The translations under genes and the position numbers were made by a program. A stretch of 64,000 bases of DNA, from contig NZ_JACLGO010000009.1 in assembly GCF_014219065.1 (NCBI RefSeq), positions 62,001 to 126,000 on the forward strand, written 5' to 3'. The notes below the pieces were generated by a model that did not search any database, was not told where the DNA came from, and saw only the letters and a program-made list of their open reading frames with translations. This document shows, in pieces, positions 1 through 64,000 of the stretch (the first letter of the stretch is position 1; each line of letters opens with the position of its first letter). This DNA comes from Halopseudomonas xiamenensis (GTDB lineage: Bacteria > Pseudomonadota > Gammaproteobacteria > Pseudomonadales > Pseudomonadaceae).

Positions 1-1075
1 CCTCGTAACGCTCCTTGAGGCCGCGCAGGATGGCGATGGTGTCTTCCTCGCTGGGCTCGTCGACCAGTACCTTCTGGAAGCGCCGCTCCAGCGCCGCGTC
101 CTTCTCGATGTACTGGCGGTACTCGTCCAGGGTGGTGGCGCCCACGCAGTGCAGCTCACCGCGCGCCAGGGCCGGCTTGAGCATGTTGCCGGCATCCATC
201 GAACCCTCGGCCTTGCCGGCGCCGACCATGGTGTGCAGCTCGTCGATGAACAGGATGATCTGGCCTTCCTGTTTGCCCAGCTCGTTGAGCACGGCTTTCA
301 GGCGCTCCTCGAACTCGCCGCGGAACTTGGCGCCGGCGATCAGCGAGCCCATGTCCAGCGACAGCAGGCGCTTGCCCTTCAGGCCATCGGGTACCTCGCC
401 ATTGATGATGCGCTGGGCCAGCCCCTCGACGATGGCGGTCTTGCCCACGCCGGGCTCACCGATCAGCACCGGGTTGTTCTTGGTCCGGCGCTGCAGTACC
501 TGTACGGTGCGGCGAATCTCGTCGTCGCGGCCGATGACCGGATCGAGCTTGCCTTCCTCGGCCTTTCTGGTCAGGTCGACGGTGTATTTGTCCAGCGCCT
601 GGCGGGATTCCTCGGCATTGGCGTCGTTCACGGTTGCACCTCCGCGCAGGTTGTCGATGGCGGTTTCCAGGGCCTTCTTCGATACACCCTGGGCCAACAG
701 GATCTTGCCCAGGCGGGTGCTGTCGTCCAGCGCCGCGAGCAATACCAGCTCGCTGGAGATGAACTGGTCACCGCGCTTCTGCGCCAGTGCATCGGCCTTG
801 TTCAGTAGGCGTGCCAGGTCCTGGGACAGGTTGATGTCGCCGGTGGGGTTGCTGATGGTCGGCAACTGGTCGATGGCCGTGCTCAATTGCTGGCGCAGAC
901 TGTTGAGGTCGAAGCCGACTTGCAGCAACAGCGGCTTGATCGAGCCCTGTTGCTGCTCGATCAGCGCCAGCAGCAGGTGCAGCGGCTCGATCTGGTTGTG
1001 GTCACGGCCCACGGCCAACGACTGGGCGTCGGACAGGGCCATCTGCAGGGTGCTGGTCAGGCGGTCGATACGCAT
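1..1075 (-). CDS. clpB: ATP-dependent disaggregase ClpB, N-terminal 358 residues (cut by window edge)
   Basis: This is the Hsp100 AAA+ chaperone that rescues aggregated proteins together with DnaK in the cytoplasm. The visible part starts [11 protein letters not shown] and holds the Clp N-domain (about residues 1-145) and the beginning of the first AAA+ module. The first Walker A, GEPGVGKT, is at residues 206-213, the same position as in E. coli ClpB, which supports the start at 1075. The Walker B region ([14 protein letters not shown]) follows. The rest of the gene lies left of the window. A heat-shock-type promoter sits 65 bp upstream, and pgeF and rluD lie upstream on the same strand, as in Pseudomonas aeruginosa. 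Identification is certain. Confidence 0.97.
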
Positions 1076-1139
1076 GGAGTCAATCCTTATCGGGCAGGCC
1101 GGAGGCGGGCTCCGGCAAGATTCATATGAGATGAATGAT

Positions 1140-1167
1140 AGATGAGGATTATTATTGCGCTTTCAAG
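1140..1167 (-). promoter_or_regulatory. Sigma-32 (RpoH) type promoter of clpB
   Basis: Read on the minus strand, the -35 CTTGAAA (1161-1167) is followed after 13 bp by CCTCATCT (1140-1147). The family consensus is CTTGAAA, 11-16 bp, CCCCATNT, so only one base of the -10 core differs. It lies between pgeF and clpB with a leader of about 60 bp and fits heat-shock control of clpB. The assignment rests on motif match and position only. Confidence 0.75.
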
Positions 1168-1187
1168 GGGGAAGACACTGACCAGTG

Positions 1188-1925
1188 TCAATTTTTTGTC
1201 GCAGAATCCAGCCAGATCAGTGAAGCGAAGCGCCCGGTCTGCCCGTCGCGCCGATAGGAGAAGAAGCGCAGGGAGTCGTTCACCGTGCACCAGCCACCGC
1301 CATAGACCGCGGTCACACCCACTGCCTGCAGCCGCAGCCGGGCCAGCTGGTAGATATCCGCCAGGTAGTGCCCGGGCCGCTGCGATGGCGTGAAACACTC
1401 GGCGGCAGCGGCACTGCCGAAAATCTCGCGTACCTCGGGGCCGACCTCGAAGGCCTGCGGGCCGATCGCCGGCCCCAGCCAGGCCAGCAGCTCCTGCGGC
1501 GCTACACCGAGCGCCGCCACGGTGTTTTCCAGTATGCCTCCGGCCAGCCCGCGCCAGCCGGCATGCGCGGCCGCCACGCGGGTGCCGGCGCGGTCGCAGA
1601 ACAGCACCGGCAGACAGTCGGCGGTCATTACCGCACAGGCCACGTCCATCTCGCTGGTCCAGCAGGCATCAGCCTCCTCCACCAGCCCCGGCGCCGCCTC
1701 CACCACATCGGTACTGTGGGTCTGCTCCAGCCAGGCCAGGCGGCAACCGAGCTTGCGCGCCAGTTCCGCCCGGTTGGCCAGCACATGGTTGGGGTCGTCG
1801 CCGACGTGGGTGCCGAGATTGAAGCCCTTGAACGGTCCCTGGCTGCAACCATCCTGGCGTGTGGTCACGCAGGTCCTGATCCACTCGGGGGCCGGCCAGT
1901 CGGCCTGCAACCAGAAATCCTTCAT
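1188..1925 (-). CDS. pgeF: Peptidoglycan editing factor PgeF (YfiH/Laccase-domain family)
   Basis: A 245-residue single-domain Cu-oxidase_4/YfiH protein. The family removes wrongly incorporated residues from peptidoglycan precursors, and purine nucleoside phosphorylase and adenosine deaminase activities are also reported. The metal-binding set is intact: His70 (in QTHSTDVV), Cys104 (in TADCLP) and His121 (in AAHAGWRG), equivalent to His71, Cys107 and His124 of E. coli YfiH. The start overlaps the rluD stop by 4 bp (ATGA), so the two genes are translationally coupled. The gene ends in a short hairpin just upstream of the clpB promoter. The older name polyphenol oxidase should be avoided. Confidence 0.93.
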   Translation of the reverse strand: MKDFWLQADWPAPEWIRTCVTTRQDGCSQGPFKGFNLGTHVGDDPNHVLANRAELARKLGCRLAWLEQTHSTDVVEAAPGLVEEADACWTSEMDVACAVMTADCLPVLFCDRAGTRVAAAHAGWRGLAGGILENTVAALGVAPQELLAWLGPAIGPQAFEVGPEVREIFGSAAAAECFTPSQRPGHYLADIYQLARLRLQAVGVTAVYGGGWCTVNDSLRFFSYRRDGQTGRFASLIWLDSATKN

Positions 1926-2881
1926 TCTTCCAGCTCACCGTCTTCGCGCAGCAGCGCCAACAGCTCAAGCATATCCTGCGGCAGCGGCGCTTCCCAGCGC
2001 ATCGGGCGGTTATCGTCCGGGTGCTCCAGTTCCAGGCGCCGGGCATGCAGCGCCTGGCGCGGAAAGCCGCGCAGCATGGCGATCAGCTCGGGCGTCGCCC
2101 CCGGCGGAATACGCAGCCGACCACCATAGGTCGGATCGCCCACCAGCGGGAAATTAATGTGGCTCATGTGCACGCGGATCTGGTGCGTGCGACCGGTCTC
2201 CAGCTTGACCTTGACGTGGGTATGCGCGCGAAAGCGGCTGATCACCCGGTAGTGACTGATCGCCGGCTTGCCACCAGCGACCACCGCCATTTTCTGCCGG
2301 TTGCTGCCGTGCCGGGCGATCGGCTGGTCGACCTTGCCGCCAGCGGTCATCACCCCGACCACCACGCACTCGTACTCGCGGGTGACGGTGCGGTTCTGCA
2401 GCTGGATGACCAGGTCGGTCTGCGCCTCCAGGGTCTTGGCCACCACCATCAGCCCGGTGGTGTCCTTGTCCAGGCGGTGCACGATACCGGCCCGCGGCAC
2501 CTTGGCCAGCTCCGGCGCGTGGTGCAACAGGGCATTGAGCAGGGTGCCATCCTGATGGCCCGCCGCCGGATGCACCACCAGCCCGGCCGGCTTGTTGATC
2601 ACCAGCAGCGCGTGGTCCTCGTAGACGATATCCAGGTCGATGGCCTCGGGCTGCCAGTCGCCCTGCACTTCCAGTTCGGCATCCAGCTCCAGTCGCTCAC
2701 CACCATAGACAGTGTCGCGCGGGCGGATCTGTTTGCCATCCACGGTCAGGCTGCCATCCTTGATCCAGCCCTGCAGGCGCGATCGTGAATGGCTGGGGAA
2801 CAATTGGGCTGCGACCTGGTCAAGGCGTTGACCACCACACTCCGGGGTGACCTGTGCAGACATGCGGATTCGTTCGGACAT
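1922..2881 (-). CDS. rluD: 23S rRNA pseudouridine synthase RluD
   Basis: This enzyme makes pseudouridines in helix 69 of 23S rRNA (positions 1911, 1915 and 1917 in E. coli) and supports ribosome assembly. An N-terminal S4 RNA-binding domain (about residues 15-80) precedes the RluA-type catalytic domain. The active-site aspartate is Asp138 in HRLDKDTTG (Asp139 in E. coli). ATG at 2881 is preferred: an in-frame TTG lies one codon upstream, and the first residues, MSERIRMSAQ, match the family N-terminus. It is divergent from bamD and coupled to pgeF. Confidence 0.95.
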   Translation of the reverse strand: MSERIRMSAQVTPECGGQRLDQVAAQLFPSHSRSRLQGWIKDGSLTVDGKQIRPRDTVYGGERLELDAELEVQGDWQPEAIDLDIVYEDHALLVINKPAGLVVHPAAGHQDGTLLNALLHHAPELAKVPRAGIVHRLDKDTTGLMVVAKTLEAQTDLVIQLQNRTVTREYECVVVGVMTAGGKVDQPIARHGSNRQKMAVVAGGKPAISHYRVISRFRAHTHVKVKLETGRTHQIRVHMSHINFPLVGDPTYGGRLRIPPGATPELIAMLRGFPRQALHARRLELEHPDDNRPMRWEAPLPQDMLELLALLREDGELEE

Positions 2882-3065
2882 CAATGGCTCGCTGGCATGC
2901 GCCGAGGAGCGCAGGGGTGGCGCGCAATCCCTTTTGGTTTCGGCTCGGCGCTGTGGTTAAATACGGCTTCTTTGTCTGGCACATGGTGTGCCGTGCAACA
3001 GGGTCCAACTATAACAGGACGGCTGTCAGGGCAACAGCGCGAGGTCGTCCCTCCGGATGTCAACT

Positions 3066-4064
3066 ATGTCGATAAAACATCTACTGCTGGTCGGTCTGCT
3101 GAGTCTGCTGGCGGCCTGCTCCTCAAACAAGGCAACGGTGCTGGACGAGTCGCTCAGCGAGTCCGAGCTCTACGCCATTGCCCAGAAGAACCTGGACGCC
3201 AACAACTACAGCCTGGCCATCGACTCGCTGCGAGCCCTGGAGTCACGCTATCCGTTCGGGCGCTTCGCCGAGCAGGCACAGCTGGAGCTGATCTATGCCT
3301 ACTACCAGAGCCTGGAGCTGGAGGCGGCCAAGTCCTCGGCCGATCGCTTCATTCGCCTGCACCCGCAGCATGCCGATGTGGATTACGCCTACTACATGCG
3401 CGGCATGACCTCCTTCACCCGTGACCGGGGCCTTTTCGAGCGCTTCCTGCCGCTGGACATGACCCGCCGCGACCCCGGTGCCGCACGCGACTCGTTCAAC
3501 GAATTCGCCCAACTGGTCAGCCGCTACCCGAACAGCCGCTACGCGCCGGATGCCCGCCTGCGCATGGTCTACCTGCGCAACCTGCTGGCCTCCTATGATG
3601 CCCATGTCGGCCACTACTACCTCAAGCGCGGCGCCTATATCGCCGCTGCCAACCGCGGCCGCTACATCGTCGAGAATTTCCAGCAGACTCCCGCGGTCGG
3701 TGATGGTCTGGCGCTGATGGTCGAAGGCTACCGCCAGCTGGCGCTGGATGATCTGGCCGACAATGCCCTGCTGACCCTGCAGACCAACTACCCCGAACAC
3801 CCGAGCCTGAAGAATGGCGAGTTCCGCCACCATGTCGAGCCGGCACAGCGCGACGCCGGCTGGGTCGAGTCGATGACCGTCGGCCTGCTGGACAAGGTGC
3901 TGACCCCGCCATCGATGAACCGGGAAACCCAGATGGAGCGGGAAATGGAGCAGCAGTACCAGAACGCCCTCACCGCCCTGCCGCGTGACATCCGCGCGCC
4001 GCAACGCGAAGAAGCACCCAAGCGTTCGATCTGGAGCCGTCTGACATTCGGGCTGTTCGACTGA
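3066..4064 (+). CDS. bamD: Outer membrane assembly lipoprotein BamD (ComL)
   Basis: An essential lipoprotein of the BAM complex that inserts beta-barrel proteins into the outer membrane. From ATG 3066 the protein has 332 residues. The N-terminus [20 protein letters not shown] is a lipoprotein signal with lipobox LAAC and acylated Cys18. Five TPR repeats follow ([23 protein letters not shown] and similar blocks). Compared with the roughly 245-residue E. coli protein it has the acidic/proline-rich C-terminal extension usual in Pseudomonas, ending TFGLFD. An in-frame ATG at 3057 is the alternative start, but alignment to other pseudomonad BamD proteins favours 3066. It is convergent with nadE. 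Confidence 0.96.
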
Positions 4065-4080
4065 CTGCCGGCTTCCTCTT

Positions 4081-4230
4081 CGTCATCCTTCGCGAACGAC
4101 TGCATGGATGCAGGAGGTAGGGCGACGCAGGAAGCCAAAGCCGAGGCGAAGGATCCATCGGCCACTCCGAGTCAGCCGGCACCATGGATCCTCGGCCTGC
4201 GCCGAGGATGACGGGGAAGGAGCAAAGGAT
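4081..4230. repeat. REP-like palindromic cluster between bamD and nadE
   Basis: The 207-bp gap between the convergent genes bamD and nadE contains nested inverted repeats. GTCATCC (4082-4088) pairs with GGATGAC (4206-4212), CTGCAT (4100-4105) with ATGCAG (4108-4113), and GGATCCAT (4151-4158) with ATGGATCC (4184-4191). The GTCATCCTTCGC core recurs in a perfect hairpin after gdhA (18272-18305). This looks like a dispersed REP/BIME-type family that may also end transcription from both sides. No T-tract was found. Confidence 0.6.
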
Positions 4231-4271
4231 GACGAGACGAGGGGGAGGATTGCCCCGCCCCCAATACCCGA

Positions 4272-5903
4272 TTATTCCTCTATCGCCCAACTGGCAGTAA
4301 TCGGCAAACGCCGATCGCGCCCGAACCCACGCTGGGTCACCCGCGGCCCGATCGCCGCCTGGCGCCGCTTGTATTCATTGCGGTCCACCATGGCCAATAC
4401 CTTGGTCACTACCACCTCGTCGAACCCGGCCTCGATGATATCCCTGGCCGACTGGTCATGCTCCACATACAGACGCAGGATCTCATCCAGCAACGGATAG
4501 GGCGGCAGCGAGTCCTCATCCTTCTGCCCGGGCGACAGCTCGGCTGACGGCGGGCGGTCGATGACCCGTTGCGGTATCACCGGGCCCAGGCTGTTGCGGT
4601 ATTCGGCCAGGCGGAAGACCATGGTCTTGGGCACGTCCTTGAGCACGTCGTAGCCGCCGGCCATGTCGCCGTAGAGTGTCGAGTAGCCCACCGCCATCTC
4701 ACTCTTGTTGCCTGTGGTCAGTACCAGGGCGCCACTCTTGTTTGACAGGGCCATCAACAGCACACCACGACAGCGGGCCTGCAGGTTTTCCTCGGTGGTA
4801 TCCCGGGCCATGCCGGCGAATACCGGCGCCAAGGTGTCCATGAACGCCTCGACCATCGGCGCGATGGGCAGTACGCGGTAGGTCACGCTCTGGTTGGTGG
4901 CCTGCTCGGCAGCGTCATGGATACTGATCTCGGCCGTGTAGTGATAGGGCATCATCACCGCCTCGACCCGATTGGCGCCCAGCGCATCCACTGCCACCGC
5001 CATGCTCAATGCCGAGTCGATACCACCGGACAGACCCAGCAGCACGCCCTTGAAACCGTTCTTGCCGACATAGTCACGCACACCGGTGACCAGCGCCTGG
5101 TAGATGCTCGCCTCCAGCTCCGGCAATGGCTCCAGCGTTCCCGCCCGCAGGTGCACCCCGGCCTGATCATGTTCGATATCCACCGGATACAGGCCCTCGA
5201 CGAAGGCCGCGCCGCGCAGTGCCAGTTCACCACTGGCATCCATGGCGACCGAGCCGCCATCGAACACCAGCTCGTCCTGGCCACCCACCTGGTTGACGTA
5301 CAGCACCGGCATGCCACCCTCGGCGCAGCGCTGGCGCAGCACCGCCTCGCGCTCGGCCTGCTTGCCCATGTGGAATGGCGAGGCGTTGAGGTTGAGCATC
5401 AGCCGTGCACCGGCATCACGCGCCTGCAGCATGGGTTCACTGTGCCAGATATCTTCGCAGACCGTCAGCGCCACTGGCAGCCCGCCGATCTCCACCACAC
5501 AGGGGCTGTCGCCCTCGGTGAAGTAGCGCTTCTCATCGAACACCTTGTAGTTCGGCAGTTTCTGCTTGCGGTAACTGGCGACCACCCGGCCATCGGCGAT
5601 CAGCGCCGCCTGGTTGTAGCAGCGGCCCTCGACCTGCCAGGGATAGCCCACCACCAGCTTGATACCCGAGACCCGTTCGGCCAACTGCTGCAGGGCCTGT
5701 TCGATACGCTGCTGCATGCTCGAACGCAGCAGCAGGTCCTCCGGCGGATAGCCGCACAGGGTCAGTTCCGGATAGATGACCGCGTCGGCCTTGAGTTCGT
5801 CCCGGGCGTGGATGGCGGTATCCACGATGCGCTGCAGGTTGCCGCGAATGTCACCGACACGCAGGTTGAGCTGGGCCAAAACGATACGCACACTGGCAGT
5901 CAT
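4272..5903 (-). CDS. nadE: Glutamine-dependent NAD+ synthetase
   Basis: A 543-residue two-domain enzyme that makes NAD+ from nicotinate adenine dinucleotide, ATP and glutamine. The N-terminal nitrilase-type glutaminase domain (about 1-265) carries the Glu-Lys-Cys triad: Glu46 in YPELTLCG, Lys113 before LPNYKVF, and Cys149 in TVCEDIW. The C-terminal ATP pyrophosphatase-type synthetase domain begins with SGGIDS at residues 292-297. Both domains are complete, so ammonia can be taken from glutamine. It is divergent from the PP0621-family gene. Confidence 0.95.
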   Translation of the reverse strand: MTASVRIVLAQLNLRVGDIRGNLQRIVDTAIHARDELKADAVIYPELTLCGYPPEDLLLRSSMQQRIEQALQQLAERVSGIKLVVGYPWQVEGRCYNQAALIADGRVVASYRKQKLPNYKVFDEKRYFTEGDSPCVVEIGGLPVALTVCEDIWHSEPMLQARDAGARLMLNLNASPFHMGKQAEREAVLRQRCAEGGMPVLYVNQVGGQDELVFDGGSVAMDASGELALRGAAFVEGLYPVDIEHDQAGVHLRAGTLEPLPELEASIYQALVTGVRDYVGKNGFKGVLLGLSGGIDSALSMAVAVDALGANRVEAVMMPYHYTAEISIHDAAEQATNQSVTYRVLPIAPMVEAFMDTLAPVFAGMARDTTEENLQARCRGVLLMALSNKSGALVLTTGNKSEMAVGYSTLYGDMAGGYDVLKDVPKTMVFRLAEYRNSLGPVIPQRVIDRPPSAELSPGQKDEDSLPPYPLLDEILRLYVEHDQSARDIIEAGFDEVVVTKVLAMVDRNEYKRRQAAIGPRVTQRGFGRDRRLPITASWAIEE

Positions 5904-6040
5904 TGCCGATCTCCTGTCTCAATAGTCGGGTTATTGTCGATCAAGCCCTGCGGCGCCGCAACGACGATGACGGACTTGTTTGGCACAATGCCCGCGTGGG
6001 ATACACTAGGGGCACTTCACCTACCGGAAACAGAGCGTTC

Positions 6041-6274
6041 ATGGGCCTGATCAAACTTTTCATCCTGCTGGTGCTGGCATATATCGCCTTCGTGTTCTGG
6101 CGGCAAATGAAGGCTGCGCAGGCGGACCGGCGCCGCAGCGCGCCACCACCCCAGGCGCCGAAGATGGTTCGCTGTGCCCAGTGCCAGTTGCATCTGCCGG
6201 AACACCTGGCGCTGCGCCAGGGCGAGAAATGGTATTGCTGCAGCGAGCACCGCGATGTGGATCAGCAGGGCTGA
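6041..6274 (+). CDS. PP0621 family small membrane/zinc-ribbon-like protein
   Basis: A 77-residue protein of unknown function found immediately upstream of pilS in many pseudomonads. ATG 6041 gives MGLIKLFILLVLAYIAFVFW, a single N-terminal membrane segment. A basic, proline-rich linker follows, then a cysteine pattern RCAQC and YCCSEH (C-x2-C ... CC-x2-H) that looks like a small treble-clef or zinc-binding knuckle. The 3' end overlaps the likely pilS start by 20 bp, suggesting co-expression with the pilus regulators. The frame is open further upstream, but without a membrane-type or conserved N-terminus. Confidence 0.75.
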   Translation: MGLIKLFILLVLAYIAFVFWRQMKAAQADRRRSAPPPQAPKMVRCAQCQLHLPEHLALRQGEKWYCCSEHRDVDQQG

Positions 6275-7847
6275 TACGGTAGACTCCCAACGCCCGAAAA
6301 TATTGCGCATCTACAATATCTATCGGGTGGTACTGGGCTTGTTCCTGACCCTGCTGACCAGCTCCGCCCTGCGCGACGGGCTGATCGACCTGCAGAACCC
6401 GGACCTGTATGAAAGCGCCAGCTGGATCTACCTGATCGTCAATGTGCTGATCGCCCTGCTGCTGCACCAGGGCAAGCGTGATCTGCACCTGTTCGTGCTG
6501 GCAGTGCTGGATATCTTCCTGCTGGCCATCCTGTTCTATGCCGCCGGCGGCGCCAGCAGTGGCCTGGGCAACCTGCTGATCATCCCGGTGGCGACCGGCA
6601 ATATCCTGCTGCACGGGCGTATCGGCCAGTTGCTCGCGGCACTGGCCAGCCTGGCGCTGATCTACCTGACTTTCTTTCTCAGCCTGTCACATCCGGCCAT
6701 CAGCCAGAGCTACCTGCAGGTCGGCGTGCTGGGCTGCATCTACTTCGCCGTGGCCCTGTTCGTGCAGCGTCTCAGTCGCCGCCTGCGCCAGTCGGAGAAC
6801 CTGGCCCAGCAGCACGCCGCCAGCCTGGCCAACATGGAGAAGCTCAACCAGTTGATCATCCAGCGCATGCGCACCGGCATCGTGGTGATCGACGAGACGC
6901 GGGAAGTGTTGCTGGCCAACGAGGCGGCGGCGCAGATGCTCGGCAAACCCATCATCCGCGGCATGGAGCTGGATCGACTGTCGCCGGAACTGGGTCAGCG
7001 CCAGCGCCAATGGCAGGTCAACCCGTCGATCCGCGCCCTGCCGTTTCGCAACCACGTCGGTGGCGCGGAGCTGATGGCCAGCTTCAAGCGCCTGCCGGCC
7101 GACGAGAGTGAATCCCTGCTGGTGTTCCTGGATGACAATGCGGTGATGGCGCAACAGGTACAGCAGCTGAAGCTGGCCTCGCTCGGCCGGCTCACCGCCA
7201 GTATCGCCCACGAGATCCGCAACCCGCTGGGCGCGCTGAGTCACGCCGCACAACTGCTGGTCGAGTCCGAGCACATCGACGACCAGGATCGGCGCCTGAC
7301 CGAGATCATCCAGCAGCATTCCAAGCGCATGAACCGGGTCATCGAAACCGTGCTGGAGCTGTCCCGGCGCCGCCAGAGCGAACCGCAACTGGTGGATCTG
7401 ACGCTGTGGCTGGCGCAGTTCATCCGCGATCACCGCCAGTCCAGCCCGGCGACCGATATCATCGAATGCGAGTTCGAGAAGGAAGGTATCCTCACCCGCA
7501 TGGACCCCAACCAGTTGAACCAGGTGCTCGGCAACCTGTGCCAGAACGCCTTTCGCTACAGCGGCGAGCCGGGCAGCCCGCGGACCATCTGGCTCAAGCT
7601 GTACGAGGCCACCGATACCGGTCTGCCGACCCTGGAGGTCATCGATCACGGCCCGGGCATCGATGATCGCCACCTGGGCCAGGTGTTCGAGCCGTTCTTC
7701 ACCACCGACTCCTCCGGCACCGGCCTGGGCCTGTACATTTCCCGTGAGCTGTGCGAAAGCAACCAGGCCAGGCTGGAGTACGAACGCCTGGAGCCACGCG
7801 GCAGTTGCATGCGCATAGTCTTCGCTCACCCGCAACGACTGGTATGA
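6255..7847 (+). CDS. pilS: Type IV pilus sensor histidine kinase PilS
   Basis: An inner-membrane histidine kinase that, with PilR and sigma-54, controls pilin (pilA) transcription. ATG 6255 gives 530 residues, the P. aeruginosa length, and places the phospho-acceptor histidine at residue 319 (IAHEIRNPLGAL). Six hydrophobic segments occupy about residues 15-175. Next come a PAS-like segment (IVVIDETREVLLANEAAA), HisKA, and HATPase_c with N box NQVLGNLCQNAFRYSG, G1 DHGPGID and G2 GTGLGLYIS. pilR follows 25 bp downstream. No strong ribosome binding site is visible, so the exact start rests on length and residue numbering. Confidence 0.93.
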   Translation: MWISRADTVDSQRPKILRIYNIYRVVLGLFLTLLTSSALRDGLIDLQNPDLYESASWIYLIVNVLIALLLHQGKRDLHLFVLAVLDIFLLAILFYAAGGASSGLGNLLIIPVATGNILLHGRIGQLLAALASLALIYLTFFLSLSHPAISQSYLQVGVLGCIYFAVALFVQRLSRRLRQSENLAQQHAASLANMEKLNQLIIQRMRTGIVVIDETREVLLANEAAAQMLGKPIIRGMELDRLSPELGQRQRQWQVNPSIRALPFRNHVGGAELMASFKRLPADESESLLVFLDDNAVMAQQVQQLKLASLGRLTASIAHEIRNPLGALSHAAQLLVESEHIDDQDRRLTEIIQQHSKRMNRVIETVLELSRRRQSEPQLVDLTLWLAQFIRDHRQSSPATDIIECEFEKEGILTRMDPNQLNQVLGNLCQNAFRYSGEPGSPRTIWLKLYEATDTGLPTLEVIDHGPGIDDRHLGQVFEPFFTTDSSGTGLGLYISRELCESNQARLEYERLEPRGSCMRIVFAHPQRLV

Positions 7848-7872
7848 TGCATACCTTGAATAGCGTGACCGC

Positions 7873-9225
7873 ATGGAGCACTCAGTGAACAACCCGCTGG
7901 CCCTGATCATTGACGATGAGCCCGATATCCTCGAATTGCTGGACATGACGCTGGGGCGGATGAATATCAAGACCCGCAGCGCCACCACCCTGGCCCAGGC
8001 GCTGGAGCTTCTCGGCCAGCAGCAGTTCGACCTGTGCCTGACCGACATGCGCCTGCCCGATGGCGATGGCCTCAGCGTGGTGCGCCACATCCAGCAGCAT
8101 TGTCCCAGCACTCCGGTGGCCATGATCACCGCCTATGGCAGCCTGGACACGGCGATCAGCGCGCTCAAGTCCGGCGCCTTCGATTTCGTCACCAAACCGG
8201 TGGACCTGCAGCGCCTGCGCGAACTGGTCAACAGCGCCCTGCGCCTCAGCCGCCGCACTGAGCAACCGGCGGCGCCCGAGGACGACGACCCCATCCTCGG
8301 CATTTCCCCGCCGATCCGCCAGTTGCGCAAGCAGATCGCCAAGCTGGCGCGCAGCGAAGCGCCACTGTATATCAGCGGTGAATCCGGCAGCGGCAAGGAG
8401 CTGGTGGCGCGGCGTATCCATGATCTGGGACCACGGGCCTGTCATCCCTTCGTTCCGGTGAACTGCGGTGCGATCCCCTCGGAGCTGATGGAAAGCGAGT
8501 TCTTCGGTCACCGCAAGGGCAGCTTCACCGGCGCCGTGGCCGACAAGCCCGGACTGTTCCAGGCCGCCGCTGGCGGCACGCTGTTTCTCGACGAGGTCGC
8601 CGACCTGCCGCTGGCCATGCAGGTCAAGCTGCTGCGTGCAATTCAGGAAAAGGCCGTGCGCCCGGTCGGCACCCAGCAGGAAGAGCCGGTCAATGTGCGC
8701 CTGCTGTGCGCCACGCACAAGGACCTGGCACTGGAGGTGGCCGAGGGCCGTTTCCGCCAGGACCTGTTCTACCGGCTCAACGTCATCGAACTGCGGGTGC
8801 CGCCGCTGCGCGAGCGGCGCGAGGATATCCCGCTGATGGTCGAGCGTATCCTGCGGCAACTGGCGCAGCGCTCGGGGCTGGAGCAGCCATCGGTGGACCC
8901 GGCCTGCATGGAGCGGCTGAGCGGTTATCGCTTTCCCGGCAACGTGCGGGAACTGGAGAACATCCTGGAACGCGCCTTCACCCTGTGTGAAGGCGACAGC
9001 ATCATGGCCGAGGACATCCAGCTCAACAGCAACCCGCTGCCGGCCGATGAGGCCGATCTCGGCCAGATCGATTCACTGGAAGACTTTCTCGATGACATCG
9101 AACGCAAGGCGCTGACCCAGGCTCTGGAGGAAGCGCGCTGGAACAAGACCGCCGCCGCCCGCCGCCTGGGCCTGACCTTTCGCTCGCTGCGCTACAGGCT
9201 GAAGAAGCTGGGGTTGGAAGATTAG
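7873..9225 (+). CDS. pilR: Type IV pilus response regulator PilR (NtrC family)
   Basis: A sigma-54 activator of 450 residues. The receiver domain has the acidic pocket at Asp14/Asp15 and the phospho-accepting Asp58 (CLTDMRLPDG). The AAA+ domain has Walker A GESGSGKE at 169-176 and the sigma-54 contact loop GSFTGA (usual GAFTGA) at 216-221. A Fis-type helix-turn-helix closes the protein (KTAAARRLGLTFRSLRYRLK). The partner kinase PilS is directly upstream. The Ala-to-Ser change in the sigma-54 loop occurs in other activators and should not abolish function. Confidence 0.95.
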   Translation: MEHSVNNPLALIIDDEPDILELLDMTLGRMNIKTRSATTLAQALELLGQQQFDLCLTDMRLPDGDGLSVVRHIQQHCPSTPVAMITAYGSLDTAISALKSGAFDFVTKPVDLQRLRELVNSALRLSRRTEQPAAPEDDDPILGISPPIRQLRKQIAKLARSEAPLYISGESGSGKELVARRIHDLGPRACHPFVPVNCGAIPSELMESEFFGHRKGSFTGAVADKPGLFQAAAGGTLFLDEVADLPLAMQVKLLRAIQEKAVRPVGTQQEEPVNVRLLCATHKDLALEVAEGRFRQDLFYRLNVIELRVPPLRERREDIPLMVERILRQLAQRSGLEQPSVDPACMERLSGYRFPGNVRELENILERAFTLCEGDSIMAEDIQLNSNPLPADEADLGQIDSLEDFLDDIERKALTQALEEARWNKTAAARRLGLTFRSLRYRLKKLGLED

Positions 9226-9260
9226 CCTGGCTACAGACCGGGATGCCGGGGCGCGCTGTC

Positions 9261-9278
9261 GTCGAGCAGGCGCTCGAC
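9261..9278. other. Hairpin in the pilR-thiO convergent gap
   Basis: GTCGAGC and GCTCGAC form a perfect 7-bp stem with a 4-base loop, 35 bp after the pilR stop. There is no T-tract, so intrinsic termination is only possible. The remaining 224-bp gap between pilR and thiO shows no gene. Confidence 0.35.
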
Positions 9279-9449
9279 AACCCGGGCACCATGGGGTGTG
9301 GCGCGCCTGCGCTACGCCGGGATACCGTACTCGGCAGGCGGCCCGCTATCACCCCGAGGCGGGACTCCCACACCGACCATCGCAGGCCTGATGAGGTAGG
9401 AGCGCCGCCCCGGCGCGATAACGATTTTGCCACTGCAGCAGAACCGGCC

Positions 9450-10562
9450 CTATGGCGAGTCTGCCAGCCGCTGCACCCGACCCTCTACCCGATAGGGCAC
9501 GGGATCAACCACTGGCTGGCGCCGCAGCATCAGGTCCGCCAACAGCCGGCAGGACGCCGGCGCCAGCACCAGGCCATTGCGAAAATGCCCGGTGTTCAAC
9601 CACAACCCCGGATACTCCGGCACTTCACCTATATAAGGCACACCATCCGGTGACCCCGGTCGCAGCCCGGCCCACTGCCGGACCGGTTGTTGCCCAGCCA
9701 GTGCCGGCAACAGGCGCACGGCTGACGCATGCAGCGAATCCAGCGCCTGTGCCGTGGTGGTCTTGTCGAACCCTTCATGCTCCAGGGTGCTACCCAGCAG
9801 GATATGACCATCACGCCGCGGGATGGCGTAGCGGCTCTCGAACAACACCATGCTGCGCAGCCAGCCCGGCTCGCTCTTGTACAGCAGCATCTGACCTTTG
9901 ACCGGCTGCACCGGCAACCCCAGCCCCAGCTCAGCCAGCAGCTCGCCACTCCAGGCCCCGGTCGCCAGTATCACGGCATCGGCCGCCAGGCGCTGGCCGC
10001 CCGCCTGCACCCCGGCCACCTTGCCCTGTTCAAGCCACAGGCGTGCATCCCCGGCATGCTCCAGCAGCCGGCAACCCGGCATCTGTGCCAGGCGCGTACG
10101 CAGCGCCGCCATCAGCCGCGGATTGCGCACGTTGGCCAGATCGGCCTGCCACAGCGCGCTGCGGTACCCTTCGGCCAACACCGGCACCTGACGGTAGATG
10201 AACTCGGCGTCCACCCGGCGCAGGGGCTTGTCCTGTCGGGCCGCCCAGTCCAGCGCATCATCCTGCTCGGCGTGGTCGAGCCAGAGCAGGCCACAGGGTG
10301 TGACCTCGGGATCGATGGCGGTGGCTTTTGCCAATTGCTCGCCCAACTGCGGATAGAAACCCTGCGACCAATCGGCCAGCCGGCTGATCGCTGGTGGGTA
10401 GCGCCACGGATACAGCGGGGAGACTATGCCGCCCCCGGCCCAGGACGCCTCACGACCGACCTGCTGGCGCTCGACCAGCGTCACCCGCGCGCCGGCATCC
10501 AGCAGATTGAGGGCCGACAGGCAGCCGATCACGCCCCCGCCGATGATCACGATATCCTGCAT
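9450..10562 (-). CDS. thiO: Glycine oxidase ThiO
   Basis: A 370-residue FAD-dependent D-amino-acid oxidase-fold enzyme that oxidises glycine to the imine used in building the thiazole of thiamine. The dinucleotide-binding motif is at the N-terminus (VIIGGGVIGCLSALNLL) and the substrate-domain signature GLRPGSPDGVPYIG is near residue 320. The position next to pilR is the same as in P. aeruginosa. It is divergent from mqo, with a 159-bp gap holding a perfect 7-bp hairpin (10583-10601) and the mqo promoter. Confidence 0.92.
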   Translation of the reverse strand: MQDIVIIGGGVIGCLSALNLLDAGARVTLVERQQVGREASWAGGGIVSPLYPWRYPPAISRLADWSQGFYPQLGEQLAKATAIDPEVTPCGLLWLDHAEQDDALDWAARQDKPLRRVDAEFIYRQVPVLAEGYRSALWQADLANVRNPRLMAALRTRLAQMPGCRLLEHAGDARLWLEQGKVAGVQAGGQRLAADAVILATGAWSGELLAELGLGLPVQPVKGQMLLYKSEPGWLRSMVLFESRYAIPRRDGHILLGSTLEHEGFDKTTTAQALDSLHASAVRLLPALAGQQPVRQWAGLRPGSPDGVPYIGEVPEYPGLWLNTGHFRNGLVLAPASCRLLADLMLRRQPVVDPVPYRVEGRVQRLADSP

Positions 10563-10658
10563 GACTGAGCTTTCCCCTGCGACTTGCCGGCCCGCGGCAA
10601 GCCCTCTGCGCGCGGCAACTGCCGCTGTTCACGGGCAGTTTTCAGCCATGCAAAGGTT

Positions 10659-10689
10659 ATGACACGGAACCGGATAAAACGGGTATGAT
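10659..10689 (+). promoter_or_regulatory. Probable sigma-70 promoter of mqo
   Basis: ATGACA (10659-10664) and TATGAT (10684-10689) are separated by 19 bp, a loose match to TTGACA/TATAAT placed 33 bp before the mqo start. The -10 is good; the -35 and spacing are weak. Confidence 0.4.
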
Positions 10690-10721
10690 ACGCGCAGTTT
10701 TTCGTAAGAGGCGACATGTAA

Positions 10722-12209
10722 ATGACAGCAAAAGATGTAGACGTATTGCTGGTCGGTGGTGGCGTCATGAGCGCTACACTCGGAATGTTGCTCAAACAGC
10801 TCGATCCCAATATGACCATTACCCTGGTCGAACGTCTGGATCACGTTGCTCATGAGAGCACGGATGGCTGGAACAATGCCGGCACGGGGCACGCCGGTTA
10901 CTGTGAGCTGAACTACACTCCCGAATCCGATGATGGCAACATCACGATCAACCGCGCATTATCGATCAATGCCAACTTCGAGGTGACCCTGCAGTTCTGG
11001 TCCTACCTCGTCGAGCAGAAGATCCTCCCCGCACCCAGTAAGTTCATCAACCCCACCGCACACCAGAGTTTCGTCTGGGGCGAGAAGGACGTTGCCTTCC
11101 TGCGCAAACGTCATGAACTTCTCAGCGCCCATCATCTGTTTGCAGAAATGCAGTACAGCGAGTCAGCCGAGCAACTCGCCGAATGGATGCCGCTGGTCAT
11201 GCAACAGCGCCAGGACGGCCAGCCGGTTGCCGCCACTCGGGTCGAGCACGGCTCGGATGTCGACTTCGGCTCCCTGACCCGCAACATGGTCAGCCACCTG
11301 ACCACCCAGGACAATTTCGACCTGCACCTCAGCCACGCGGTCAAGAGTCTGCGCAAGGGCAAGAATGGACGCTGGCGAGTCATCGTCAAGGACGAGCAGA
11401 GCGGCGAGGAAAAGACCTTCAGCGCCGGCTTCGTGTTCCTTGGCGCCGGTGGCGGCTCCCTGCCGTTGCTGCAGAAGTCCAATATCGAGGAAAGCCAGGG
11501 CTATGGTGGCTTCCCGGTCAGCGGCCAGTGGCTGGTCTGCAAGAAGCCGGAGATCGTCCAGCAACACCATTCCAAGGTCTACGGCAAGGCACCGGTCGGC
11601 GCACCACCAATGTCGGTTCCGCACCTGGATACCCGCATTATCAATGGCAAGCCTGCCCTGCTGTTCGGCCCCTTCGCCGGATTCACCACCAAGTTCCTGA
11701 AGAAGGGCTCGGTGTTCGACCTGTTCTCCTCGGTCAAACCCTACAACGTGGCGCCGATGATGGCAGTCGGACGGGATAACATGGACCTGACCCGTTACCT
11801 GATCAGCGAGTCCTTCCAGTCCCACTCGAACCGGGTCGCCTCCCTGCGCAACTTCTTCCCCGATGCCAAGGAAGAAGACTGGACACTGCAGAATGCCGGC
11901 ATGCGCGTGCAGATCATCAAGAAGGACGCCAAGGGCCACGGCAAGCTGGAGTTCGGCACCGAGATCGTTGCCGCCAAAGATGGCAGCCTGGCCGCCCTGC
12001 TGGGTGCCTCACCCGGTGCCTCCACCGCCGTGCAGGCGATGATCGACGTTCTTGAACGCTGCTTCAGTGGGCGTATGGCCACGCCGCAATGGCAGGCCCG
12101 CATGAAGGAGCTGGTGCCGTCCTATGGGCAATCACTGGTTGACGATGCCGAGCTGCTCAGGACCGTCCGCGAGCGGACCCTGACTACACTCGAGCTGCGT
12201 CGCGACTGA
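10722..12209 (+). CDS. mqo: Malate:quinone oxidoreductase
   Basis: A membrane-associated FAD enzyme of 495 residues that oxidises malate to oxaloacetate and passes electrons to the quinone pool. The N-terminal FAD motif LLVGGGVMSATLGMLL and the conserved HESTDGWNNAGTGHAG block are present, and the length is typical. AGAGGCG lies about ten bases before ATG 10722. It is divergent from thiO and convergent with a periplasmic binding protein gene. Nothing unusual. Confidence 0.96.
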   Translation: MTAKDVDVLLVGGGVMSATLGMLLKQLDPNMTITLVERLDHVAHESTDGWNNAGTGHAGYCELNYTPESDDGNITINRALSINANFEVTLQFWSYLVEQKILPAPSKFINPTAHQSFVWGEKDVAFLRKRHELLSAHHLFAEMQYSESAEQLAEWMPLVMQQRQDGQPVAATRVEHGSDVDFGSLTRNMVSHLTTQDNFDLHLSHAVKSLRKGKNGRWRVIVKDEQSGEEKTFSAGFVFLGAGGGSLPLLQKSNIEESQGYGGFPVSGQWLVCKKPEIVQQHHSKVYGKAPVGAPPMSVPHLDTRIINGKPALLFGPFAGFTTKFLKKGSVFDLFSSVKPYNVAPMMAVGRDNMDLTRYLISESFQSHSNRVASLRNFFPDAKEEDWTLQNAGMRVQIIKKDAKGHGKLEFGTEIVAAKDGSLAALLGASPGASTAVQAMIDVLERCFSGRMATPQWQARMKELVPSYGQSLVDDAELLRTVRERTLTTLELRRD

Positions 12210-12225
12210 CCAGCCCGCCACCGCT

Positions 12226-12255
12226 GGAAACCCTGGATACCACGCCGGGGTTTCC
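12226..12255. terminator. Hairpin between convergent mqo and the binding-protein gene
   Basis: GGAAACCC (12226-12233) and GGGTTTCC (12248-12255) form a perfect 8-bp stem with a 14-base loop, exactly between two convergent genes. There is no clear T-tract on either side, so it is a plausible bidirectional terminator, not a certain one. Confidence 0.45.
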
Positions 12256-12273
12256 CAAGCGCTTCCCGACTCG

Positions 12274-13011
12274 CTACTGGCGCGTCACATCCAACTCGAC
12301 ACCGCGGGCCTGCAGCCGGTCGAAGGCCGCATCCAGATCGACCTGCAACTGCTCGGCAAACCCCGAGTGGCGCGACAGCACGAAGCGCATCGGCATTTCC
12401 GCCACCTCGATCGACGGCAGCTCCTCCACATCCAACGTCTGCATCGCCGACGCCACCTGGGTCCGATAATCCAGCAGATAGTCACCGCGCCCACGCAACA
12501 GCATGCGCAGCGCACCTATATGCGAGTTGCTCTTGTTCACCCTGAGCCGGCGCTCGGGGTCGTTAAGAACCTCCCGCAGGGCCGTGGTGTAGGTGAAATT
12601 GGTGATCATGATCAGGCTCTTGTCATGAATGTCCTGCGGCCAGCGCGGCGGTGACGTGCCCGGCCGGTAGTACAGGTTTATCCCCACCAGCCCCAGATTG
12701 CGCCCGGTCTGCAGGGTGTGCTCCTCGAGCCCCGGCTTGTTCAGCATACCCGGCCATACATGCACTTCACCGGTTTCCAGCCCCAGCCAGATACGCGCCG
12801 CCGGCAGAATACGCAGCTCGGCCTGGTAGCCAGCCTCGCGCAGGAGCTTGCTGGTCAGAGTGACACCCTTGCCCACCGGCACGCCGGCCTCATCCAGCTC
12901 CGCATACCCGGCGAAAGGCAGGAACGCCACCTGCACCACGGGTTTTTCCTGCGCCGCACAGGCACCAGAGTAGAGAAGAAATACCGCCAGCCATACCGCT
13001 GCCTTGCGCAT
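12274..13011 (-). CDS. Periplasmic substrate-binding protein, SBP_bac_3-like
   Basis: A 245-residue exported protein. ATG 13011 is chosen because GGGAGG lies five bases before it; an ATG at 13023 lacks such a site. The start MRKAAVWLAVFLLYSGACAAQ is a signal peptide, probably cut after CAA. The mature part resembles amino-acid-type periplasmic binding proteins (PYAG-like start FLPFAGYAELDEAG, then a GLETGEVHVWPG lobe). No permease or ATPase gene is adjacent, so it could act as a solitary sensor or binding protein. The ligand cannot be named. It lies upstream of mqo in convergent orientation and downstream of the glyA terminator. Confidence 0.7.
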   Translation of the reverse strand: MRKAAVWLAVFLLYSGACAAQEKPVVQVAFLPFAGYAELDEAGVPVGKGVTLTSKLLREAGYQAELRILPAARIWLGLETGEVHVWPGMLNKPGLEEHTLQTGRNLGLVGINLYYRPGTSPPRWPQDIHDKSLIMITNFTYTTALREVLNDPERRLRVNKSNSHIGALRMLLRGRGDYLLDYRTQVASAMQTLDVEELPSIEVAEMPMRFVLSRHSGFAEQLQVDLDAAFDRLQARGVELDVTRQ

Positions 13012-13098
13012 AAGGCCTCCCATAACTTGTCCAATCGCCTAACGGACCACCCCGATATCGCCACAGGATAAAGGCCGCAGCCAGGAACCACCAGCTAT

Positions 13099-13130
13099 AA
13101 AAAAACCCCTTGTCGGCGACCGGCAAGGGG
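13099..13130 (-). terminator. Rho-independent terminator of glyA
   Basis: On the minus strand CCCCTTGCCGG pairs with the complementary arm around a three-base loop (11-bp stem, 13106-13130, one G-T pair). A run of seven T (13099-13105) follows directly. It starts 25 bp after the glyA stop. Confidence 0.88.
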
Positions 13131-13154
13131 TTCTGCACTGCGGTGCGGTACGGC

Positions 13155-14411
13155 TCAGTCGCGGTAGACCGGCAGGCGGGCGCAGATCGCCTTGACCTGC
13201 TCGCGCACCCGATCGATCACCGACTCATCACCCATGTTGTCGAGGATGTCGCAGATCCAGCCGGCCAGCTCGCGGCACTCGGCTTCCTGGAAACCACGGG
13301 TGGTCACCGCCGGGGTACCGATACGCAGGCCGGAGGTCACGAACGGCGAGCGTGGATCGTTCGGCACCGCGTTCTTGTTCACGGTGATGAAGGCGCGACC
13401 CAGGGCAGCGTCCGCATCCTTGCCGGTGATGTCCTGCTTTATCAGCGACAGCAGGAACAGGTGGTTCTGGGTGCCACCGGATACCACGTCGAAGCCGCGC
13501 TCGATGAACACCCCAGCCATGGCCTGGGCATTCTTCACCACCTGCTGCTGGTAGGCCTTGAACTCGTCGCTCATGGCTTCCTTGAAGCAGATCGCCTTGG
13601 CCGCGATCACGTGCATCAGCGGGCCACCCTGGCCACCGGGGAATACCGCCGAGTTCAGCTTCTTCTCCAGCTCTTCGTTGGCACGGGCCAGGATCAGGCC
13701 GCCGCGCGGGCCGCGCAGGGTCTTGTGGGTAGTAGTGGTGACCACGTCGGCGTAGGGCACCGGGTTCGGGTAGACGCCCGCGGCGACCAGGCCGGCGACG
13801 TGAGCCATGTCGACGAACAGGTAGGCGCCGACCTTGTCGGCGATCTCGCGAAAGCGCGGGAAGTCGAGAATCTGCGAGTAGGCGGAGAAGCCGGCGACGA
13901 TCATCTTCGGCTTGTGCTCGATCGCCAGGCGCTCCAGCTCATCGTAGTCGATCAGGCCGGTGGTGGTGTCGATGCCATACTGCACGGCGTTGTACATCTT
14001 GCCGGAGAAGTTGACCGCGGCGCCGTGGGTCAGGTGACCACCGTGGGCCAGGCTCATGCCCAGCACGGTGTCGCCCGGCTGAACCAGCGCCTGGAATACC
14101 GCGCTGTTGGCCTGGGAGCCGGCGTGCGGCTGGACGTTGGCGTAGTCGGCGCCGAACAGCTGCTTGGCGCGATCGATAGCCAGTTGCTCAGCCACGTCGA
14201 CGAACTCACAGCCGCCATAGTAACGCTTGCCCGGGTAACCTTCGGCATACTTGTTGGTGAGCACCGAACCCTGTGCCTGCATGACCGCAGGACTGGTGTA
14301 GTTCTCGGATGCGATCAGCTCGATGTGCTCTTCCTGACGCTGGGCTTCCTGCTGCATGGCTGCCCACAGCTCGGCGTCGAAAGTGGCAATATCGTTGGAA
14401 CGGCTAAACAT
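13155..14411 (-). CDS. glyA: Serine hydroxymethyltransferase
   Basis: A PLP enzyme of 418 residues that interconverts serine and glycine with tetrahydrofolate, feeding one-carbon metabolism. The PLP lysine is Lys230 in [19 protein letters not shown] 14411 ([12 protein letters not shown]) is the family start and has AGAGGG upstream; the frame continues further upstream without conserved sequence. A strong terminator follows. I saw no glycine riboswitch in the upstream region. Confidence 0.96.
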
Positions 14412-14522
14412 GTCACGGCCCTCTGCCAGAGATGTACTAATAAAAAAGAGGCGGCATTTTACCCCAACTGGGCGCAACTGGCACTTGAAAAGCGTTCAGG
14501 CGGTCGGCAAATGAATTTCAAG

Positions 14523-14841
14523 GGGGTCCCCCCTCTCCCCCGGCCCCTCTCCCGCAAGGGGCGAGGGGTGACTCGCGACTGGTTGGCCATGCCATCCTGA
14601 AAGCAAATGGCTGCCGGACAGTATCATCAGGGCAACATCATTCTCAGACCTGATATTCCAAGACCTTAACCTGACCAGAGACGCGGTAATCCGGGATTAC
14701 TCCACAGCCACCGGCACGAGTCACCCCTCGCCCCTTACGGGGCGAAAGCGGGAAAAGCGAAGCACTGCTTCGCCCGCTTGAGCGCCCTGAGCTCTGCGAA
14801 GGGCTGGGGCGCGGAGCGGGGGCCGGGGGAGAGGGGGAAGC
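14523..14841. repeat. Large C/G-rich inverted repeat between glyA and ettA
   Basis: The 536-bp gap between divergent glyA and ettA has no gene. AAGGGGCGAGGGGTGACTCG (14556-14575) is inverted at about 14718-14737, and CCCCTCTCCCCCGGCCCC (about 14531-14548) is inverted as GGGGCCGGGGGAGAGGGG (about 14819-14836). The right half holds about 70 extra bases between its two blocks. The roughly 140-bp centre is ordinary sequence. This type of C-rich hairpin repeat recurs in many bacterial intergenic regions; here it forms a MITE-like pair of ends. No transposase is present. Confidence 0.6.
14686..14700. other. Perfect 15-bp palindrome in the glyA-ettA gap
   Basis: GTAATCC-G-GGATTAC has 7-bp perfect arms and lies between the two halves of the large inverted repeat. 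It could be a protein-binding site for either divergent gene. No known operator was recognised. Confidence 0.4.
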
Positions 14842-14947
14842 ATAGCCCCATAATTTGCCCTACACACCGACTTCAGCTAGCCTTGCCCACCATCGCGCAC
14901 CACTCCTGGTGCAGTTCCCATATTCAGCAGATCAAGGTGGCGTCCAC

Positions 14948-16612
14948 ATGGCCCAATACGTTTACAGCATGCACCGGGTGAGCAAGGTTGTGCCGCCCAA
15001 GCGTCAGATCCTCAAGGATATTTCCCTGTCATTCTTCCCTGGCGCCAAGATCGGCGTGCTGGGCCTCAACGGTGCCGGCAAGTCCACCCTGCTGCGCATC
15101 ATGGCCGGGGTCGATACCGAGTTCGATGGCGAAGCCCGGCCGATGCCCGGCATCAATGTCGGCTACCTGCCCCAGGAGCCGCAACTGGACCCGGAAAAGA
15201 CCGTGCGCGACATCGTCGAGGAAGCGGTCAGCCAGATCAAGGATGCCCAGGCCCGGCTGGACGAGGTCTATGCCGCCTATGCCGAGCCGGATGCCGACTT
15301 CGATGCGCTGGCCGCCGAGCAGGCCAAGCTGGAAGCCATCCTGCAAGCCGCCGATGGCCACAACCTGGATCGGCAGTTGGAAGTGGCCGCCGATGCCCTG
15401 CGCCTACCGCCGTGGGATGCGCTGATTGGTCACCTGTCCGGTGGCGAGAAGCGCCGCGTGGCGCTGTGCCGCCTGCTACTGTCGGCACCCGACATGCTGC
15501 TGCTGGACGAGCCGACCAACCACCTGGACGCCGATTCGGTCGCCTGGCTGGAGCAGTTCCTGCATAACTTCCCCGGCACCGTGGTGGCCATCACCCACGA
15601 CCGCTACTTCCTGGACAACGTCGCCGGCTGGATCCTGGAACTGGACCGTGGCCACGGCATCCCCTTCGAGGGCAACTACTCCCAGTGGCTGGAATCCAAG
15701 GCCGCGCGCCTGAGTGCCGAGGCCAAGCAGGAAGCCTCGCATGCCAAGGCGATGAAGGCCGAGCTGGAGTGGGTACGCCAGGGCGCCAAGGGCCGCCAGG
15801 CCAAGTCCAAGGCCCGTCTGCAGCGTTTCGAGGAAATGCAGTCCCAGGAATTCCAGAAGCGCAGCGAAACCAACGAGATCTACATCCCGGCCGGACCGCG
15901 CCTGGGTGACAAGGTCATCGAACTGCACAGCGTCACCAAGAGCTATGGCGATCGCGTGTTGATCGACGATCTGAGCCTGAGCATTCCCAAGGGTGCCATC
16001 GTCGGCGTGATCGGCGGAAACGGCGCGGGCAAGTCCACCCTGCTGCGCATGATCACTGGCAAGGAACAACCCGACAGTGGCGAGATCGTCATCGGCGAGA
16101 CGGTAAAGATCGCCAGCGTCGATCAGAGTCGCGACGATCTGGACGGCAACAAGACCGTCTGGGAACAGGTCTCCGACGGCTTCGACATGATCACCGTGGG
16201 CGGCTATGAAGTCCCCTCACGTGGCTACGTCGGCCGCTTCAACTTCAAGGGCGCCGATCAGCAGAAGTTCGTCAAGGATCTATCCGGTGGTGAACGCGGC
16301 CGACTGCACCTGGCACTGACGCTGAAACAGGGTGCCAACGTGCTTCTGCTTGACGAACCGTCCAACGACCTCGATGTGGAAACCCTGCGGGCACTGGAAG
16401 AGGCATTGCTGGACTTCCCCGGCTCGGCCATCGTGATTTCCCACGACCGCTGGTTCCTGGACCGCATCGCCACCCATATTCTTTCTTATGAAGACGATGC
16501 GAAGGTGGTATTCTTCGAAGGCAACTACACCGAATTCGAAGCGGACCGCAAGAAACGCCTGGGCGAAGCAGCTGCCCAGCCACATCGTGTGCGCTACAAA
16601 AAACTGGCCTGA
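14948..16612 (+). CDS. ettA: Energy-dependent translational throttle protein EttA
   Basis: An ABC-F ATPase that binds the ribosomal E site and slows the first elongation steps when ADP is high. ATG 14948 (MAQYVYSMHRV) gives 554 residues, the family length; an upstream in-frame ATG at 14855 is rejected because it adds unconserved residues. There are two ABC domains, each with Walker A (LNGAGKST, GNGAGKST), signature LSGGE and Walker B (LLLDEPTNHLD, LLLDEPSNDLD). The charged linker that is the ABC-F arm region lies between them. There is no transmembrane domain. Confidence 0.96.
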   Translation: MAQYVYSMHRVSKVVPPKRQILKDISLSFFPGAKIGVLGLNGAGKSTLLRIMAGVDTEFDGEARPMPGINVGYLPQEPQLDPEKTVRDIVEEAVSQIKDAQARLDEVYAAYAEPDADFDALAAEQAKLEAILQAADGHNLDRQLEVAADALRLPPWDALIGHLSGGEKRRVALCRLLLSAPDMLLLDEPTNHLDADSVAWLEQFLHNFPGTVVAITHDRYFLDNVAGWILELDRGHGIPFEGNYSQWLESKAARLSAEAKQEASHAKAMKAELEWVRQGAKGRQAKSKARLQRFEEMQSQEFQKRSETNEIYIPAGPRLGDKVIELHSVTKSYGDRVLIDDLSLSIPKGAIVGVIGGNGAGKSTLLRMITGKEQPDSGEIVIGETVKIASVDQSRDDLDGNKTVWEQVSDGFDMITVGGYEVPSRGYVGRFNFKGADQQKFVKDLSGGERGRLHLALTLKQGANVLLLDEPSNDLDVETLRALEEALLDFPGSAIVISHDRWFLDRIATHILSYEDDAKVVFFEGNYTEFEADRKKRLGEAAAQPHRVRYKKLA

Positions 16613-16650
16613 CGAAAAAGTCACATTTTATTGGAACTTTTCCGACCTGC

Positions 16651-16675
16651 CGCGTGCGACCAAAACGCGCACGCG
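16651..16675. other. Hairpin in the ettA-gdhA gap
   Basis: CGCGTGCG (16651-16658) and CGCACGCG (16668-16675) form a perfect 8-bp stem 38 bp after ettA. No T-run follows. The rest of the 271-bp gap is AT-rich upstream of gdhA and probably carries its promoter, but I could not fix one. Confidence 0.4.
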
Positions 16676-16862
16676 ACAGGGCTTCTCATGAAAGCCATAA
16701 AACCCTTAAAAAACATTAAGTTGAAGCTGTTTAACGAGTATCTAGCGACCCCCTGCGCACTACTGCAGGGCACCCTTGATCCCCATTGACGTGCATGTTT
16801 TTTTGTTAAGCACTATTTCAGAGCGTGCTCACCTCTGATAAATTTGCACCAACACGTCTTAA

Positions 16863-18224
<1,362 letters not shown>

Positions 18225-18271
18225 ACCGCGCCTGCTTTTCAATGTCGTCCCGGCCTTCGCCGTAATGCTAA

Positions 18272-18305
18272 CCTGTCATCCTTCGCACAAGCGAAGGATG
18301 ACAGG
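18272..18305. repeat. Perfect REP-like palindrome after gdhA
   Basis: CCTGTCATCCTTCGC (18272-18286), a 4-base loop, then GCGAAGGATGACAGG (18291-18305): 15 bp of perfect stem. The core is shared with the repeats between bamD and nadE. It starts 48 bp after the gdhA stop and could stabilise or end the gdhA transcript, although no T-tract follows. Confidence 0.7.
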
Positions 18306-18404
18306 GTTCGGTGAAGGATCCAGAGTAAGCCAGTACATCCGCAAAACACCACCAGCTGAGCAGCTATAATAACGGCGTAACGTAGCCGCCCGATGGGGGC
18401 CGTC

Positions 18405-18779
18405 ATGTCCGAGAATTATCGCCGCTTTTCCCGCATTCCCTTCGATGCCCATGTCAGTCTGCAACAGGATGGCTGGCAAGCCCACGGCCAACTGATCGAC
18501 ATCTCCTTGCATGGCCTGCTGCTCAGGCAGCCCGATAACTGGTCACAGGTGGATACCAGTCAGTCCCTGCGTGCGGTGGTCGAGCTGTCCAGCACCGACC
18601 AGATCCATATGGAGGTGGGCCTGGTGTTCGCTCGCAACGGCCTGCTCGGGCTGGAGTGCCGGCATATCGACCTCGACTCCATCAGCCACCTGAAACGCCT
18701 GGTGGTGCTGAATCTGGGGGATGATGCACTGGCCGAGCGCGAGCTGGCCGCGCTGTGCGCCGATCCGCCGACGACCTGA
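18405..18779 (+). CDS. mapZ: PilZ-domain c-di-GMP receptor MapZ
   Basis: A 124-residue single PilZ-domain protein, closely like P. aeruginosa PA4608 (MapZ). When bound to c-di-GMP, MapZ interacts with the chemotaxis methyltransferase CheR1 and changes flagellar switching. The c-di-GMP motif begins RRFSRIPFD (RxxxR) and continues with DISLHGLLL (D/NxSxxG), and the C-terminal CRHIDLDSISHLKRLVVLNLGDD block is characteristic of this subfamily. ATG 18405 is preferred because GGGGG lies just upstream; ATG 18393 has none. A perfect TATAAT (18365-18370) precedes the gene without a clear -35. Confidence 0.87.
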   Translation: MSENYRRFSRIPFDAHVSLQQDGWQAHGQLIDISLHGLLLRQPDNWSQVDTSQSLRAVVELSSTDQIHMEVGLVFARNGLLGLECRHIDLDSISHLKRLVVLNLGDDALAERELAALCADPPTT

Positions 18780-18815
18780 TCCTGGGGCTGGGCTACCCGG
18801 GCAGACCACCCCGGC

Positions 18816-19940
18816 TCAAGCGGCGCGCAACACCACGAACTTGCTGTTGCCGCCGATCTGCTCGACCTTGCCAAAGAAGCGCCGCAGCTTGACGTGATAA
18901 CCGAGATGGCGGTTGCCTACCACCAGCAGCGTGCCATCGGCGGCCAGGGCCTGCCGGCTCTGCTGGAACAGGCGCAGGGCGATCTCGTCACCGATTACCT
19001 GCTGCTGGTGAAACGGCGGGTTGCACAGCACCAGGTCGGCGCTGCCGGCAGGCCCATCCAGCAGGCCGTCATTGACGATAAAGCTGGCTTGCCGCTCCGG
19101 GAACAGGCGGTTGAAGTTGTCCCGGGCCGAAGCGACCGCCGCATGGGACTCATCGATGAAGGTCAGGTGCGCCTCGGGGTTGAGCAGGGCGGCCTGGATC
19201 CCCAGTGCGCCGTTGCCACAGCCAAGATCGACGATGCGCACTGCGCCGTCCAGCCGCGCAATGCATGGCAGCAGCACGCGGGTGCCGATATCCAGCCGCT
19301 CACGGGAGAATACTCCGGGGCGGTTGACCAGTTCGCAGTGGCTGTCGGGCAGCGGATAATGGGTGACCAGCTGCGGCGCGCCGGGGTCGAGCGCGCTGTC
19401 GAGACGTGCGGTCAGCAGGCGCGCCTTCTTCCACGCCAGCGAAGCCTGGTAGGGGCCGATATACCCGGCCAGCAGATCGCCAGCGCTGGGCGGCAAGTGC
19501 TTGAGCATGGCACCGGCGATGACCAGCGCATCGGCTGACAGCAGCGGCCGCAGGCGGCTGAGCTGGTCTTCCAGCAGGGCCAGGCTTTTCGGAATCCGCA
19601 GCAGTACCCGGGCAATCGGCGCCGCGGGCAACTGCTGGCTGTCGACGAAGGTGATGCGCTCGGCGGCCAGCCGGTTGTGGCGGACATTCAGCTGCAGCGC
19701 CCGCTGCGCCAGATACGAGTCACCCCAGCTGACCACCTCACAGCCCTGCAGCGCCAGGGCGCAGGCCAGCGCACCGAAGTTGTCATTGACCACCAGTACC
19801 GGGCCGGTACCAGCCCCCTGCTCTGCCAGCGACTGCAGCAGATACAGGTCCGCCGTATCGACAGGCTGCAGGGTCGGATTACGGGTAGGTGGATAGCGCT
19901 CGAGCTGCAGCGGGCCGAAGGGGGTATCGCAGTGGTACAT
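18816..19940 (-). CDS. rlmG: 23S rRNA (guanine-N2) methyltransferase RlmG
   Basis: A 374-residue SAM-dependent methyltransferase of the RsmC/RlmG group. An N-terminal degenerate methyltransferase-like half (about 1-180) precedes the catalytic half with IVDLGCGNGALGIQ and the adenine/guanine N-methylation motif NPPFHQQ. Overall block order and length (E. coli RlmG has 378) fit RlmG, which methylates G1835 of 23S rRNA, better than RsmC (343). A TATACT box (19971-19976, minus) lies about 30 bp upstream. The target nucleotide is inferred from family only. Confidence 0.83.
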   Translation of the reverse strand: MYHCDTPFGPLQLERYPPTRNPTLQPVDTADLYLLQSLAEQGAGTGPVLVVNDNFGALACALALQGCEVVSWGDSYLAQRALQLNVRHNRLAAERITFVDSQQLPAAPIARVLLRIPKSLALLEDQLSRLRPLLSADALVIAGAMLKHLPPSAGDLLAGYIGPYQASLAWKKARLLTARLDSALDPGAPQLVTHYPLPDSHCELVNRPGVFSRERLDIGTRVLLPCIARLDGAVRIVDLGCGNGALGIQAALLNPEAHLTFIDESHAAVASARDNFNRLFPERQASFIVNDGLLDGPAGSADLVLCNPPFHQQQVIGDEIALRLFQQSRQALAADGTLLVVGNRHLGYHVKLRRFFGKVEQIGGNSKFVVLRAA

Positions 19941-19985
19941 GGCGGACCGGTCTTGGATGAAAAGGCCGCCAGTATAGCATCACCG

Positions 19986-20024
19986 CTGGCGTCGCCCGGT
20001 CGGATATCTGCCGGACGACGCCAG
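19986..20024. other. Strong hairpin after mscL
   Basis: CTGGCGTCG (19986-19994) and CGACGCCAG (20016-20024) are perfect inverted repeats with an inner CCGG/CCGG pair. They lie directly after the mscL stop (20028). There is no T-tract; it could attenuate or protect mscL transcripts. Confidence 0.4.
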
Positions 20025-20027
20025 ATG

Positions 20028-20447
20028 TCAGGGTTGCGACTTGTCGACCTGCTGCCTGAGCAGATCGCGGATATCGGTCAGCAACACCTCCTCGGTACTG
20101 GGACCGGCCGGTTCCGCTGCTGCCGCCTCTTCCTGGCGCTTGAGCGAGTTCATCACCTTGATGGCAACGAAGATCGCTGCGGCGATGATCAGGAAATCGA
20201 CGATGCTCTGGATGAAGGCGCCATAGCCCAGGGTCACCGCAGCCAGGTCACCTTCGGCCTCGCGCAGCACCACTGCCAGGTCGCTGAAATCCACCCCGCC
20301 GATCAGCAGCCCCAGCGGCGGCATGACGATATTGTCCACGAAGGATGACACCACCTTGCCGAAGGCGGCGCCGACGATGATACCCACAGCCATGTCGATG
20401 ACATTGCCGCGCATGGCGAATGACTTGAATTCCTGAATCAGACTCAT
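20028..20447 (-). CDS. mscL: Large-conductance mechanosensitive channel MscL
   Basis: A homopentameric inner-membrane channel that opens at high membrane tension during hypo-osmotic shock. ATG 20447 with AGGAGAGGGG upstream gives 139 residues. The start [20 protein letters not shown] is the conserved amphipathic helix and start of TM1. TM1 ([17 protein letters not shown]), a periplasmic loop, TM2 ([16 protein letters not shown]) and the C-terminal helical bundle are all visible. Complete. Confidence 0.96.
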
Positions 20448-20503
20448 GTTGTCCCCTCTCCTGTAAGCCATCATGGCTGGGTTAATTTGATATCTTTTAC
20501 AAC

Positions 20504-21946
20504 TTATTTCAACGCCTGTTGCAGGGTCTGGCAGAGTATCTTCAAGGTCTGCACCCGTGCGTAGCGTTTGTTCTCGGCGGAAATGACGTGCCAGGGCGCG
20601 GATGCCGTATCGGTATGAGCCAGCATGTCGTTCAGGGCCTGCTCGTATCGCGGCCAGCGCTTGCGGTTGCGCCAGTCCTCATCGGTCAGTTTGTAGCGCT
20701 TGAGCGGAGAACGTTCGCGGGCCTGGAAGCGCCGCAGTTGCTCATCCTCGGTGATGGCCAGCCAGAACTTCACCACCAGTGTGCCCTTGGCCTGCAGCTG
20801 GTCCTCGAAGTCGTTGATTTCGCCGTAGGCGCGCTGCCACTGCCGGCGGTTGCAGAAGCGCTCCACCCGCTCGACCAGGACCCGCCCGTAGTAGCTGCGA
20901 TCGAAGATCACCACCCGGCCCGGGGTCGGCACCCGACGCCAGAAGCGCAGCAGGTAGGGCTGCCGACGCTGCTCCCTGGTCGGCGCACGGGTACCATGGA
21001 CGCGCATGTAGCGCGGGTCCAGGCACTGGGTGATACGGCGGATGGTGCCACCCTTGCCGGCCGCGTCGGCGCCTTCGAATACCAACAGCAGGCTGCGCTC
21101 GGCGAACCCCGGATGCCGCACCAGCTCGCGCAACCGGGCCTGGTAGTGCCTTAGCTGCTGTCTGTATTGCTGCTTGCCCAGCGTGAGACGGTAATCCACC
21201 TGCTGCAGGCGGGTCAGCGGTGCCGGTAGCAAGGGCGTCGGTGCCGGACCTTTGTTCTGCTTGCCCAGCAATTGCTGGATCTGTTGCAACACGATCTGGC
21301 CGACACGGATATCCCGGTAGTGGGCATCATCGCTGGGCACGGCGATCCAGGGTGCCTGTGGGGTCGAGGTCAGTGCGCTCATCAGATGCGCCGAGGTGGT
21401 CACCTTTTCACGGTCGACTGAACCCAGGTCCCCCCATTCACGCATCACCACAGTCTGCTCCTGGCCCGCCGATTGGTTTTCACCGCTCGGCGAACGTTCA
21501 ACCTGCAGCCACAGCTTGACCAGCGCCACGCCCTCCTCGGTCAGCAGTTGCTCGAAGCGGGCGATCTCCTCCATCTGTCGGCGGAACGCCTCGCTGTCGA
21601 TCTCGCCCCGGCAGTAGCGGATCTGCGGCTGGTGGTACCAGGAACCGAGGTAGAAGCCGAGCTTGCCCGGCCCGGGCAAGCTGATCCAGTAGCGCCACAG
21701 GTGCGGCATGCGCTGTTCGATACCCTGGGGCAAGGCGAAGGCACGGGTGTCGAGAAAGCGGTTGTCCAGCCAGGCATAGAAACTGTAGATGGCTTCGGCC
21801 TTGCCGCCATTGTCATTACCGCTGACCAGCACCAGCACCGGCCCCTTGTTCGCCTTGCGCAGTTCATACTGCGCCTCGAGCAGCGCCTCGGTGAGTTCGG
21901 CACGCTGTCTTTTGAGTGCTTTCTTGCTGGGACTGTGTTCCGGCAT
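20504..21946 (-). CDS. pap: Polyphosphate:AMP phosphotransferase (class II PPK2)
   Basis: A 480-residue protein made of two fused PPK2 domains. Class II PPK2 enzymes phosphorylate AMP to ADP with polyphosphate. The N-terminal domain has a P-loop-like [10 protein letters not shown] (about residues 41-50) and the lid motif is altered. The C-terminal domain has a full Walker [10 protein letters not shown] at 292-300, and [15 protein letters not shown], so the C-terminal half is probably the catalytic one. It lies upstream of mscL in the same direction and divergent from radA. Confidence 0.88.
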
Positions 21947-22026
21947 CTTTGTCGCCTGTGTCAGGATTTATTGCGTGTCGAACAGTATAGTGACGGCTGA
22001 CTGCAAACAGCTTCAATGGAACGTTA

Positions 22027-23400
<1,374 letters not shown>

Positions 23401-23442
23401 GGCGAGGCCGGATGCCGGCATTGGAGGGTCGAGTGGTTGTGC

Positions 23443-23465
23443 ACATAAACTGTGGATAACTCTGT
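23443..23465 (+). repeat. Direct repeat copy 1 with a perfect DnaA box
   Basis: A 23-bp unit with ACTGTGGATAACTCTGT as its right part. TGTGGATAA (23451-23459) is the reverse complement of the consensus DnaA box TTATCCACA. Copy 2 lies 257 bp away in the same orientation, with 22 of 23 bases identical. Both are in the 391-bp gap between radA and the Lon-like gene, which holds no ORF that I trust. Confidence 0.75.
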
Positions 23466-23699
23466 GAGCAGGCTTGTAGTAAACGCCGCTGAGCCATGCC
23501 GGGACAGGCGTTGACCGAACTCGTTCAAAAAACAACCAGCCCGCCCGATACCCATTTCAAAGGTAGTGGCAAAATGGCTGCAGCAGGCGGATTTGCGGGC
23601 TTTACAATTTTGTCCAGCAGAAAGTGTGCGGTCCGCCGCAGTTTTCCGGAAATGGGTTATTGACAGGCCGGCGTAAAAATGGCCCCACAGAAGTGTTCC

Positions 23700-23722
23700 A
23701 CACAAACTGTGGATAACTCTGT
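23700..23722 (+). repeat. Direct repeat copy 2 with a perfect DnaA box
   Basis: Second copy of the 23-bp unit; the DnaA box is at 23708-23716. ACCCATTTC and GAAATGGGT form a further inverted pair inside the interval between the two copies (near 23549 and 23649). Confidence 0.75.
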
Positions 23723-23791
23723 AGACAAGGCTGGGAAAGGCCGCTGCAGGGCTTGCCGGGCCTGGCGCCCGGCAGTCTGTTCACGGTTTGA

Positions 23792-26212
23792 TCAGCGGCC
23801 AGGCGCTTCCTCCGCCGCGTCACGGTTTTCCTCATTATGATGGTTGCGATGATTGATCGCCTGCAGTCGCTGCACCACCCGGTCATTGATCGAGCCTTCG
23901 GGGAACTTGCCCTCGGCATCCGGGGTACCGGCATCCTCACCGGCCAGCAGGCTGAGTGCCTGGTCGACATTATCCACCGCGTAGATATGGAACAGCCCGG
24001 CCTTGGCCGCATCCAGCACGGTCTGATGCAGCATCAGGTTCGGCACGTTGGCCCGTGGAATGATGACGCCCTGCTCACCGGTCAGGCCGCGCGCCTCGCA
24101 TAGCCGGAAGAAACCCTCGATCTTGACGTTGACCCCGCCGATCGCCTGCACCTCACCGAACTGGTTGATCGAGCCAGTAATGGCGAAACACTGTTTCAAG
24201 GGTACCCGCGACAGCGCGGAAATCAGTCCGCAGACCTCGCCCAGAGAGGCGCTGTCGCCATCGATATAGCCATAGGACTGCTCCAGCGCGATGCTCGCGG
24301 AGATCTCCAGCTGATGGTCCTGGGCATAGCGACTACCAAGATAACCGGTGAGGATCATCACCCCCTTGGAGTGGATCGGCTGGCCGAGATTGACCTCGCG
24401 TTCGATATCCACGATACCGCTGCTGCCGGGGTACACCGTGGCGCTGATCCGCGCCGGCACACCGAACACCGAGTCGCCGATGGCCAGCACCGTCAAGCCG
24501 TTGCACTTGCCCACCGCCGCACCATCGGTATCGATCAGGATCACGCCGGACAGCATGTCTTCGCGGATGCGCGCACTGGCCCGCCCGGTACGTGCCTCCT
24601 TGGCCTGCAGTGCGCGTTCGATATGGCCGGTATCGGTCATTCTGTCGCCCGCCAACTGGCGCACCAGGTCCGCCTCGGCGACCAGCTGGAAGATGTCGCT
24701 GATGCTCGCCGACAGGTGCTGCTGATGCTCGGCCAGGCGCGCGCTGTAGGTCAGGATGCGCGCCACCGCCGCCACCGTCATCGGCGCCAGCCCCTCCTCG
24801 TCCACCCGGGTCTTGAGCAACTGGGCCATGCCCTCGATGCTGTCGGGGGTGCGTGGCAGATGGTCATCGAAGTCCACCAGTACGCGAAACAGTTCCTGGA
24901 AGTCCGGATCGTAGTCCTGCAGCAGGTAGTAGGCGCGGCGTGAACCGATCAATACCACCTTGACCGACAGCGGGATGACCTGCGGTGTCAAGGTCACCGT
25001 GGTCAGCCGGCCGATATCCGCCCAGGGCGATTCGATCTTCAGTTGCCGGGCATGCAAGGCCCGCTTGAGCGCCTCCCAGACGAAGGGTTCGGCCAGCAGC
25101 TTGTCCGCCTCCAGCACCAGGTAGCCGTTGTTGGCCCGGTGCAGCGCACCGGGACGGATATGCCGGTAATTGGTGACCAGCGCGCCCTGCTCGGAGCTGT
25201 ACTCCACCCGGCCGAACAGGTTGTCATAGGACGGATGCGGCTCATGCACCACCGGCGCGCCGGGGGAGCCGGGGTGATCGACGATCAGGTTGGGGCTGTA
25301 GTGTTCGATCAGCGCGGCCTTCTTCGCCGCCTCCGGACGTGCCTCCGAGCGCTCATCAACCAGCAACTCGACCACCACCTTGAGCAGGTTCTGGTGTATC
25401 GCCTGGACATAGGCGCAGATGTCGGGGTTGTCGCAGTAGCGCTCGGTCAATGGCTGCAGCAGCGGCTGCAGGGCATCGGTAATGGTCTGCTCGTTCAGCT
25501 CGCGCAGTTCGTTGCTCGACTCGCGCTTCCATTGCGGCAGGCTGGCCAGCGCTTCGTTGAGTATCTCCTCGAGCACCGCGATATCGGCATGGAAGCGCTC
25601 ACGCTCGGCTTCCGGCAACTGGGAGAATTCCGCCTCATCCAGCCCTTTACCGTCACGCATCGGGGTGAACACCAGGTTCTGGCCGTCGCGGTACAGCACT
25701 ATGCTGCGCTCCAGCGCCTGGCGTTCGACCAGGTCGATGGCGGTGTCATAGCGCTTGTTGAAACTGCGGTCGATGGCGCTCTTCTTCTGCTGGAAGGCCG
25801 GATGCTCGAAGGCCGCCGGAAAGGTCGCCAGCAGGTTGTCGATAAGCTGGTGGATATCGTCGATCAGCTGGGTGGCGGTGCCGGCGGCCATGTGCAGCGC
25901 CTTGGGCTCGCGCGACTCCTCGAAGTTGTTGATATACACGCAGGCCTGCGGCGTGGGCATGCGCTTGGCCTCGGCCCGCAGATAGCGCATGGCATAGGAA
26001 AAGCGCCCGGTACCCGGCTCGCCCATGACGAACATGTTGTAGCCCGCGCGGCGCATGGCCACGCCGAAGTGCATGGCCTCGACGGCACGATCCTGGCCGA
26101 GGATGCCCTTGAAGGGCTCCAGGTCATCGGTGGAGGCAAAGCCCAGGCTCTCCAGATCGATGGGTACGGTGAGTTGTTCTGGCGGCAGGCGCAGCGGGCC
26201 GGTTTTGCTCAT
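23792..26212 (-). CDS. Lon-family ATP-dependent protease-like protein (AAA_32/Lon_C)
   Basis: An 806-residue protein of the YcbZ/LonB-like group. ATG 26212 has AAGGAAG upstream. The AAA_32 region contains GEPGTGRFS near residue 65, where the usual Walker A lysine is arginine. A long helical insert follows. The C-terminal Lon protease domain has the Ser654 (GDSASLG) and Lys697 (VNVKIEG) dyad, 43 residues apart as in Lon (Ser679/Lys722 in E. coli). It is therefore probably proteolytic, while ATP use is uncertain. It may be convergently terminated with radA across the DnaA-box gap. Confidence 0.85.
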   Translation of the reverse strand: MSKTGPLRLPPEQLTVPIDLESLGFASTDDLEPFKGILGQDRAVEAMHFGVAMRRAGYNMFVMGEPGTGRFSYAMRYLRAEAKRMPTPQACVYINNFEESREPKALHMAAGTATQLIDDIHQLIDNLLATFPAAFEHPAFQQKKSAIDRSFNKRYDTAIDLVERQALERSIVLYRDGQNLVFTPMRDGKGLDEAEFSQLPEAERERFHADIAVLEEILNEALASLPQWKRESSNELRELNEQTITDALQPLLQPLTERYCDNPDICAYVQAIHQNLLKVVVELLVDERSEARPEAAKKAALIEHYSPNLIVDHPGSPGAPVVHEPHPSYDNLFGRVEYSSEQGALVTNYRHIRPGALHRANNGYLVLEADKLLAEPFVWEALKRALHARQLKIESPWADIGRLTTVTLTPQVIPLSVKVVLIGSRRAYYLLQDYDPDFQELFRVLVDFDDHLPRTPDSIEGMAQLLKTRVDEEGLAPMTVAAVARILTYSARLAEHQQHLSASISDIFQLVAEADLVRQLAGDRMTDTGHIERALQAKEARTGRASARIREDMLSGVILIDTDGAAVGKCNGLTVLAIGDSVFGVPARISATVYPGSSGIVDIEREVNLGQPIHSKGVMILTGYLGSRYAQDHQLEISASIALEQSYGYIDGDSASLGEVCGLISALSRVPLKQCFAITGSINQFGEVQAIGGVNVKIEGFFRLCEARGLTGEQGVIIPRANVPNLMLHQTVLDAAKAGLFHIYAVDNVDQALSLLAGEDAGTPDAEGKFPEGSINDRVVQRLQAINHRNHHNEENRDAAEEAPGR

Positions 26213-26287
26213 CAAACTTCCTTGGGAAAGGTATGCAATGGGTGATAGTGACAATTCAGTGTAAACCATGGCCCGCGTCGGGGCCGG

Positions 26288-27118
26288 TCAAACTGGCCCG
26301 AAGCGGCGCACCAGCTCGCGCACCAGCGGCTTCATGAAGTAGCTGCCGGTGGGCATCAGGTCCACCCGCAGGCCGCGCTCGCGCAGTTCCTCGGCGACCA
26401 CCGGGCCGACGGCGGCAATGGTCAGGCCGTCGAGAATCTCGCCCAGCCGCTGCTCGCCCACCGAGCGCCGGCCGATCTGAAACAGCCGGCGCACCTGGGT
26501 GGCGCTGGTAAAGGCGATGGCATCCACCCGGCCGCTGGCCAGCTCATCGATCAGGCTCTCCACCCGCGCATCTTCCACATCATCGGCGTAGACGTAGGGC
26601 GCCACGGGGGCAACCTGCGCGCCGGCAGCCTGCAGGAACTCCATCAGCGGCAGGTTCGGGTCGCTGCCATACAGTTGCACGGCGATGCGCCGGCCGCGCA
26701 GGTTCTCATCCTGCAGGGTGCGAATCACCCCCTCGGTGGTCGGCTCCAGCGCGACCAGGTCGGCCTTCAGGCCGATACTGCGCAGCGCCGCTCCAGGCTT
26801 GGGTCCGCGGGTCAGCTTGCGTACCTGGGCCAGCCGGGCGATGAAGTCCTCGCGCAGGGTGCCCCCGGCGCGCTCGGCGGCGCCCAGCAGGCGGCGGATA
26901 CCCTCGCCGGTAAGGGCGATGAAATCATCCCAGGGCTCGGCGCTGAACTGCTTGAGCCAATCCACCACCGGGCGCTGGTCCGGCGCATCATGAATGGATA
27001 CCAGCGGGCAGCGCAGCACCTCGGCCCCGCGCTTGAGCAGCATGTCGGCAAACAGGTCCAGCTCGCGACTTTCCGGCAGGGCGATACGACGGCCCGCAAG
27101 GGGCAGGGAATCAGGCAT
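26288..27118 (-). CDS. HemD-like uroporphyrinogen-III synthase family protein
   Basis: A 276-residue protein with the two-lobed HEM4 fold: LAGRRIALPESRELDLFA, then WDDFIALTGEGIRRLL and AIAFTSATQVRRLF, each lobe ending in a glycine-rich turn. The family cyclises hydroxymethylbilane to uroporphyrinogen III. The gene is not in the usual hemC-hemD context, so it could be a second HemD paralogue for sirohaem or haem d1 supply, or a diverged protein. It lies downstream of an AraC-type regulator on the same strand with an 81-bp gap. Family is clear; precise role is not. Confidence 0.7.
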   Translation of the reverse strand: MPDSLPLAGRRIALPESRELDLFADMLLKRGAEVLRCPLVSIHDAPDQRPVVDWLKQFSAEPWDDFIALTGEGIRRLLGAAERAGGTLREDFIARLAQVRKLTRGPKPGAALRSIGLKADLVALEPTTEGVIRTLQDENLRGRRIAVQLYGSDPNLPLMEFLQAAGAQVAPVAPYVYADDVEDARVESLIDELASGRVDAIAFTSATQVRRLFQIGRRSVGEQRLGEILDGLTIAAVGPVVAEELRERGLRVDLMPTGSYFMKPLVRELVRRFGPV

Positions 27119-27199
27119 GGTTGCATCCGTTTCGAATCAGAGCAGCCATTGTGGGGTCGATCCGCCGGGTCATCAAGTCAGACCCGGCGCTGCACGGCG

Positions 27200-28168
27200 T
27201 CAGTGATGCCGGCGCAGGGTATCGGATGGCAGTTCGCCGAAGGTGCTCTTGTAGCTCTCCGAGAAGCGGCCCAGGTGCATGAAGCCGTAGTCCATGGCGA
27301 TCTCGGTGATATTGCGTACCCTCGCCGCCGAGTCGCTCAGCTGGTGATGGATCTGCTGCAGCCGGCGCTGGCGAATGAAGGATTTCGGCGTGGTGCCGGC
27401 CTGGCGCTCGAACAGCGCATACAGCGAGCGCGGACTCATGTTCGCCAGTTGCGCCAGTTGTTCGACGGAAATGTCCTTCTTCAGGTGCTCGTCGATGTAA
27501 TCGGTGATGCGGCCGAATGAGGGGCAGCTGTCGCCCGTCGGCTCGCGGCAGACGTTGCTGGCCAGGGTGCACAGCAGCTTGGAGGCGATGATACGGCTGT
27601 ACTGCTCCTGCAGGGGCTGATGGCAGTGCTCGGCGGCGGCTTCCTGGCAGATCAACGCCAGCAGGCTGTCGATACCCGACAACTGCCGCAGCGCATGCCG
27701 GCTGGTATTGAAACGTATGCCCTGCTGCGGTGCCCGCCAGTGGTTGTCCGCGCAGACCTGTTCGAGCAAGGTGGCCGGCAGCTTGACGATCAGCTTGGCG
27801 CAGTCCTCCGAGTAGGTCAGGTCCACCGGGTCGTCGGGGTTGATCAGCAGCAACTCGCCGGGGGCGAAGTAGTGTTCCTCACCCTGTCCGCGCCACAGGC
27901 AATGGCCACGCAGCAGCAGTTGCAGGTGGTAGATGGTTTCCAGCGCCGGCGAGGTGACCTGCACCCGGTCGCCGTAGCTGAGGCTGCACAGGTCGAGCTG
28001 GCCGAAGCGGCGATGGCGCAGGCTGGCCTGGGCCGCAACACGGCGCGGACGCCGGATGCAATGCGCTCCGACATGCTGATTGACGTAATCCGACACCACA
28101 TGGGGATCGGCATGTTCGAACACAGTACTTCCGACATCCGGCAGACTGATCATCACAGGGCACCCCAT
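27200..28168 (-). CDS. AraC/XylS-family transcriptional regulator
   Basis: A 322-residue activator type. An N-terminal AraC_binding_2 cupin-like domain (about 30-200, AETIYHLQLLLRGH-like region) is followed by two C-terminal helix-turn-helix units (ISVEQLAQLANMSPRSLYALF and ITEIAMDYGFMHLGRFSESYK). The same architecture occurs in BenR/XylS-type regulators of catabolic genes. It is divergent from the acetoacetyl-CoA synthetase gene across 165 bp, which makes that gene the likely target. A second in-frame ATG at 28153 is possible. The effector is unknown. Confidence 0.85.
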   Translation of the reverse strand: MGCPVMISLPDVGSTVFEHADPHVVSDYVNQHVGAHCIRRPRRVAAQASLRHRRFGQLDLCSLSYGDRVQVTSPALETIYHLQLLLRGHCLWRGQGEEHYFAPGELLLINPDDPVDLTYSEDCAKLIVKLPATLLEQVCADNHWRAPQQGIRFNTSRHALRQLSGIDSLLALICQEAAAEHCHQPLQEQYSRIIASKLLCTLASNVCREPTGDSCPSFGRITDYIDEHLKKDISVEQLAQLANMSPRSLYALFERQAGTTPKSFIRQRRLQQIHHQLSDSAARVRNITEIAMDYGFMHLGRFSESYKSTFGELPSDTLRRHH

Positions 28169-28333
28169 ATGTTCTTATAGTGCGTCCGGCCACTGAACCC
28201 CGGGGTCGGACGCCGGGACCAAGCCAGCATAGGAGATAGGTCCGGCGGCCAACAGCGCCCGTGTTCGGTAATCGCACACTTTCCGCCAGACGGGGCGGCT
28301 ATACTCCGGCATGAATACCGCATTGAGGACATG

Positions 28334-30292
<1,959 letters not shown>

Positions 30293-31171
30293 CTACTGGT
30301 CGCTACCGTTGCCGTTGTTGGGCTGGTAGTAGCCCACCGCGACCAGGTAGTTGCCGACCTTGCGCGCGTAGGCGTGCTTGTGCTCGGTTTCGCCGGAGAT
30401 CGGGTGCTTCCACTGGTAGTCGAACTCGACCATCTCGCTGGTCGCCAGCTTGTCCAGGGCTTCCTGGCCGAAAGGCTTGCCGAGGCGGTCAGCCAGGGCA
30501 CTGAAGTCGCGGCCGATCAGACGCAGGTTGGAGCCATGGGCGACGAAGCGGTTGTTATCCAGCTCCACGACGAACACGTAGAGATCATCCTTGTAGAAGC
30601 GCTGATCCAGTGCATTGATCGCATTGAAGGTGTCGCGGGGATTGCTGTTGACCGCCTCGGCAGCAGTCTCCAGCAGTTGCAGCGCCTGCTCGGAACTGGC
30701 CCGCGGCTGGTAATAGCCCACCGCCAATACGGTATCGCCTACCCGCTGGAAGTACACATGCTTGGTGATCTTGCGCCCACCAGTACTCCAGTTGCCCCAG
30801 GGATAGTCCGCCTCCAGGATCTCACCGGTCTCCGGCTGGCTCAGCGCCTGCTGGAACTTGGGCCTGAGTTCATCGTCGATGGTGTTGAAGATATCCCGCC
30901 CGATCAACATCACCGACGGCCCGCCACTGGCGAGCATGATGCCGTTGGTGTTGATCACGAACACGTACAGATCGTCCTTGACGAACGGCCCCTGCCGACT
31001 GAACACCGCCAGGGCCTTGTCGCCATTGGCCTTGTAATAGTCAACGGCTTCGGTGAGCAGGGCGCGGGCTTTTTCGCTTTCCTGCTCCTGCGCGGTTGCC
31101 GTCTGCACCTGCAGGAACATCAAGCAGGCCGCAAGTGCTGCCCATATCCGGTGTGTTTTTCTTCTCAGCAT
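30293..31171 (-). CDS. Exported double-Cache-domain protein
   Basis: A 292-residue protein starting at ATG 31171 (GGAAACCAGG upstream). The first 30 residues (MLRRKTHRIWAALAACLMFL, then QVQTATAQEQ) are a signal peptide. Two tandem single-Cache (sCache_2-like) domains follow; each contains DDLYVFV, a GRD or GRDF segment, and a closing KHxYxxxVGxxVLAVGYYQP-type strand (about 35-160 and 165-285). There is no membrane anchor, kinase or methyl-accepting part. It is probably a periplasmic ligand-binding protein. It is convergent with acetoacetyl-CoA synthetase, adjoining its stop codon with no gap, and divergent from the Lva-like operon. The ligand is unknown. Confidence 0.72.
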   Translation of the reverse strand: MLRRKTHRIWAALAACLMFLQVQTATAQEQESEKARALLTEAVDYYKANGDKALAVFSRQGPFVKDDLYVFVINTNGIMLASGGPSVMLIGRDIFNTIDDELRPKFQQALSQPETGEILEADYPWGNWSTGGRKITKHVYFQRVGDTVLAVGYYQPRASSEQALQLLETAAEAVNSNPRDTFNAINALDQRFYKDDLYVFVVELDNNRFVAHGSNLRLIGRDFSALADRLGKPFGQEALDKLATSEMVEFDYQWKHPISGETEHKHAYARKVGNYLVAVGYYQPNNGNGSDQ

Positions 31172-31257
31172 CCTGGTTTCCTTTTCTGGGTGATATCGCT
31201 TGGTTTCCCCAGCAAAGATACGCCAGGGTGGTGGGAAGCGCCAATAACCTCTCATCC

Positions 31258-31283
31258 ACATAAAAAACATTTTGATTTGTTTT
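31258..31283 (+). promoter_or_regulatory. Island operator element E (upstream of VOC-Lva-like operon)
   Basis: A 26-bp element matching copy D (54433-54458) at 20 of 26 positions. It contains AAAACA (31264-31269), an 8-bp spacer and TGTTTT (31278-31283), a perfect 6-bp inverted repeat. It lies 79 bp before the VOC start and reads towards it, as do the other four copies. Confidence 0.65.
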
Positions 31284-31362
31284 ATTATGAAAGGTACTCT
31301 GGATGCAAACCCGATACAGCTTTGTATTAACGGCAAAACAACAAGACATAAGGCCTGAACCC

Positions 31363-31908
31363 ATGACCACCATCCCGAACCGGCACCGTCAGTTGATTTC
31401 CCGCCTGGGCCGCATCATGCAGCTGGCCTGGGTACCCAGTGATTACGATGCGGCCCTGCGCCACTGGACCGAAACCATGGGCGTGGGGCCATTCTTCGAA
31501 ATGAACCACATCCAGGTGGACAGCTGCCATTACCGAGGGCAGCCGGTTGCTCTGGATTTTTCGGTCGCCATCGCCTACTGGGGCGACATGCAGATCGAAC
31601 TGGTTCGCCAGCATAACAATGCCCCCTCCATCTACCAGTCCTGGTTGGAGCAGGGGCGTGAAGGCCTGCACCACATCTGTCTGAAGATAGACAACATGGT
31701 CGAAGCCCGCGCGCTCTGTGCCGATGCCGATGCTGAAGTCATGCAGGAAGTCTGGCTTCCCGGCGGTGGCGAAGCTATCTACGTTGACCTGGGTGGCCTA
31801 ATGGTGGAAATGATCGATTTCCCCGAGGAAAGTCTGGCGGTATTTGCCGAAATGAAAACCGCCGCTGACAACTGGGATGGCAGTGCCCCCGTGCGGGTCC
31901 TTGGCTGA
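31363..31908 (+). CDS. VOC family protein (glyoxalase/methylmalonyl-CoA epimerase-like)
   Basis: A 181-residue vicinal-oxygen-chelate protein, first gene of the plus-strand catabolic operon. An upstream AAGG and the conserved start of the fold (GRIMQLAWVPSDYDAALRHW) support ATG 31363. The second half has GLHHICLKIDN and a final VEMIDF that supplies the metal-ligand glutamate. The family includes epimerases, isomerases and ring-cleavage enzymes. Next to the Lva-like genes, a role on a CoA thioester (for example epimerisation) is plausible but not shown. Confidence 0.75.
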   Translation: MTTIPNRHRQLISRLGRIMQLAWVPSDYDAALRHWTETMGVGPFFEMNHIQVDSCHYRGQPVALDFSVAIAYWGDMQIELVRQHNNAPSIYQSWLEQGREGLHHICLKIDNMVEARALCADADAEVMQEVWLPGGGEAIYVDLGGLMVEMIDFPEESLAVFAEMKTAADNWDGSAPVRVLG

Positions 31909-31926
31909 GGAATAAAAAGAGACGAT

Positions 31927-32988
31927 ATGAACGCGGATACCCTTCTCTCCAGTACAGCCGTGGCTCCATCGACGGTAGACCAGACATTGCCGGCCATTGC
32001 TGAATTCCTGAATAACCATCTGGCTGCCCAGCATACCCGGATCCGTCAGGCCCGCCGCCTGTCCGGCGGTGCCATTCAGGAAAACTGGTTGCTGGAGGTC
32101 GAACACCGGGGCGGCAGCCGACCCGGTGAACAACGCTGGGTGTTACGGACTGATGCACCCTCCAGCGTGGCCGTCAGCATGACCCGCGCCCAGGAGTTTG
32201 CAGTGCTGCGCTGCGCCTTCGACGCCGGCGCCAGAGTGCCTGAACCGCTGCTGTTGTGTTCAGACCTTGCCGTGCTGGGCCGTGAATTCTTCATCATGCA
32301 AGCGCTGGAGGGCACTGCCTTCGGCCCCAAGCTGACCCGTGACGGAGTCAGCGAGGAGCAACGCCCGGCCCTGTGCCGGGAACTCGGCATCAGCCTGGCC
32401 AACCTGCACCGTATCGCCCCACCGCACCCACAACTGGACTTCCTGTCCAGCCCGGTTGCCGACCATGCCCAGCACTGCATCGATACCTACCGCAGCTACC
32501 TGGACACCCTCAATGAAGGCTTTCCGGCCTTGGAATGGGGCTTACGCTGGTGCGAACTGAACCGCCCCGAGCCGCTGCCCCCATGCCTGCTGCACCGGGA
32601 CTACCGCACCGGCAACTACATGGTCGCCAACGGCCAGCTCAGCGGGATTCTCGACTGGGAGTTCGCCGGCTGGGGCGACCCACGGGAGGACATCGGCTGG
32701 TTCACCGCCCGCTGCTGGCGCTTCGCCGGGCCACAGCGTGAAGCTGGTGGCGTGGGCGAGCTGCAGGATTTTCTCGACGGCTACCACAGCATCAGTGACC
32801 TGCCCATGGACCGCGCCGCCCTGACCTATTGGCAGGTCATGGCGCACCTGCGCTGGGCCATCATCGCCCTGCAACAGTCCGAGCGCTACCTGAGCGGCGG
32901 CGAGGATTCGCTGGAGCTGGCCCTGACCGGGCGTATGCTGGCCGAACTGGAACAGGAGATTCTATTGCTGACCGGAGCCACACCATGA
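31927..32988 (+). CDS. LvaA-like acyl-CoA 4-hydroxy kinase (APH phosphotransferase family)
   Basis: A 353-residue aminoglycoside-phosphotransferase-fold kinase. The catalytic loop is LHRDYRTGN with Asp225 and Asn230, and the metal site follows in LDWEFAGWGDP. In P. putida the homologous LvaA phosphorylates the 4-hydroxyl of 4-hydroxyvaleryl-CoA; human ACAD10/ACAD11 carry the same kinase domain fused to a dehydrogenase. Here kinase, small DUF6285-type protein and dehydrogenase are consecutive genes in the lvaA-lvaB-lvaC order, and the stop overlaps the next start by 4 bp. The chain length of the substrate is unknown. Confidence is high for family and good for pathway class. Confidence 0.8.
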   Translation: MNADTLLSSTAVAPSTVDQTLPAIAEFLNNHLAAQHTRIRQARRLSGGAIQENWLLEVEHRGGSRPGEQRWVLRTDAPSSVAVSMTRAQEFAVLRCAFDAGARVPEPLLLCSDLAVLGREFFIMQALEGTAFGPKLTRDGVSEEQRPALCRELGISLANLHRIAPPHPQLDFLSSPVADHAQHCIDTYRSYLDTLNEGFPALEWGLRWCELNRPEPLPPCLLHRDYRTGNYMVANGQLSGILDWEFAGWGDPREDIGWFTARCWRFAGPQREAGGVGELQDFLDGYHSISDLPMDRAALTYWQVMAHLRWAIIALQQSERYLSGGEDSLELALTGRMLAELEQEILLLTGATP

Positions 32989-33338
32989 GTCGCCCCAAGG
33001 CCCCCGACCTGCTGACGACGGCTCGTCAGTTGCTGCTGAACGAGCTGCTGCCGGCCCTGCCCCACGAGTTGCACTACGAGGCACGGATGATCGCCAATGC
33101 CATGATCATCGCCGCCCGGGACCAGCAACAGGGCAGCAGCTGTGTGGCGCAAGAGTGCCGGCAGTTGCAGACACTGCTGGATGCACCGAATAACGGCGAT
33201 CTGGACGAACTGCGCAAACAGTTGGCCAGCGCCATCCGCCAGGGCCGGTTCGACCAGCACCCCGGATTGCACCGGGGTCTGCTGCAAATCAACCGCAACC
33301 AACTGGCCATCAACAGCCCCAAAGCGGTGCGCGACTGA
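32985..33338 (+). CDS. LvaB-like small partner protein (DUF6285)
   Basis: A 117-residue, largely helical protein starting ATG 32985, coupled to the kinase gene (ATGA). It has the DUF6285 pattern: LLTTARQLLLNELLPALP, YEARMIANAM, and a C-terminal HPGLHRGLL. In the P. putida levulinate operon a protein of this size and position (LvaB) is needed for LvaA kinase activity. I infer the same for this one. No catalytic residues are evident. Confidence 0.75.
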   Translation: MSRPKAPDLLTTARQLLLNELLPALPHELHYEARMIANAMIIAARDQQQGSSCVAQECRQLQTLLDAPNNGDLDELRKQLASAIRQGRFDQHPGLHRGLLQINRNQLAINSPKAVRD

Positions 33339-33365
33339 CGCGCCTGCGCTTACAGGAGAAGTACC

Positions 33366-34532
33366 ATGGATTTCAGTCTTGACCAGGAATTGCTGGAACT
33401 GCAGCAGCGCACCCGCGAGTTCATCGCCGAGCAGGTCATCCCCCTGGAATATGACAGCCGTCAGACGCCCCACGGCCCCAGCGATGAGCTGCGCAACGAA
33501 CTGGTCGAGCGCGCCCGCAACGCCGGCCTGCTGACTCCCCACGCCTCCCGCGAGCTGGGCGGTCTGGGCCTGAGCCACAGAGCCAAGGCGATCGTCTTTG
33601 AAGAGGCTGGCTATTCCCCACTGGGCCCGATCGCACTGCATATCCATGCCCCGGACGAAGGCAACATCCACATGCTGGAAGCCATTGCCAACGAGGCGCA
33701 GAAGGACCGCTGGCTCAAGCCCATGGTCGACGGCCGTATCCGCTCCTGCTTCGCCATGACAGAACCCAGCCCCGGTGCCGGTTCCGACCCATCCATGCTG
33801 GCGACCACCGCTGTGCGCGACGGTAATGACTACATCATCAACGGCCGCAAATGGTTCATCACCGGCGCCACCGGTGCCAGCGTCGCCATCATCATGGCCC
33901 GCACCGAAGACGGCGGCGCCACCATGTTCCTCAGCGACACCGACCAGCCCGGCTTCAAGGTCGAACGCATGATGGACTCGCTGGACAGTTGCTTCACCGG
34001 TGGCCATGGCGTGGTAGAGATCGACAACCTGCGCGTGCCGGCGCAAAACGTGCTGGGCGAAGTCGGCAAGGGCTTCCGCTATGCCCAGGTACGCCTGGCT
34101 CCGGCCCGCCTGACCCACTGCATGCGCTGGCTCGGTGCCGCTCGCCGCGCCCACGATATCGCCACCGACTATGCACGCACCCGCGAATCCTTCGGTCGTC
34201 CGCTGGGCGAGCACCAGGGCGTCGGCTTCATGCTGGCGGATAACGAGCTGGATCTGCACAGCACCCGGCTGGCGGTCTGGCATTGCGCCTGGGTACTGGA
34301 TCAGGGCGAACGTGGCAATCTCGAATCCAGCATGGCCAAGGTGCTCAGTTCAGAAGCCATCTGGCGTGTGGTTGACCGTGCCGTACAGATTCTCGGCGGA
34401 CAAGGCGTGACCGGTGAAAAGATCGTCGAGCGAATTTTCCGTGACGTACGTCCATTCCGTATCTACGATGGCCCCAGTGAAGTTCACCGTATGAGCATCG
34501 CCAGAAAACTGTTGGCCGCCCACCAGCACTGA
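33366..34532 (+). CDS. LvaC/ACAD11-like acyl-CoA dehydrogenase-fold enzyme
   Basis: A 388-residue flavoprotein. CFAMTEPSPGAGSDPS is the FAD-side loop and the C-terminal region has GQGVTGEKIVERIFRDVR. At the usual catalytic glutamate site (YEGTSEI in medium-chain enzymes) it has IYDGPSEVHR, with Asp368. From memory, ACAD10/11 also have an aspartate-glycine here, in an enzyme that eliminates phosphate from 4-phosphoacyl-CoA and rehydrates it to 3-hydroxyacyl-CoA. AGGAGAAGTACC precedes ATG 33366. The third gene of the Lva-like set, followed by a terminator. The reaction is inferred from context and this residue. Confidence 0.78.
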   Translation: MDFSLDQELLELQQRTREFIAEQVIPLEYDSRQTPHGPSDELRNELVERARNAGLLTPHASRELGGLGLSHRAKAIVFEEAGYSPLGPIALHIHAPDEGNIHMLEAIANEAQKDRWLKPMVDGRIRSCFAMTEPSPGAGSDPSMLATTAVRDGNDYIINGRKWFITGATGASVAIIMARTEDGGATMFLSDTDQPGFKVERMMDSLDSCFTGGHGVVEIDNLRVPAQNVLGEVGKGFRYAQVRLAPARLTHCMRWLGAARRAHDIATDYARTRESFGRPLGEHQGVGFMLADNELDLHSTRLAVWHCAWVLDQGERGNLESSMAKVLSSEAIWRVVDRAVQILGGQGVTGEKIVERIFRDVRPFRIYDGPSEVHRMSIARKLLAAHQH

Positions 34533-34581
34533 ACCGACTCCGTTACAACGGCCTCGCGAGTGCGGTGGGGCGGTTGGGTTC

Positions 34582-34617
34582 GGGCCACTGAGCGGTACTG
34601 TCAGTTGGCCCTTTTTT
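34582..34617 (+). terminator. Rho-independent terminator after the Lva-like genes
   Basis: GGGCCA (34582-34587) pairs with TGGCCC (about 34606-34611), extended by CTGA/TCAG, and is followed by six T (34612-34617). It separates the VOC-Lva transcript from the thiolase gene 28 bp further on; some read-through is likely. Confidence 0.82.
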
Positions 34618-34644
34618 ATTCGATTGACCCTGAAGGGAAGAGTC

Positions 34645-35832
34645 ATGACACAACGTCAGATCTATATTGTAGGAGCAGCCCGCACCGCCATCGGCAGTTT
34701 TGGCGGTAGCCTGAAAGACCAACCGCTGAGCGAAATTGCCACCACCGCAGTCAGTGCCGCCCTGAGCCGCTCCGGCGTCGCCCCGGAAGCGGTAGGCCAT
34801 GTGGTCATGGGTAACGTGATCCCCACCGAGCCGAAGGATGCGTACCTCAGCCGGGTGGCTGCCATAGATTCGGGTATTCCCAAGGAAACCCCTGCCTTCA
34901 ACGTCAACCGCCTGTGCGGCTCGGGTCTGCAGGCGATCATTTCCGCAGCGCAATCCATCCTGCTGGGTGATACCGACATTGCCATTGGCGGTGGTGCGGA
35001 AAGCATGAGCCGCGGCCCCTACCTCATGCCCGCCATGCGCTGGGGCGCCCGCCTCGGTGATGCCCAGGCAGTGGACTACATGAACGGCATCCTGCACGAC
35101 CCCTGGCAGCGCATCCACATGGGGGTTACCGCCGAGAACGTCGCCAAGCGCTACAACATCAGCCGCGAAGCCCAGGACGAACTGGCCCTGGAGAGCCAGC
35201 GTCGCGCCGCCCGCGCCCGGGCCAAGGGCTACTTCGCCGAGCAGATCGTGCCGGTGGAGATCCGTACCCGCAAGGGTGTGGTCAGCTTCGAGACCGATGA
35301 ACACATCCGTGAAGAGGTCAGCCTGGAACAACTGGCCGGCATGAAACCGGTATTCCAGCGCGACAACGGTAGCGTCACCCCCGGCAACGCCTCCGGCCTC
35401 AACGACGGCGCCGCCGCCCTGGTCCTGGCCGAGGAGCAAGCGGTCAAGCTGCACAACCTCAAGCCCCTGGCCCGCCTGGTCGGCTATGCCCACGCCGGGG
35501 TCGAGCCGGAATACATGGGTATCGGCCCGATCCCCGCCACACGCCTGGTACTGGAGCGCACCGGCCTGAGCCTGGCCGATATCGACGTCATCGAAGCCAA
35601 CGAAGCCTTCGCCGCCCAGGCCTGCGCCGTGGTACAGGAGCTGGGTCTGAACCCCGAGATCGTCAACCCCAACGGTTCCGGCATCTCCCTCGGCCACCCG
35701 GTCGGTGCTACCGGTGCCATCATCAGCACCAAGGCCATCTACGAACTGCAACGCACCGGTGGGCGCTACGCGCTGGTCACCATGTGCATCGGCGGCGGCC
35801 AGGGCATTGCCGCGATTTTCGAGCGCGTCTGA
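34645..35832 (+). CDS. Acetyl-CoA C-acyltransferase (thiolase)
   Basis: A 395-residue thiolase with all catalytic residues: Cys91 in NRLCGSGLQ, His351 in GHPVGATG and Cys381 in [11 protein letters not shown] 34645 has AAGGGAAG upstream; an in-frame ATG at 34624 is poorer. It is followed by a 3-hydroxyacyl-CoA dehydrogenase and an enoyl-CoA hydratase, making a complete beta-oxidation end. With the acetoacetyl-CoA synthetase it can turn acetoacetate into two acetyl-CoA; longer 3-oxoacyl-CoA is also possible. Confidence 0.9.
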
Positions 35833-35867
35833 TTCACAACCATCTGAATACAAGGAGAATAACAAGC

Positions 35868-36722
35868 ATGAGTATCCGCACCGTCGGCGTCATCGGCGCC
35901 GGAACCATGGGTAACGGCATCGCCCAGGTCTGCGCCGCAGCCGGGTTCCAGGTCACCCTGGTCGACATCAATGAAGAGGCATTACAGCGCGCCCTGCAGA
36001 CCATCGACCGCAGCCTCGAGCGCCTGATCCAGAAAGACAAGCTCGACACCGATGGCAAACAGCAGGCACTGGGCAATATCCGCACCAGCACTGCCCTGGC
36101 CGAGCTGGCCAGCGCCGACCTGGTGATCGAGGCCGCCTCCGAGGCCGAACCGGTCAAACTGGCACTGATCCGCCAGGTCGATGAGATAGTGTCCGAGCAG
36201 GCGATCATCGCCAGCAACACCTCATCCATTTCCATCACCCGTCTGGCCGCGGCCAGCCGCAGACCGGAACGGGTGATCGGTATGCACTTCTTCAACCCGG
36301 TGCCTGTCATGGCCCTGGTCGAGTTGATCGGCGGTCTGCAGACCAACGACACCACCCGTCAGGCTTCCACCGAGTTCGTCAGTGCCATTCACAAGACCGC
36401 CATCAGCGTGCGCAACAGTGCGGGCTTTGCGGTCAACCGCATCCTGGTGCCGATGATCAACGAAGCCGTATTCGTGCTGCAGGAAGGTATCGCCAGCGCT
36501 GAAGACATCGACCTGGGCATGCGCCTGGGCTGCAGCCACCCGATCGGCCCGCTGGCGCTGGCCGACCTGATCGGGCTGGATACCCTGCTGGCGGTGATGG
36601 ACGTGTTCTACACCAGCTTCAACGACAGCAAGTACCGCCCCGCCCCGCTGCTGCGGGAAATGGTCGAAGCAGGCTATCTGGGCCGCAAGAGCGGCCAGGG
36701 CTTCTACCACTACCCGGCTTGA
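35868..36722 (+). CDS. 3-hydroxyacyl-CoA dehydrogenase (3-hydroxybutyryl-CoA dehydrogenase type)
   Basis: A 284-residue NAD(P)-dependent enzyme. The N-terminal Rossmann motif is VGVIGAGTMGNGIAQ, and the catalytic histidine lies in MHFFNPVPVM. The C-terminal 3HCDH domain has GFAVNRILVPMINEA. AAGGAG lies seven bases before ATG 35868. Its place in an operon after the thiolase fits oxidation of the 3-hydroxyacyl-CoA made by the Lva-like module. Confidence 0.92.
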   Translation: MSIRTVGVIGAGTMGNGIAQVCAAAGFQVTLVDINEEALQRALQTIDRSLERLIQKDKLDTDGKQQALGNIRTSTALAELASADLVIEAASEAEPVKLALIRQVDEIVSEQAIIASNTSSISITRLAAASRRPERVIGMHFFNPVPVMALVELIGGLQTNDTTRQASTEFVSAIHKTAISVRNSAGFAVNRILVPMINEAVFVLQEGIASAEDIDLGMRLGCSHPIGPLALADLIGLDTLLAVMDVFYTSFNDSKYRPAPLLREMVEAGYLGRKSGQGFYHYPA

Positions 36723-36753
36723 GCCGGGTAGTCCCATGCGAGGAGAACATCAG

Positions 36754-37515
36754 ATGTCTGACCTGCCATTGATCGTCGGCGGCAGCGGCGCCATCCGCAC
36801 CCTGCGCTTCAATCGCCCTGCCTCACTCAATGCCATCGACAGCGCCATGGCCAGCGCCTTTCTGCAAGCCATCCAGGACGCGGTCGAAGACCCGGAGGTA
36901 CGGGTCATCGTCCTCAGCGGTGAGGGTCGCTCCTTCATGGCCGGCGGCGATATCAGCCAGTTCAGCCGCGACCCGGGAAGTATTCCCGAGGGGCTGATTG
37001 AGCCCATGAACCGGGCCATCCTGCTGTTCAGCAACAGCGACAAACTGGTGCTGGGCAGCGTACAGGGCCCGGTGGCCGGAGCCGGCATGAGCCTGGCGCT
37101 GGCCTGCGATCTACTGGTCGCAGCCGACAACACCCGCTTCAGTTTCGCTTACACCGCACTGGCGGTCAGTGGCGATCTGGGCATTAGCTGGAGCCTGCCG
37201 CGCCTGCTGGGCTTGCGTCAGGCCTTGGGGGTCGCTCTGCTCGGTGACAGCATCAAGGCCGATGAAGCGCAGCGTCTCGGCCTGGTCAACCGGGTAGTAG
37301 CCGCAGAACAACTGGCAGAACACACCCTGAATCTGGCCAACCAACTGACGGAACTACCGGTGCTGGCCAGCGCCAGCATCAAACGGCTGATGCAGGCCGC
37401 ACTGCAACAGGATCTGGGCAGCCAGCTGGCTGCCGAAAAACAGGCCTTCAGCCAGTGCATCGAGCAATCGGAATTCCACACCGCCGTTGCCGGATTCCTG
37501 GCCAAACGCAAGTAA
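36754..37515 (+). CDS. Enoyl-CoA hydratase/isomerase (PaaG-like)
   Basis: A 253-residue crotonase-fold protein with AGGAG before ATG 36754. The oxyanion-hole segments are FMAGGDISQF and GPVAGAGMSLALACDLL. At the second acidic site it has SGDLGISWSLPRLLG with Asp141, as in PaaG-type enoyl-CoA isomerases, and the first catalytic glutamate of hydratases (normally about 30 residues earlier) is not obvious. A double-bond isomerase is therefore at least as likely as a hydratase. Last gene of the thiolase operon. Confidence 0.8.
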   Translation: MSDLPLIVGGSGAIRTLRFNRPASLNAIDSAMASAFLQAIQDAVEDPEVRVIVLSGEGRSFMAGGDISQFSRDPGSIPEGLIEPMNRAILLFSNSDKLVLGSVQGPVAGAGMSLALACDLLVAADNTRFSFAYTALAVSGDLGISWSLPRLLGLRQALGVALLGDSIKADEAQRLGLVNRVVAAEQLAEHTLNLANQLTELPVLASASIKRLMQAALQQDLGSQLAAEKQAFSQCIEQSEFHTAVAGFLAKRK

Positions 37516-37621
37516 CCGCCAGGCTGCTGGCGTAACGCAGGTGCGCTACACCCCGGGTTGGCGAGCACCTGCTCGCCGACAGCCTTGAGCAACTTCACAT
37601 CGCAGACATAACGCAGAGATA

Positions 37622-38512
37622 CTACACCCTGCTTCCAGCCGCCCGCCTTACCCTTGGTTGCCACTGGTACAGCAGCAGCCCCGCCCCGATCAGCAACGCC
37701 CCAAGCCAGACACCGGACGGCAACTGTTCGGCATTGAACAGCCTGCCCATCATCAACGCCAGCAGAGGGGTTATCACCAGAATCAAGGCCACCGCCGCCG
37801 AACTCAGCTGGCGGATGATGTAGTAATACATGGCAAATCCCAGCACCGAGCCAAGCACGCCCAGGTAGGCAATCGACAGCATGCCGCGCCAACTGGACTG
37901 AGTCGGCCAGTTGCCATCCTGGAAGCACCACAGCAGAAAGAACAGTGGCGCCGCCACCAGCAGCGAGCCGGTGGTGGTCACCATCGGGTGGCTGTCATCA
38001 GCAATCACTTTCATTCCGACCAGAGAAGCGGAGTTGCATACCACCCCCACCAGCAGGGCCGCCACACCGGCGGCAAAGCCCGCCTGCAACGCCAGGCCCT
38101 GGTCGAGAAATACCACTGCCAGCCCGCCCACACCCAGCAGCATGCCCAGTACCCTTGCCGGACTGAAAGCCGACTCACCCAGCCACCAGGCCGCCAGCGC
38201 GCTGGTCACCAGTGGTGACACTCCAAAAATGACCGACATCAACCCAGAGTCGATGCGTGTCGACGCCCAGTAGACACAACTCATGGCCAGAAACAGTCCA
38301 AGCCCGGCACACAGATAGCTGCGCACCGCACGGGCATGAAACAGCAACGGAATGCCGGCCAGGCGCAACACCAGAAGCGCGCAGACCAGGGCCAGCACCA
38401 TGCGCAACATGGCAGCGAAGCTGAAGCTGCTATCCAGGGCACCCCACTGGATGGCCAGCGGAGTAGTGCCCCAGATGAACACGACGCCCAGATACGCCAG
38501 CGAAACCGGCAT
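37622..38512 (-). CDS. EamA/DMT family transporter
   Basis: A 296-residue inner-membrane protein with ten predicted hydrophobic segments and two EamA repeats (each about 140 residues, the second beginning near LLVGVVCNSASLVGMKV). ATG 38512 starts 8 bp after the stop of the ferredoxin reductase gene, so it is the last gene of the minus-strand ligase/oxygenase operon. The family exports or imports small metabolites; a role for the island substrate or an intermediate is inferred only from operon position. Confidence 0.78.
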   Translation of the reverse strand: MPVSLAYLGVVFIWGTTPLAIQWGALDSSFSFAAMLRMVLALVCALLVLRLAGIPLLFHARAVRSYLCAGLGLFLAMSCVYWASTRIDSGLMSVIFGVSPLVTSALAAWWLGESAFSPARVLGMLLGVGGLAVVFLDQGLALQAGFAAGVAALLVGVVCNSASLVGMKVIADDSHPMVTTTGSLLVAAPLFFLLWCFQDGNWPTQSSWRGMLSIAYLGVLGSVLGFAMYYYIIRQLSSAAVALILVITPLLALMMGRLFNAEQLPSGVWLGALLIGAGLLLYQWQPRVRRAAGSRV

Positions 38513-38519
38513 GAGCAGG

Positions 38520-39485
38520 TCAGAGATCCAGAACCAGGCGCTTGCCGGCGGCGCCCCGGGAGCAGCATGGAGTGAACCAGCCTTCCTCGTTACGCTCGCT
38601 GTCACTCAACACCTGATCCCGATGCTCTACCTCGCCTTCCAGCACGCGGGTGATACAGGCGCCACAGATACCCTGTTCGCAGGAAGTCATGATGCCAACG
38701 CCGGCCTTGTCCAGTACCGAGACAATGGAGTCATCTTCCCCGATGCTGAACACCTGACCGGTGCTGGCCACCTGCACCTCGAAGCTCTCATCCGCGCTGG
38801 TGTCGATCTGCTTGGCACTGAAGAACTCGTAGTGGATGCGCTCCTCGGCCCAGCCCGCGGCCCTGGCGCTGGCCAGAACGAAGTCGATAAAACCACCCGG
38901 CCCGCAGACATACAGGTGGGTACTATCCGATTGCTGTTGCAGCACTGCGGCCAGATCCAGCTTCTGCTCATCAGCACCGTCATCGAAGTGCAACTGCACC
39001 CGGTCAGTATAGGCGGCCGCCTGGATCTGCTCACGGAAAGCCATGCGCTCCGGACTGCGAGCGCAATAGTGCATGCTGAACTCGGCATCAGTACGCGCCA
39101 GCCGTTCGGCCATGCACAGGATGGGGGTCACGCCAATACCACCAGCCAGCAGCAGCGAGCGCTTGACGCCGGGTACCAGCGGAAAATGGTTGCGTGGCTG
39201 GCTGATGCGGATCTCCTGCCCTTCCTGCAGTTCGTCATGCACGGCGACCGAGCCGCCCCTGGAAGCCGGATCACGCAGCACACCGATCACATAGCGATGC
39301 TGCTCGGACGCGTCATTACACAGCGAATACTGACGCACCAGCCCCGGGCGCACCTCCACATCGATATGCGAGCCGGCAGTGAAAGGCGGCAGGCTGCTGC
39401 CATCCAGTGCGGCCAGTTCAAGGGTAACGATATCAAGCGCAGCCGGGGCCTTGCGCGCGATCTTGACTTTGAATGTGGTATCCAT
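38520..39485 (-). CDS. PDR/VanB-type oxygenase reductase (FMN, NADH, plant-type [2Fe-2S])
   Basis: A 321-residue electron-transfer protein. The N-terminal flavin-binding barrel ends with RQYSLCNDAS, the NAD domain has LLAGGIGVTPILCMAE, and the C-terminal ferredoxin domain has Cys-x4-Cys-x2-Cys (CEQGICGAC) and a fourth Cys 29 residues later in FTPCC. This phthalate-dioxygenase-reductase layout feeds two-component Rieske oxygenases directly. It is the only oxygenase reductase in the window, so it may serve all three Rieske proteins. It sits between the ligase and the transporter. Confidence 0.9.
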   Translation of the reverse strand: MDTTFKVKIARKAPAALDIVTLELAALDGSSLPPFTAGSHIDVEVRPGLVRQYSLCNDASEQHRYVIGVLRDPASRGGSVAVHDELQEGQEIRISQPRNHFPLVPGVKRSLLLAGGIGVTPILCMAERLARTDAEFSMHYCARSPERMAFREQIQAAAYTDRVQLHFDDGADEQKLDLAAVLQQQSDSTHLYVCGPGGFIDFVLASARAAGWAEERIHYEFFSAKQIDTSADESFEVQVASTGQVFSIGEDDSIVSVLDKAGVGIMTSCEQGICGACITRVLEGEVEHRDQVLSDSERNEEGWFTPCCSRGAAGKRLVLDL

Positions 39486-39496
39486 GATTTCGTCCG

Positions 39497-41143
39497 TTAT
39501 TGAGCTACTGCTGTCTGCTGTTCCAGTCGTGCACGGATGTCGGCACGCAACTGATCCTTGCGCACCTTGCCGGAGGCAGTACGCGGGAAGTCTTTCAGCA
39601 CGACCAACTGCTCGGGGATCTTCTGCCGCGCCACCCCGCTATCGCTGACCAACTGCACCATCTGCGGCTGAGACAGGTCCTGCCCCTCACGCAGTATCAC
39701 GTAGGCGCACAGGGTTTCGCCCAGCCGCATATGCGGCATGGAGACCACTGCAGCCTCATTAATCTGGGGCAACTGGTGGAGGATATCCTCCACTTCCTTA
39801 GCGCTGATCTTTTCGCCACCCCGGTTGATCAGGTCCTTCTTGCGTCCGGTGATAACGATGGCGTTGTCCGCAGTCAGGCGGCCCAGATCACCGGTAGCGA
39901 AATAACCTTCCGCATCGAAGCTGGCAGCAGTCTGCTCGGCATCGGCGTAACCGAGAAACATCGCTGGCCCCTTGATCATCAGCTCCCCTTCCCCACCAGG
40001 CACCACCGGCTGCCCATCATCATCCACCACCTTGACCTGGTAGTCGTGCACCTCGCCATCGGTGGTGGCTGCCAGCGCCAGCTGCTGTTCACCGACAAAG
40101 CCCAGGGTCACCAATGGTACTTCACTGGAACCAAATACCCGAAACGCCCGGCAGCGTTCGAATACCTCGGCGGCGCGGTAGATCAACGCCGGCGGCACCT
40201 CGGCGCCGCCACAGGCGAAGGCCTGCAGGGACGGCAGGCGGCGGCCATGCTGTTCGGCCTGGGCCAGCAACTCGTGCAGGAAGGGTGTGGCACCGAGGCT
40301 GACGGTGACCTGCTCACGGTCGATGATGTCCAGTGCTTCGCGGGCATCCCAGCGATCCATGAACACAGTGCGACTGGGCAGATAGAACGGCAGCTCCAGA
40401 CCGCTGAGGCCGGTCACATGGGTCACTGGCGAGGCCATCAGCAGGGTGCCGCCCTGCCCCCGGGTCCAGTGCTCGAAACCGCGCTTGAGTCGCAGCGGGC
40501 CGGTGTTGTGCGAATGCAGCACCGCCTTGGGCCGACCTGTGGTGCCGGAGGTGTAGAGCACCAGCTTGACGCCATTGGGATCAACTTGCGGCAGTTCGCG
40601 GGCCGGCTCGGCCTCGGCAATCAGCGCCGCATAGTCCAGCGCCGGGCCCTGCTCAGCGCGAACACAGCACAGTAGTTGCAGCGCCGGCAGCTCGCCGCGC
40701 AGGCGCCGCATCATCTCGGCAAAGTCGAAGCCGCGATATTGCTGGGGGAAGAAGGCTGCCTTGACCCGGGCATCAGCCAGCATGAAGCTGACCTCGGCAT
40801 CCCTGTAGATGGGGACGATGGGCACTATGACCAGCCCCAGCAGGCTGGAGGCCAGATCGATCACTGCGGCTTCACGCCAGTTGGGTAACTGAAAGCTGAT
40901 CGCATCCCCTGCCACCAGGCCCCGGCGCTGCAGGGCTCCGGCCAGCAACCGGGCCTCCTGCAGCAGTTCGCCGACCCTGCAGGGTTGGCCCTCGAACACG
41001 TGGGTGATGCGCTGCGGATCATGCGTGGCCATGTCGGCAGCCATGTCGGCGATCGTCTGGTTCAGCCATTCGCTGCTGGCCCGCCCCTGTTTCAGGCGCT
41101 GCTGACTCAGCTCGATATTCCAGCCACTGATATCTTTTTTCAT
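39497..41143 (-). CDS. Acyl-CoA synthetase (cyclohexanecarboxylate/steroid-acid ligase-like)
   Basis: A 548-residue ANL ligase. The ATP motif LYTSGTTGRPKAVLHSH, the A8 hinge region GRKKDLINRGGEKIS and the catalytic lysine region RTASGKVRKDQ are intact. The closest remembered families are cyclohexanecarboxylate-CoA ligase and actinobacterial ring-acid ligases, not straight-chain FadD. It likely activates the substrate carboxylate, or that of an intermediate, in the cytoplasm. The downstream reductase gene starts 11 bp after its stop. The substrate cannot be told from sequence. Confidence 0.83.
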   Translation of the reverse strand: MKKDISGWNIELSQQRLKQGRASSEWLNQTIADMAADMATHDPQRITHVFEGQPCRVGELLQEARLLAGALQRRGLVAGDAISFQLPNWREAAVIDLASSLLGLVIVPIVPIYRDAEVSFMLADARVKAAFFPQQYRGFDFAEMMRRLRGELPALQLLCCVRAEQGPALDYAALIAEAEPARELPQVDPNGVKLVLYTSGTTGRPKAVLHSHNTGPLRLKRGFEHWTRGQGGTLLMASPVTHVTGLSGLELPFYLPSRTVFMDRWDAREALDIIDREQVTVSLGATPFLHELLAQAEQHGRRLPSLQAFACGGAEVPPALIYRAAEVFERCRAFRVFGSSEVPLVTLGFVGEQQLALAATTDGEVHDYQVKVVDDDGQPVVPGGEGELMIKGPAMFLGYADAEQTAASFDAEGYFATGDLGRLTADNAIVITGRKKDLINRGGEKISAKEVEDILHQLPQINEAAVVSMPHMRLGETLCAYVILREGQDLSQPQMVQLVSDSGVARQKIPEQLVVLKDFPRTASGKVRKDQLRADIRARLEQQTAVAQ

Positions 41144-41165
41144 TATTGCTACCCCATGAGCAGGC

Positions 41166-42254
41166 TCAGGCTGCCGTCAGACTCTGTTCCACAAAACGCA
41201 GGAAGTGCTGGTCACGCCCACCAAACAGGCTATTGAGCAACATCACCCGGCGGAAGTAGTGGGTGACGTTCAGCTCCTCGGTGATCCCCAGGCCGCCATG
41301 CAGCTGTACTGCCTCGTTGGCCACCTGACGCGCCGCATCACAGATGTAGGTGTAGGCACCGCTGACCAGTCGCCGACGCTCGGCCACTGGTCCAGACAAA
41401 GCCCGCTGGGCGGCGTCGGTCAGGGCCAGGGCTTCCTGCAGCAGCAGGTAGAGGTCGGCCATACGGTGCTGCAGAGCCTGATTCACCGCCAGCGGCTTGC
41501 CGAACTGCTTGCGCACCTTGAGATAGTCGTTGGTGGTGTCCAGCAGCACCCGGATCATGCCGCACGCCTCGCCGCACAGTGCCACACTGGCTTCATCGCG
41601 CAGCAACTGCAGGTTGTCCACCAGGCTCAGACCATTGTTCGGCGTGGCCAGCAATTCGACCTGCGCATTATCCAGGGTCACGCTGGCCGCGCCTCGCCCA
41701 TCCAGCAGGCGTGCCGCGGTACGCTGCACGCCTGACTGGTCGGTATCCACCAGGCAAAGCTGCAACTGGCCCCGGGCATCCCGGGCCGCCACCAGCAGGC
41801 CATGGGCTGCATCACCGTGCATGACCAGCGGGATACGCCCGCTGAGACGGTTATCTTCCAGTTGGCAGGCATCGGCTTGTTCCAGGGCACAGCTGAAAAT
41901 CAACTCACCCGCGGCCAGACCAACCAGCAGCCGCCCACGCTGACCGGCATCACCCAGGCGCGCCACCAACCGGGTGGCCAGCACCGCACTCATCAAGAAA
42001 GGTTCCTGCAGCAGCGCCTGTCCGACCACCTCCATCAATGCACCAACCGCTGCGGCATCGCCATCCAGACCATCGTGTTCGGCAGGCAGGCACAGGGACA
42101 GAAAACCGAACTCGGCCAGATCCGACCAGACCTGCTGGCTGAAACTGCCCGGCTCTTTCATCAACTCCTGGCGCTGGAGGAAGCTGCAGTTATCTTCGAC
42201 ATAGCGCTCCAGACTGTTGCGGAGCATGCCAATGGTTTCAATATCGGTTGTCAT
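41166..42254 (-). CDS. Acyl-CoA dehydrogenase, partner subunit
   Basis: A 362-residue acyl-CoA dehydrogenase-fold protein whose start overlaps the stop of the 42251 gene by 4 bp. The TEPxxGSD flavin loop is absent (FSCALEQADACQLE instead). Glu229 in LCGEACGM stands where long-branched-chain enzymes place their base. The pairing and sequence drift match the two-gene alpha2beta2 dehydrogenases of steroid and pimeloyl side-chain degradation (FadE26/FadE27, PimC/PimD types). It is probably not active alone. Confidence 0.82.
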   Translation of the reverse strand: MTTDIETIGMLRNSLERYVEDNCSFLQRQELMKEPGSFSQQVWSDLAEFGFLSLCLPAEHDGLDGDAAAVGALMEVVGQALLQEPFLMSAVLATRLVARLGDAGQRGRLLVGLAAGELIFSCALEQADACQLEDNRLSGRIPLVMHGDAAHGLLVAARDARGQLQLCLVDTDQSGVQRTAARLLDGRGAASVTLDNAQVELLATPNNGLSLVDNLQLLRDEASVALCGEACGMIRVLLDTTNDYLKVRKQFGKPLAVNQALQHRMADLYLLLQEALALTDAAQRALSGPVAERRRLVSGAYTYICDAARQVANEAVQLHGGLGITEELNVTHYFRRVMLLNSLFGGRDQHFLRFVEQSLTAA

Positions 42255-43447
42255 AGTCCCAGTACCACCTTGGCCAGAATATTGCGCTGCACTTCCGAAG
42301 ACCCACCGAAGATGGTATTCGCCCGGTTGTACAGGTGCTCCTTGAGGATGCCGCCAACATCATCCGCCCCCAGCAGGGGCAGACCCGGAGTGGCGTGCAG
42401 CGCCTCGGTATCGAATACCATACCGGCCTCGGCCAGGGCATCGACCAGGGTTTCGCTGACCTGCTGGTACAACTCGGTGCCGCGAATCTTGATCAGTGAC
42501 GCCTCACCGCCGTTGTCCCGGCCCTCATCCATGGCCAGCACCCCGGCATAGGAGGCCTGCTCCAGCGCCAGAAAGCGCAGCTCGAATTCGCCGATGCGAT
42601 TGCGCATCAACGGCTGCTCAATCAGTGGGCGACCGTCCACCCGGGTTTCCACAGCCTGTTTTTTCAGGCGGTCCAGCACGTGCCGCGCCTGACCGACAAT
42701 GGCCCCGGCAGTACGTTCGTTCTGCAGCAGGAACTTGGCGTAGGTCCAGCCGGCACCTTCCTCACCGACCAGGTTTTCCACCGGTACCCGCACGTCTTCC
42801 AGCCAGACCTCGTTGACGTGGTGATAACCATCCATGGTGTGGATCGGCTTGACCGTCACTCCCGGGCTGCGCATATCGATCAGCAGGAAGGAAATACCGC
42901 TCTGCGGCTTGCCATCGGTGCCGGTGCGTACCAGGCAGAACAGCCAGTCGGCCCACTGGGCATAGGTGGTCCAGACCTTCTGACCGTTGACCACATAGTG
43001 ATCGCCATCACGCACCGCGCGGGTGCGCAACCCGGCCAGATCCGACCCGGCCCCCGGCTCGGAATAGCCCTGGGCCCAGAACTCCTCGGTCTTGACGATA
43101 CCGGGCAGGAAGCGCTGCTTCTGCTGCTCGCTGCCGAAGGTATAGATCACCGGACCGACATACTTGACGCCGAACGGAATGATCCACGGACAGCCCAGCC
43201 TGGCCAGCTCATCCTCGAACACGAAACGCTCCAGCGATGACCACTGCCGGCCACCGTACTGCTGCGGCCAATGCCCTACCGCCCAGCCCTTGCGCTCCAG
43301 CAACTGCATCCACTGCAGGTAGTCCTGGCGCTCCAATACCTGATGCCGCTGGGACTTGACCCTGAGTTCAGCCGGCATTTCATGTGCAACGAAATGGCGC
43401 ACTGCCTCGCGCAGCTGCTGCGCCTTTTCCAGTAGTTGTGTACTCAT
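42251..43447 (-). CDS. Acyl-CoA dehydrogenase, FAD-loop subunit
   Basis: A 398-residue acyl-CoA dehydrogenase with a full flavin loop (GYSEPGAGSD at 127-136). At the medium-chain catalytic site it has FGGSSEVQR, glycine in place of glutamate. Glu244 in LLQNERTAG is the likely base, as in heteromeric steroid side-chain dehydrogenases. With the overlapping 41166 gene it probably forms a heterotetramer that introduces the alpha-beta double bond into a bulky acyl-CoA. It follows the Rieske gene at 43506 by 58 bp. Confidence 0.87.
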   Translation of the reverse strand: MSTQLLEKAQQLREAVRHFVAHEMPAELRVKSQRHQVLERQDYLQWMQLLERKGWAVGHWPQQYGGRQWSSLERFVFEDELARLGCPWIIPFGVKYVGPVIYTFGSEQQKQRFLPGIVKTEEFWAQGYSEPGAGSDLAGLRTRAVRDGDHYVVNGQKVWTTYAQWADWLFCLVRTGTDGKPQSGISFLLIDMRSPGVTVKPIHTMDGYHHVNEVWLEDVRVPVENLVGEEGAGWTYAKFLLQNERTAGAIVGQARHVLDRLKKQAVETRVDGRPLIEQPLMRNRIGEFELRFLALEQASYAGVLAMDEGRDNGGEASLIKIRGTELYQQVSETLVDALAEAGMVFDTEALHATPGLPLLGADDVGGILKEHLYNRANTIFGGSSEVQRNILAKVVLGL

Positions 43448-43505
43448 ATGCTTTTCTCGGGCTGTCAGAACAGCCCCCGCCCGGTTGGCGGGCGGGGGAA
43501 ACGGA

Positions 43506-44900
43506 CTACTTGTCGAGCCCCAGGTACTTGTCCAGTGTCAGGTGGTGATGGCGAATGCGACTTTCCTGATAGTTGGCCAGGGTGACAGCGCCCTTCTTCG
43601 AGGCCTTCAGCCCCTTGGTCATGGCATCCAGGTTGCTCATATCCTGATCGAACACCGGCCCCAGTGCACCCAGCTCAGGCGCCTTGGAAAAGTCCAGGTC
43701 ATCGGGCAGCTGATTCAATTTTGCCCCGGCCGGGCACGGCTCACCCTGCTTGTGCCGGCCCAGCAGCCAGACATCGAACAGGCAGCTTTCATGGTTGTCA
43801 CCATCGGGAATGGCACGATAGACGATATTGCCGAAGTAGCCAGCCCATACCTGGGTGTTGGGGAAGATCGAATACAGAATGGCATCCTGCAACTCCGCCA
43901 GGGTTACCTGGGACAGGTCATCGCCGGAGGCTTCGGAGAAGATCTTGCGGTTCAGCTCGCCGATGTATTCGCGGGTGGTCATGCCCTCGGGCAGCACGTG
44001 CTTGCTGGCATCGGAGTCGGCCATGCGCCCGGACTCCTCCAGAATATCGTGCAGGATCAGCGCCTCACTGACATCGCTGAGGTTGGAGCTGGTCACCGCC
44101 ATAGGGGTGACACTGCGACTGATATTGTCGCCATACATGTCGTACTGACTGTCGATGTCACCGGTAAAGGTCATGATCTGCGGGTGGGTGGCCCGGGTGT
44201 GCATGGACTCCATGAACGCTTCCTGGGCTACCTTCCAGTTGCAGGCCATACGCCGCTGCACATGGGCAATGGAGACCGAACGATCCATGCTGTAGTCCTT
44301 GAAGTGCTCGGGCAGCACATCCAGGTGCTCGCTCAGCGGTACGGCATCCAGGTCCGGATTGATGAACACGAAGCCGGCCCAGGTGTCCACCTTGACCTGC
44401 GGCAGCTTCAACTCGCAGGGAGACATGTGCTTGAAGTCCCAGACGGTGGGCATCGACTTGAACTCGCCCTGCAGGTCCCAGGTAAAACCGTGGTAGGGGC
44501 AACGCAGCTGGTTTACCGCACCATCACTCATGCGTAGCGCACGACCGCGGTGCAGGCAGGAGTTGTGGAAGCCGCGGATCACGCCATCCTGGCCACGCAT
44601 GACAATGATCGACTGGTCGACGATGTCGTACACCACGTGGTCACCGGGCTTCTGGATATCCTCGACACGACAGACCATCTGCCACGCTTTAGGCCACAGC
44701 TTCTCCGCCTCCAGCTCATGGAACCGGCGGGAGCTGTAACGCTCGACCGACAGGTCTTCATCGGTAAACCCCGGATGATTGGGCTGCAACCGGTCAGGTA
44801 CCGGTACCTTTTCCTGCTTGAGCAACTGCTGGAACAGATTGGGGTTACCGACATCTTCCGGTGGCAACACGGTAAACTTGGCTTGTTTGAGATTGGTCAT
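43506..44900 (-). CDS. Rieske oxygenase alpha subunit 1
   Basis: A 464-residue ring-hydroxylating-oxygenase type protein. The Rieske cluster ligands are Cys115, His117, Cys134 and His137 (CLHRG and CPYHGF). The mononuclear iron motif includes His234 and His239 in ESMHTRATH. It is longer and distinct from the two Rieske proteins at 51900 and 54506, which share CQHRGN and DNFNEAYH. No small beta subunit is adjacent. Co-operonic with the ligase and acyl-CoA dehydrogenases, so its substrate may be a carboxylate or CoA-linked ring. Confidence 0.9.
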   Translation of the reverse strand: MTNLKQAKFTVLPPEDVGNPNLFQQLLKQEKVPVPDRLQPNHPGFTDEDLSVERYSSRRFHELEAEKLWPKAWQMVCRVEDIQKPGDHVVYDIVDQSIIVMRGQDGVIRGFHNSCLHRGRALRMSDGAVNQLRCPYHGFTWDLQGEFKSMPTVWDFKHMSPCELKLPQVKVDTWAGFVFINPDLDAVPLSEHLDVLPEHFKDYSMDRSVSIAHVQRRMACNWKVAQEAFMESMHTRATHPQIMTFTGDIDSQYDMYGDNISRSVTPMAVTSSNLSDVSEALILHDILEESGRMADSDASKHVLPEGMTTREYIGELNRKIFSEASGDDLSQVTLAELQDAILYSIFPNTQVWAGYFGNIVYRAIPDGDNHESCLFDVWLLGRHKQGEPCPAGAKLNQLPDDLDFSKAPELGALGPVFDQDMSNLDAMTKGLKASKKGAVTLANYQESRIRHHHLTLDKYLGLDK

Positions 44901-44938
44901 GCTCTTGCCCTCTTTATTTTTATAGGTAAGGCCAGTGG

Positions 44939-46087
44939 TTATGGCGCTTCCAGAATGGTGACGGCACTGACACCAGGCGCACCGTATACGTGGGTATAAC
45001 CAAGGCGGGGCGCACCGGGGACCTGGCGTTGCCCTGCCTGTTGACGCAACTGCTGGCAGACTTCCACCACCTGCCGCAGCCCGGAGGCACCCACCGGCTC
45101 ACCATTGGCCAGACAACCACCATCGGTATTCACCGGCAAACGCCCACCAATATCGGTAGCCCCCTCGCGCAACAACCGCTCCTGCTCGCCATGCTCGCAG
45201 AAGCCGTTTTCGGCGAGGTGAATGATTTCCGAGCCACTGTCGGTATCCTGCAACTGGATCACATCGATATCCTCGGGCCCCACTCCAGCCTCCTCATAGG
45301 CCGCACGGGACGCCGTCACCGTAGGAGCAGGTGCCATCTCGGCGGCCAACGCCGGACTGAACACCTCGAAGGAGCCGTGGTGACGAGTACGCATCACCGC
45401 CGCACGCACCAGGATGGGACGGTCGGTATACCTGTGGGCGTCGCTGGCCCGGCACAGCACCAGCGCTGCCCCCCCTTCGGCAGGGTTGCAGAACATGTAT
45501 TTGCGCAAAGGCAAGTTGACCGGCATCGACTGGGCGATTTCCTCATAGCTCAGCTCCCGCTGGCGCCAGGCATGGGGGGTGACGGCACCGTTGCGAAAGG
45601 CACGCTGGGCAACCCGTACCAATGCCTCCTCGGAAATGCCATGTTCGTGCATGTAGCGCTGGGTCTTCAGCGCGAAGAACTGGGTGGTGAGCATCAAACC
45701 CGTTTCGCCGTACCAGTCGTCCAGGCCCCAATCAGCCGGGCGCGGATTGAAAGCCCCCCGCGGGTGCTTATCGAAGCCCACGGCAACCCCTATGTCAGCA
45801 GTGCCGGCCCGAAGTGCCGACACCACGCTGGCCAGAGCGCTACCGCCCGTGGCACAACCATTGGCCACGTTGATGAAGGGCAAGCCGGTCAGCCCCAGAT
45901 GGTTGGACAAGGCGTCAGCGTTGCCGGCATCCTGACTACCGCCATAGGCCACACCCACCTGATCCCAGCGGACGTTGGCATCCTGCAGAGCCTGCCTTAC
46001 GGCATAGGCGCCCTGTGCCTGTCCAGACACACCGTCGGTACGACCGAAGGCGTGCATGCCTACGCCGATGATTGCTATTTGCTCCAT
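44939..46087 (-). CDS. Thiolase-like protein of the SCP-x/Ltp group, lacking catalytic histidines
   Basis: A 382-residue protein that starts inside the upstream stop codon (TGATG). The nucleophile cysteine is kept (Cys78, NGCATGG), but the HDCF-type histidine is Gln280 (LQDTDSG) and the usual GHPxGATG is GEPVGASG with Glu330. Paired with a DUF35 protein, it resembles the Ltp2-ChsH2 type retro-aldolases of steroid side-chain degradation rather than true thiolases. It could cleave a 3-hydroxyacyl-CoA into acetyl- or propionyl-CoA and a ketone. Function is inferred from pairing. Confidence 0.72.
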   Translation of the reverse strand: MEQIAIIGVGMHAFGRTDGVSGQAQGAYAVRQALQDANVRWDQVGVAYGGSQDAGNADALSNHLGLTGLPFINVANGCATGGSALASVVSALRAGTADIGVAVGFDKHPRGAFNPRPADWGLDDWYGETGLMLTTQFFALKTQRYMHEHGISEEALVRVAQRAFRNGAVTPHAWRQRELSYEEIAQSMPVNLPLRKYMFCNPAEGGAALVLCRASDAHRYTDRPILVRAAVMRTRHHGSFEVFSPALAAEMAPAPTVTASRAAYEEAGVGPEDIDVIQLQDTDSGSEIIHLAENGFCEHGEQERLLREGATDIGGRLPVNTDGGCLANGEPVGASGLRQVVEVCQQLRQQAGQRQVPGAPRLGYTHVYGAPGVSAVTILEAP

Positions 46088-46536
46088 CACTGCTTCTCCT
46101 GTGGCGAACTGGCAGGGGCAAAGGCAAAGGTGCGCAGTACTCGTTCCTGGCTCCGGCCGTAATCCACCTCCACCAACTGCATGGGCATACCGATCCGCAA
46201 CTGCTGCGGGTCCGCACAGGTCAGGCGACTTTCCACCTTGAGGCCGCAGGGCAACTGGACATAACCCACCCCATAGGGTTGGAAGTCCTCGGCGGACTCA
46301 CCGCTGTTATAGGGGGACTTGGGCAGGAAGCCCTGCACCGTCCATGACCACAACTCACCGTGGTTGCCCAGCACCGACTCGCTGAGCTGCGTACCGCAGC
46401 AACGAGTGCAGCTGCTGGTCGCCGGAAAGTAATGCTCGCCGCATGACTGGCAGCGGCTGCCCAGCAATACCGGTCCCGCCTCACTCCGACCCAGCAGATG
46501 CCCGGTCACATGCTCCACTGATAGATTGCTGATCAT
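46087..46536 (-). CDS. DUF35 zinc-ribbon/OB-fold partner protein
   Basis: A 149-residue protein with a rubredoxin-like zinc ribbon (CQSCGEHYFPA and CTRCCG) followed by an OB-fold (GELWSWTVQGF, GYVQLPCGLKVE). DUF35 proteins bind acyl-CoA and partner thiolase-like proteins. First gene of an eight-gene minus-strand operon running to 37622. AGGATT precedes ATG 46536, and the shared island operator lies 20 bp upstream of the start. Confidence 0.85.
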   Translation of the reverse strand: MISNLSVEHVTGHLLGRSEAGPVLLGSRCQSCGEHYFPATSSCTRCCGTQLSESVLGNHGELWSWTVQGFLPKSPYNSGESAEDFQPYGVGYVQLPCGLKVESRLTCADPQQLRIGMPMQLVEVDYGRSQERVLRTFAFAPASSPQEKQ

Positions 46537-46556
46537 ATATCCAATCCTGTTTTCTT

Positions 46557-46582
46557 TAAACCAACCAGATTGTTTTTATTTA
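46557..46582 (-). promoter_or_regulatory. Island operator element A (upstream of DUF35 operon)
   Basis: On the minus strand it starts TAAATAAAAACAATCTGG and ends GGTTGGTTTA. The first 12 bases equal those of copies C and D. The inverted repeat has two mismatches. It lies 20 bp before the DUF35 start. Next to it the tetR 3' end forms a 6-bp GCAGCC/GGCTGC hairpin followed by TTGTTT, a weak terminator. Confidence 0.65.
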
Positions 46583-46598
46583 GCCTAAACAAGCAGCC

Positions 46599-47318
46599 TC
46601 AAGTGGCTGCTGACTGCTTCTGCCGCGCCTGGTAGACCCGTTCGAACTGGGCCATGGCCGTTTCCACCAGCAAACCATGCAAGCGCTCCAGGCGGTCGCC
46701 CTGCAGGTAAGGGGCCGGATTCATCGCCACGCCCTGCAATGAGTGCATGATCAGATCACGTAACGCTTCGCCCACCTCGCGCAGATCCTCATCGGCCCAG
46801 ATCGGAAAGCGCTTCACCATGCTGAGCGACATCCGCTCGTCCAGCGAGTTTTCCAGCGGCCCCATGACTTCCTGTAGATATTCGTCGGTACGCGCACCGC
46901 GCACCAGTTCCTGGAAGGCCAGGAACGAAGGCTTCATGTAGTAACTCTGCAGTGTGGTAATGGTGTCACGCATATTGTCCGCTGTAGGAAAACTGCCCGA
47001 CTTTTGCGTCACCCCACGAATCGCCTCGTCATACTCCCTTACCCGGATATCCGTGATGTGCTCGGCAGCAGCATTGAACACCTCGGCTCGGGATTTGAAA
47101 TGATGAGTCATGGCACCCCGGGAAACCCCTGCCTGTTTGGCAATCTTTTCCGTGGTGGTCTGGCTATAGCCAATATTGACCAGACACTGCATGGTCGCAT
47201 CCAGAATATGCATGCGCATCAGATGGCTTTTTTCCGCCTGCCAACTGCCGTTCCCTGCCTTGGAGCGACGCGCAGGACGACGAATAGCTGGTCTGGTGGT
47301 TGCATTCTGGCTTTCCAT
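46599..47318 (-). CDS. TetR-family regulator 1 (candidate island repressor)
   Basis: A 239-residue protein from ATG 47318, with AAGGAAG upstream. After a basic, disordered leader (PAIRRPARRSKAG) comes the TetR helix-turn-helix, TTTEKIAKQAGVSRGAMTHHF, followed by a helical ligand domain. It stands in the middle of the island between the DUF35 operon and the 2-oxoacid dehydrogenase operon. Its promoter carries both a perfect palindrome and a copy of the shared element, so it is the best candidate for the regulon repressor and probably controls itself. The ligand may be an acyl-CoA intermediate. Confidence 0.83.
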   Translation of the reverse strand: MESQNATTRPAIRRPARRSKAGNGSWQAEKSHLMRMHILDATMQCLVNIGYSQTTTEKIAKQAGVSRGAMTHHFKSRAEVFNAAAEHITDIRVREYDEAIRGVTQKSGSFPTADNMRDTITTLQSYYMKPSFLAFQELVRGARTDEYLQEVMGPLENSLDERMSLSMVKRFPIWADEDLREVGEALRDLIMHSLQGVAMNPAPYLQGDRLERLHGLLVETAMAQFERVYQARQKQSAAT

Positions 47319-47345
47319 AACACTTCCTTTCGCTTGGCCTTGTTC

Positions 47346-47362
47346 CAAACTGAAACAGTTTG
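47346..47362. promoter_or_regulatory. Perfect palindrome in the tetR leader
   Basis: CAAACTGAAACAGTTTG has 7-bp perfect arms around AAA. It lies between the TATAAT box and the tetR start, a typical place for an autoregulatory operator. Confidence 0.6.
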
Positions 47363-47377
47363 ACAAATTGCCTTTGC

Positions 47378-47415
47378 ATTATAGCGTAAAAACAAACAAA
47401 CAGTTCTTTTATTTA
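47378..47415 (-). promoter_or_regulatory. tetR promoter with island element B
   Basis: A perfect TATAAT on the minus strand (47378-47383) precedes the tetR start by about 60 bp. The region that would hold the -35 is occupied by the shared element (47388-47415), reading TAAATAAAAGAACTG and ending TTTGTTTTT. This copy is 28 bp long and is the most diverged. No standard -35 is visible. Confidence 0.55.
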
Positions 47416-47422
47416 TTTCAGG

Positions 47423-48199
47423 TTACGTCAGTTTGACCGAGTGCCCTGCATCAACAGTGATCACACTTCCACTCATATAGGTGGAGGCCGCGCTGGCCAG
47501 CAGCAACAGCGGGCCGTCCAGTTCTTCATGTCGCCCCAGACGCTGGATCGGCAACGCCGCAATCTCCCGCTGACCAGCCTCCGACTCGTAGAAGGGATTG
47601 GTCATTTCGCTGGGGAAATAGCCAGGGGCCAAGGCGTTGACGCGAATACCGTAGGGCATCAGGTCCAGAGCCATGTACTGGGTCATGTGGATCACCCCGC
47701 CCTTGGTGGTACCGTAGTTGATGAACTGCGGGCGAGCCAGATGACCAAGGATCGAGGCGATATTGATGATGCTGCCCGGCTTGCCTGCGGCAATAAGGCG
47801 CTTGGCCATTTCCTGGGCGACGTAGAACGGCCCGGACAGGTTGGCATCCAGCAGGGTAGTCCACTGTTCGCGGGTCATTTCCTCGAACGCCGTCGGGTTG
47901 GACAGGCCAGCATTATTGATCAGCACATCCACCGGACCGTAGTGCTGCTGAATGCTGGTAAAACCTTCCTTGATGCTCTCCGGGTCAGTCACATCCATAC
48001 TCAGGGCCAGCGCCTGACCACCCGCATCGCGAATACCCTGAGCTACCGACTCGACTGGCTCCAGACGACGGCCGACGCATACCACAGCCGCACCGGCGCG
48101 CGACAGAACACTGGCGAAGTGCTTGCCCAGACCACTGCCCGCGCCGGTTACCAGCGCCACTCGACCCGTAAGGGAAAACTGCTCAATAATGTCTTTCAT
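47423..48199 (-). CDS. Short-chain dehydrogenase/reductase
   Basis: A 258-residue classical SDR: cofactor motif TGAGSGLG at 18-25, NNAG at 95-98, and the active Tyr162/Lys166 in YGTTKGG. The acidic/basic pattern after strand 2 (CVGRRLE) suggests NADP or mixed use. Last gene of the E1-E2 operon. It probably oxidises a secondary alcohol to the ketone that the split 2-oxoacid dehydrogenase complex needs, but this is context only. Confidence 0.87.
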   Translation of the reverse strand: MKDIIEQFSLTGRVALVTGAGSGLGKHFASVLSRAGAAVVCVGRRLEPVESVAQGIRDAGGQALALSMDVTDPESIKEGFTSIQQHYGPVDVLINNAGLSNPTAFEEMTREQWTTLLDANLSGPFYVAQEMAKRLIAAGKPGSIINIASILGHLARPQFINYGTTKGGVIHMTQYMALDLMPYGIRVNALAPGYFPSEMTNPFYESEAGQREIAALPIQRLGRHEELDGPLLLLASAASTYMSGSVITVDAGHSVKLT

Positions 48200-48232
48200 T
48201 CATTTACTCTCTTATTATCTGCCCAGTGCCCT

Positions 48233-48988
48233 TCAGATCAACTGCTCCGGGTGTTCCAGTTGACTGGCATAGAAGCGGCAGAAGCGTGCCGCATCAGCAC
48301 CGTTGATCACTCGATGGTCATAACTCAGCGACAGGGGAATGAAGCGTCGGGTAGTAACTTCACTGTCCACCATCACCACCCGCTCGAACTCGCTGGTAAT
48401 GCCCAGGATGGCCACTTCCGGTGCATTGATGATCGGTGTAAACGAAGTGCCTCCGATGGAACCAAGCGAGCTGATGGTCATGCAGCCGCCGGACATTTCA
48501 GCGATCGGCAGGCCCTTGGTACGCGCCCGCTGGGCCTTGTCAATCAGCTCATCGGTCAGCTCGCTGAGCGATTTCTGGTCCGCATCGCGGATCACCGGTA
48601 CCAGCAGCCCCTTGTCGGTCTCCACCGCAATACCGACGTTGAAGTACTGCTTCATCACCAGCTGCTTGCCGTCGGCGGTCAGCGAGGAGTTGAATACCGG
48701 AAACGCCTTGAGGGTGTTGACCAGCGCCTTGACTAGGAACGGCAGCGGCGTCAGCTTGCGGCCGATTTCCCGGCCGTACTCCCGGCGGAAGCGGTTGAGC
48801 GCATCCACCGGCGCCTCATCGTTATGGGTGACATGGGGAATCTGCGCCCAGTTGCGCGCCAGAAAGGCCCCGGCATACTGCTGGTGGCGGGACACCTCGG
48901 CCAGCTCGAACTCTCCGAACTGGCTGAAGTCCACCTCCGGCATGGGCGGCAGCGTGGCCGGCCAGGTTTTGCCAGGTGCGCTGCTCAT
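48233..48988 (-). CDS. Stand-alone E2 acyltransferase core of a 2-oxoacid dehydrogenase
   Basis: A 251-residue catalytic E2 domain with no lipoyl or obvious peripheral-subunit-binding domain. The active histidine is His225 in SYDHRVINGADAARF. The N-terminal part (VDFSQFGEFELAEVSR, then NWAQIPHVTHNDEA) closely recalls the AceF pyruvate dehydrogenase core. The start overlaps the stop of the lipoyl-domain gene. Together with that gene it makes a split E2. The acyl group transferred is unknown. Confidence 0.88.
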   Translation of the reverse strand: MSSAPGKTWPATLPPMPEVDFSQFGEFELAEVSRHQQYAGAFLARNWAQIPHVTHNDEAPVDALNRFRREYGREIGRKLTPLPFLVKALVNTLKAFPVFNSSLTADGKQLVMKQYFNVGIAVETDKGLLVPVIRDADQKSLSELTDELIDKAQRARTKGLPIAEMSGGCMTISSLGSIGGTSFTPIINAPEVAILGITSEFERVVMVDSEVTTRRFIPLSLSYDHRVINGADAARFCRFYASQLEHPEQLI

Positions 48989-49218
48989 CAGATCAACTCC
49001 CCGATGACCGTGCCCACATCGTAGGTTTCGCCGGCTTCCTTGAGAATGCGCAGAATGCCGTCCGCCGGCGCCTCGATCTCCTGTACGGACTTCTCGCTTT
49101 CCAGTGCATACAGAATATCGCCCTTGCTCACCGCCGCCCCATCGGCCACCAACCACTCGGTCAACAGCGCCTCGTTCACGGAAAAGCCCAGTTTGGGAAG
49201 AAGAATTTCAGTAGCCAT
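48988..49218 (-). CDS. Free lipoyl-domain protein
   Basis: A 76-residue single biotinyl/lipoyl domain. The lipoylated lysine is Lys43 in ALESEKSVQEI. It should carry the acyl group between the E1 enzyme at 49240-51218 and the E2 core encoded next. Normally this domain is fused to E2; here it is a separate protein with a TGA/ATG overlap. The 21-bp gap to the E1 beta stop carries TAAATAAAAAACAG, a partial copy of the island element. Confidence 0.9.
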   Translation of the reverse strand: MATEILLPKLGFSVNEALLTEWLVADGAAVSKGDILYALESEKSVQEIEAPADGILRILKEAGETYDVGTVIGELI

Positions 49219-49239
49219 AAGATCATTCCATTCTGTTTT

Positions 49240-50235
49240 TTATTTAAGCACGTCAAGCACGGCATCGGTGATGCGCTGCCTGGTCGGGATGAATTCATCT
49301 TCCAGCGCCTTGGAAAAAGGTACCGGCGAGCGCGCCGCCCCCACCCGGGCAACCGGCGCCTTGAGCTGGCCAAACAGTTCCCTGTGGACCCGGGTGGCGA
49401 TTTCCGCACCAACGCCGAAGTCCACCTGCGCCTCATGGGCGACCACCAGCCGACCGGTTTTCGCTACCGAGTCGAGAATGGTATCCATGTCCAGCGGCGA
49501 GATGGTGCGCAGATCGATCACTTCCACCGAGATATCCTGCTTCTCCAGCTCCTGCGCTACCTGATTGACTTCCACCATGGTGCGGCTGTAGCTGACGATG
49601 GTCACATGGCTGCCCTGGCGTACCACCTTGGCCTTGCCCAGCGGGATGCGTTCACCCTGGACCGGCGCATCACCCATGGCGAAGTACAGTGGTAATCCCT
49701 CGATGAACAGGCAGGGGTCATCATCGAAGATGCAGGACAGCAGCAGGCCATAGGCATCTGCCGGATTCGACGGCGCCACCACCTTCATGCCGGCGGTGTG
49801 AGCAAACCAGGCCTCAAGATAGTCTGCGTGCTGGCCACCGGTACCGAAACCGGCCCCGGTCGTGGTGCGAATGGTCAGCGGCACATTGGTCTGCCCGCCG
49901 GTCATGAAGCGCAGCTTGGCCGCATGGTTGACCACCTGGTCCATGGCCACAGTGATGAAGTTCATCAGCATGATCTCGGCCACCGGACGCATGCCGGCCA
50001 GAGCAGCACCCACCGCTGCCCCCATGATCGCCTGCTCGGCAATCGGCGTGGACTTGACCCGGTCGGTACCGAACTTCTCCGACAGGCCAGCGGTGCACTT
50101 GAATACCCCACCACCCTCGCGATCGGCGATGTCTTCACCCAGCGCCAGCACGCTGTCGTCCTGCTCCATGGCATCATGCAGCGCCAGATTGATGGCCTGG
50201 GACATGTTCATGCGTTTTTTCTTCACTTCGTTCAT
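49240..50235 (-). CDS. 2-oxoacid/acetoin dehydrogenase E1 component, beta subunit
   Basis: A 331-residue transketolase pyrimidine-binding plus C-terminal domain protein. VLALGEDIADREGGGVF holds the conserved glutamate that activates thiamine diphosphate, and STPIAEQAIMGAAVGAAL follows. The start overlaps the alpha stop by 4 bp (ATGA) and AGGAG is present. The family cleaves 2-oxoacids, or acetoin and diketones in the Aco type. A dedicated E3 (lipoamide dehydrogenase) gene is not in the window. Confidence 0.92.
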   Translation of the reverse strand: MNEVKKKRMNMSQAINLALHDAMEQDDSVLALGEDIADREGGGVFKCTAGLSEKFGTDRVKSTPIAEQAIMGAAVGAALAGMRPVAEIMLMNFITVAMDQVVNHAAKLRFMTGGQTNVPLTIRTTTGAGFGTGGQHADYLEAWFAHTAGMKVVAPSNPADAYGLLLSCIFDDDPCLFIEGLPLYFAMGDAPVQGERIPLGKAKVVRQGSHVTIVSYSRTMVEVNQVAQELEKQDISVEVIDLRTISPLDMDTILDSVAKTGRLVVAHEAQVDFGVGAEIATRVHRELFGQLKAPVARVGAARSPVPFSKALEDEFIPTRQRITDAVLDVLK

Positions 50236-51218
50236 ACCCCGGTCTCCTCTGCATACACATCCCTGCCCAATTCCGACACATCGGGATACGGACTGCTCAG
50301 ACCGAACTCGACAGCTTCTTCGAACTGTGCGCGGTTCTCATCTTCGATCGCCTGCAACTGCTCAGCCGTTGCATGGCCTTCTGCAATCAACCACTGGTTG
50401 AACGCTGGCATGGGATCTGCCGCCACGGCGGCATCCATGATTTCCTTGGCGATGTAGTGCCCGTCATCACCGAGCAGGTGGCCGCGGAAGCGGAAGGTCT
50501 TGGCCTCCAGCAGAGTCGGCCCCTGGCCGTTGCGCGCACGTTCTATCGCTTCGCGGGCGGCGCAGTACATGTCCACCGCATCGTTGCCATTGCACTGGAT
50601 GCCATGCATACCGTAACCGATGGCGCGGTCAACGATATCCCGCGCGCCGGTACCGTATTCGTACTTGGTGTGCTCGGCGTAACCGTTGTTCTGGCAGACG
50701 AACACCACCGGCAGGTTCCACACCGAGGCCAGGTTCAACGCCTCGTGAAAGGCACCGATGTTGGAGGCGCCGTCACCGAAGTTGACCACAGTCACCTGGC
50801 CGCTTTTCTTCAACAGCGCAGCCCAGGCCAGGCCGTTGGCAATCGGCAGGCCCGAGCCGACGATACCGGTGGTCACCGGCAGTCCAGACGCCAAGTGGGT
50901 GATGTGCATCGGACCGCCCTTGCCTTTGCAGGTGCCGGTCGCCTTGCCCATGAATTCAGCCACGAATGGCTTGAGAGGGATGCCCTTGGCCAACTGGTCA
51001 TGGATGCCACGGTAGGTGGTAATAACGTAATCATCGGCCCGCAGGTTGACCGAGATGGCCGATGGCACCAGTTCCTGCCCACGTGGAGAGTAGTACGGCG
51101 AGGCAATCTGCCCGGCTTTGATCAGTTCGATGAAACGATCATCCGCAATCTTGATCAAGGTCGCTTTGCGATAGATCTCGAGCAGTACGGATGTGTCTGG
51201 AGACGTGAGCTCAGTCAT
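50232..51218 (-). CDS. 2-oxoacid/acetoin dehydrogenase E1 component, alpha subunit
   Basis: A 328-residue thiamine diphosphate-binding subunit. The cofactor motif starts GDGASNIGAFHEALN at residue 148 and ends with CQNNGYAEHT. YYSPRGQELVPSA and KGKGGPMHI are typical of AcoA/PdhA proteins. ATG 51218 has GAGG six bases upstream. First gene of the operon E1 alpha, E1 beta, lipoyl, E2, SDR. A shared island operator lies 52 bp upstream. The substrate is probably a ring-cleavage keto acid or diketone. Confidence 0.92.
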   Translation of the reverse strand: MTELTSPDTSVLLEIYRKATLIKIADDRFIELIKAGQIASPYYSPRGQELVPSAISVNLRADDYVITTYRGIHDQLAKGIPLKPFVAEFMGKATGTCKGKGGPMHITHLASGLPVTTGIVGSGLPIANGLAWAALLKKSGQVTVVNFGDGASNIGAFHEALNLASVWNLPVVFVCQNNGYAEHTKYEYGTGARDIVDRAIGYGMHGIQCNGNDAVDMYCAAREAIERARNGQGPTLLEAKTFRFRGHLLGDDGHYIAKEIMDAAVAADPMPAFNQWLIAEGHATAEQLQAIEDENRAQFEEAVEFGLSSPYPDVSELGRDVYAEETGV

Positions 51219-51270
51219 GAGTACCTCGCATGGGACACCTCTATTTATTGTTTTCCTGCCTTGCTTGTTT

Positions 51271-51296
51271 AAAACCAACAAGGTTGTTTTTATTTA
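51271..51296 (-). promoter_or_regulatory. Island operator element C (upstream of E1-E2 operon)
   Basis: On the minus strand it starts TAAATAAAAACAACC and ends TTGTTGGTTTT. The inverted repeat AAAACA/TGTTTT has one mismatch. 52 bp upstream of E1 alpha. A less ordered AT-rich stretch with GCTTGG/CCAAGC surrounds it. Confidence 0.65.
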
Positions 51297-51364
51297 TTCT
51301 AACCAAGCTGTTTTTAAACGGCAAGCTACAACTTGGTTATTTATCGAAGTCTGGAGAACGCCTT

Positions 51365-51802
51365 CTAACCAGCAAGAAACTCGGTCAGCTCGAAAACATT
51401 GCCATCAGGATCTCGACCATAGGTTGTTTTCGAGTCGCCAAAATCCTGTGGCAGACAATGGAAGGAAGCCCCCAACGTCACCAGACGTTCGCATACCTGC
51501 TCAATATCCGTCACATCGAAACAGAAATGGGTAATCCCGAAATGATGGACTGGCCGGGTTTCCTGCACCGGCGGCGACACAGGCTGCAAGAACTGGAACA
51601 GTTCCAGCCGCATGCCCCCAAGGCGCAGCATCATCGAGCGCGCCGATGATTCCGGCAGTCCCATGATATTGTTGATCCTGTCTTCCCCCGGCGGCCAGTC
51701 GACCGCACTCTCCTCGGCAAACCCGAAACCCTGCTGATAGAACCCGGCCAGCCGGTCCAGATTCGGCGTGGAGATGGCTACATGATGCACAGCATTGATC
51801 AT
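51365..51802 (-). CDS. VOC family protein 2
   Basis: A 145-residue vicinal-oxygen-chelate protein. VHHVAISTPNLDRLAGFY and HFGITHFCFDV supply the histidine ligands, and DPDGNVFELTEF the glutamate. AGGAAG precedes ATG 51802. It is the last gene of the operon that begins with two SnoaL-like genes and a Rieske oxygenase. A lyase, epimerase or single-domain ring-cleaving enzyme are all possible. Confidence 0.8.
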   Translation of the reverse strand: MINAVHHVAISTPNLDRLAGFYQQGFGFAEESAVDWPPGEDRINNIMGLPESSARSMMLRLGGMRLELFQFLQPVSPPVQETRPVHHFGITHFCFDVTDIEQVCERLVTLGASFHCLPQDFGDSKTTYGRDPDGNVFELTEFLAG

Positions 51803-51899
51803 CGAACTGTCTTCCTCTTATACGGCCGTTCCTGCGACCACTACAGGCCGGAGCCGGAGCAGCAATGGCGACCGCAGGCTCCGGCACAGCTGCCGCCAA

Positions 51900-53219
51900 T
51901 CAGACCCGACCGGCAATATAGTCGTTGATGACTTCGTGATAACGGCGCACCCGCGCCTCCTGACCAGACAGGTAGGAATCACTGTAACCACGGGAGTTCA
52001 GACCACGCTGTTGCGCTATCGCCACGCTCAGGTCCTGATCGGCGACAAAGCCGATAGACTGATCGCCATGCTTGAACACCTCATGGGCTGCTGGAGCAAG
52101 CGGATGCATGCCAACCGGTGTCTCCACCTCGGTTTGCCCTTCTTCGGCAATCACGAAGAACCAATGATCAAACAGGCACTTTTCCGGGTCGGTCGGGTGC
52201 GGCTGCGGACGCAAGATCTGGTAGCTCTCCGCCGCCATGGTGAAGGACATATTGGGAAACAGCGTGTAGTGGTAATAGTCGGTCAGCTGATCGTCATTCA
52301 GATTGTCATAATGCTGATACCCACGCTCGGCACCCAGCTTGCGCTTCTGCTGCTGTACTGCCAGACGAGCATCAGCCGCCCTACCGTCGAAGTCGTCCGG
52401 ATCCAGTTTCCAGGCACGCATGATACTGGCCAGCGGCTCCTGGATCTTCTTCGACTTGACCCCGGCCGCCGGCAGACAGCCTTTCATCAGCATGCGGCTG
52501 TGGCCATTGTTGAAGATTTCGAAATCGGTGTTCTGGTAGTCATCATCAATGAATGTGGCCAGCTCCTTGTGCAGCGCCTGCACGTGATAGGCCTCGTTGA
52601 AGTTGTCCTGGATAACCTTCCAGTTGCAATCAACCTCGGCGGTCATGTGCATGACCCGCACCATGCGCTCCATGGGGTAACATTCCAACTGGTCGGCAAC
52701 CACGCCCAGCGACTCACGTAGGGGCTTGGCCTGCGGATCCATGTTGATCCACACCAGCCCACCAAAGGTTTCACAAGGCAGTTCCTTGAGCCCCAGCTTG
52801 CCTACCGGATTCCCCTGAGGAAAATCATCCGTATCCTTGGCAATCAGCAGGCTGCCATTGAGGCCGTAACACCAGCTGTGGTAATTGCACACCAGGCGCC
52901 GGACCTTGGTCTGCTCGCACTCGACCATGCGGTTGCCACGGTGCTGACAGACGTTGTAGAAGGCGCGGATCCGTCCTTCGTCGTCGCGCACCATGAGAAT
53001 CGACTCCTTGCCGATCTCATGGGTAACCACGCAACCGGCATCGGGAAACTGCGCCTCGACCGCCCCCACCTGCCAGGTGCGGGTCCACATATGATCCCAC
53101 TCCTGTTGCATGAATTCGCGACTGTAATAGCGATCACCGGAGATCGGGTCGCCACGCAGGAACTCACCCTCCACCAGGGCAGCACGGGTTTTTTCGGCCA
53201 ACGACAGGGAAGCATTCAT
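51900..53219 (-). CDS. Rieske oxygenase alpha subunit 2
   Basis: A 439-residue protein with Rieske ligands Cys91, His93 (CQHRGN), Cys111 and His114 (CNYHSW) and iron ligands His212/His217 in DNFNEAYHVQALH. The start MNASLS has AGGAGGAG nine bases upstream. It shares architecture and the C-terminal ARVRRYHEVINDY with the Rieske protein at 54506, so the two are likely paralogues. Preceded by two SnoaL-like genes and followed by a VOC gene. Confidence 0.9.
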   Translation of the reverse strand: MNASLSLAEKTRAALVEGEFLRGDPISGDRYYSREFMQQEWDHMWTRTWQVGAVEAQFPDAGCVVTHEIGKESILMVRDDEGRIRAFYNVCQHRGNRMVECEQTKVRRLVCNYHSWCYGLNGSLLIAKDTDDFPQGNPVGKLGLKELPCETFGGLVWINMDPQAKPLRESLGVVADQLECYPMERMVRVMHMTAEVDCNWKVIQDNFNEAYHVQALHKELATFIDDDYQNTDFEIFNNGHSRMLMKGCLPAAGVKSKKIQEPLASIMRAWKLDPDDFDGRAADARLAVQQQKRKLGAERGYQHYDNLNDDQLTDYYHYTLFPNMSFTMAAESYQILRPQPHPTDPEKCLFDHWFFVIAEEGQTEVETPVGMHPLAPAAHEVFKHGDQSIGFVADQDLSVAIAQQRGLNSRGYSDSYLSGQEARVRRYHEVINDYIAGRV

Positions 53220-53285
53220 AATTGTTCAACTCCTCCTCGCTCCCGGCTCAATACGGAACCGGCAACGGGTTATCAGGCTGTTCAG

Positions 53286-53822
53286 TCAAAGCGGGTTAAT
53301 AAGGCGGTGCTGGTACACCAGGTCGGTTTCATCACGTTGCCCCTGCAGCTGATACTGGGCGAACTCACCATCTTCGCGACCGCTGTACGGCCAGGCAGTG
53401 TTCCAGTCGAGAATCAGGTCTCGGGAATACAGACGCCAGACACCATCGCGCTTCTCCCATACATCGAGGTAACGCATGTTGTCCGGACAATTGATCAGCT
53501 CTCCTTCCGGCGGCTGCATGGCAGCATTGCCGAGCATGTAGCTTTCTGCCGTAGCCCGGTTACCATCGAGCTGGATGCTCACCGTGGAAAACCGGTGCCA
53601 GCCCATCACCAGGTTGGCCTTGATAAAAGGAATATTCTGCTCGCAGAACTCCCAGGCGTTGCCGGCATATACGCCGAAGTCGACCACACCGTCTGCATGA
53701 AACACCGACTTGAGCAGTTCCAGGTCGCAGCGGTCTACTGCCTGGATATAGCGCGCCATCTGATCCTCGATGGCCTGAATATCAAGTGCCGCGGCCAATC
53801 TTCGCTTCAGCTCCATGGTCAT
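53286..53822 (-). CDS. SnoaL-like (NTF2-fold) protein A
   Basis: A 178-residue NTF2/SnoaL_4-type protein. IEDQMARYIQAVDRCDLELLKSVF and the DLILDWNTAWP segment are typical. The start overlaps the stop of protein B by 4 bp, so they are co-translated and may form a heteromer. SnoaL-fold proteins include cyclases, isomerases, dehydratases and oxygenase beta subunits. It directly precedes Rieske gene 2. No clear catalytic set could be assigned. Confidence 0.72.
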   Translation of the reverse strand: MTMELKRRLAAALDIQAIEDQMARYIQAVDRCDLELLKSVFHADGVVDFGVYAGNAWEFCEQNIPFIKANLVMGWHRFSTVSIQLDGNRATAESYMLGNAAMQPPEGELINCPDNMRYLDVWEKRDGVWRLYSRDLILDWNTAWPYSGREDGEFAQYQLQGQRDETDLVYQHRLINPL

Positions 53823-54337
53823 TCCCCCAGCAATGCATAGGCCGGATCATCCTTGCTGCGCTCGCCCCGCTTGAACAGGGCGAACATGCCCTCATCCGAA
53901 GCGGTTGCCGGATGATTCATGTTCCAGTCATGCACGAAGGTTCGCCGGGCAATCTTCCACTCGCCCTGCTCCCGGCGGTAGTGATCGAGGAAGCGCCCAC
54001 CGATCAGCCGGTCGGTTCTCTGCCCATCAGCAACCACAGTGCTGACATTGATGACGTACACCTCACCTCGGGCCTGATCGCCATCAACTTCGAAATATTC
54101 ATTGGAAAGGGAGGAAAAGGTCTTTTCCAGCGTGTCATCCGACGAGGTGCTGGCGATGACGAAGGGCTGCACATCACCCTGGTGACTGCCCCAGTCAATC
54201 TGCGCATCCCCGGTCCAGCAGGACACCATCAGACAGCGATCCATACGATCGAATGCCCGGGCAAACCGCGCGTTGAGCAGGCGCAATGCCTGTTTGGCTT
54301 CCACCTGTTCCAGAAGCTCCAAATCAGACTGCTGCAT
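53819..54337 (-). CDS. SnoaL-like (NTF2-fold) protein B
   Basis: A 172-residue protein (ATG 54337, GGAG seven bases upstream; ATG 54349 is a weaker alternative). EAKQALRLLNARFARAFDRMD and FVHDWNMNHP mark the SnoaL_4 fold, and it differs clearly from protein A. First gene of the operon B, A, Rieske 2, VOC. The shared island operator (54433-54458) lies 95 bp upstream. Confidence 0.72.
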   Translation of the reverse strand: MQQSDLELLEQVEAKQALRLLNARFARAFDRMDRCLMVSCWTGDAQIDWGSHQGDVQPFVIASTSSDDTLEKTFSSLSNEYFEVDGDQARGEVYVINVSTVVADGQRTDRLIGGRFLDHYRREQGEWKIARRTFVHDWNMNHPATASDEGMFALFKRGERSKDDPAYALLGE

Positions 54338-54432
54338 AAATATCTCCATACCTGATTATTTGATTTATACGGTACTGAAAGCCGGCCATCAGCTGGCCAG
54401 AAATGGATCAATCCACATTACCTTGCCAATTG

Positions 54433-54458
54433 AAAACAAGTCAAACTGTTTTTATTTA
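54433..54458 (-). promoter_or_regulatory. Island operator element D (upstream of SnoaL-Rieske 2 operon)
   Basis: On the minus strand it starts TAAATAAAAACAGTTTG and ends ACTTGTTTT. AAAACA-N8-TGTTTT is perfect (54433-54438 and 54447-54452 on the plus strand). It lies between the Rieske 3 stop and the SnoaL B start. Confidence 0.68.
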
Positions 54459-54505
54459 AGACAAAAACAAACAGCGGAGCAGATACCTGCCCCGCAGCCG
54501 TCAGC

Positions 54506-55846
54506 TCAGCGACGCCCTTCCAGGTAGTCGTTGATCACCTCGTGGAAGCGCCGCACCCGAGCCTCCTGATCCGACAGATAGCAGTCCTCGAATGCCATGG
54601 AGTGCAGCCCACGCTGCATGGTTTCCGCCAGGTCCAGATCCTGGGTAAGGAAGTCCCCCTGGTCAATCGCCGCTTCATATTCAGCATAGTTGTCGGTCTC
54701 ATGCTCGGCCTCTTCCACCGGGCGCATACCGTACAGTGTCGGCACCTCGTCCTGGCCCTCGATCTTCGGCACCAGATACCAGTAGTCGAAGGTCGACCAG
54801 TTGGGATCATTCGCGTCCGGCTCGGTGCGAAACACGTGTAGACCTTCGGCGGTGCCGGTCAGCGTCAGATTGGGGAAGCACGTATGGTGCATCTGATCGG
54901 TGAGCTCGTCATCGGTCATGTTGTCGTACTGGGTGTAACCCCGCTGCGGGCCGAGCTTGCGACGCGCCTGCTGCAACGCCAGACGAGCCTCGTGGTCTCG
55001 TCCACGGTACTCTTCAGCATCCACCCCCCACTCCTTCAGCACCTCGACCCACAATTCCTGGGTACGATCCTCCACCGGCAGGCGACTGGTCGGCTGCAGC
55101 TTCTGGATCATGCGGTTGTGGCCGTTGGGGTACATCTCGAACAGGGTGTTGTCATAATGATCATCGATCATCGGAGCGAACTGTGGGTGTACCACCGCCA
55201 CGTGATAGGCCTCATTGAAGTTGTCGGAGGCAAACTTCCAGTTGGTGTTGACCCGCAGGGTACGCCAGACCACCCGCACATAGTCATCCAGACCTCGGTT
55301 CCCCAGCAGCGTGGGAATCGGATCGAGGAACTCCAGCAGCGGCTTGGCATTCTTGTCGAAGCTCCAGAAGATGAAACCGCCCCAGATTTCACAGCGCAGT
55401 TCCTTGAGGCGCAGCTTGCCGCAGGGGCTGCCCCGGGAGAAGGTTTCTTCATCCTGTACCCACTGCAGCTCGCCGTCGATACCCCAGCGCCAGCCGTGAT
55501 AGGGACAGGTGAAGGCGTCCATGCCGCCTTCCTCGTTGGCTACCAGCTGATTGCCTCGATGCTGGCACACGTTGAAGAAGGCGCGGATGGAATCATCCTT
55601 CTGCTTGACGATCAGAATCGACTCATGGCGGAAGTTGTGGACGATGTAGTCACCCGGCAGCTCCAGCTGAGCGATGCGGCCACCCACATGCCAAACCTTC
55701 TTCCACATGTGCTCCCACTCACGATCGGCAAACTCCTTGCTCCAGTAGCGATCACCGGTAATCGGATCGCCACGGACTTCGAGCGGCATGGCATCGGGAT
55801 GGGTCGGGTAGCTGGCAGTCTGGTTGATCTCGGATATCTTGGTCAT
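54506..55846 (-). CDS. Rieske oxygenase alpha subunit 3
   Basis: A 446-residue protein from ATG 55846, with AGGGAG eight bases upstream. Rieske ligands are Cys94, His96 (CQHRGN), Cys114 and His117 (CPYHGW); iron ligands are His215 and His220 in DNFNEAYHVAVVH. The C-terminal ARVRRFHEVINDYLEGRR is shared with Rieske 2. It lies 33 bp after a SnoaL-like gene in the same direction. Electrons presumably come from the reductase at 38520. Confidence 0.9.
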   Translation of the reverse strand: MTKISEINQTASYPTHPDAMPLEVRGDPITGDRYWSKEFADREWEHMWKKVWHVGGRIAQLELPGDYIVHNFRHESILIVKQKDDSIRAFFNVCQHRGNQLVANEEGGMDAFTCPYHGWRWGIDGELQWVQDEETFSRGSPCGKLRLKELRCEIWGGFIFWSFDKNAKPLLEFLDPIPTLLGNRGLDDYVRVVWRTLRVNTNWKFASDNFNEAYHVAVVHPQFAPMIDDHYDNTLFEMYPNGHNRMIQKLQPTSRLPVEDRTQELWVEVLKEWGVDAEEYRGRDHEARLALQQARRKLGPQRGYTQYDNMTDDELTDQMHHTCFPNLTLTGTAEGLHVFRTEPDANDPNWSTFDYWYLVPKIEGQDEVPTLYGMRPVEEAEHETDNYAEYEAAIDQGDFLTQDLDLAETMQRGLHSMAFEDCYLSDQEARVRRFHEVINDYLEGRR

Positions 55847-55879
55847 TTTGTGTACTCCCTGGAGTGACGAGCCCGGCAC

Positions 55880-56329
55880 TCAGTGGTCCTGGTGGATTTC
55901 AGTGAGGGACTCAGGCATCGGCATGCCTTCCAGAATGTAATAGGCGCTGATCTTCCACTCACCGGCGACCTTGACGCAGTCCATGCGGTAGCGCACATGC
56001 ACCTGCACGCTGTTGCCATCTCTGGAGCGTCCCAGACCTTCCACATAGGCAGTCATCGCGGCTGTGTCACCCTCATAGGCAGCAACCCGGAAGTTGCTGA
56101 TGTAGTGAGTATGGTGGGTCATGTTGGCAAACACGTTTTCGTAGAACTGGCGGAAACGCTCCTTACCGGGCATCGCTGCCAGACCGATATCGGAAAAGTC
56201 CAGCAACGCATCGTCGGTGAACAGATCCAGCAGCTCCGGCAGATCCGTCAGCTTGTCCACGGCATAGCAGTACTCGGTCATCAGATCCTGGAGGGCAATA
56301 CGGTCTTCGAGGGGTAATCTTATTTTCAT
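55880..56329 (-). CDS. SnoaL-like (NTF2-fold) protein C
   Basis: A 149-residue SnoaL_4-type protein: LQDLMTEYCYAVDKLTDL, then KERFRQFYENVFANMTHHTHYISN and VAGEWKISAYYILEG. AGGATC lies upstream of ATG 56329. It precedes Rieske 3 and may be its structural beta subunit or an isomerase acting on the product. Divergent from TetR 2. Confidence 0.75.
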   Translation of the reverse strand: MKIRLPLEDRIALQDLMTEYCYAVDKLTDLPELLDLFTDDALLDFSDIGLAAMPGKERFRQFYENVFANMTHHTHYISNFRVAAYEGDTAAMTAYVEGLGRSRDGNSVQVHVRYRMDCVKVAGEWKISAYYILEGMPMPESLTEIHQDH

Positions 56330-56413
56330 GATTGATCCTGGTTGTGGAACTCGGGGCTCAGGCAGCTCCGGTCACCTTTCTTATTGATAGCAGCGCTTGC
56401 GGCAGCGCCATAA

Positions 56414-56430
56414 TTAGAACATCATTCTAA
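56414..56430. promoter_or_regulatory. Palindrome in the SnoaL C-TetR 2 divergent region
   Basis: TTAGAACATCATTCTAA has 6-bp perfect arms and a 5-bp spacer. It lies between the divergent SnoaL C and TetR 2 genes, so it is a good candidate operator for TetR 2. Confidence 0.5.
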
Positions 56431-56626
56431 ACAAGTGCGAAATTACTGAGAAATGCGATGCCTGTCAACGCTGTTCATCGCCTGGACCATCCGGACGTTG
56501 TTTCACCGAATCGACTCTGCAAGACTGGGACGGCATACCCCCTCAGCAACACACACAGAGTCTCGAGCAGCTGTGTTGCCTGGACATGACAGCACCGCCA
56601 ACCTGGCACGGTGCGCCACATACGGG

Positions 56627-57334
56627 ATGACGATGGTTATAGATACGGTTGGTTTTTTATCGGTTTCCTGGGCTGACGCTACGGACTGGATCAGCCCGCC
56701 CAGCCAGCAGCGCAGCCGGCATACCCTGCAGAAGGTGCTGACCACGGCCCGCGACCTGTTCATCCGGCAGGGCTTCGAGGAAACCACCATCGCGCAGATT
56801 TCCCGCCAGTCGCGGGTCTCGGTCGGCTCGATCTACAACCTGTTTCCCGACAAGCATTCGATTTTCCGCGCGCTGTACGAGCACTACCGTGCGGCCCGGG
56901 AAGCCCAGATCGGCAACATGGTCGACCAGCCTCACTGGGACAGCACTCCGGCCCTGGATGTGATTCGCTTCCACATAGAGATCGTTTTCAGCTCCTCCCG
57001 CGAGGATGCGGGCTTTCTGCGCCTGGTGGAACAGCGCCGCGGTGCCGACATGGGCTTCTACCAAACCCTGGCCCGGGCCGAGGAGAGTTTCTGTCAGTTG
57101 ATGCTCAGCCTCTATGCACGGCATGCCGACGAATTCGATCACCCCGACCTGGCCACCGCGGTTCGTTATCTGCACTACGTCATTCGCGGTTCGGCCATCT
57201 GGTCGATCATGCCACAGGAGCCTGATGACCCTTTCTTCACCGTCGCCAGCCCCCGCTACCAGGAGGAAACCATGCGCATGGCCTGCCGCTATATGGGATT
57301 ACAACCGGGCGACCGGGCTGGCCACGCCGGTTGA
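56627..57334 (+). CDS. TetR-family regulator 2
   Basis: A 235-residue regulator with helix-turn-helix TIAQISRQSRVSVGSIYNLF and a C-terminal domain rich in hydrophobic helices. The frame is open back to 56453, but the added residues look unconserved. ATG 56627 or 56633 is chosen without a good ribosome binding site. It is divergent from the SnoaL C-Rieske 3 operon, which carries a palindrome in the gap, and convergent with the TIM-barrel gene only 4 bp away. It likely controls Rieske 3. The ligand is unknown. Confidence 0.78.
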   Translation: MTMVIDTVGFLSVSWADATDWISPPSQQRSRHTLQKVLTTARDLFIRQGFEETTIAQISRQSRVSVGSIYNLFPDKHSIFRALYEHYRAAREAQIGNMVDQPHWDSTPALDVIRFHIEIVFSSSREDAGFLRLVEQRRGADMGFYQTLARAEESFCQLMLSLYARHADEFDHPDLATAVRYLHYVIRGSAIWSIMPQEPDDPFFTVASPRYQEETMRMACRYMGLQPGDRAGHAG

Positions 57335-57338
57335 CGGA

Positions 57339-58193
57339 TCAGCCGGCCAGCCGCCAGCCGCTCTGATCCAGCACGCGCCGGGTCTCGCTGGCGCAGATGT
57401 CTGCGGCCTCGATGGCCGACAGGGTGTCCAGCCGCGAGGAGAAGATTTCCGGGCCGATATTCTCCACTCCCCCCTTGGCCTGCAGGATCGTCAGGATCTC
57501 GACGAGCGGCAGCTCACCCTGACCGGGTATCAGGCGGTGTTGCAGGCAGTCTTCAAACAGATTGGCGCCGTGCAGCCTGGCATGCCCGTCGGCCACCTGC
57601 ACTGTGCGGATACTGCCCGCCGGCAACTGTCGCAGCAGGTCCAGATCCGGCTCCCCGCGCAGAAAGTGCCAGGTGTCGAAAAACACACTGGCCCCATCGG
57701 CCAGCGAGCCGCGGACAATATCCCAGGCCATGGTCAGCGACGGAATGGAGAACATGGGGATGAACTCCAGCTCGGCACGGATACCCAGCTGTCCGGCCCG
57801 CCTGCTGAAGTCTGCCCAGCGTGTCGCCAGTTGCTCCGTATCGTACCGCTCCCGGTCGAATACGCCGGTCGCACATATGGCGCTCAACCCCAGAGCCTGA
57901 CAGATCTCCAGACACTCTGCTGCTGACGCTCCCAGTACCTGCCTGGCAGCCTCGGGTAACTCGGCGGCAAAGGGCTCGGGCAGCCAGCCGGCAAAGCCAT
58001 CGTAGTGGCTCAGCCGAATGCCGTAGTCACCGGCCAGCGCTCGTATGTCCGCTGCCCCCATGCCCTGCGCCTCCAACTGCCGATAGGTGAGCAGGCCGAT
58101 CGGCAGGCAGTTGAAGCCGCCCGCCTGCGCTGCCCGCAATTGATCCTCGAAGCCATGTTGCCTGACACACGCCGGCCACAGGGAAAAGTCCAT
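57339..58193 (-). CDS. Sugar phosphate isomerase/epimerase-like TIM-barrel protein
   Basis: A 284-residue AP_endonuc_2/xylose-isomerase-like barrel, ATG 58193 with AAGGGG upstream. RAELEFIPMF, VFFDTWHFLRGE and VQVADGHARLHG supply the usual Glu/Asp/His metal ligands. The superfamily covers isomerases, epimerases and dehydratases. It is the last gene of the operon containing GST, SDR and ThuA-like genes. No specific reaction can be named. Confidence 0.75.
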   Translation of the reverse strand: MDFSLWPACVRQHGFEDQLRAAQAGGFNCLPIGLLTYRQLEAQGMGAADIRALAGDYGIRLSHYDGFAGWLPEPFAAELPEAARQVLGASAAECLEICQALGLSAICATGVFDRERYDTEQLATRWADFSRRAGQLGIRAELEFIPMFSIPSLTMAWDIVRGSLADGASVFFDTWHFLRGEPDLDLLRQLPAGSIRTVQVADGHARLHGANLFEDCLQHRLIPGQGELPLVEILTILQAKGGVENIGPEIFSSRLDTLSAIEAADICASETRRVLDQSGWRLAG

Positions 58194-58278
58194 GGGTGAT
58201 CCCCTTGACTGTTGATTGGTTTCAGGCAATACGCAGGATCTGCCGGCGATTGTTCCATTCGCCCATATGGCCCTCGAC

Positions 58279-58896
58279 TCACTGCCCTTCGAGCTGAGCT
58301 GCGCGGGTACGCATCTCGGCGCACCACTGCTGCAGCCTCGTGCATTCTGCAGGCAACGGCTGGCCGACCGCCTCACCGAAGTCGGCAAAACACAGCAGCA
58401 TCAGATCCACCACCGTCATCCGCGCACCACACAGGTAACCACCTGCGGGCATATGCCGTTCCAGCCAGGCCCAGCCGTCACGGGTTGCCTGCTTGCAGCG
58501 CTCGGCGACCTCCGGGTAACAGGTCACCCGGTCACGAAACAGTTCCAGTCCTTCTGCCCCACGAAAGCCCATGGTCATGGGCTGCACTATCATCTGGTCA
58601 ACCCGCCGCCACCACATGCGCGTCTGCGCCCGCTCCTCGGCAGTGCTGCCGATCAGCGCCGGCGCCGGGTTGAGTTCTTCCAGGTATTCGCAGATAGCCG
58701 TGGTTTCAGCTACCCGGGTGCCATCCTCCAGTTCCAGCACCGGCGTGGTGCCGGTCGGGTTGATGGCCAGATAGTCCGGCAGGCGGTTGACGCCCGCCAT
58801 GATGTCGATCTCCTGCAGAGGCAGGGGCAATCCCTTGGCCGCTGCAAACAAAGCCACCAGACGCGGATTGGGTCCGATCGAGTGATACAGCTTCAT
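58279..58896 (-). CDS. Glutathione S-transferase family protein
   Basis: A 205-residue GST: thioredoxin-fold domain (YHSIGPNPRLVALFAA; NPTGTTPVLELEDG with cis-proline; AETTAICEYLEE) and all-helical C-terminal domain. The catalytic position near residue 6 is Ser in YHSIGPN, so serine-type catalysis is likely. It lies 25 bp after the SDR gene and may isomerise, open or detoxify a pathway intermediate using glutathione. Confidence 0.85.
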   Translation of the reverse strand: MKLYHSIGPNPRLVALFAAAKGLPLPLQEIDIMAGVNRLPDYLAINPTGTTPVLELEDGTRVAETTAICEYLEELNPAPALIGSTAEERAQTRMWWRRVDQMIVQPMTMGFRGAEGLELFRDRVTCYPEVAERCKQATRDGWAWLERHMPAGGYLCGARMTVVDLMLLCFADFGEAVGQPLPAECTRLQQWCAEMRTRAAQLEGQ

Positions 58897-58921
58897 GGCA
58901 TTCCCCCTGCCCCTGTGGATA

Positions 58922-59680
58922 TCAGAACTGCACGCGCTTGGTATAACCGCCGTCGATCACCACGTTGGTACCGGTGATGTAGGAGGCCGCCGGGCTGGAC
59001 AGGAATACCACTGTACGGGCGACGTCGTTGGGCTCGCCGAAACGGCCCAGCGCCATCTGACCGAGGGTCTGCTCGTAGAATTCCGGCATCGCTTCCTTGA
59101 TCGCCGACCAGTTGCCGCCCGGATACTCGATCGGACCGGGGGAGACCATGTTGACGCGGATCTTCTTCGGCCCCCAAGCCTGGGACAGCTGTTTGCCGTA
59201 GGTGATCATCGCCGCCTTGATGGCATTGAACGCCTGGGGAATGATGAAAGTCTCGATGGCTGCGGTGCTGGACATCAGGATGACCGAACCCTCACCGCTG
59301 GCTCCCAGATGCTCTTCCAGGGTTTCGCAGCCGATGACCGCACCAAGCATGTCCAGGCGGAAGGTCATTTCCCAGTCAGTGGTGCCCTGGGCGCCTGAGG
59401 AACTGGCGTTATGGATGAAGATATCGCAGCCGCCCAAACGCTCGGCGGCCGATACCAGCCACTGCTTGTAGGCTTCGGTGTCGTTCATGTCGAAGGCATC
59501 ACCGAACACCTTGCCGCCATGGGCTTCCAGCACCTTGACCGTTTCCGCCACCCGCGCGGCATCCCGGGAGAAGAAGGCAATATCACAACCTTCGGCAGCA
59601 TACAGTTCCAGTGCTGCACGCCCCAGACCACGACTGCCGCCATTGATGATGACTTTCTTACCACGTAGACCCAGTTCCAT
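58922..59680 (-). CDS. SDR-family protein with Tyr-to-Phe change at the catalytic site
   Basis: A 252-residue classical SDR-fold protein, ATG 59680 with GGAG upstream. The cofactor motif GGSRGLGR is intact, but the YxxxK motif is Phe151-Asn-Ala-Ile-Lys155. The codon at 59228-59230 is TTC on the coding strand. It therefore lacks the proton-donating tyrosine. It may still bind NAD(P) and act as an isomerase, a regulatory partner or an altered dehydrogenase. Family certain, activity uncertain. Confidence 0.82.
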   Translation of the reverse strand: MELGLRGKKVIINGGSRGLGRAALELYAAEGCDIAFFSRDAARVAETVKVLEAHGGKVFGDAFDMNDTEAYKQWLVSAAERLGGCDIFIHNASSSGAQGTTDWEMTFRLDMLGAVIGCETLEEHLGASGEGSVILMSSTAAIETFIIPQAFNAIKAAMITYGKQLSQAWGPKKIRVNMVSPGPIEYPGGNWSAIKEAMPEFYEQTLGQMALGRFGEPNDVARTVVFLSSPAASYITGTNVVIDGGYTKRVQF

Positions 59681-59713
59681 GACCATCTCCTGCATACATT
59701 GTGTTGTTATGAA

Positions 59714-60487
59714 TCAGTTGTTGCGTTGCAGCGCCGGCTCGCCGGCCCAGGCCAGACCGCGGCGCAGCAGTTCGTAGAACACCGGGGAATCCCAGGCGCA
59801 GCGATCCACGCTGGGCCAGTAATCCATCAGCGGCTGCAGGTCATAATGTCCCCGGCAGTGGCCCAAGGTCAGATACAGCACTGCGCCCTTGCCCAGCTCA
59901 CGGCGATACAGCACCGGATGACGCTCACGCAGCCACTGGTCACGCACGAAGCCCGGTGTTTCCCCTTCGAACTCCAGATCCAGCAGTACATCGATCTCGG
60001 CGCACTGGTCCACCAGGTACTGCTCATCCACCACCTCGAAATCCTCGATGCCCTGCACCAGCGGATCTTCTGGCTTGGCCACCCGTACGGTGAAAGGTCC
60101 GATCGGCGGGTGAGAGGCAAACTGCGTGCCCAGTGTTTCCATGAAGTGGCTGGCCCAGTCAGGCGTATCCACCAGACCATTCTCCAGAAAGCGCAGAATC
60201 GAGTTGGTGCCGTGCAGCGCATACCAGCGTCCACCCTGCTCCAGCCAGCTACGCAGTGCCTGCTGCTGCTCCAGGCTGGGAACCACCTCGCAGGTATAGG
60301 TCACCAGAAAGTCGGCTCTGGTAATGGCCTCCAGGTTCGCGTAGTCCTCGAACACCCGGACCCGGAACCGCTGGTTTTCCGCCAGCAGCTTGAGCAGCTC
60401 CAGCCGGGCGAAGTCGATGTCGTGATACTTGCCCGAGGCAATCAGCACACAATCAATTCTGCCTGTTTGTTTATCTTCTGCAGTCAT
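59714..60487 (-). CDS. ThuA-like domain protein
   Basis: A 257-residue ThuA-like (class I glutamine amidotransferase-fold) protein: CVLIASGKYHDIDFARLELL, EQGGRWYALHGTN and GHCRGHYDLQPLMDYW. The family is often linked to sugar or polyol catabolism, and its members lack the amidotransferase cysteine. It lies 70 bp after the MMPL gene and 33 bp before the SDR gene in the same direction. The role here is unknown. Confidence 0.75.
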   Translation of the reverse strand: MTAEDKQTGRIDCVLIASGKYHDIDFARLELLKLLAENQRFRVRVFEDYANLEAITRADFLVTYTCEVVPSLEQQQALRSWLEQGGRWYALHGTNSILRFLENGLVDTPDWASHFMETLGTQFASHPPIGPFTVRVAKPEDPLVQGIEDFEVVDEQYLVDQCAEIDVLLDLEFEGETPGFVRDQWLRERHPVLYRRELGKGAVLYLTLGHCRGHYDLQPLMDYWPSVDRCAWDSPVFYELLRRGLAWAGEPALQRNN

Positions 60488-60557
60488 TGCACTCTTGCCT
60501 CATATTCCCCATGTCCCGCCCGATCAACAGGCGGGACCTGTCATTTCAGCTCAGTGG

Positions 60558-62996
60558 TTATACGGCACCGCCAGCCAGCGCCAGATTCTTGCGTTCCCCT
60601 TCCGTCATACCCTGAGGGTTGACCGTTGCGCTGCCCAGCAGGAAGTGGGACAGAGCCGGCACCAGAATCAGCGCGCTGATCATGTTCAGCAGGAACATGA
60701 AGGTCAGCAGGATACCCATGTCGGCCTGGAACTTGATCGGCGACCAGGCCCAGGTGACCACGCCCGCTGCCAGGGTCACACCGACCAGCGCCACCACCTT
60801 GCCAGTGGTTGCCAGCGCCTTGCGGTAGGCATCCGCCACCGAGTAACCGACCCGCTGGAAAGCCAACTGGGTACTCAGCAGATAGATGGCATAGTCCACA
60901 CCGATCCCTACACCCAGTGCCACCACCGGCAGGGTGGCTACCTTGACCCCAATCCCCAGGTAGACCATCAGCGCCTCGGCCAGCATGGAAGTCAGGATCA
61001 GCGGCACCAGCGCGACTATCACTGCACGCCAGCTGCGGAAGGTGATCAGGCACAGCAGGGCCACCGCCGCATAGACATAGAACAGCATCTTGCGGTTGGC
61101 CTCCTTGACCACGATATTGGTCGCCGCATCCACACCGGCGTTACCGGCGGCCAAGAGGAACTGGTAATCCTCTGTGCTGTTCTGCTCGGCAAACTCGCTG
61201 GCAGCCTGAACCACCCGGTCCAGGGTGTCGGCCTTGTGATCGGCCAGGTAAGCCAGTACCGGCATCATGTTGCAGCGGGTATTGAGGAACTCGGAGTTCC
61301 AGGACACCGCGTTGCCGATCTGTGCATCGATCAGCCCCTGGGAGTCACTGACGGTGGCCCATTTGGGGTTGCCTTCGAACATGCCGGCGGTGTAGCTGCG
61401 CACGGTATCGGCCAGCGAGCCGGTACGCTGCACCCCCGGCACCTGGGCCAGATGCCAGGACAAGCGGTCCATTTCCGTCAGAGTGGCAAAGCTACGGCAA
61501 CCATCATCAGGCGTCCGCACCATGACCGCGAACACGTCACTGGAAATCCCGTAATGTGAGGTGATGTAGGCATTATCCATGTTGTAACGTGAGTCCGGTC
61601 GCAGCTCGGGTGCCCCGGCATCCAGGTCACCGATCTGCAGCTTGGTCGACATGTGGATACCCCAGGCCAGCAGCACCGCAGCAACCAGAATGGAGGCCAC
61701 CGCCCAACTGCGCCGGGTAAACAGCGCCAGGAAGCGCCAGATCACACCCGGCCGGCGCTGATCGACCCTCAGGCTGCGCTGGGCCGCCTTCGGGCTGACG
61801 CCGATATAGGACAGCAGCACCGGTACCAGGATCAGGTTGGTGAAGATAAGTACGCCCACCCCGATACTGGCGGTCAGCGCCAGATCCCGGATCACCGGAA
61901 TGTCGATGATCATCAGCACCGCAAAACCCACCACGTCAGCCAGCAGCGCTGTCAGGCCGGGCAGGAACAGGCGACGGAAGGTGAAGCGCGCTGCCACCAC
62001 CTTATGGGTACCACGACCGATGTCCTGCATGATGCCGTTCATCTTCTGGGCACCATGACTCACACCAATGGCCACCACCAGGAAGGGCACCAGCATGGAG
62101 AAGGGGTCCAGGTCGTAACCCAGCAGGGTCACCGCACCCAGTTGCCAGACCACCGCCACGATCGAGCAGCTCAGCACCAGCAGCGAACTACGCATGCAGC
62201 GGGTATAGCTGTAGATAATGGCCACAGCGATGATCGCCGCAGCGAGGAAGAACAGCATGACCTGGTTGAGTCCGTCAATCAGATCACCGGTCAGTTTGGC
62301 GAAACCGATGACGTAGATGTTGACGTCGTGCTCATCGCTGCTGATGTACTTCTGACGGATATCCTCGATGGCATCGGCCAGCTGCTTGTAGTTGATCGGG
62401 TTGCCATCCGCATCCTGCGCCATCAGCGGCACCACTATCATGCTCGAGCGATAGTCGTTGGCCACCAGGCTGCCAACTACATCCGCCCGGCCGATATTGA
62501 TCCGCAGATCACGGATGCTCTGGGCGCTGCCATCATAGTTGTTGGGCAGCACCGGACCACCGGTGAAGCCTTCCTCGGTGACCTCGGTCCAGCGCACCAC
62601 CGGGGTGAAGATCGACTTCATCCAGGGTCTGTCCACCCCCGGCAGGATGAAGATTTCATCGTTGATCCGCGCCAGCGTATCCAGATAGCTGGCATTGAAG
62701 ATATTGCCTTCACGAGCCTCGATCACCACCCGGATCGAGTCACCGAAGCCACGCAGCTCATCGCGGTTTTCCAGATAGTTCTGAATATACTCATGGCTTT
62801 GCGGCAGGGTCTTTTCATAGCTGGCACTGACCTTCAGATCCTTCAGCTGATAACCGAAGAACACCGTCAGAATCAGACAGAACAGCATGATGGCAACACG
62901 GTGATTGAACACCAGCCGTTCGATCAGTCCACCGGTACGGGGATCGAAATCCTCCAACCGGGTCCCTTGCTGGATGTTGTTGTTATTGTTTGGCAT
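60558..62996 (-). CDS. MMPL/RND superfamily transporter
   Basis: An 812-residue protein with 12 predicted transmembrane segments in two MMPL halves and two large periplasmic loops (about 60-245 and 455-640). The second half has GVGIGVDYAIYLLS, typical of the hydrophobic lipid-type RND proteins. The start MPNNNNNIQQG overlaps the preceding YCF48-like gene by 14 bp. In other proteobacterial hydrophobic-compound clusters this pair is found with DUF1302/DUF1329 genes, which may lie beyond the right edge. Probably moves a hydrophobic substrate across the envelope. Confidence 0.87.
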   Translation of the reverse strand: MPNNNNNIQQGTRLEDFDPRTGGLIERLVFNHRVAIMLFCLILTVFFGYQLKDLKVSASYEKTLPQSHEYIQNYLENRDELRGFGDSIRVVIEAREGNIFNASYLDTLARINDEIFILPGVDRPWMKSIFTPVVRWTEVTEEGFTGGPVLPNNYDGSAQSIRDLRINIGRADVVGSLVANDYRSSMIVVPLMAQDADGNPINYKQLADAIEDIRQKYISSDEHDVNIYVIGFAKLTGDLIDGLNQVMLFFLAAAIIAVAIIYSYTRCMRSSLLVLSCSIVAVVWQLGAVTLLGYDLDPFSMLVPFLVVAIGVSHGAQKMNGIMQDIGRGTHKVVAARFTFRRLFLPGLTALLADVVGFAVLMIIDIPVIRDLALTASIGVGVLIFTNLILVPVLLSYIGVSPKAAQRSLRVDQRRPGVIWRFLALFTRRSWAVASILVAAVLLAWGIHMSTKLQIGDLDAGAPELRPDSRYNMDNAYITSHYGISSDVFAVMVRTPDDGCRSFATLTEMDRLSWHLAQVPGVQRTGSLADTVRSYTAGMFEGNPKWATVSDSQGLIDAQIGNAVSWNSEFLNTRCNMMPVLAYLADHKADTLDRVVQAASEFAEQNSTEDYQFLLAAGNAGVDAATNIVVKEANRKMLFYVYAAVALLCLITFRSWRAVIVALVPLILTSMLAEALMVYLGIGVKVATLPVVALGVGIGVDYAIYLLSTQLAFQRVGYSVADAYRKALATTGKVVALVGVTLAAGVVTWAWSPIKFQADMGILLTFMFLLNMISALILVPALSHFLLGSATVNPQGMTEGERKNLALAGGAV

Positions 62997-64000
62997 TACG
63001 ATGCTCCACGCTGTTTGTCACAACACTGTCCACGGAGAACAGGGATACTCGGGATTCACGGCTGACCGCATCCGGGGTGGCCACAGCCAGCTGCTGAGCG
63101 CCCTCGGCACCGACCAGCGCCAGCTGGGTGCTGGAGATCTGGGCCAGACCGTAGAACGGCATGACCCGAGCTACCGGCTGCGACTCGAAGGAGACTCCGC
63201 GGTCGGTGCTGACCAGCAGCTCCCCGGCCAGGTTGACCAGTACGATGGCGTCATTGCCGACAATCACACCATCGGTGATGCCCGCTGCCGAATCGATCTC
63301 CAGATGTTGCCAGTTCTGCCCCTGATCGGTACTGAGATAGGCATTGCCACGCATGCCGAATACCACCACACGGTCGCTACCCACCGCCGAGCCGAACAGG
63401 GTACCGGTATAGGGCGTGGCGACACTGTCGAAGAACTGCCGCTCCTCATCGAGACGCCAGACCATGCCCTGCTCACCAGTGATGTACAGACCATCGGCGC
63501 CCACATTGATGGAGTAGAAGTGCAATTCATGGGGGTTATCCACCCGGTGCGCCCATGGTTCCCAGGATTGACCACCATCACGGGTTCTGAGCAGGCGGTT
63601 GAAGATGCCGACAACATAGCCGTTGAGCTCATCCTCGAAATACACGTCCATCAGCGGCTGGGTACCACCGAAGCTGACCAGCACGTTTTCCCGCTCCAGC
63701 AGCATCTCCGCGTCCGCGAACTCCTCATCACCGATGCGGCTCTGGTAGTAGTTCCTGATCAGATCGGTGGTCTGCTCACCATTGAGCTGCAACGTCCAGC
63801 TCTGACCGGCATCCTCGCTGTTGAGCACCACCCCGCCATGGCCGACCGCCCAGCCATGGCTGGCGGAGGCAAAGGACACCGCCACCAAGTCATTGCTGAC
63901 TGGCACACTGGCCTGGGTCCAACTCAATCCAGCATCATCGGACCAGAGAATATGGCCACGCTGACCCACCGCCACCATGCGATCACCGGCCTTGGCCACC
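62983..64000 (-). CDS. YCF48/BNR-repeat-like protein, C-terminal part (cut by window edge)
   Basis: At least 338 residues of a beta-propeller-type protein; the true start lies right of the window. Repeats such as SDDAGLSWTQASV, SEDAGQSWTLQL, TRDGGQSWEPW and STDQGQNWQHL are Asp-box/YCF48 units spaced 50-90 residues apart. Such proteins often accompany MMPL transporters in hydrophobic-compound clusters and are usually periplasmic. The stop overlaps the MMPL start. Confidence 0.82.
   Translation of the reverse strand, partial: VAKAGDRMVAVGQRGHILWSDDAGLSWTQASVPVSNDLVAVSFASASHGWAVGHGGVVLNSEDAGQSWTLQLNGEQTTDLIRNYYQSRIGDEEFADAEMLLERENVLVSFGGTQPLMDVYFEDELNGYVVGIFNRLLRTRDGGQSWEPWAHRVDNPHELHFYSINVGADGLYITGEQGMVWRLDEERQFFDSVATPYTGTLFGSAVGSDRVVVFGMRGNAYLSTDQGQNWQHLEIDSAAGITDGVIVGNDAIVLVNLAGELLVSTDRGVSFESQPVARVMPFYGLAQISSTQLALVGAEGAQQLAVATPDAVSRESRVSLFSVDSVVTNSVEHRNAKQ

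Follow-up and report, generated by a model that had tools for sequence, protein, structure and literature searches.

A recurrent 24-bp palindrome before the operons of a Halopseudomonas xiamenensis catabolic cluster as the probable operator of its TetR-family regulator

The window analysed here, a 64,000-nucleotide stretch of Halopseudomonas xiamenensis DNA, holds a catabolic island whose operons lie on both strands. The cluster appears to break down an oily compound, and a repressor encoded in the same cluster very probably docks at the short site found before most of its operons. Much of the cluster would thus probably be switched on together. The kind of system is ordinary, while this case is new.

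A preliminary description had placed five near-identical elements, here called A to E, at 31258-31283 (+), 46557-46582 (-), 47388-47415 (-), 51271-51296 (-) and 54433-54458 (-), about 20-95 bp before their genes. All five are present at these positions and strands, and the distances agree with the likely ATG codons at 31363, 46536, 47318, 51218 and 54349 or 54337; a TTG-started ORF running into D is not the likely E1-alpha start. Near-identity applies to B and D (23/26 bases) but not to C, which matches the other copies at 13-17 of 26 bases without gaps. The minus-strand copies B, D and E do share TAAATAAAAACA, as described, and C starts with TAAATAAAAGAA. The 20 of 26 matches attributed to A and D are those between A and E, with A and D agreeing at 16/26. 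The palindrome AAAACA-N8-TGTTTT, reported as perfect in D and E, is perfect in E and also in A, for which two mismatches had been given; D has one mismatch and B two, while C has the single mismatch reported but only with a spacer of 10.

Because this palindrome does not fit C, and because the best axis in sites outside Pseudomonas lies 2 bp away, it was set aside as the sole operator form. The form adopted is 24 bp long with two or three possible dyad axes, and the five sites have 2-5 mismatches to its bare consensus, AAAACMAACA-N4-TGTTKGTTTT. The axes were compared in 39 of 50 sites, with near-duplicates removed. The 22 Pseudomonas sites are palindromic mainly at axis 0 (0.56, vs 0.44 at -2), and the 17 non-Pseudomonas sites gave 0.51, 0.62 and 0.54 at axes -4, -2 and 0.

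The elements are rare. Training and testing of the 24-bp symmetric model used the same loci; it places all five elements at the top of the window ranking (scores 27-34, next match 18) and groups C with the other four. The match scoring 18, at 60446, is inside the ThuA reading frame and was not counted; locus L015 has a comparable weak match at its ThuA start. In leave-one-out scans, A, B, D and E each rank 4th of about 128,000 window positions, right behind the other three. Across the 4.28-Mb genome, exact AAAACA-N8-TGTTTT occurs only at A and E (control 0), and a 20-bp degenerate core only at A, B, D and E. With up to two mismatches this core occurs at 17 places, 7 of them on the island's 169-kb contig (C82), and most of the others are background, since the reversed-pattern control gives 8. 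The 24-bp consensus with up to three mismatches gives 8 entries at 6 places, all on the island's contig, against 0 in the control, and misses E. The motif is therefore not equally frequent in unrelated promoters, as its matches concentrate on this contig.

Table 1. Coordinates in the window of the proposed operators, regulator and operons, and of related features.
Feature	Position	Strand	Description
Proposed operator A	31260..31283	+	Before the VOC-APH-ACAD-thiolase-HCDH-ECH operon; core identical in 5 genomes
Proposed operator B	46557..46580	-	About 20 bp before the DUF35-Ltp-Rieske1-ACAD1-ACAD2-ligase operon
Proposed operator C	47389..47412	-	Before tetR1 (proposed autoregulation); variant copy
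Proposed operator D	51271..51294	-	Before the E1a-E1b-lipoyl-E2-SDR operon
Proposed operator E	54433..54456	-	Before the SnoaLa-SnoaLb-Rieske2 operon
Partial copy	49225..49240	-	Left half only, without right half; between E1-beta stop and start of small lipoyl ORF
TetR1, proposed repressor	46599..47318	-	PF00440
Palindrome TTAGAA-N5-TTCTAA of TetR2	56414..56430	.	By eye; outside the TetR1 regulon
Proposed operon A	31363..37515	+	VOC, APH-type kinase, acyl-CoA dehydrogenase, thiolase, 3-hydroxyacyl-CoA dehydrogenase, enoyl-CoA hydratase; co-transcription inferred
Proposed operon B	39497..46536	-	DUF35/ChsH2-like, Ltp-like thiolase, Rieske oxygenase, two acyl-CoA dehydrogenases, acyl-CoA ligase; co-transcription inferred
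Proposed operon D	47423..51218	-	SDR, lipoyl-less E2, lipoyl protein, E1-beta, E1-alpha; co-transcription inferred
Proposed operon E	51900..54349	-	Rieske2, two SnoaL_4 proteins; co-transcription inferred
MMPL/HAE3-like RND transporter	60558..62996	-	MMPL above Pfam cut-off

The sites are also kept in related clusters, around TetR1 relatives in Pseudomonas, Zoogloea, Thauera, Pseudoduganella and a Vitreoscilla MAG. A matrix built from A, B, D and E alone, and so not trained on these loci, was run over 390 kb surrounding 20 TetR1 relatives, where it found 41 sites above 22 bits. By comparison, 60 column-permuted matrices gave a mean of 0.07 and a maximum of 2, and the 275 kb surrounding 16 distant TetRs contained 2 sites. 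The 20 loci were selected for holding TetR1 and are partly redundant, with three pairs on the same contigs, so the linkage of sites to TetR1 is partly built in. Sites precede E1-alpha in 15/16 of the related loci, DUF35 in 14/15 and SnoaLa in 5/5 (L017 has no upstream sequence for E1-alpha), and in the two misses the site overlaps the tblastn start. None precedes the operon-internal genes SDR1 (0/17), E1b (0/17), Rieske1 (0/16), ACAD1 (0/16), Ltp (0/15) or ACS (0/15). Only 6/20 loci have a site (score >=20) before tetR1, and the one VOC relative testable among them (L028) is without a site.

Among members picked for carrying a site, pairwise identity is 0.83-1.00 in the core and 0.22-0.45 in the flanks, save 0.74 just after A; it is 0.48-0.71 in the six bases before the core and mostly below 0.45 beyond. 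Group B in this comparison omits all non-Pseudomonas loci, group D these and L015 and L030 (different register), and group E omits L029. Within the genus, the sites are nearly restricted to island-bearing genomes: of 37 genomes, an exact 21-bp core occurs in 4/4 with TetR1 and 1/33 without. The exception, G008, probably carries the island in broken form, as an Ltp fragment of 95% identity is present on one of its short contigs. Allowing one mismatch gives matches in 11/33 same-genus genomes without TetR1 (G008 included) and in 18/21 genomes of other genera, two of which (G047 and G051) have the exact core.

Taken together, the elements are likely operators of TetR1, which would repress these operons until a hydrophobic catabolite binds it. 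As a one-component TetR-family repressor, TetR1 would bind the A/C-rich palindrome of about 24 bp as dimers when inducer is absent, overlapping the -35 region at A and E or lying just past the -10, over the predicted transcription start, at D. RNA polymerase would thereby be blocked at the five window promoters and at about six farther along the contig, and at C TetR1 would repress its own gene too. TetR1 would leave the DNA once bound by a hydrophobic catabolite of the substrate, such as a CoA ester, and transport proteins, Rieske oxygenases, thioester chemistry and beta-oxidation would then be turned on at the same time. The sites themselves, their positions, their conservation and their near-confinement to island-bearing genomes of the genus are observed; the role of TetR1 as binder, its action by repression rather than activation and the class of its inducer are what we infer.

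Alternatively, TetR1 could bind the sites but act chiefly as an activator, or have a dual role, which we consider unlikely. In its favour, A and E have conserved A/T tracts ahead of their -35-like boxes, and these might look like an activator or UP element. Activators usually require fixed positions, however, and here the operator position relative to the predicted promoter varies. A and E hold the -35-like hexamers TTGATT (with TACTCT 17 nt downstream, by eye) and TTGACT, D lies directly downstream of TTGCCG-17-TAGAAT, and C has TATAAT 5 bp downstream; the search at B gave nothing convincing. At D-type promoters the predicted -10 precedes the operator centre by 16-23 bp, and at two E-type promoters it follows the centre by 24 bp; in Zoogloea/Thauera, too, the operator is downstream of the -10. 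These boxes are weak consensus matches (5 found vs 4.0 expected), and the promoter-box search listed none for E in the window, for two loci of the E group (L012, L030) or for two of the A group (L083, L084). Such varying spacing fits steric repression better than activation.

It is quite improbable that the sites belong to another regulator, either TetR2 or one from outside the island. A second TetR gene, encoding TetR2, does lie at 56453-57334, and the compared loci were picked by TetR1. TetR1 is still the better candidate, because neither TetR2 nor Rieske3 and SnoaLc were found in the retrieved stretches of P. sp. MYb185 and P. profundi, two relatives whose sites are intact, and because TetR2 has its own palindrome. 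In addition, Pseudoduganella L024 has 10 kb before tetR1 without E1-E2 genes, yet sites flank tetR1. L023 resembles it, but is cut by a contig end. The different palindrome described beside TetR2 at the sixth unit, SnoaLc-Rieske3, is present (Table 1). A matching TTAGAAT-N3-ATTCTAA is listed at 837-853 of L012, and the listing at arm length 7 has none in the window. As the 24-bp model finds no TetR1-type site in the window at SnoaLc-Rieske3, the regulon is not the whole island.

The properties of TetR1 are consistent with its proposed role. It has an N-terminal TetR_N helix-turn-helix (PF00440; E 1.2e-14, 54.2 bits vs a cut-off of 24), and its AlphaFold2 model (pLDDT 88.9) contains helices only, in a TetR fold with a divergent ligand domain; the 50 Foldseek matches listed from the PDB look TetR-type (TMq 0.38-0.59). 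Palindromic candidate operators include one at its own gene. When TetR1 was aligned with 39 relatives (48-90% identity) chosen from 120 proteins listed, the recognition region VSRGAMTHHF did not vary. Plasmid records held no TetR1 relative at E 1e-30.

Least probable of all is that no dedicated regulator exists and that the elements are promoter sequence common to the operons (-35/UP-like) or A/T-rich repeats. They do have an A/T-rich composition within a 62% GC window, and A and E hold -35-like hexamers, but column-permuted matrices of equal composition find almost nothing, the exact palindromes are confined genome-wide to the island, and identity falls just before the core.

That the elements mark one regulon, as the preliminary description suggested, is well supported by motif scarcity outside the island and by conservation in related clusters. 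The regulon is probably larger than the window shows. Six further likely sites past the window end, before DUF1302, DUF1329, YCF48/RND, Rieske, SnoaL and SDR genes, bring the proposed sites to about 11 over 56 kb; this matrix scan covered C82:125001-165000 without a permuted control of its own, and C82:1-62000 was covered by pattern only. The RND transporter in Table 1 is perhaps part of an operon headed by an off-window operator at C82:126279-126302, and VOC2 (51365-51802) may follow in operon E. The partial copy described at 49225-49240 is present and is conserved in L011-L013, three close relatives. With a first, looser 32-bp model its score was 26, but it is absent from the 24-bp matches; it is disfavoured as an operator and is likely leader sequence.

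DUF1302, DUF1329, YCF48-like and MMPL proteins encoded on the contig score above Pfam cut-offs, while the RND transporter is below that of HAE3 (162.9 vs 351.9); for the gene opposite ORF L077:1-1221 (+), the profile scan covered 412 of 417 aa. NCBIfam, PDB sequence searches with Rieske1 and Rieske2, and a literature search named no substrate. Our guess, based on the DUF35/Ltp pair and the Ame-like transport genes, is a terpenoid- or steroid-like alicyclic substrate. A wider reading is tentative and rather doubtful: one TetR, its recognition helix conserved and its operator 24 bp long, might form a transferable regulon that moved whole between Beta- and Gammaproteobacteria, with operators still preceding the same operons where the regulators are 50-60% identical. 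Such a regulon would govern transport and degradation of a hydrophobic cyclic substrate by an unusual route, Rieske oxygenation followed by thiamine/lipoate cleavage by E1-E2 with a separate lipoyl protein. Between genera, the symmetry of the operator would have shifted from a form with three axes, possibly for two dimers, to one that resembles a one-dimer site.

With these sites, an anonymous catabolic cluster becomes one proposed regulon with a searchable operator, which suggests pathway membership of genes, including transport genes beyond the window. TetR1 could also act as a sensor for finding the substrate, since compounds freeing it from DNA should be the pathway's own metabolites.

Several known systems share parts of this arrangement. 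The cholesterol repressor KstR (PDB 5fmp and 3mnl, by Foldseek) has the TetR fold in common with TetR1 at 17-18% sequence identity. KstR controls a large catabolic regulon with its operator repeated before many operons, and that operator differs in sequence from the TetR1-site consensus. AcrR, NalD and TtgR are among the best PDB sequence matches to TetR1, but match only in the DNA-binding region (about residues 28-89) and control multidrug efflux, not catabolism. Their operators are of similar length, with ACAAACA/TGTTTGT-like halves. The 24-bp form is comparable in length, but not in sequence, to operators described in the available parts of two reports: the 24-bp eilO palindrome bound by one EilR dimer (PMC6127294), and the 22-28-bp operators bound by two dimers of CprB or QacR (PMC4150764). 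When two overlapping dyads (QacR-like, 22-32 bp) were considered, non-Pseudomonas sites were multi-axis and Pseudomonas sites mainly at axis 0.

For transport, the available text on AmeABCD of the Castellaniella defragrans monoterpene island describes DUF1302, DUF1329, PSII-assembly-like (YCF48) and RND proteins, with gene composition and organization conserved in the lineage (PMC6394551). The same broad families are encoded on the island's contig. Instead of forming a single cassette of that type, the genes are spread over three separate locations on C82, with a proposed TetR1 operator at each, and the RND protein is below the HAE3 cut-off.

The comparison with EdcR of Caenibius tardaugens (estradiol catabolism) is drawn from the accessible portion of its report, in which repression was shown genetically, the inducers are the substrate and an early intermediate, and a conserved palindrome, TnnCnnTACnAnTnGTAnnGnnA, lies over the -10 box of the operon promoters with a weaker copy before edcR itself (PMC8700777). 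By inspection, the EdcR operator as given there is not present at our five sites, which have a different sequence, and EdcR serves two operons, whereas about 11 sites are proposed here and repression is the predicted mode. Both systems nevertheless combine a TetR-family regulator acting, or proposed to act, as repressor in a catabolic cluster with a palindrome at operon promoters and a weaker copy at the regulator's own gene.

The five elements A to E, proposed as operators at promoters of the catabolic island, were borne out at their described positions when the window sequence was read again. However, the inverted repeat AAAACA-N8-TGTTTT, which the preliminary description had called perfect in D and E, is exact in E and not in D, the other exact copy being A. 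Likewise, A matches E at 20 of 26 bases, and not D as had been claimed. The genome-wide motif scan suggested there was done on all 4.28 Mb (82 contigs), and the exact repeat was confined to the island sites A and E, with no match for the reversed control. The 26-bp consensus with up to three mismatches returned B, D and E only, and the 20-bp core without mismatches returned A, B, D and E; at up to two mismatches the core gave 17 places, seven of them on C82 (the contig carrying the window, which spans C82:62001-126000), and the control pattern eight. In leave-one-out scans, A, B, D and E each ranked immediately after the remaining three.

Searching the genome for AWAAMMAACANNNNTGTTKGTTTT with up to three mismatches gave eight rows at six places and no match for the control. 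Every one of these places is on C82, four being A, B, C and D and the other two new, with E below the threshold of this search. Past the window, six further C82 sites score 22.4-28.1 with the 24-bp matrix, each about 43-94 bp upstream of an ORF pointing away from the site, as judged from mechanically called starts. The site at C82:126437 is matched by one in P. saliphila (L086).

Proposed operators and neighbouring features (window coordinates unless a contig or locus is named)
Feature	Position	Context	Basis
A	31260..31283 (+)	VOC-APH-ACAD-thiolase-HCDH-ECH	
B	46557..46580 (-)	DUF35-Ltp-Rieske1-ACAD1-ACAD2-ligase	
C	47389..47412 (-)	tetR1	
D	51271..51294 (-)	E1a-E1b-lipoyl-E2-SDR	
E	54433..54456 (-)	SnoaLa-SnoaLb-Rieske2	
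Candidate site	C82:126279	before YCF48-like ORF, RND gene next	matrix and AWAAMMAACANNNNTGTTKGTTTT pattern
Candidate site	C82:126437	before SnoaL/PhyH ORF	matrix and 20-bp core pattern
Candidate site	C82:129547	before DUF1329 ORF	matrix, AWAAMMAACANNNNTGTTKGTTTT and 20-bp core patterns
Candidate site	C82:142389	before Rieske ORF	matrix alone
Candidate site	C82:148382	before DUF1302 ORF	matrix alone
Candidate site	C82:149578	before SDR ORF	matrix and 20-bp core pattern
TTAGAA-N5-TTCTAA	56414-56430	between TetR2 and SnoaLc; counterpart listed in L012 837-853	by eye
Shorter palindrome	L033 9834; L041 9841; L032 9857; L036 7513	loci of distant TetRs	
Lipoyl protein	48988-49218 (-)	76 aa, PF00364	
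Acyltransferase	48233-49156 (-)	lipoyl-less ORF	
Kinase/dehydrogenase	31927-34532	APH-type kinase adjoining acyl-CoA dehydrogenase	
AmeABCD families	60558-64000 on to C82:126236; C82:128110-129486; C82:146662-148338	three places	

For TetR1 (46599-47318), the proposed repressor, a protein search gave 169 relatives at E <= 0.001, of which the top 120 were listed. A scan of the named genomes gave 36 loci, and 20 of these are close (L011-L030, best-segment identity 40-93%), from Pseudomonas, Zoogloea, Thauera linaloolentis, Pseudoduganella, a proteobacterial MAG and a Vitreoscilla MAG. This set is partly redundant: the pairs L016/L029, L023/L026 and L024/L025 each sit on a single contig, and there are near-duplicates among the Zoogloea loci. 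Within contig reach, 16/20 retain all or part of the order E1a-E1b-E2-SDR-TetR1-(DUF35-Ltp)-Rieske1-ACAD1. DUF35-Ltp is absent at that place in L025 and L026 and lies about 9 kb off in L018, while L023, L024 and L029 are arranged unlike the other loci. Conservation in related clusters, the second check proposed, was found: a matrix built from A, B, D and E only gave 41 sites above 22 bits in the 390 kb of the 20 loci, against a mean of 0.07 (maximum 2) for 60 column-permuted matrices, and two sites in 16 loci of distant TetRs (275 kb). At 20 bits, 50 sites were observed against a permuted mean of 0.37 (one permutation reached 10), and four in the distant loci.

The sites stand before particular genes. 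The matrix used here, a symmetric 24-bp one, was refined on both the window and these 20 loci and was thus trained on the data described. At scores of at least 20 and within 300 bp upstream, it placed a site before E1-alpha in 15/16 loci, DUF35 in 14/15, SnoaLa in 5/5 and tetR1 in 6/20. With the same matrix none preceded SDR1 (0/17), E1b (0/17), Rieske1 (0/16), ACAD1 (0/16), Ltp (0/15), ligase (0/15) or the sole testable VOC relative, in L028. In the two misses, L012 E1-alpha and L027 DUF35, a site overlaps the start of the tblastn match. Among selected orthologous promoters (n=5, 8, 6 and 5 for A, B, D and E), pairwise identity is 0.83-1.00 in the 20-bp core, 0.48-0.71 in the preceding six bases and 0.22-0.45 in the flanks, except for the 20 bp downstream of A (0.74).

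TetR1 (E <= 1e-20) occurs in 4/37 same-genus genomes, the window's own included; across 58 genomes there was one more match, a 35% relative from a different genus. All four carry the exact 21-bp core in 2-4 copies, and in P. profundi an exact E-type copy lies on a separate contig upstream of SDR, SnoaL and DUF1329 genes. The only same-genus genome with the core and without TetR1 is G008, which has it once; the core also occurs in G047 and G051, two of the 21 genomes from other genera. G008 probably carries the island split up by a fragmented assembly, because 32 bp separate its core copy from the end of a contig and it holds a fragment of the island Ltp gene at 95% identity; its best E1b match is just 44%. 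One-mismatch matches, found in 11/33 same-genus genomes without TetR1 and 18/21 of other genera, are at background level. Separately, AAAAACAGTGATAGTGGTTTT is identical in three same-genus genomes (G007, G015, G020), three times in G007, and probably belongs to a repeat with no link to the proposed TetR1 regulon.

As candidate binder, TetR1 adjoins the proposed sites in the compared loci, which were selected for its presence. No TetR2, the second island TetR, turned up in the stretches fetched for P. sp. MYb185 (G036) and P. profundi (G023), both of which retain the sites. The separate palindrome reported beside TetR2 is present on reading by eye, and is probably TetR2's own operator. TetR1 residues 66-75 are invariant in a 40-sequence alignment, and its structure model has a confident TetR fold with KstR among the Foldseek hits. 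Loci of distant TetRs contain a related palindrome that is shorter, with AGAACGTTCT or GTAC at its centre and arms resembling AAACA/TGTTT; it lies less than 200 bp upstream of the TetR match in L032, L033 and L041.

At D, the boxes TTGCCG-17-TAGAAT stop where the element begins, and a similarly placed TTGTCA/TTGTGC-17-TATACT is seen in Thauera and in four loci of Zoogloea type (L016, L018-L020). The proposed operators at A and E each contain a -35-like hexamer, followed 17-18 nt downstream by a box reading TACTCT or TAATGT/TATGGT; computed scores cover L011 and L013, both from the E group, and the remainder was read by eye. B lies about 20 bp upstream of the start codon, downstream of a by-eye hairpin, and clear boxes were not found for its promoter. 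Sites close to the promoter yet variably placed fit steric repression. Either one or two dimers may occupy each proposed operator, both being compatible with the axis test; among operators of comparable length there is a one-dimer class, EilR (PMC6127294), and a two-dimer class, QacR/CprB (PMC4150764).

Regarding the pathway, the E2 component is split into a stand-alone lipoyl protein and a lipoyl-less acyltransferase, as also in L011. The APH-type kinase and acyl-CoA dehydrogenase resemble the Lva/ACAD10-11 pair, which acts on 4-hydroxyacyl-CoA, and this resemblance hints that the pathway may yield 4-hydroxy acids.

We found no description of the regulator or gene order of this island in the open-licence literature, searched with terms other than the operator sequence. 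Catabolic clusters under a TetR repressor that has its palindrome repeated across them are already known as a kind, and EdcR is the closest studied parallel we found (PMC8700777). Component families of AmeABCD occur in three places, each with a proposed TetR1-type operator upstream. AmeABCD is a transporter on a monoterpene island (PMC6394551), and proteins of its component families DUF1302, DUF1329, PSII-assembly-like and RND are encoded on C82 too.
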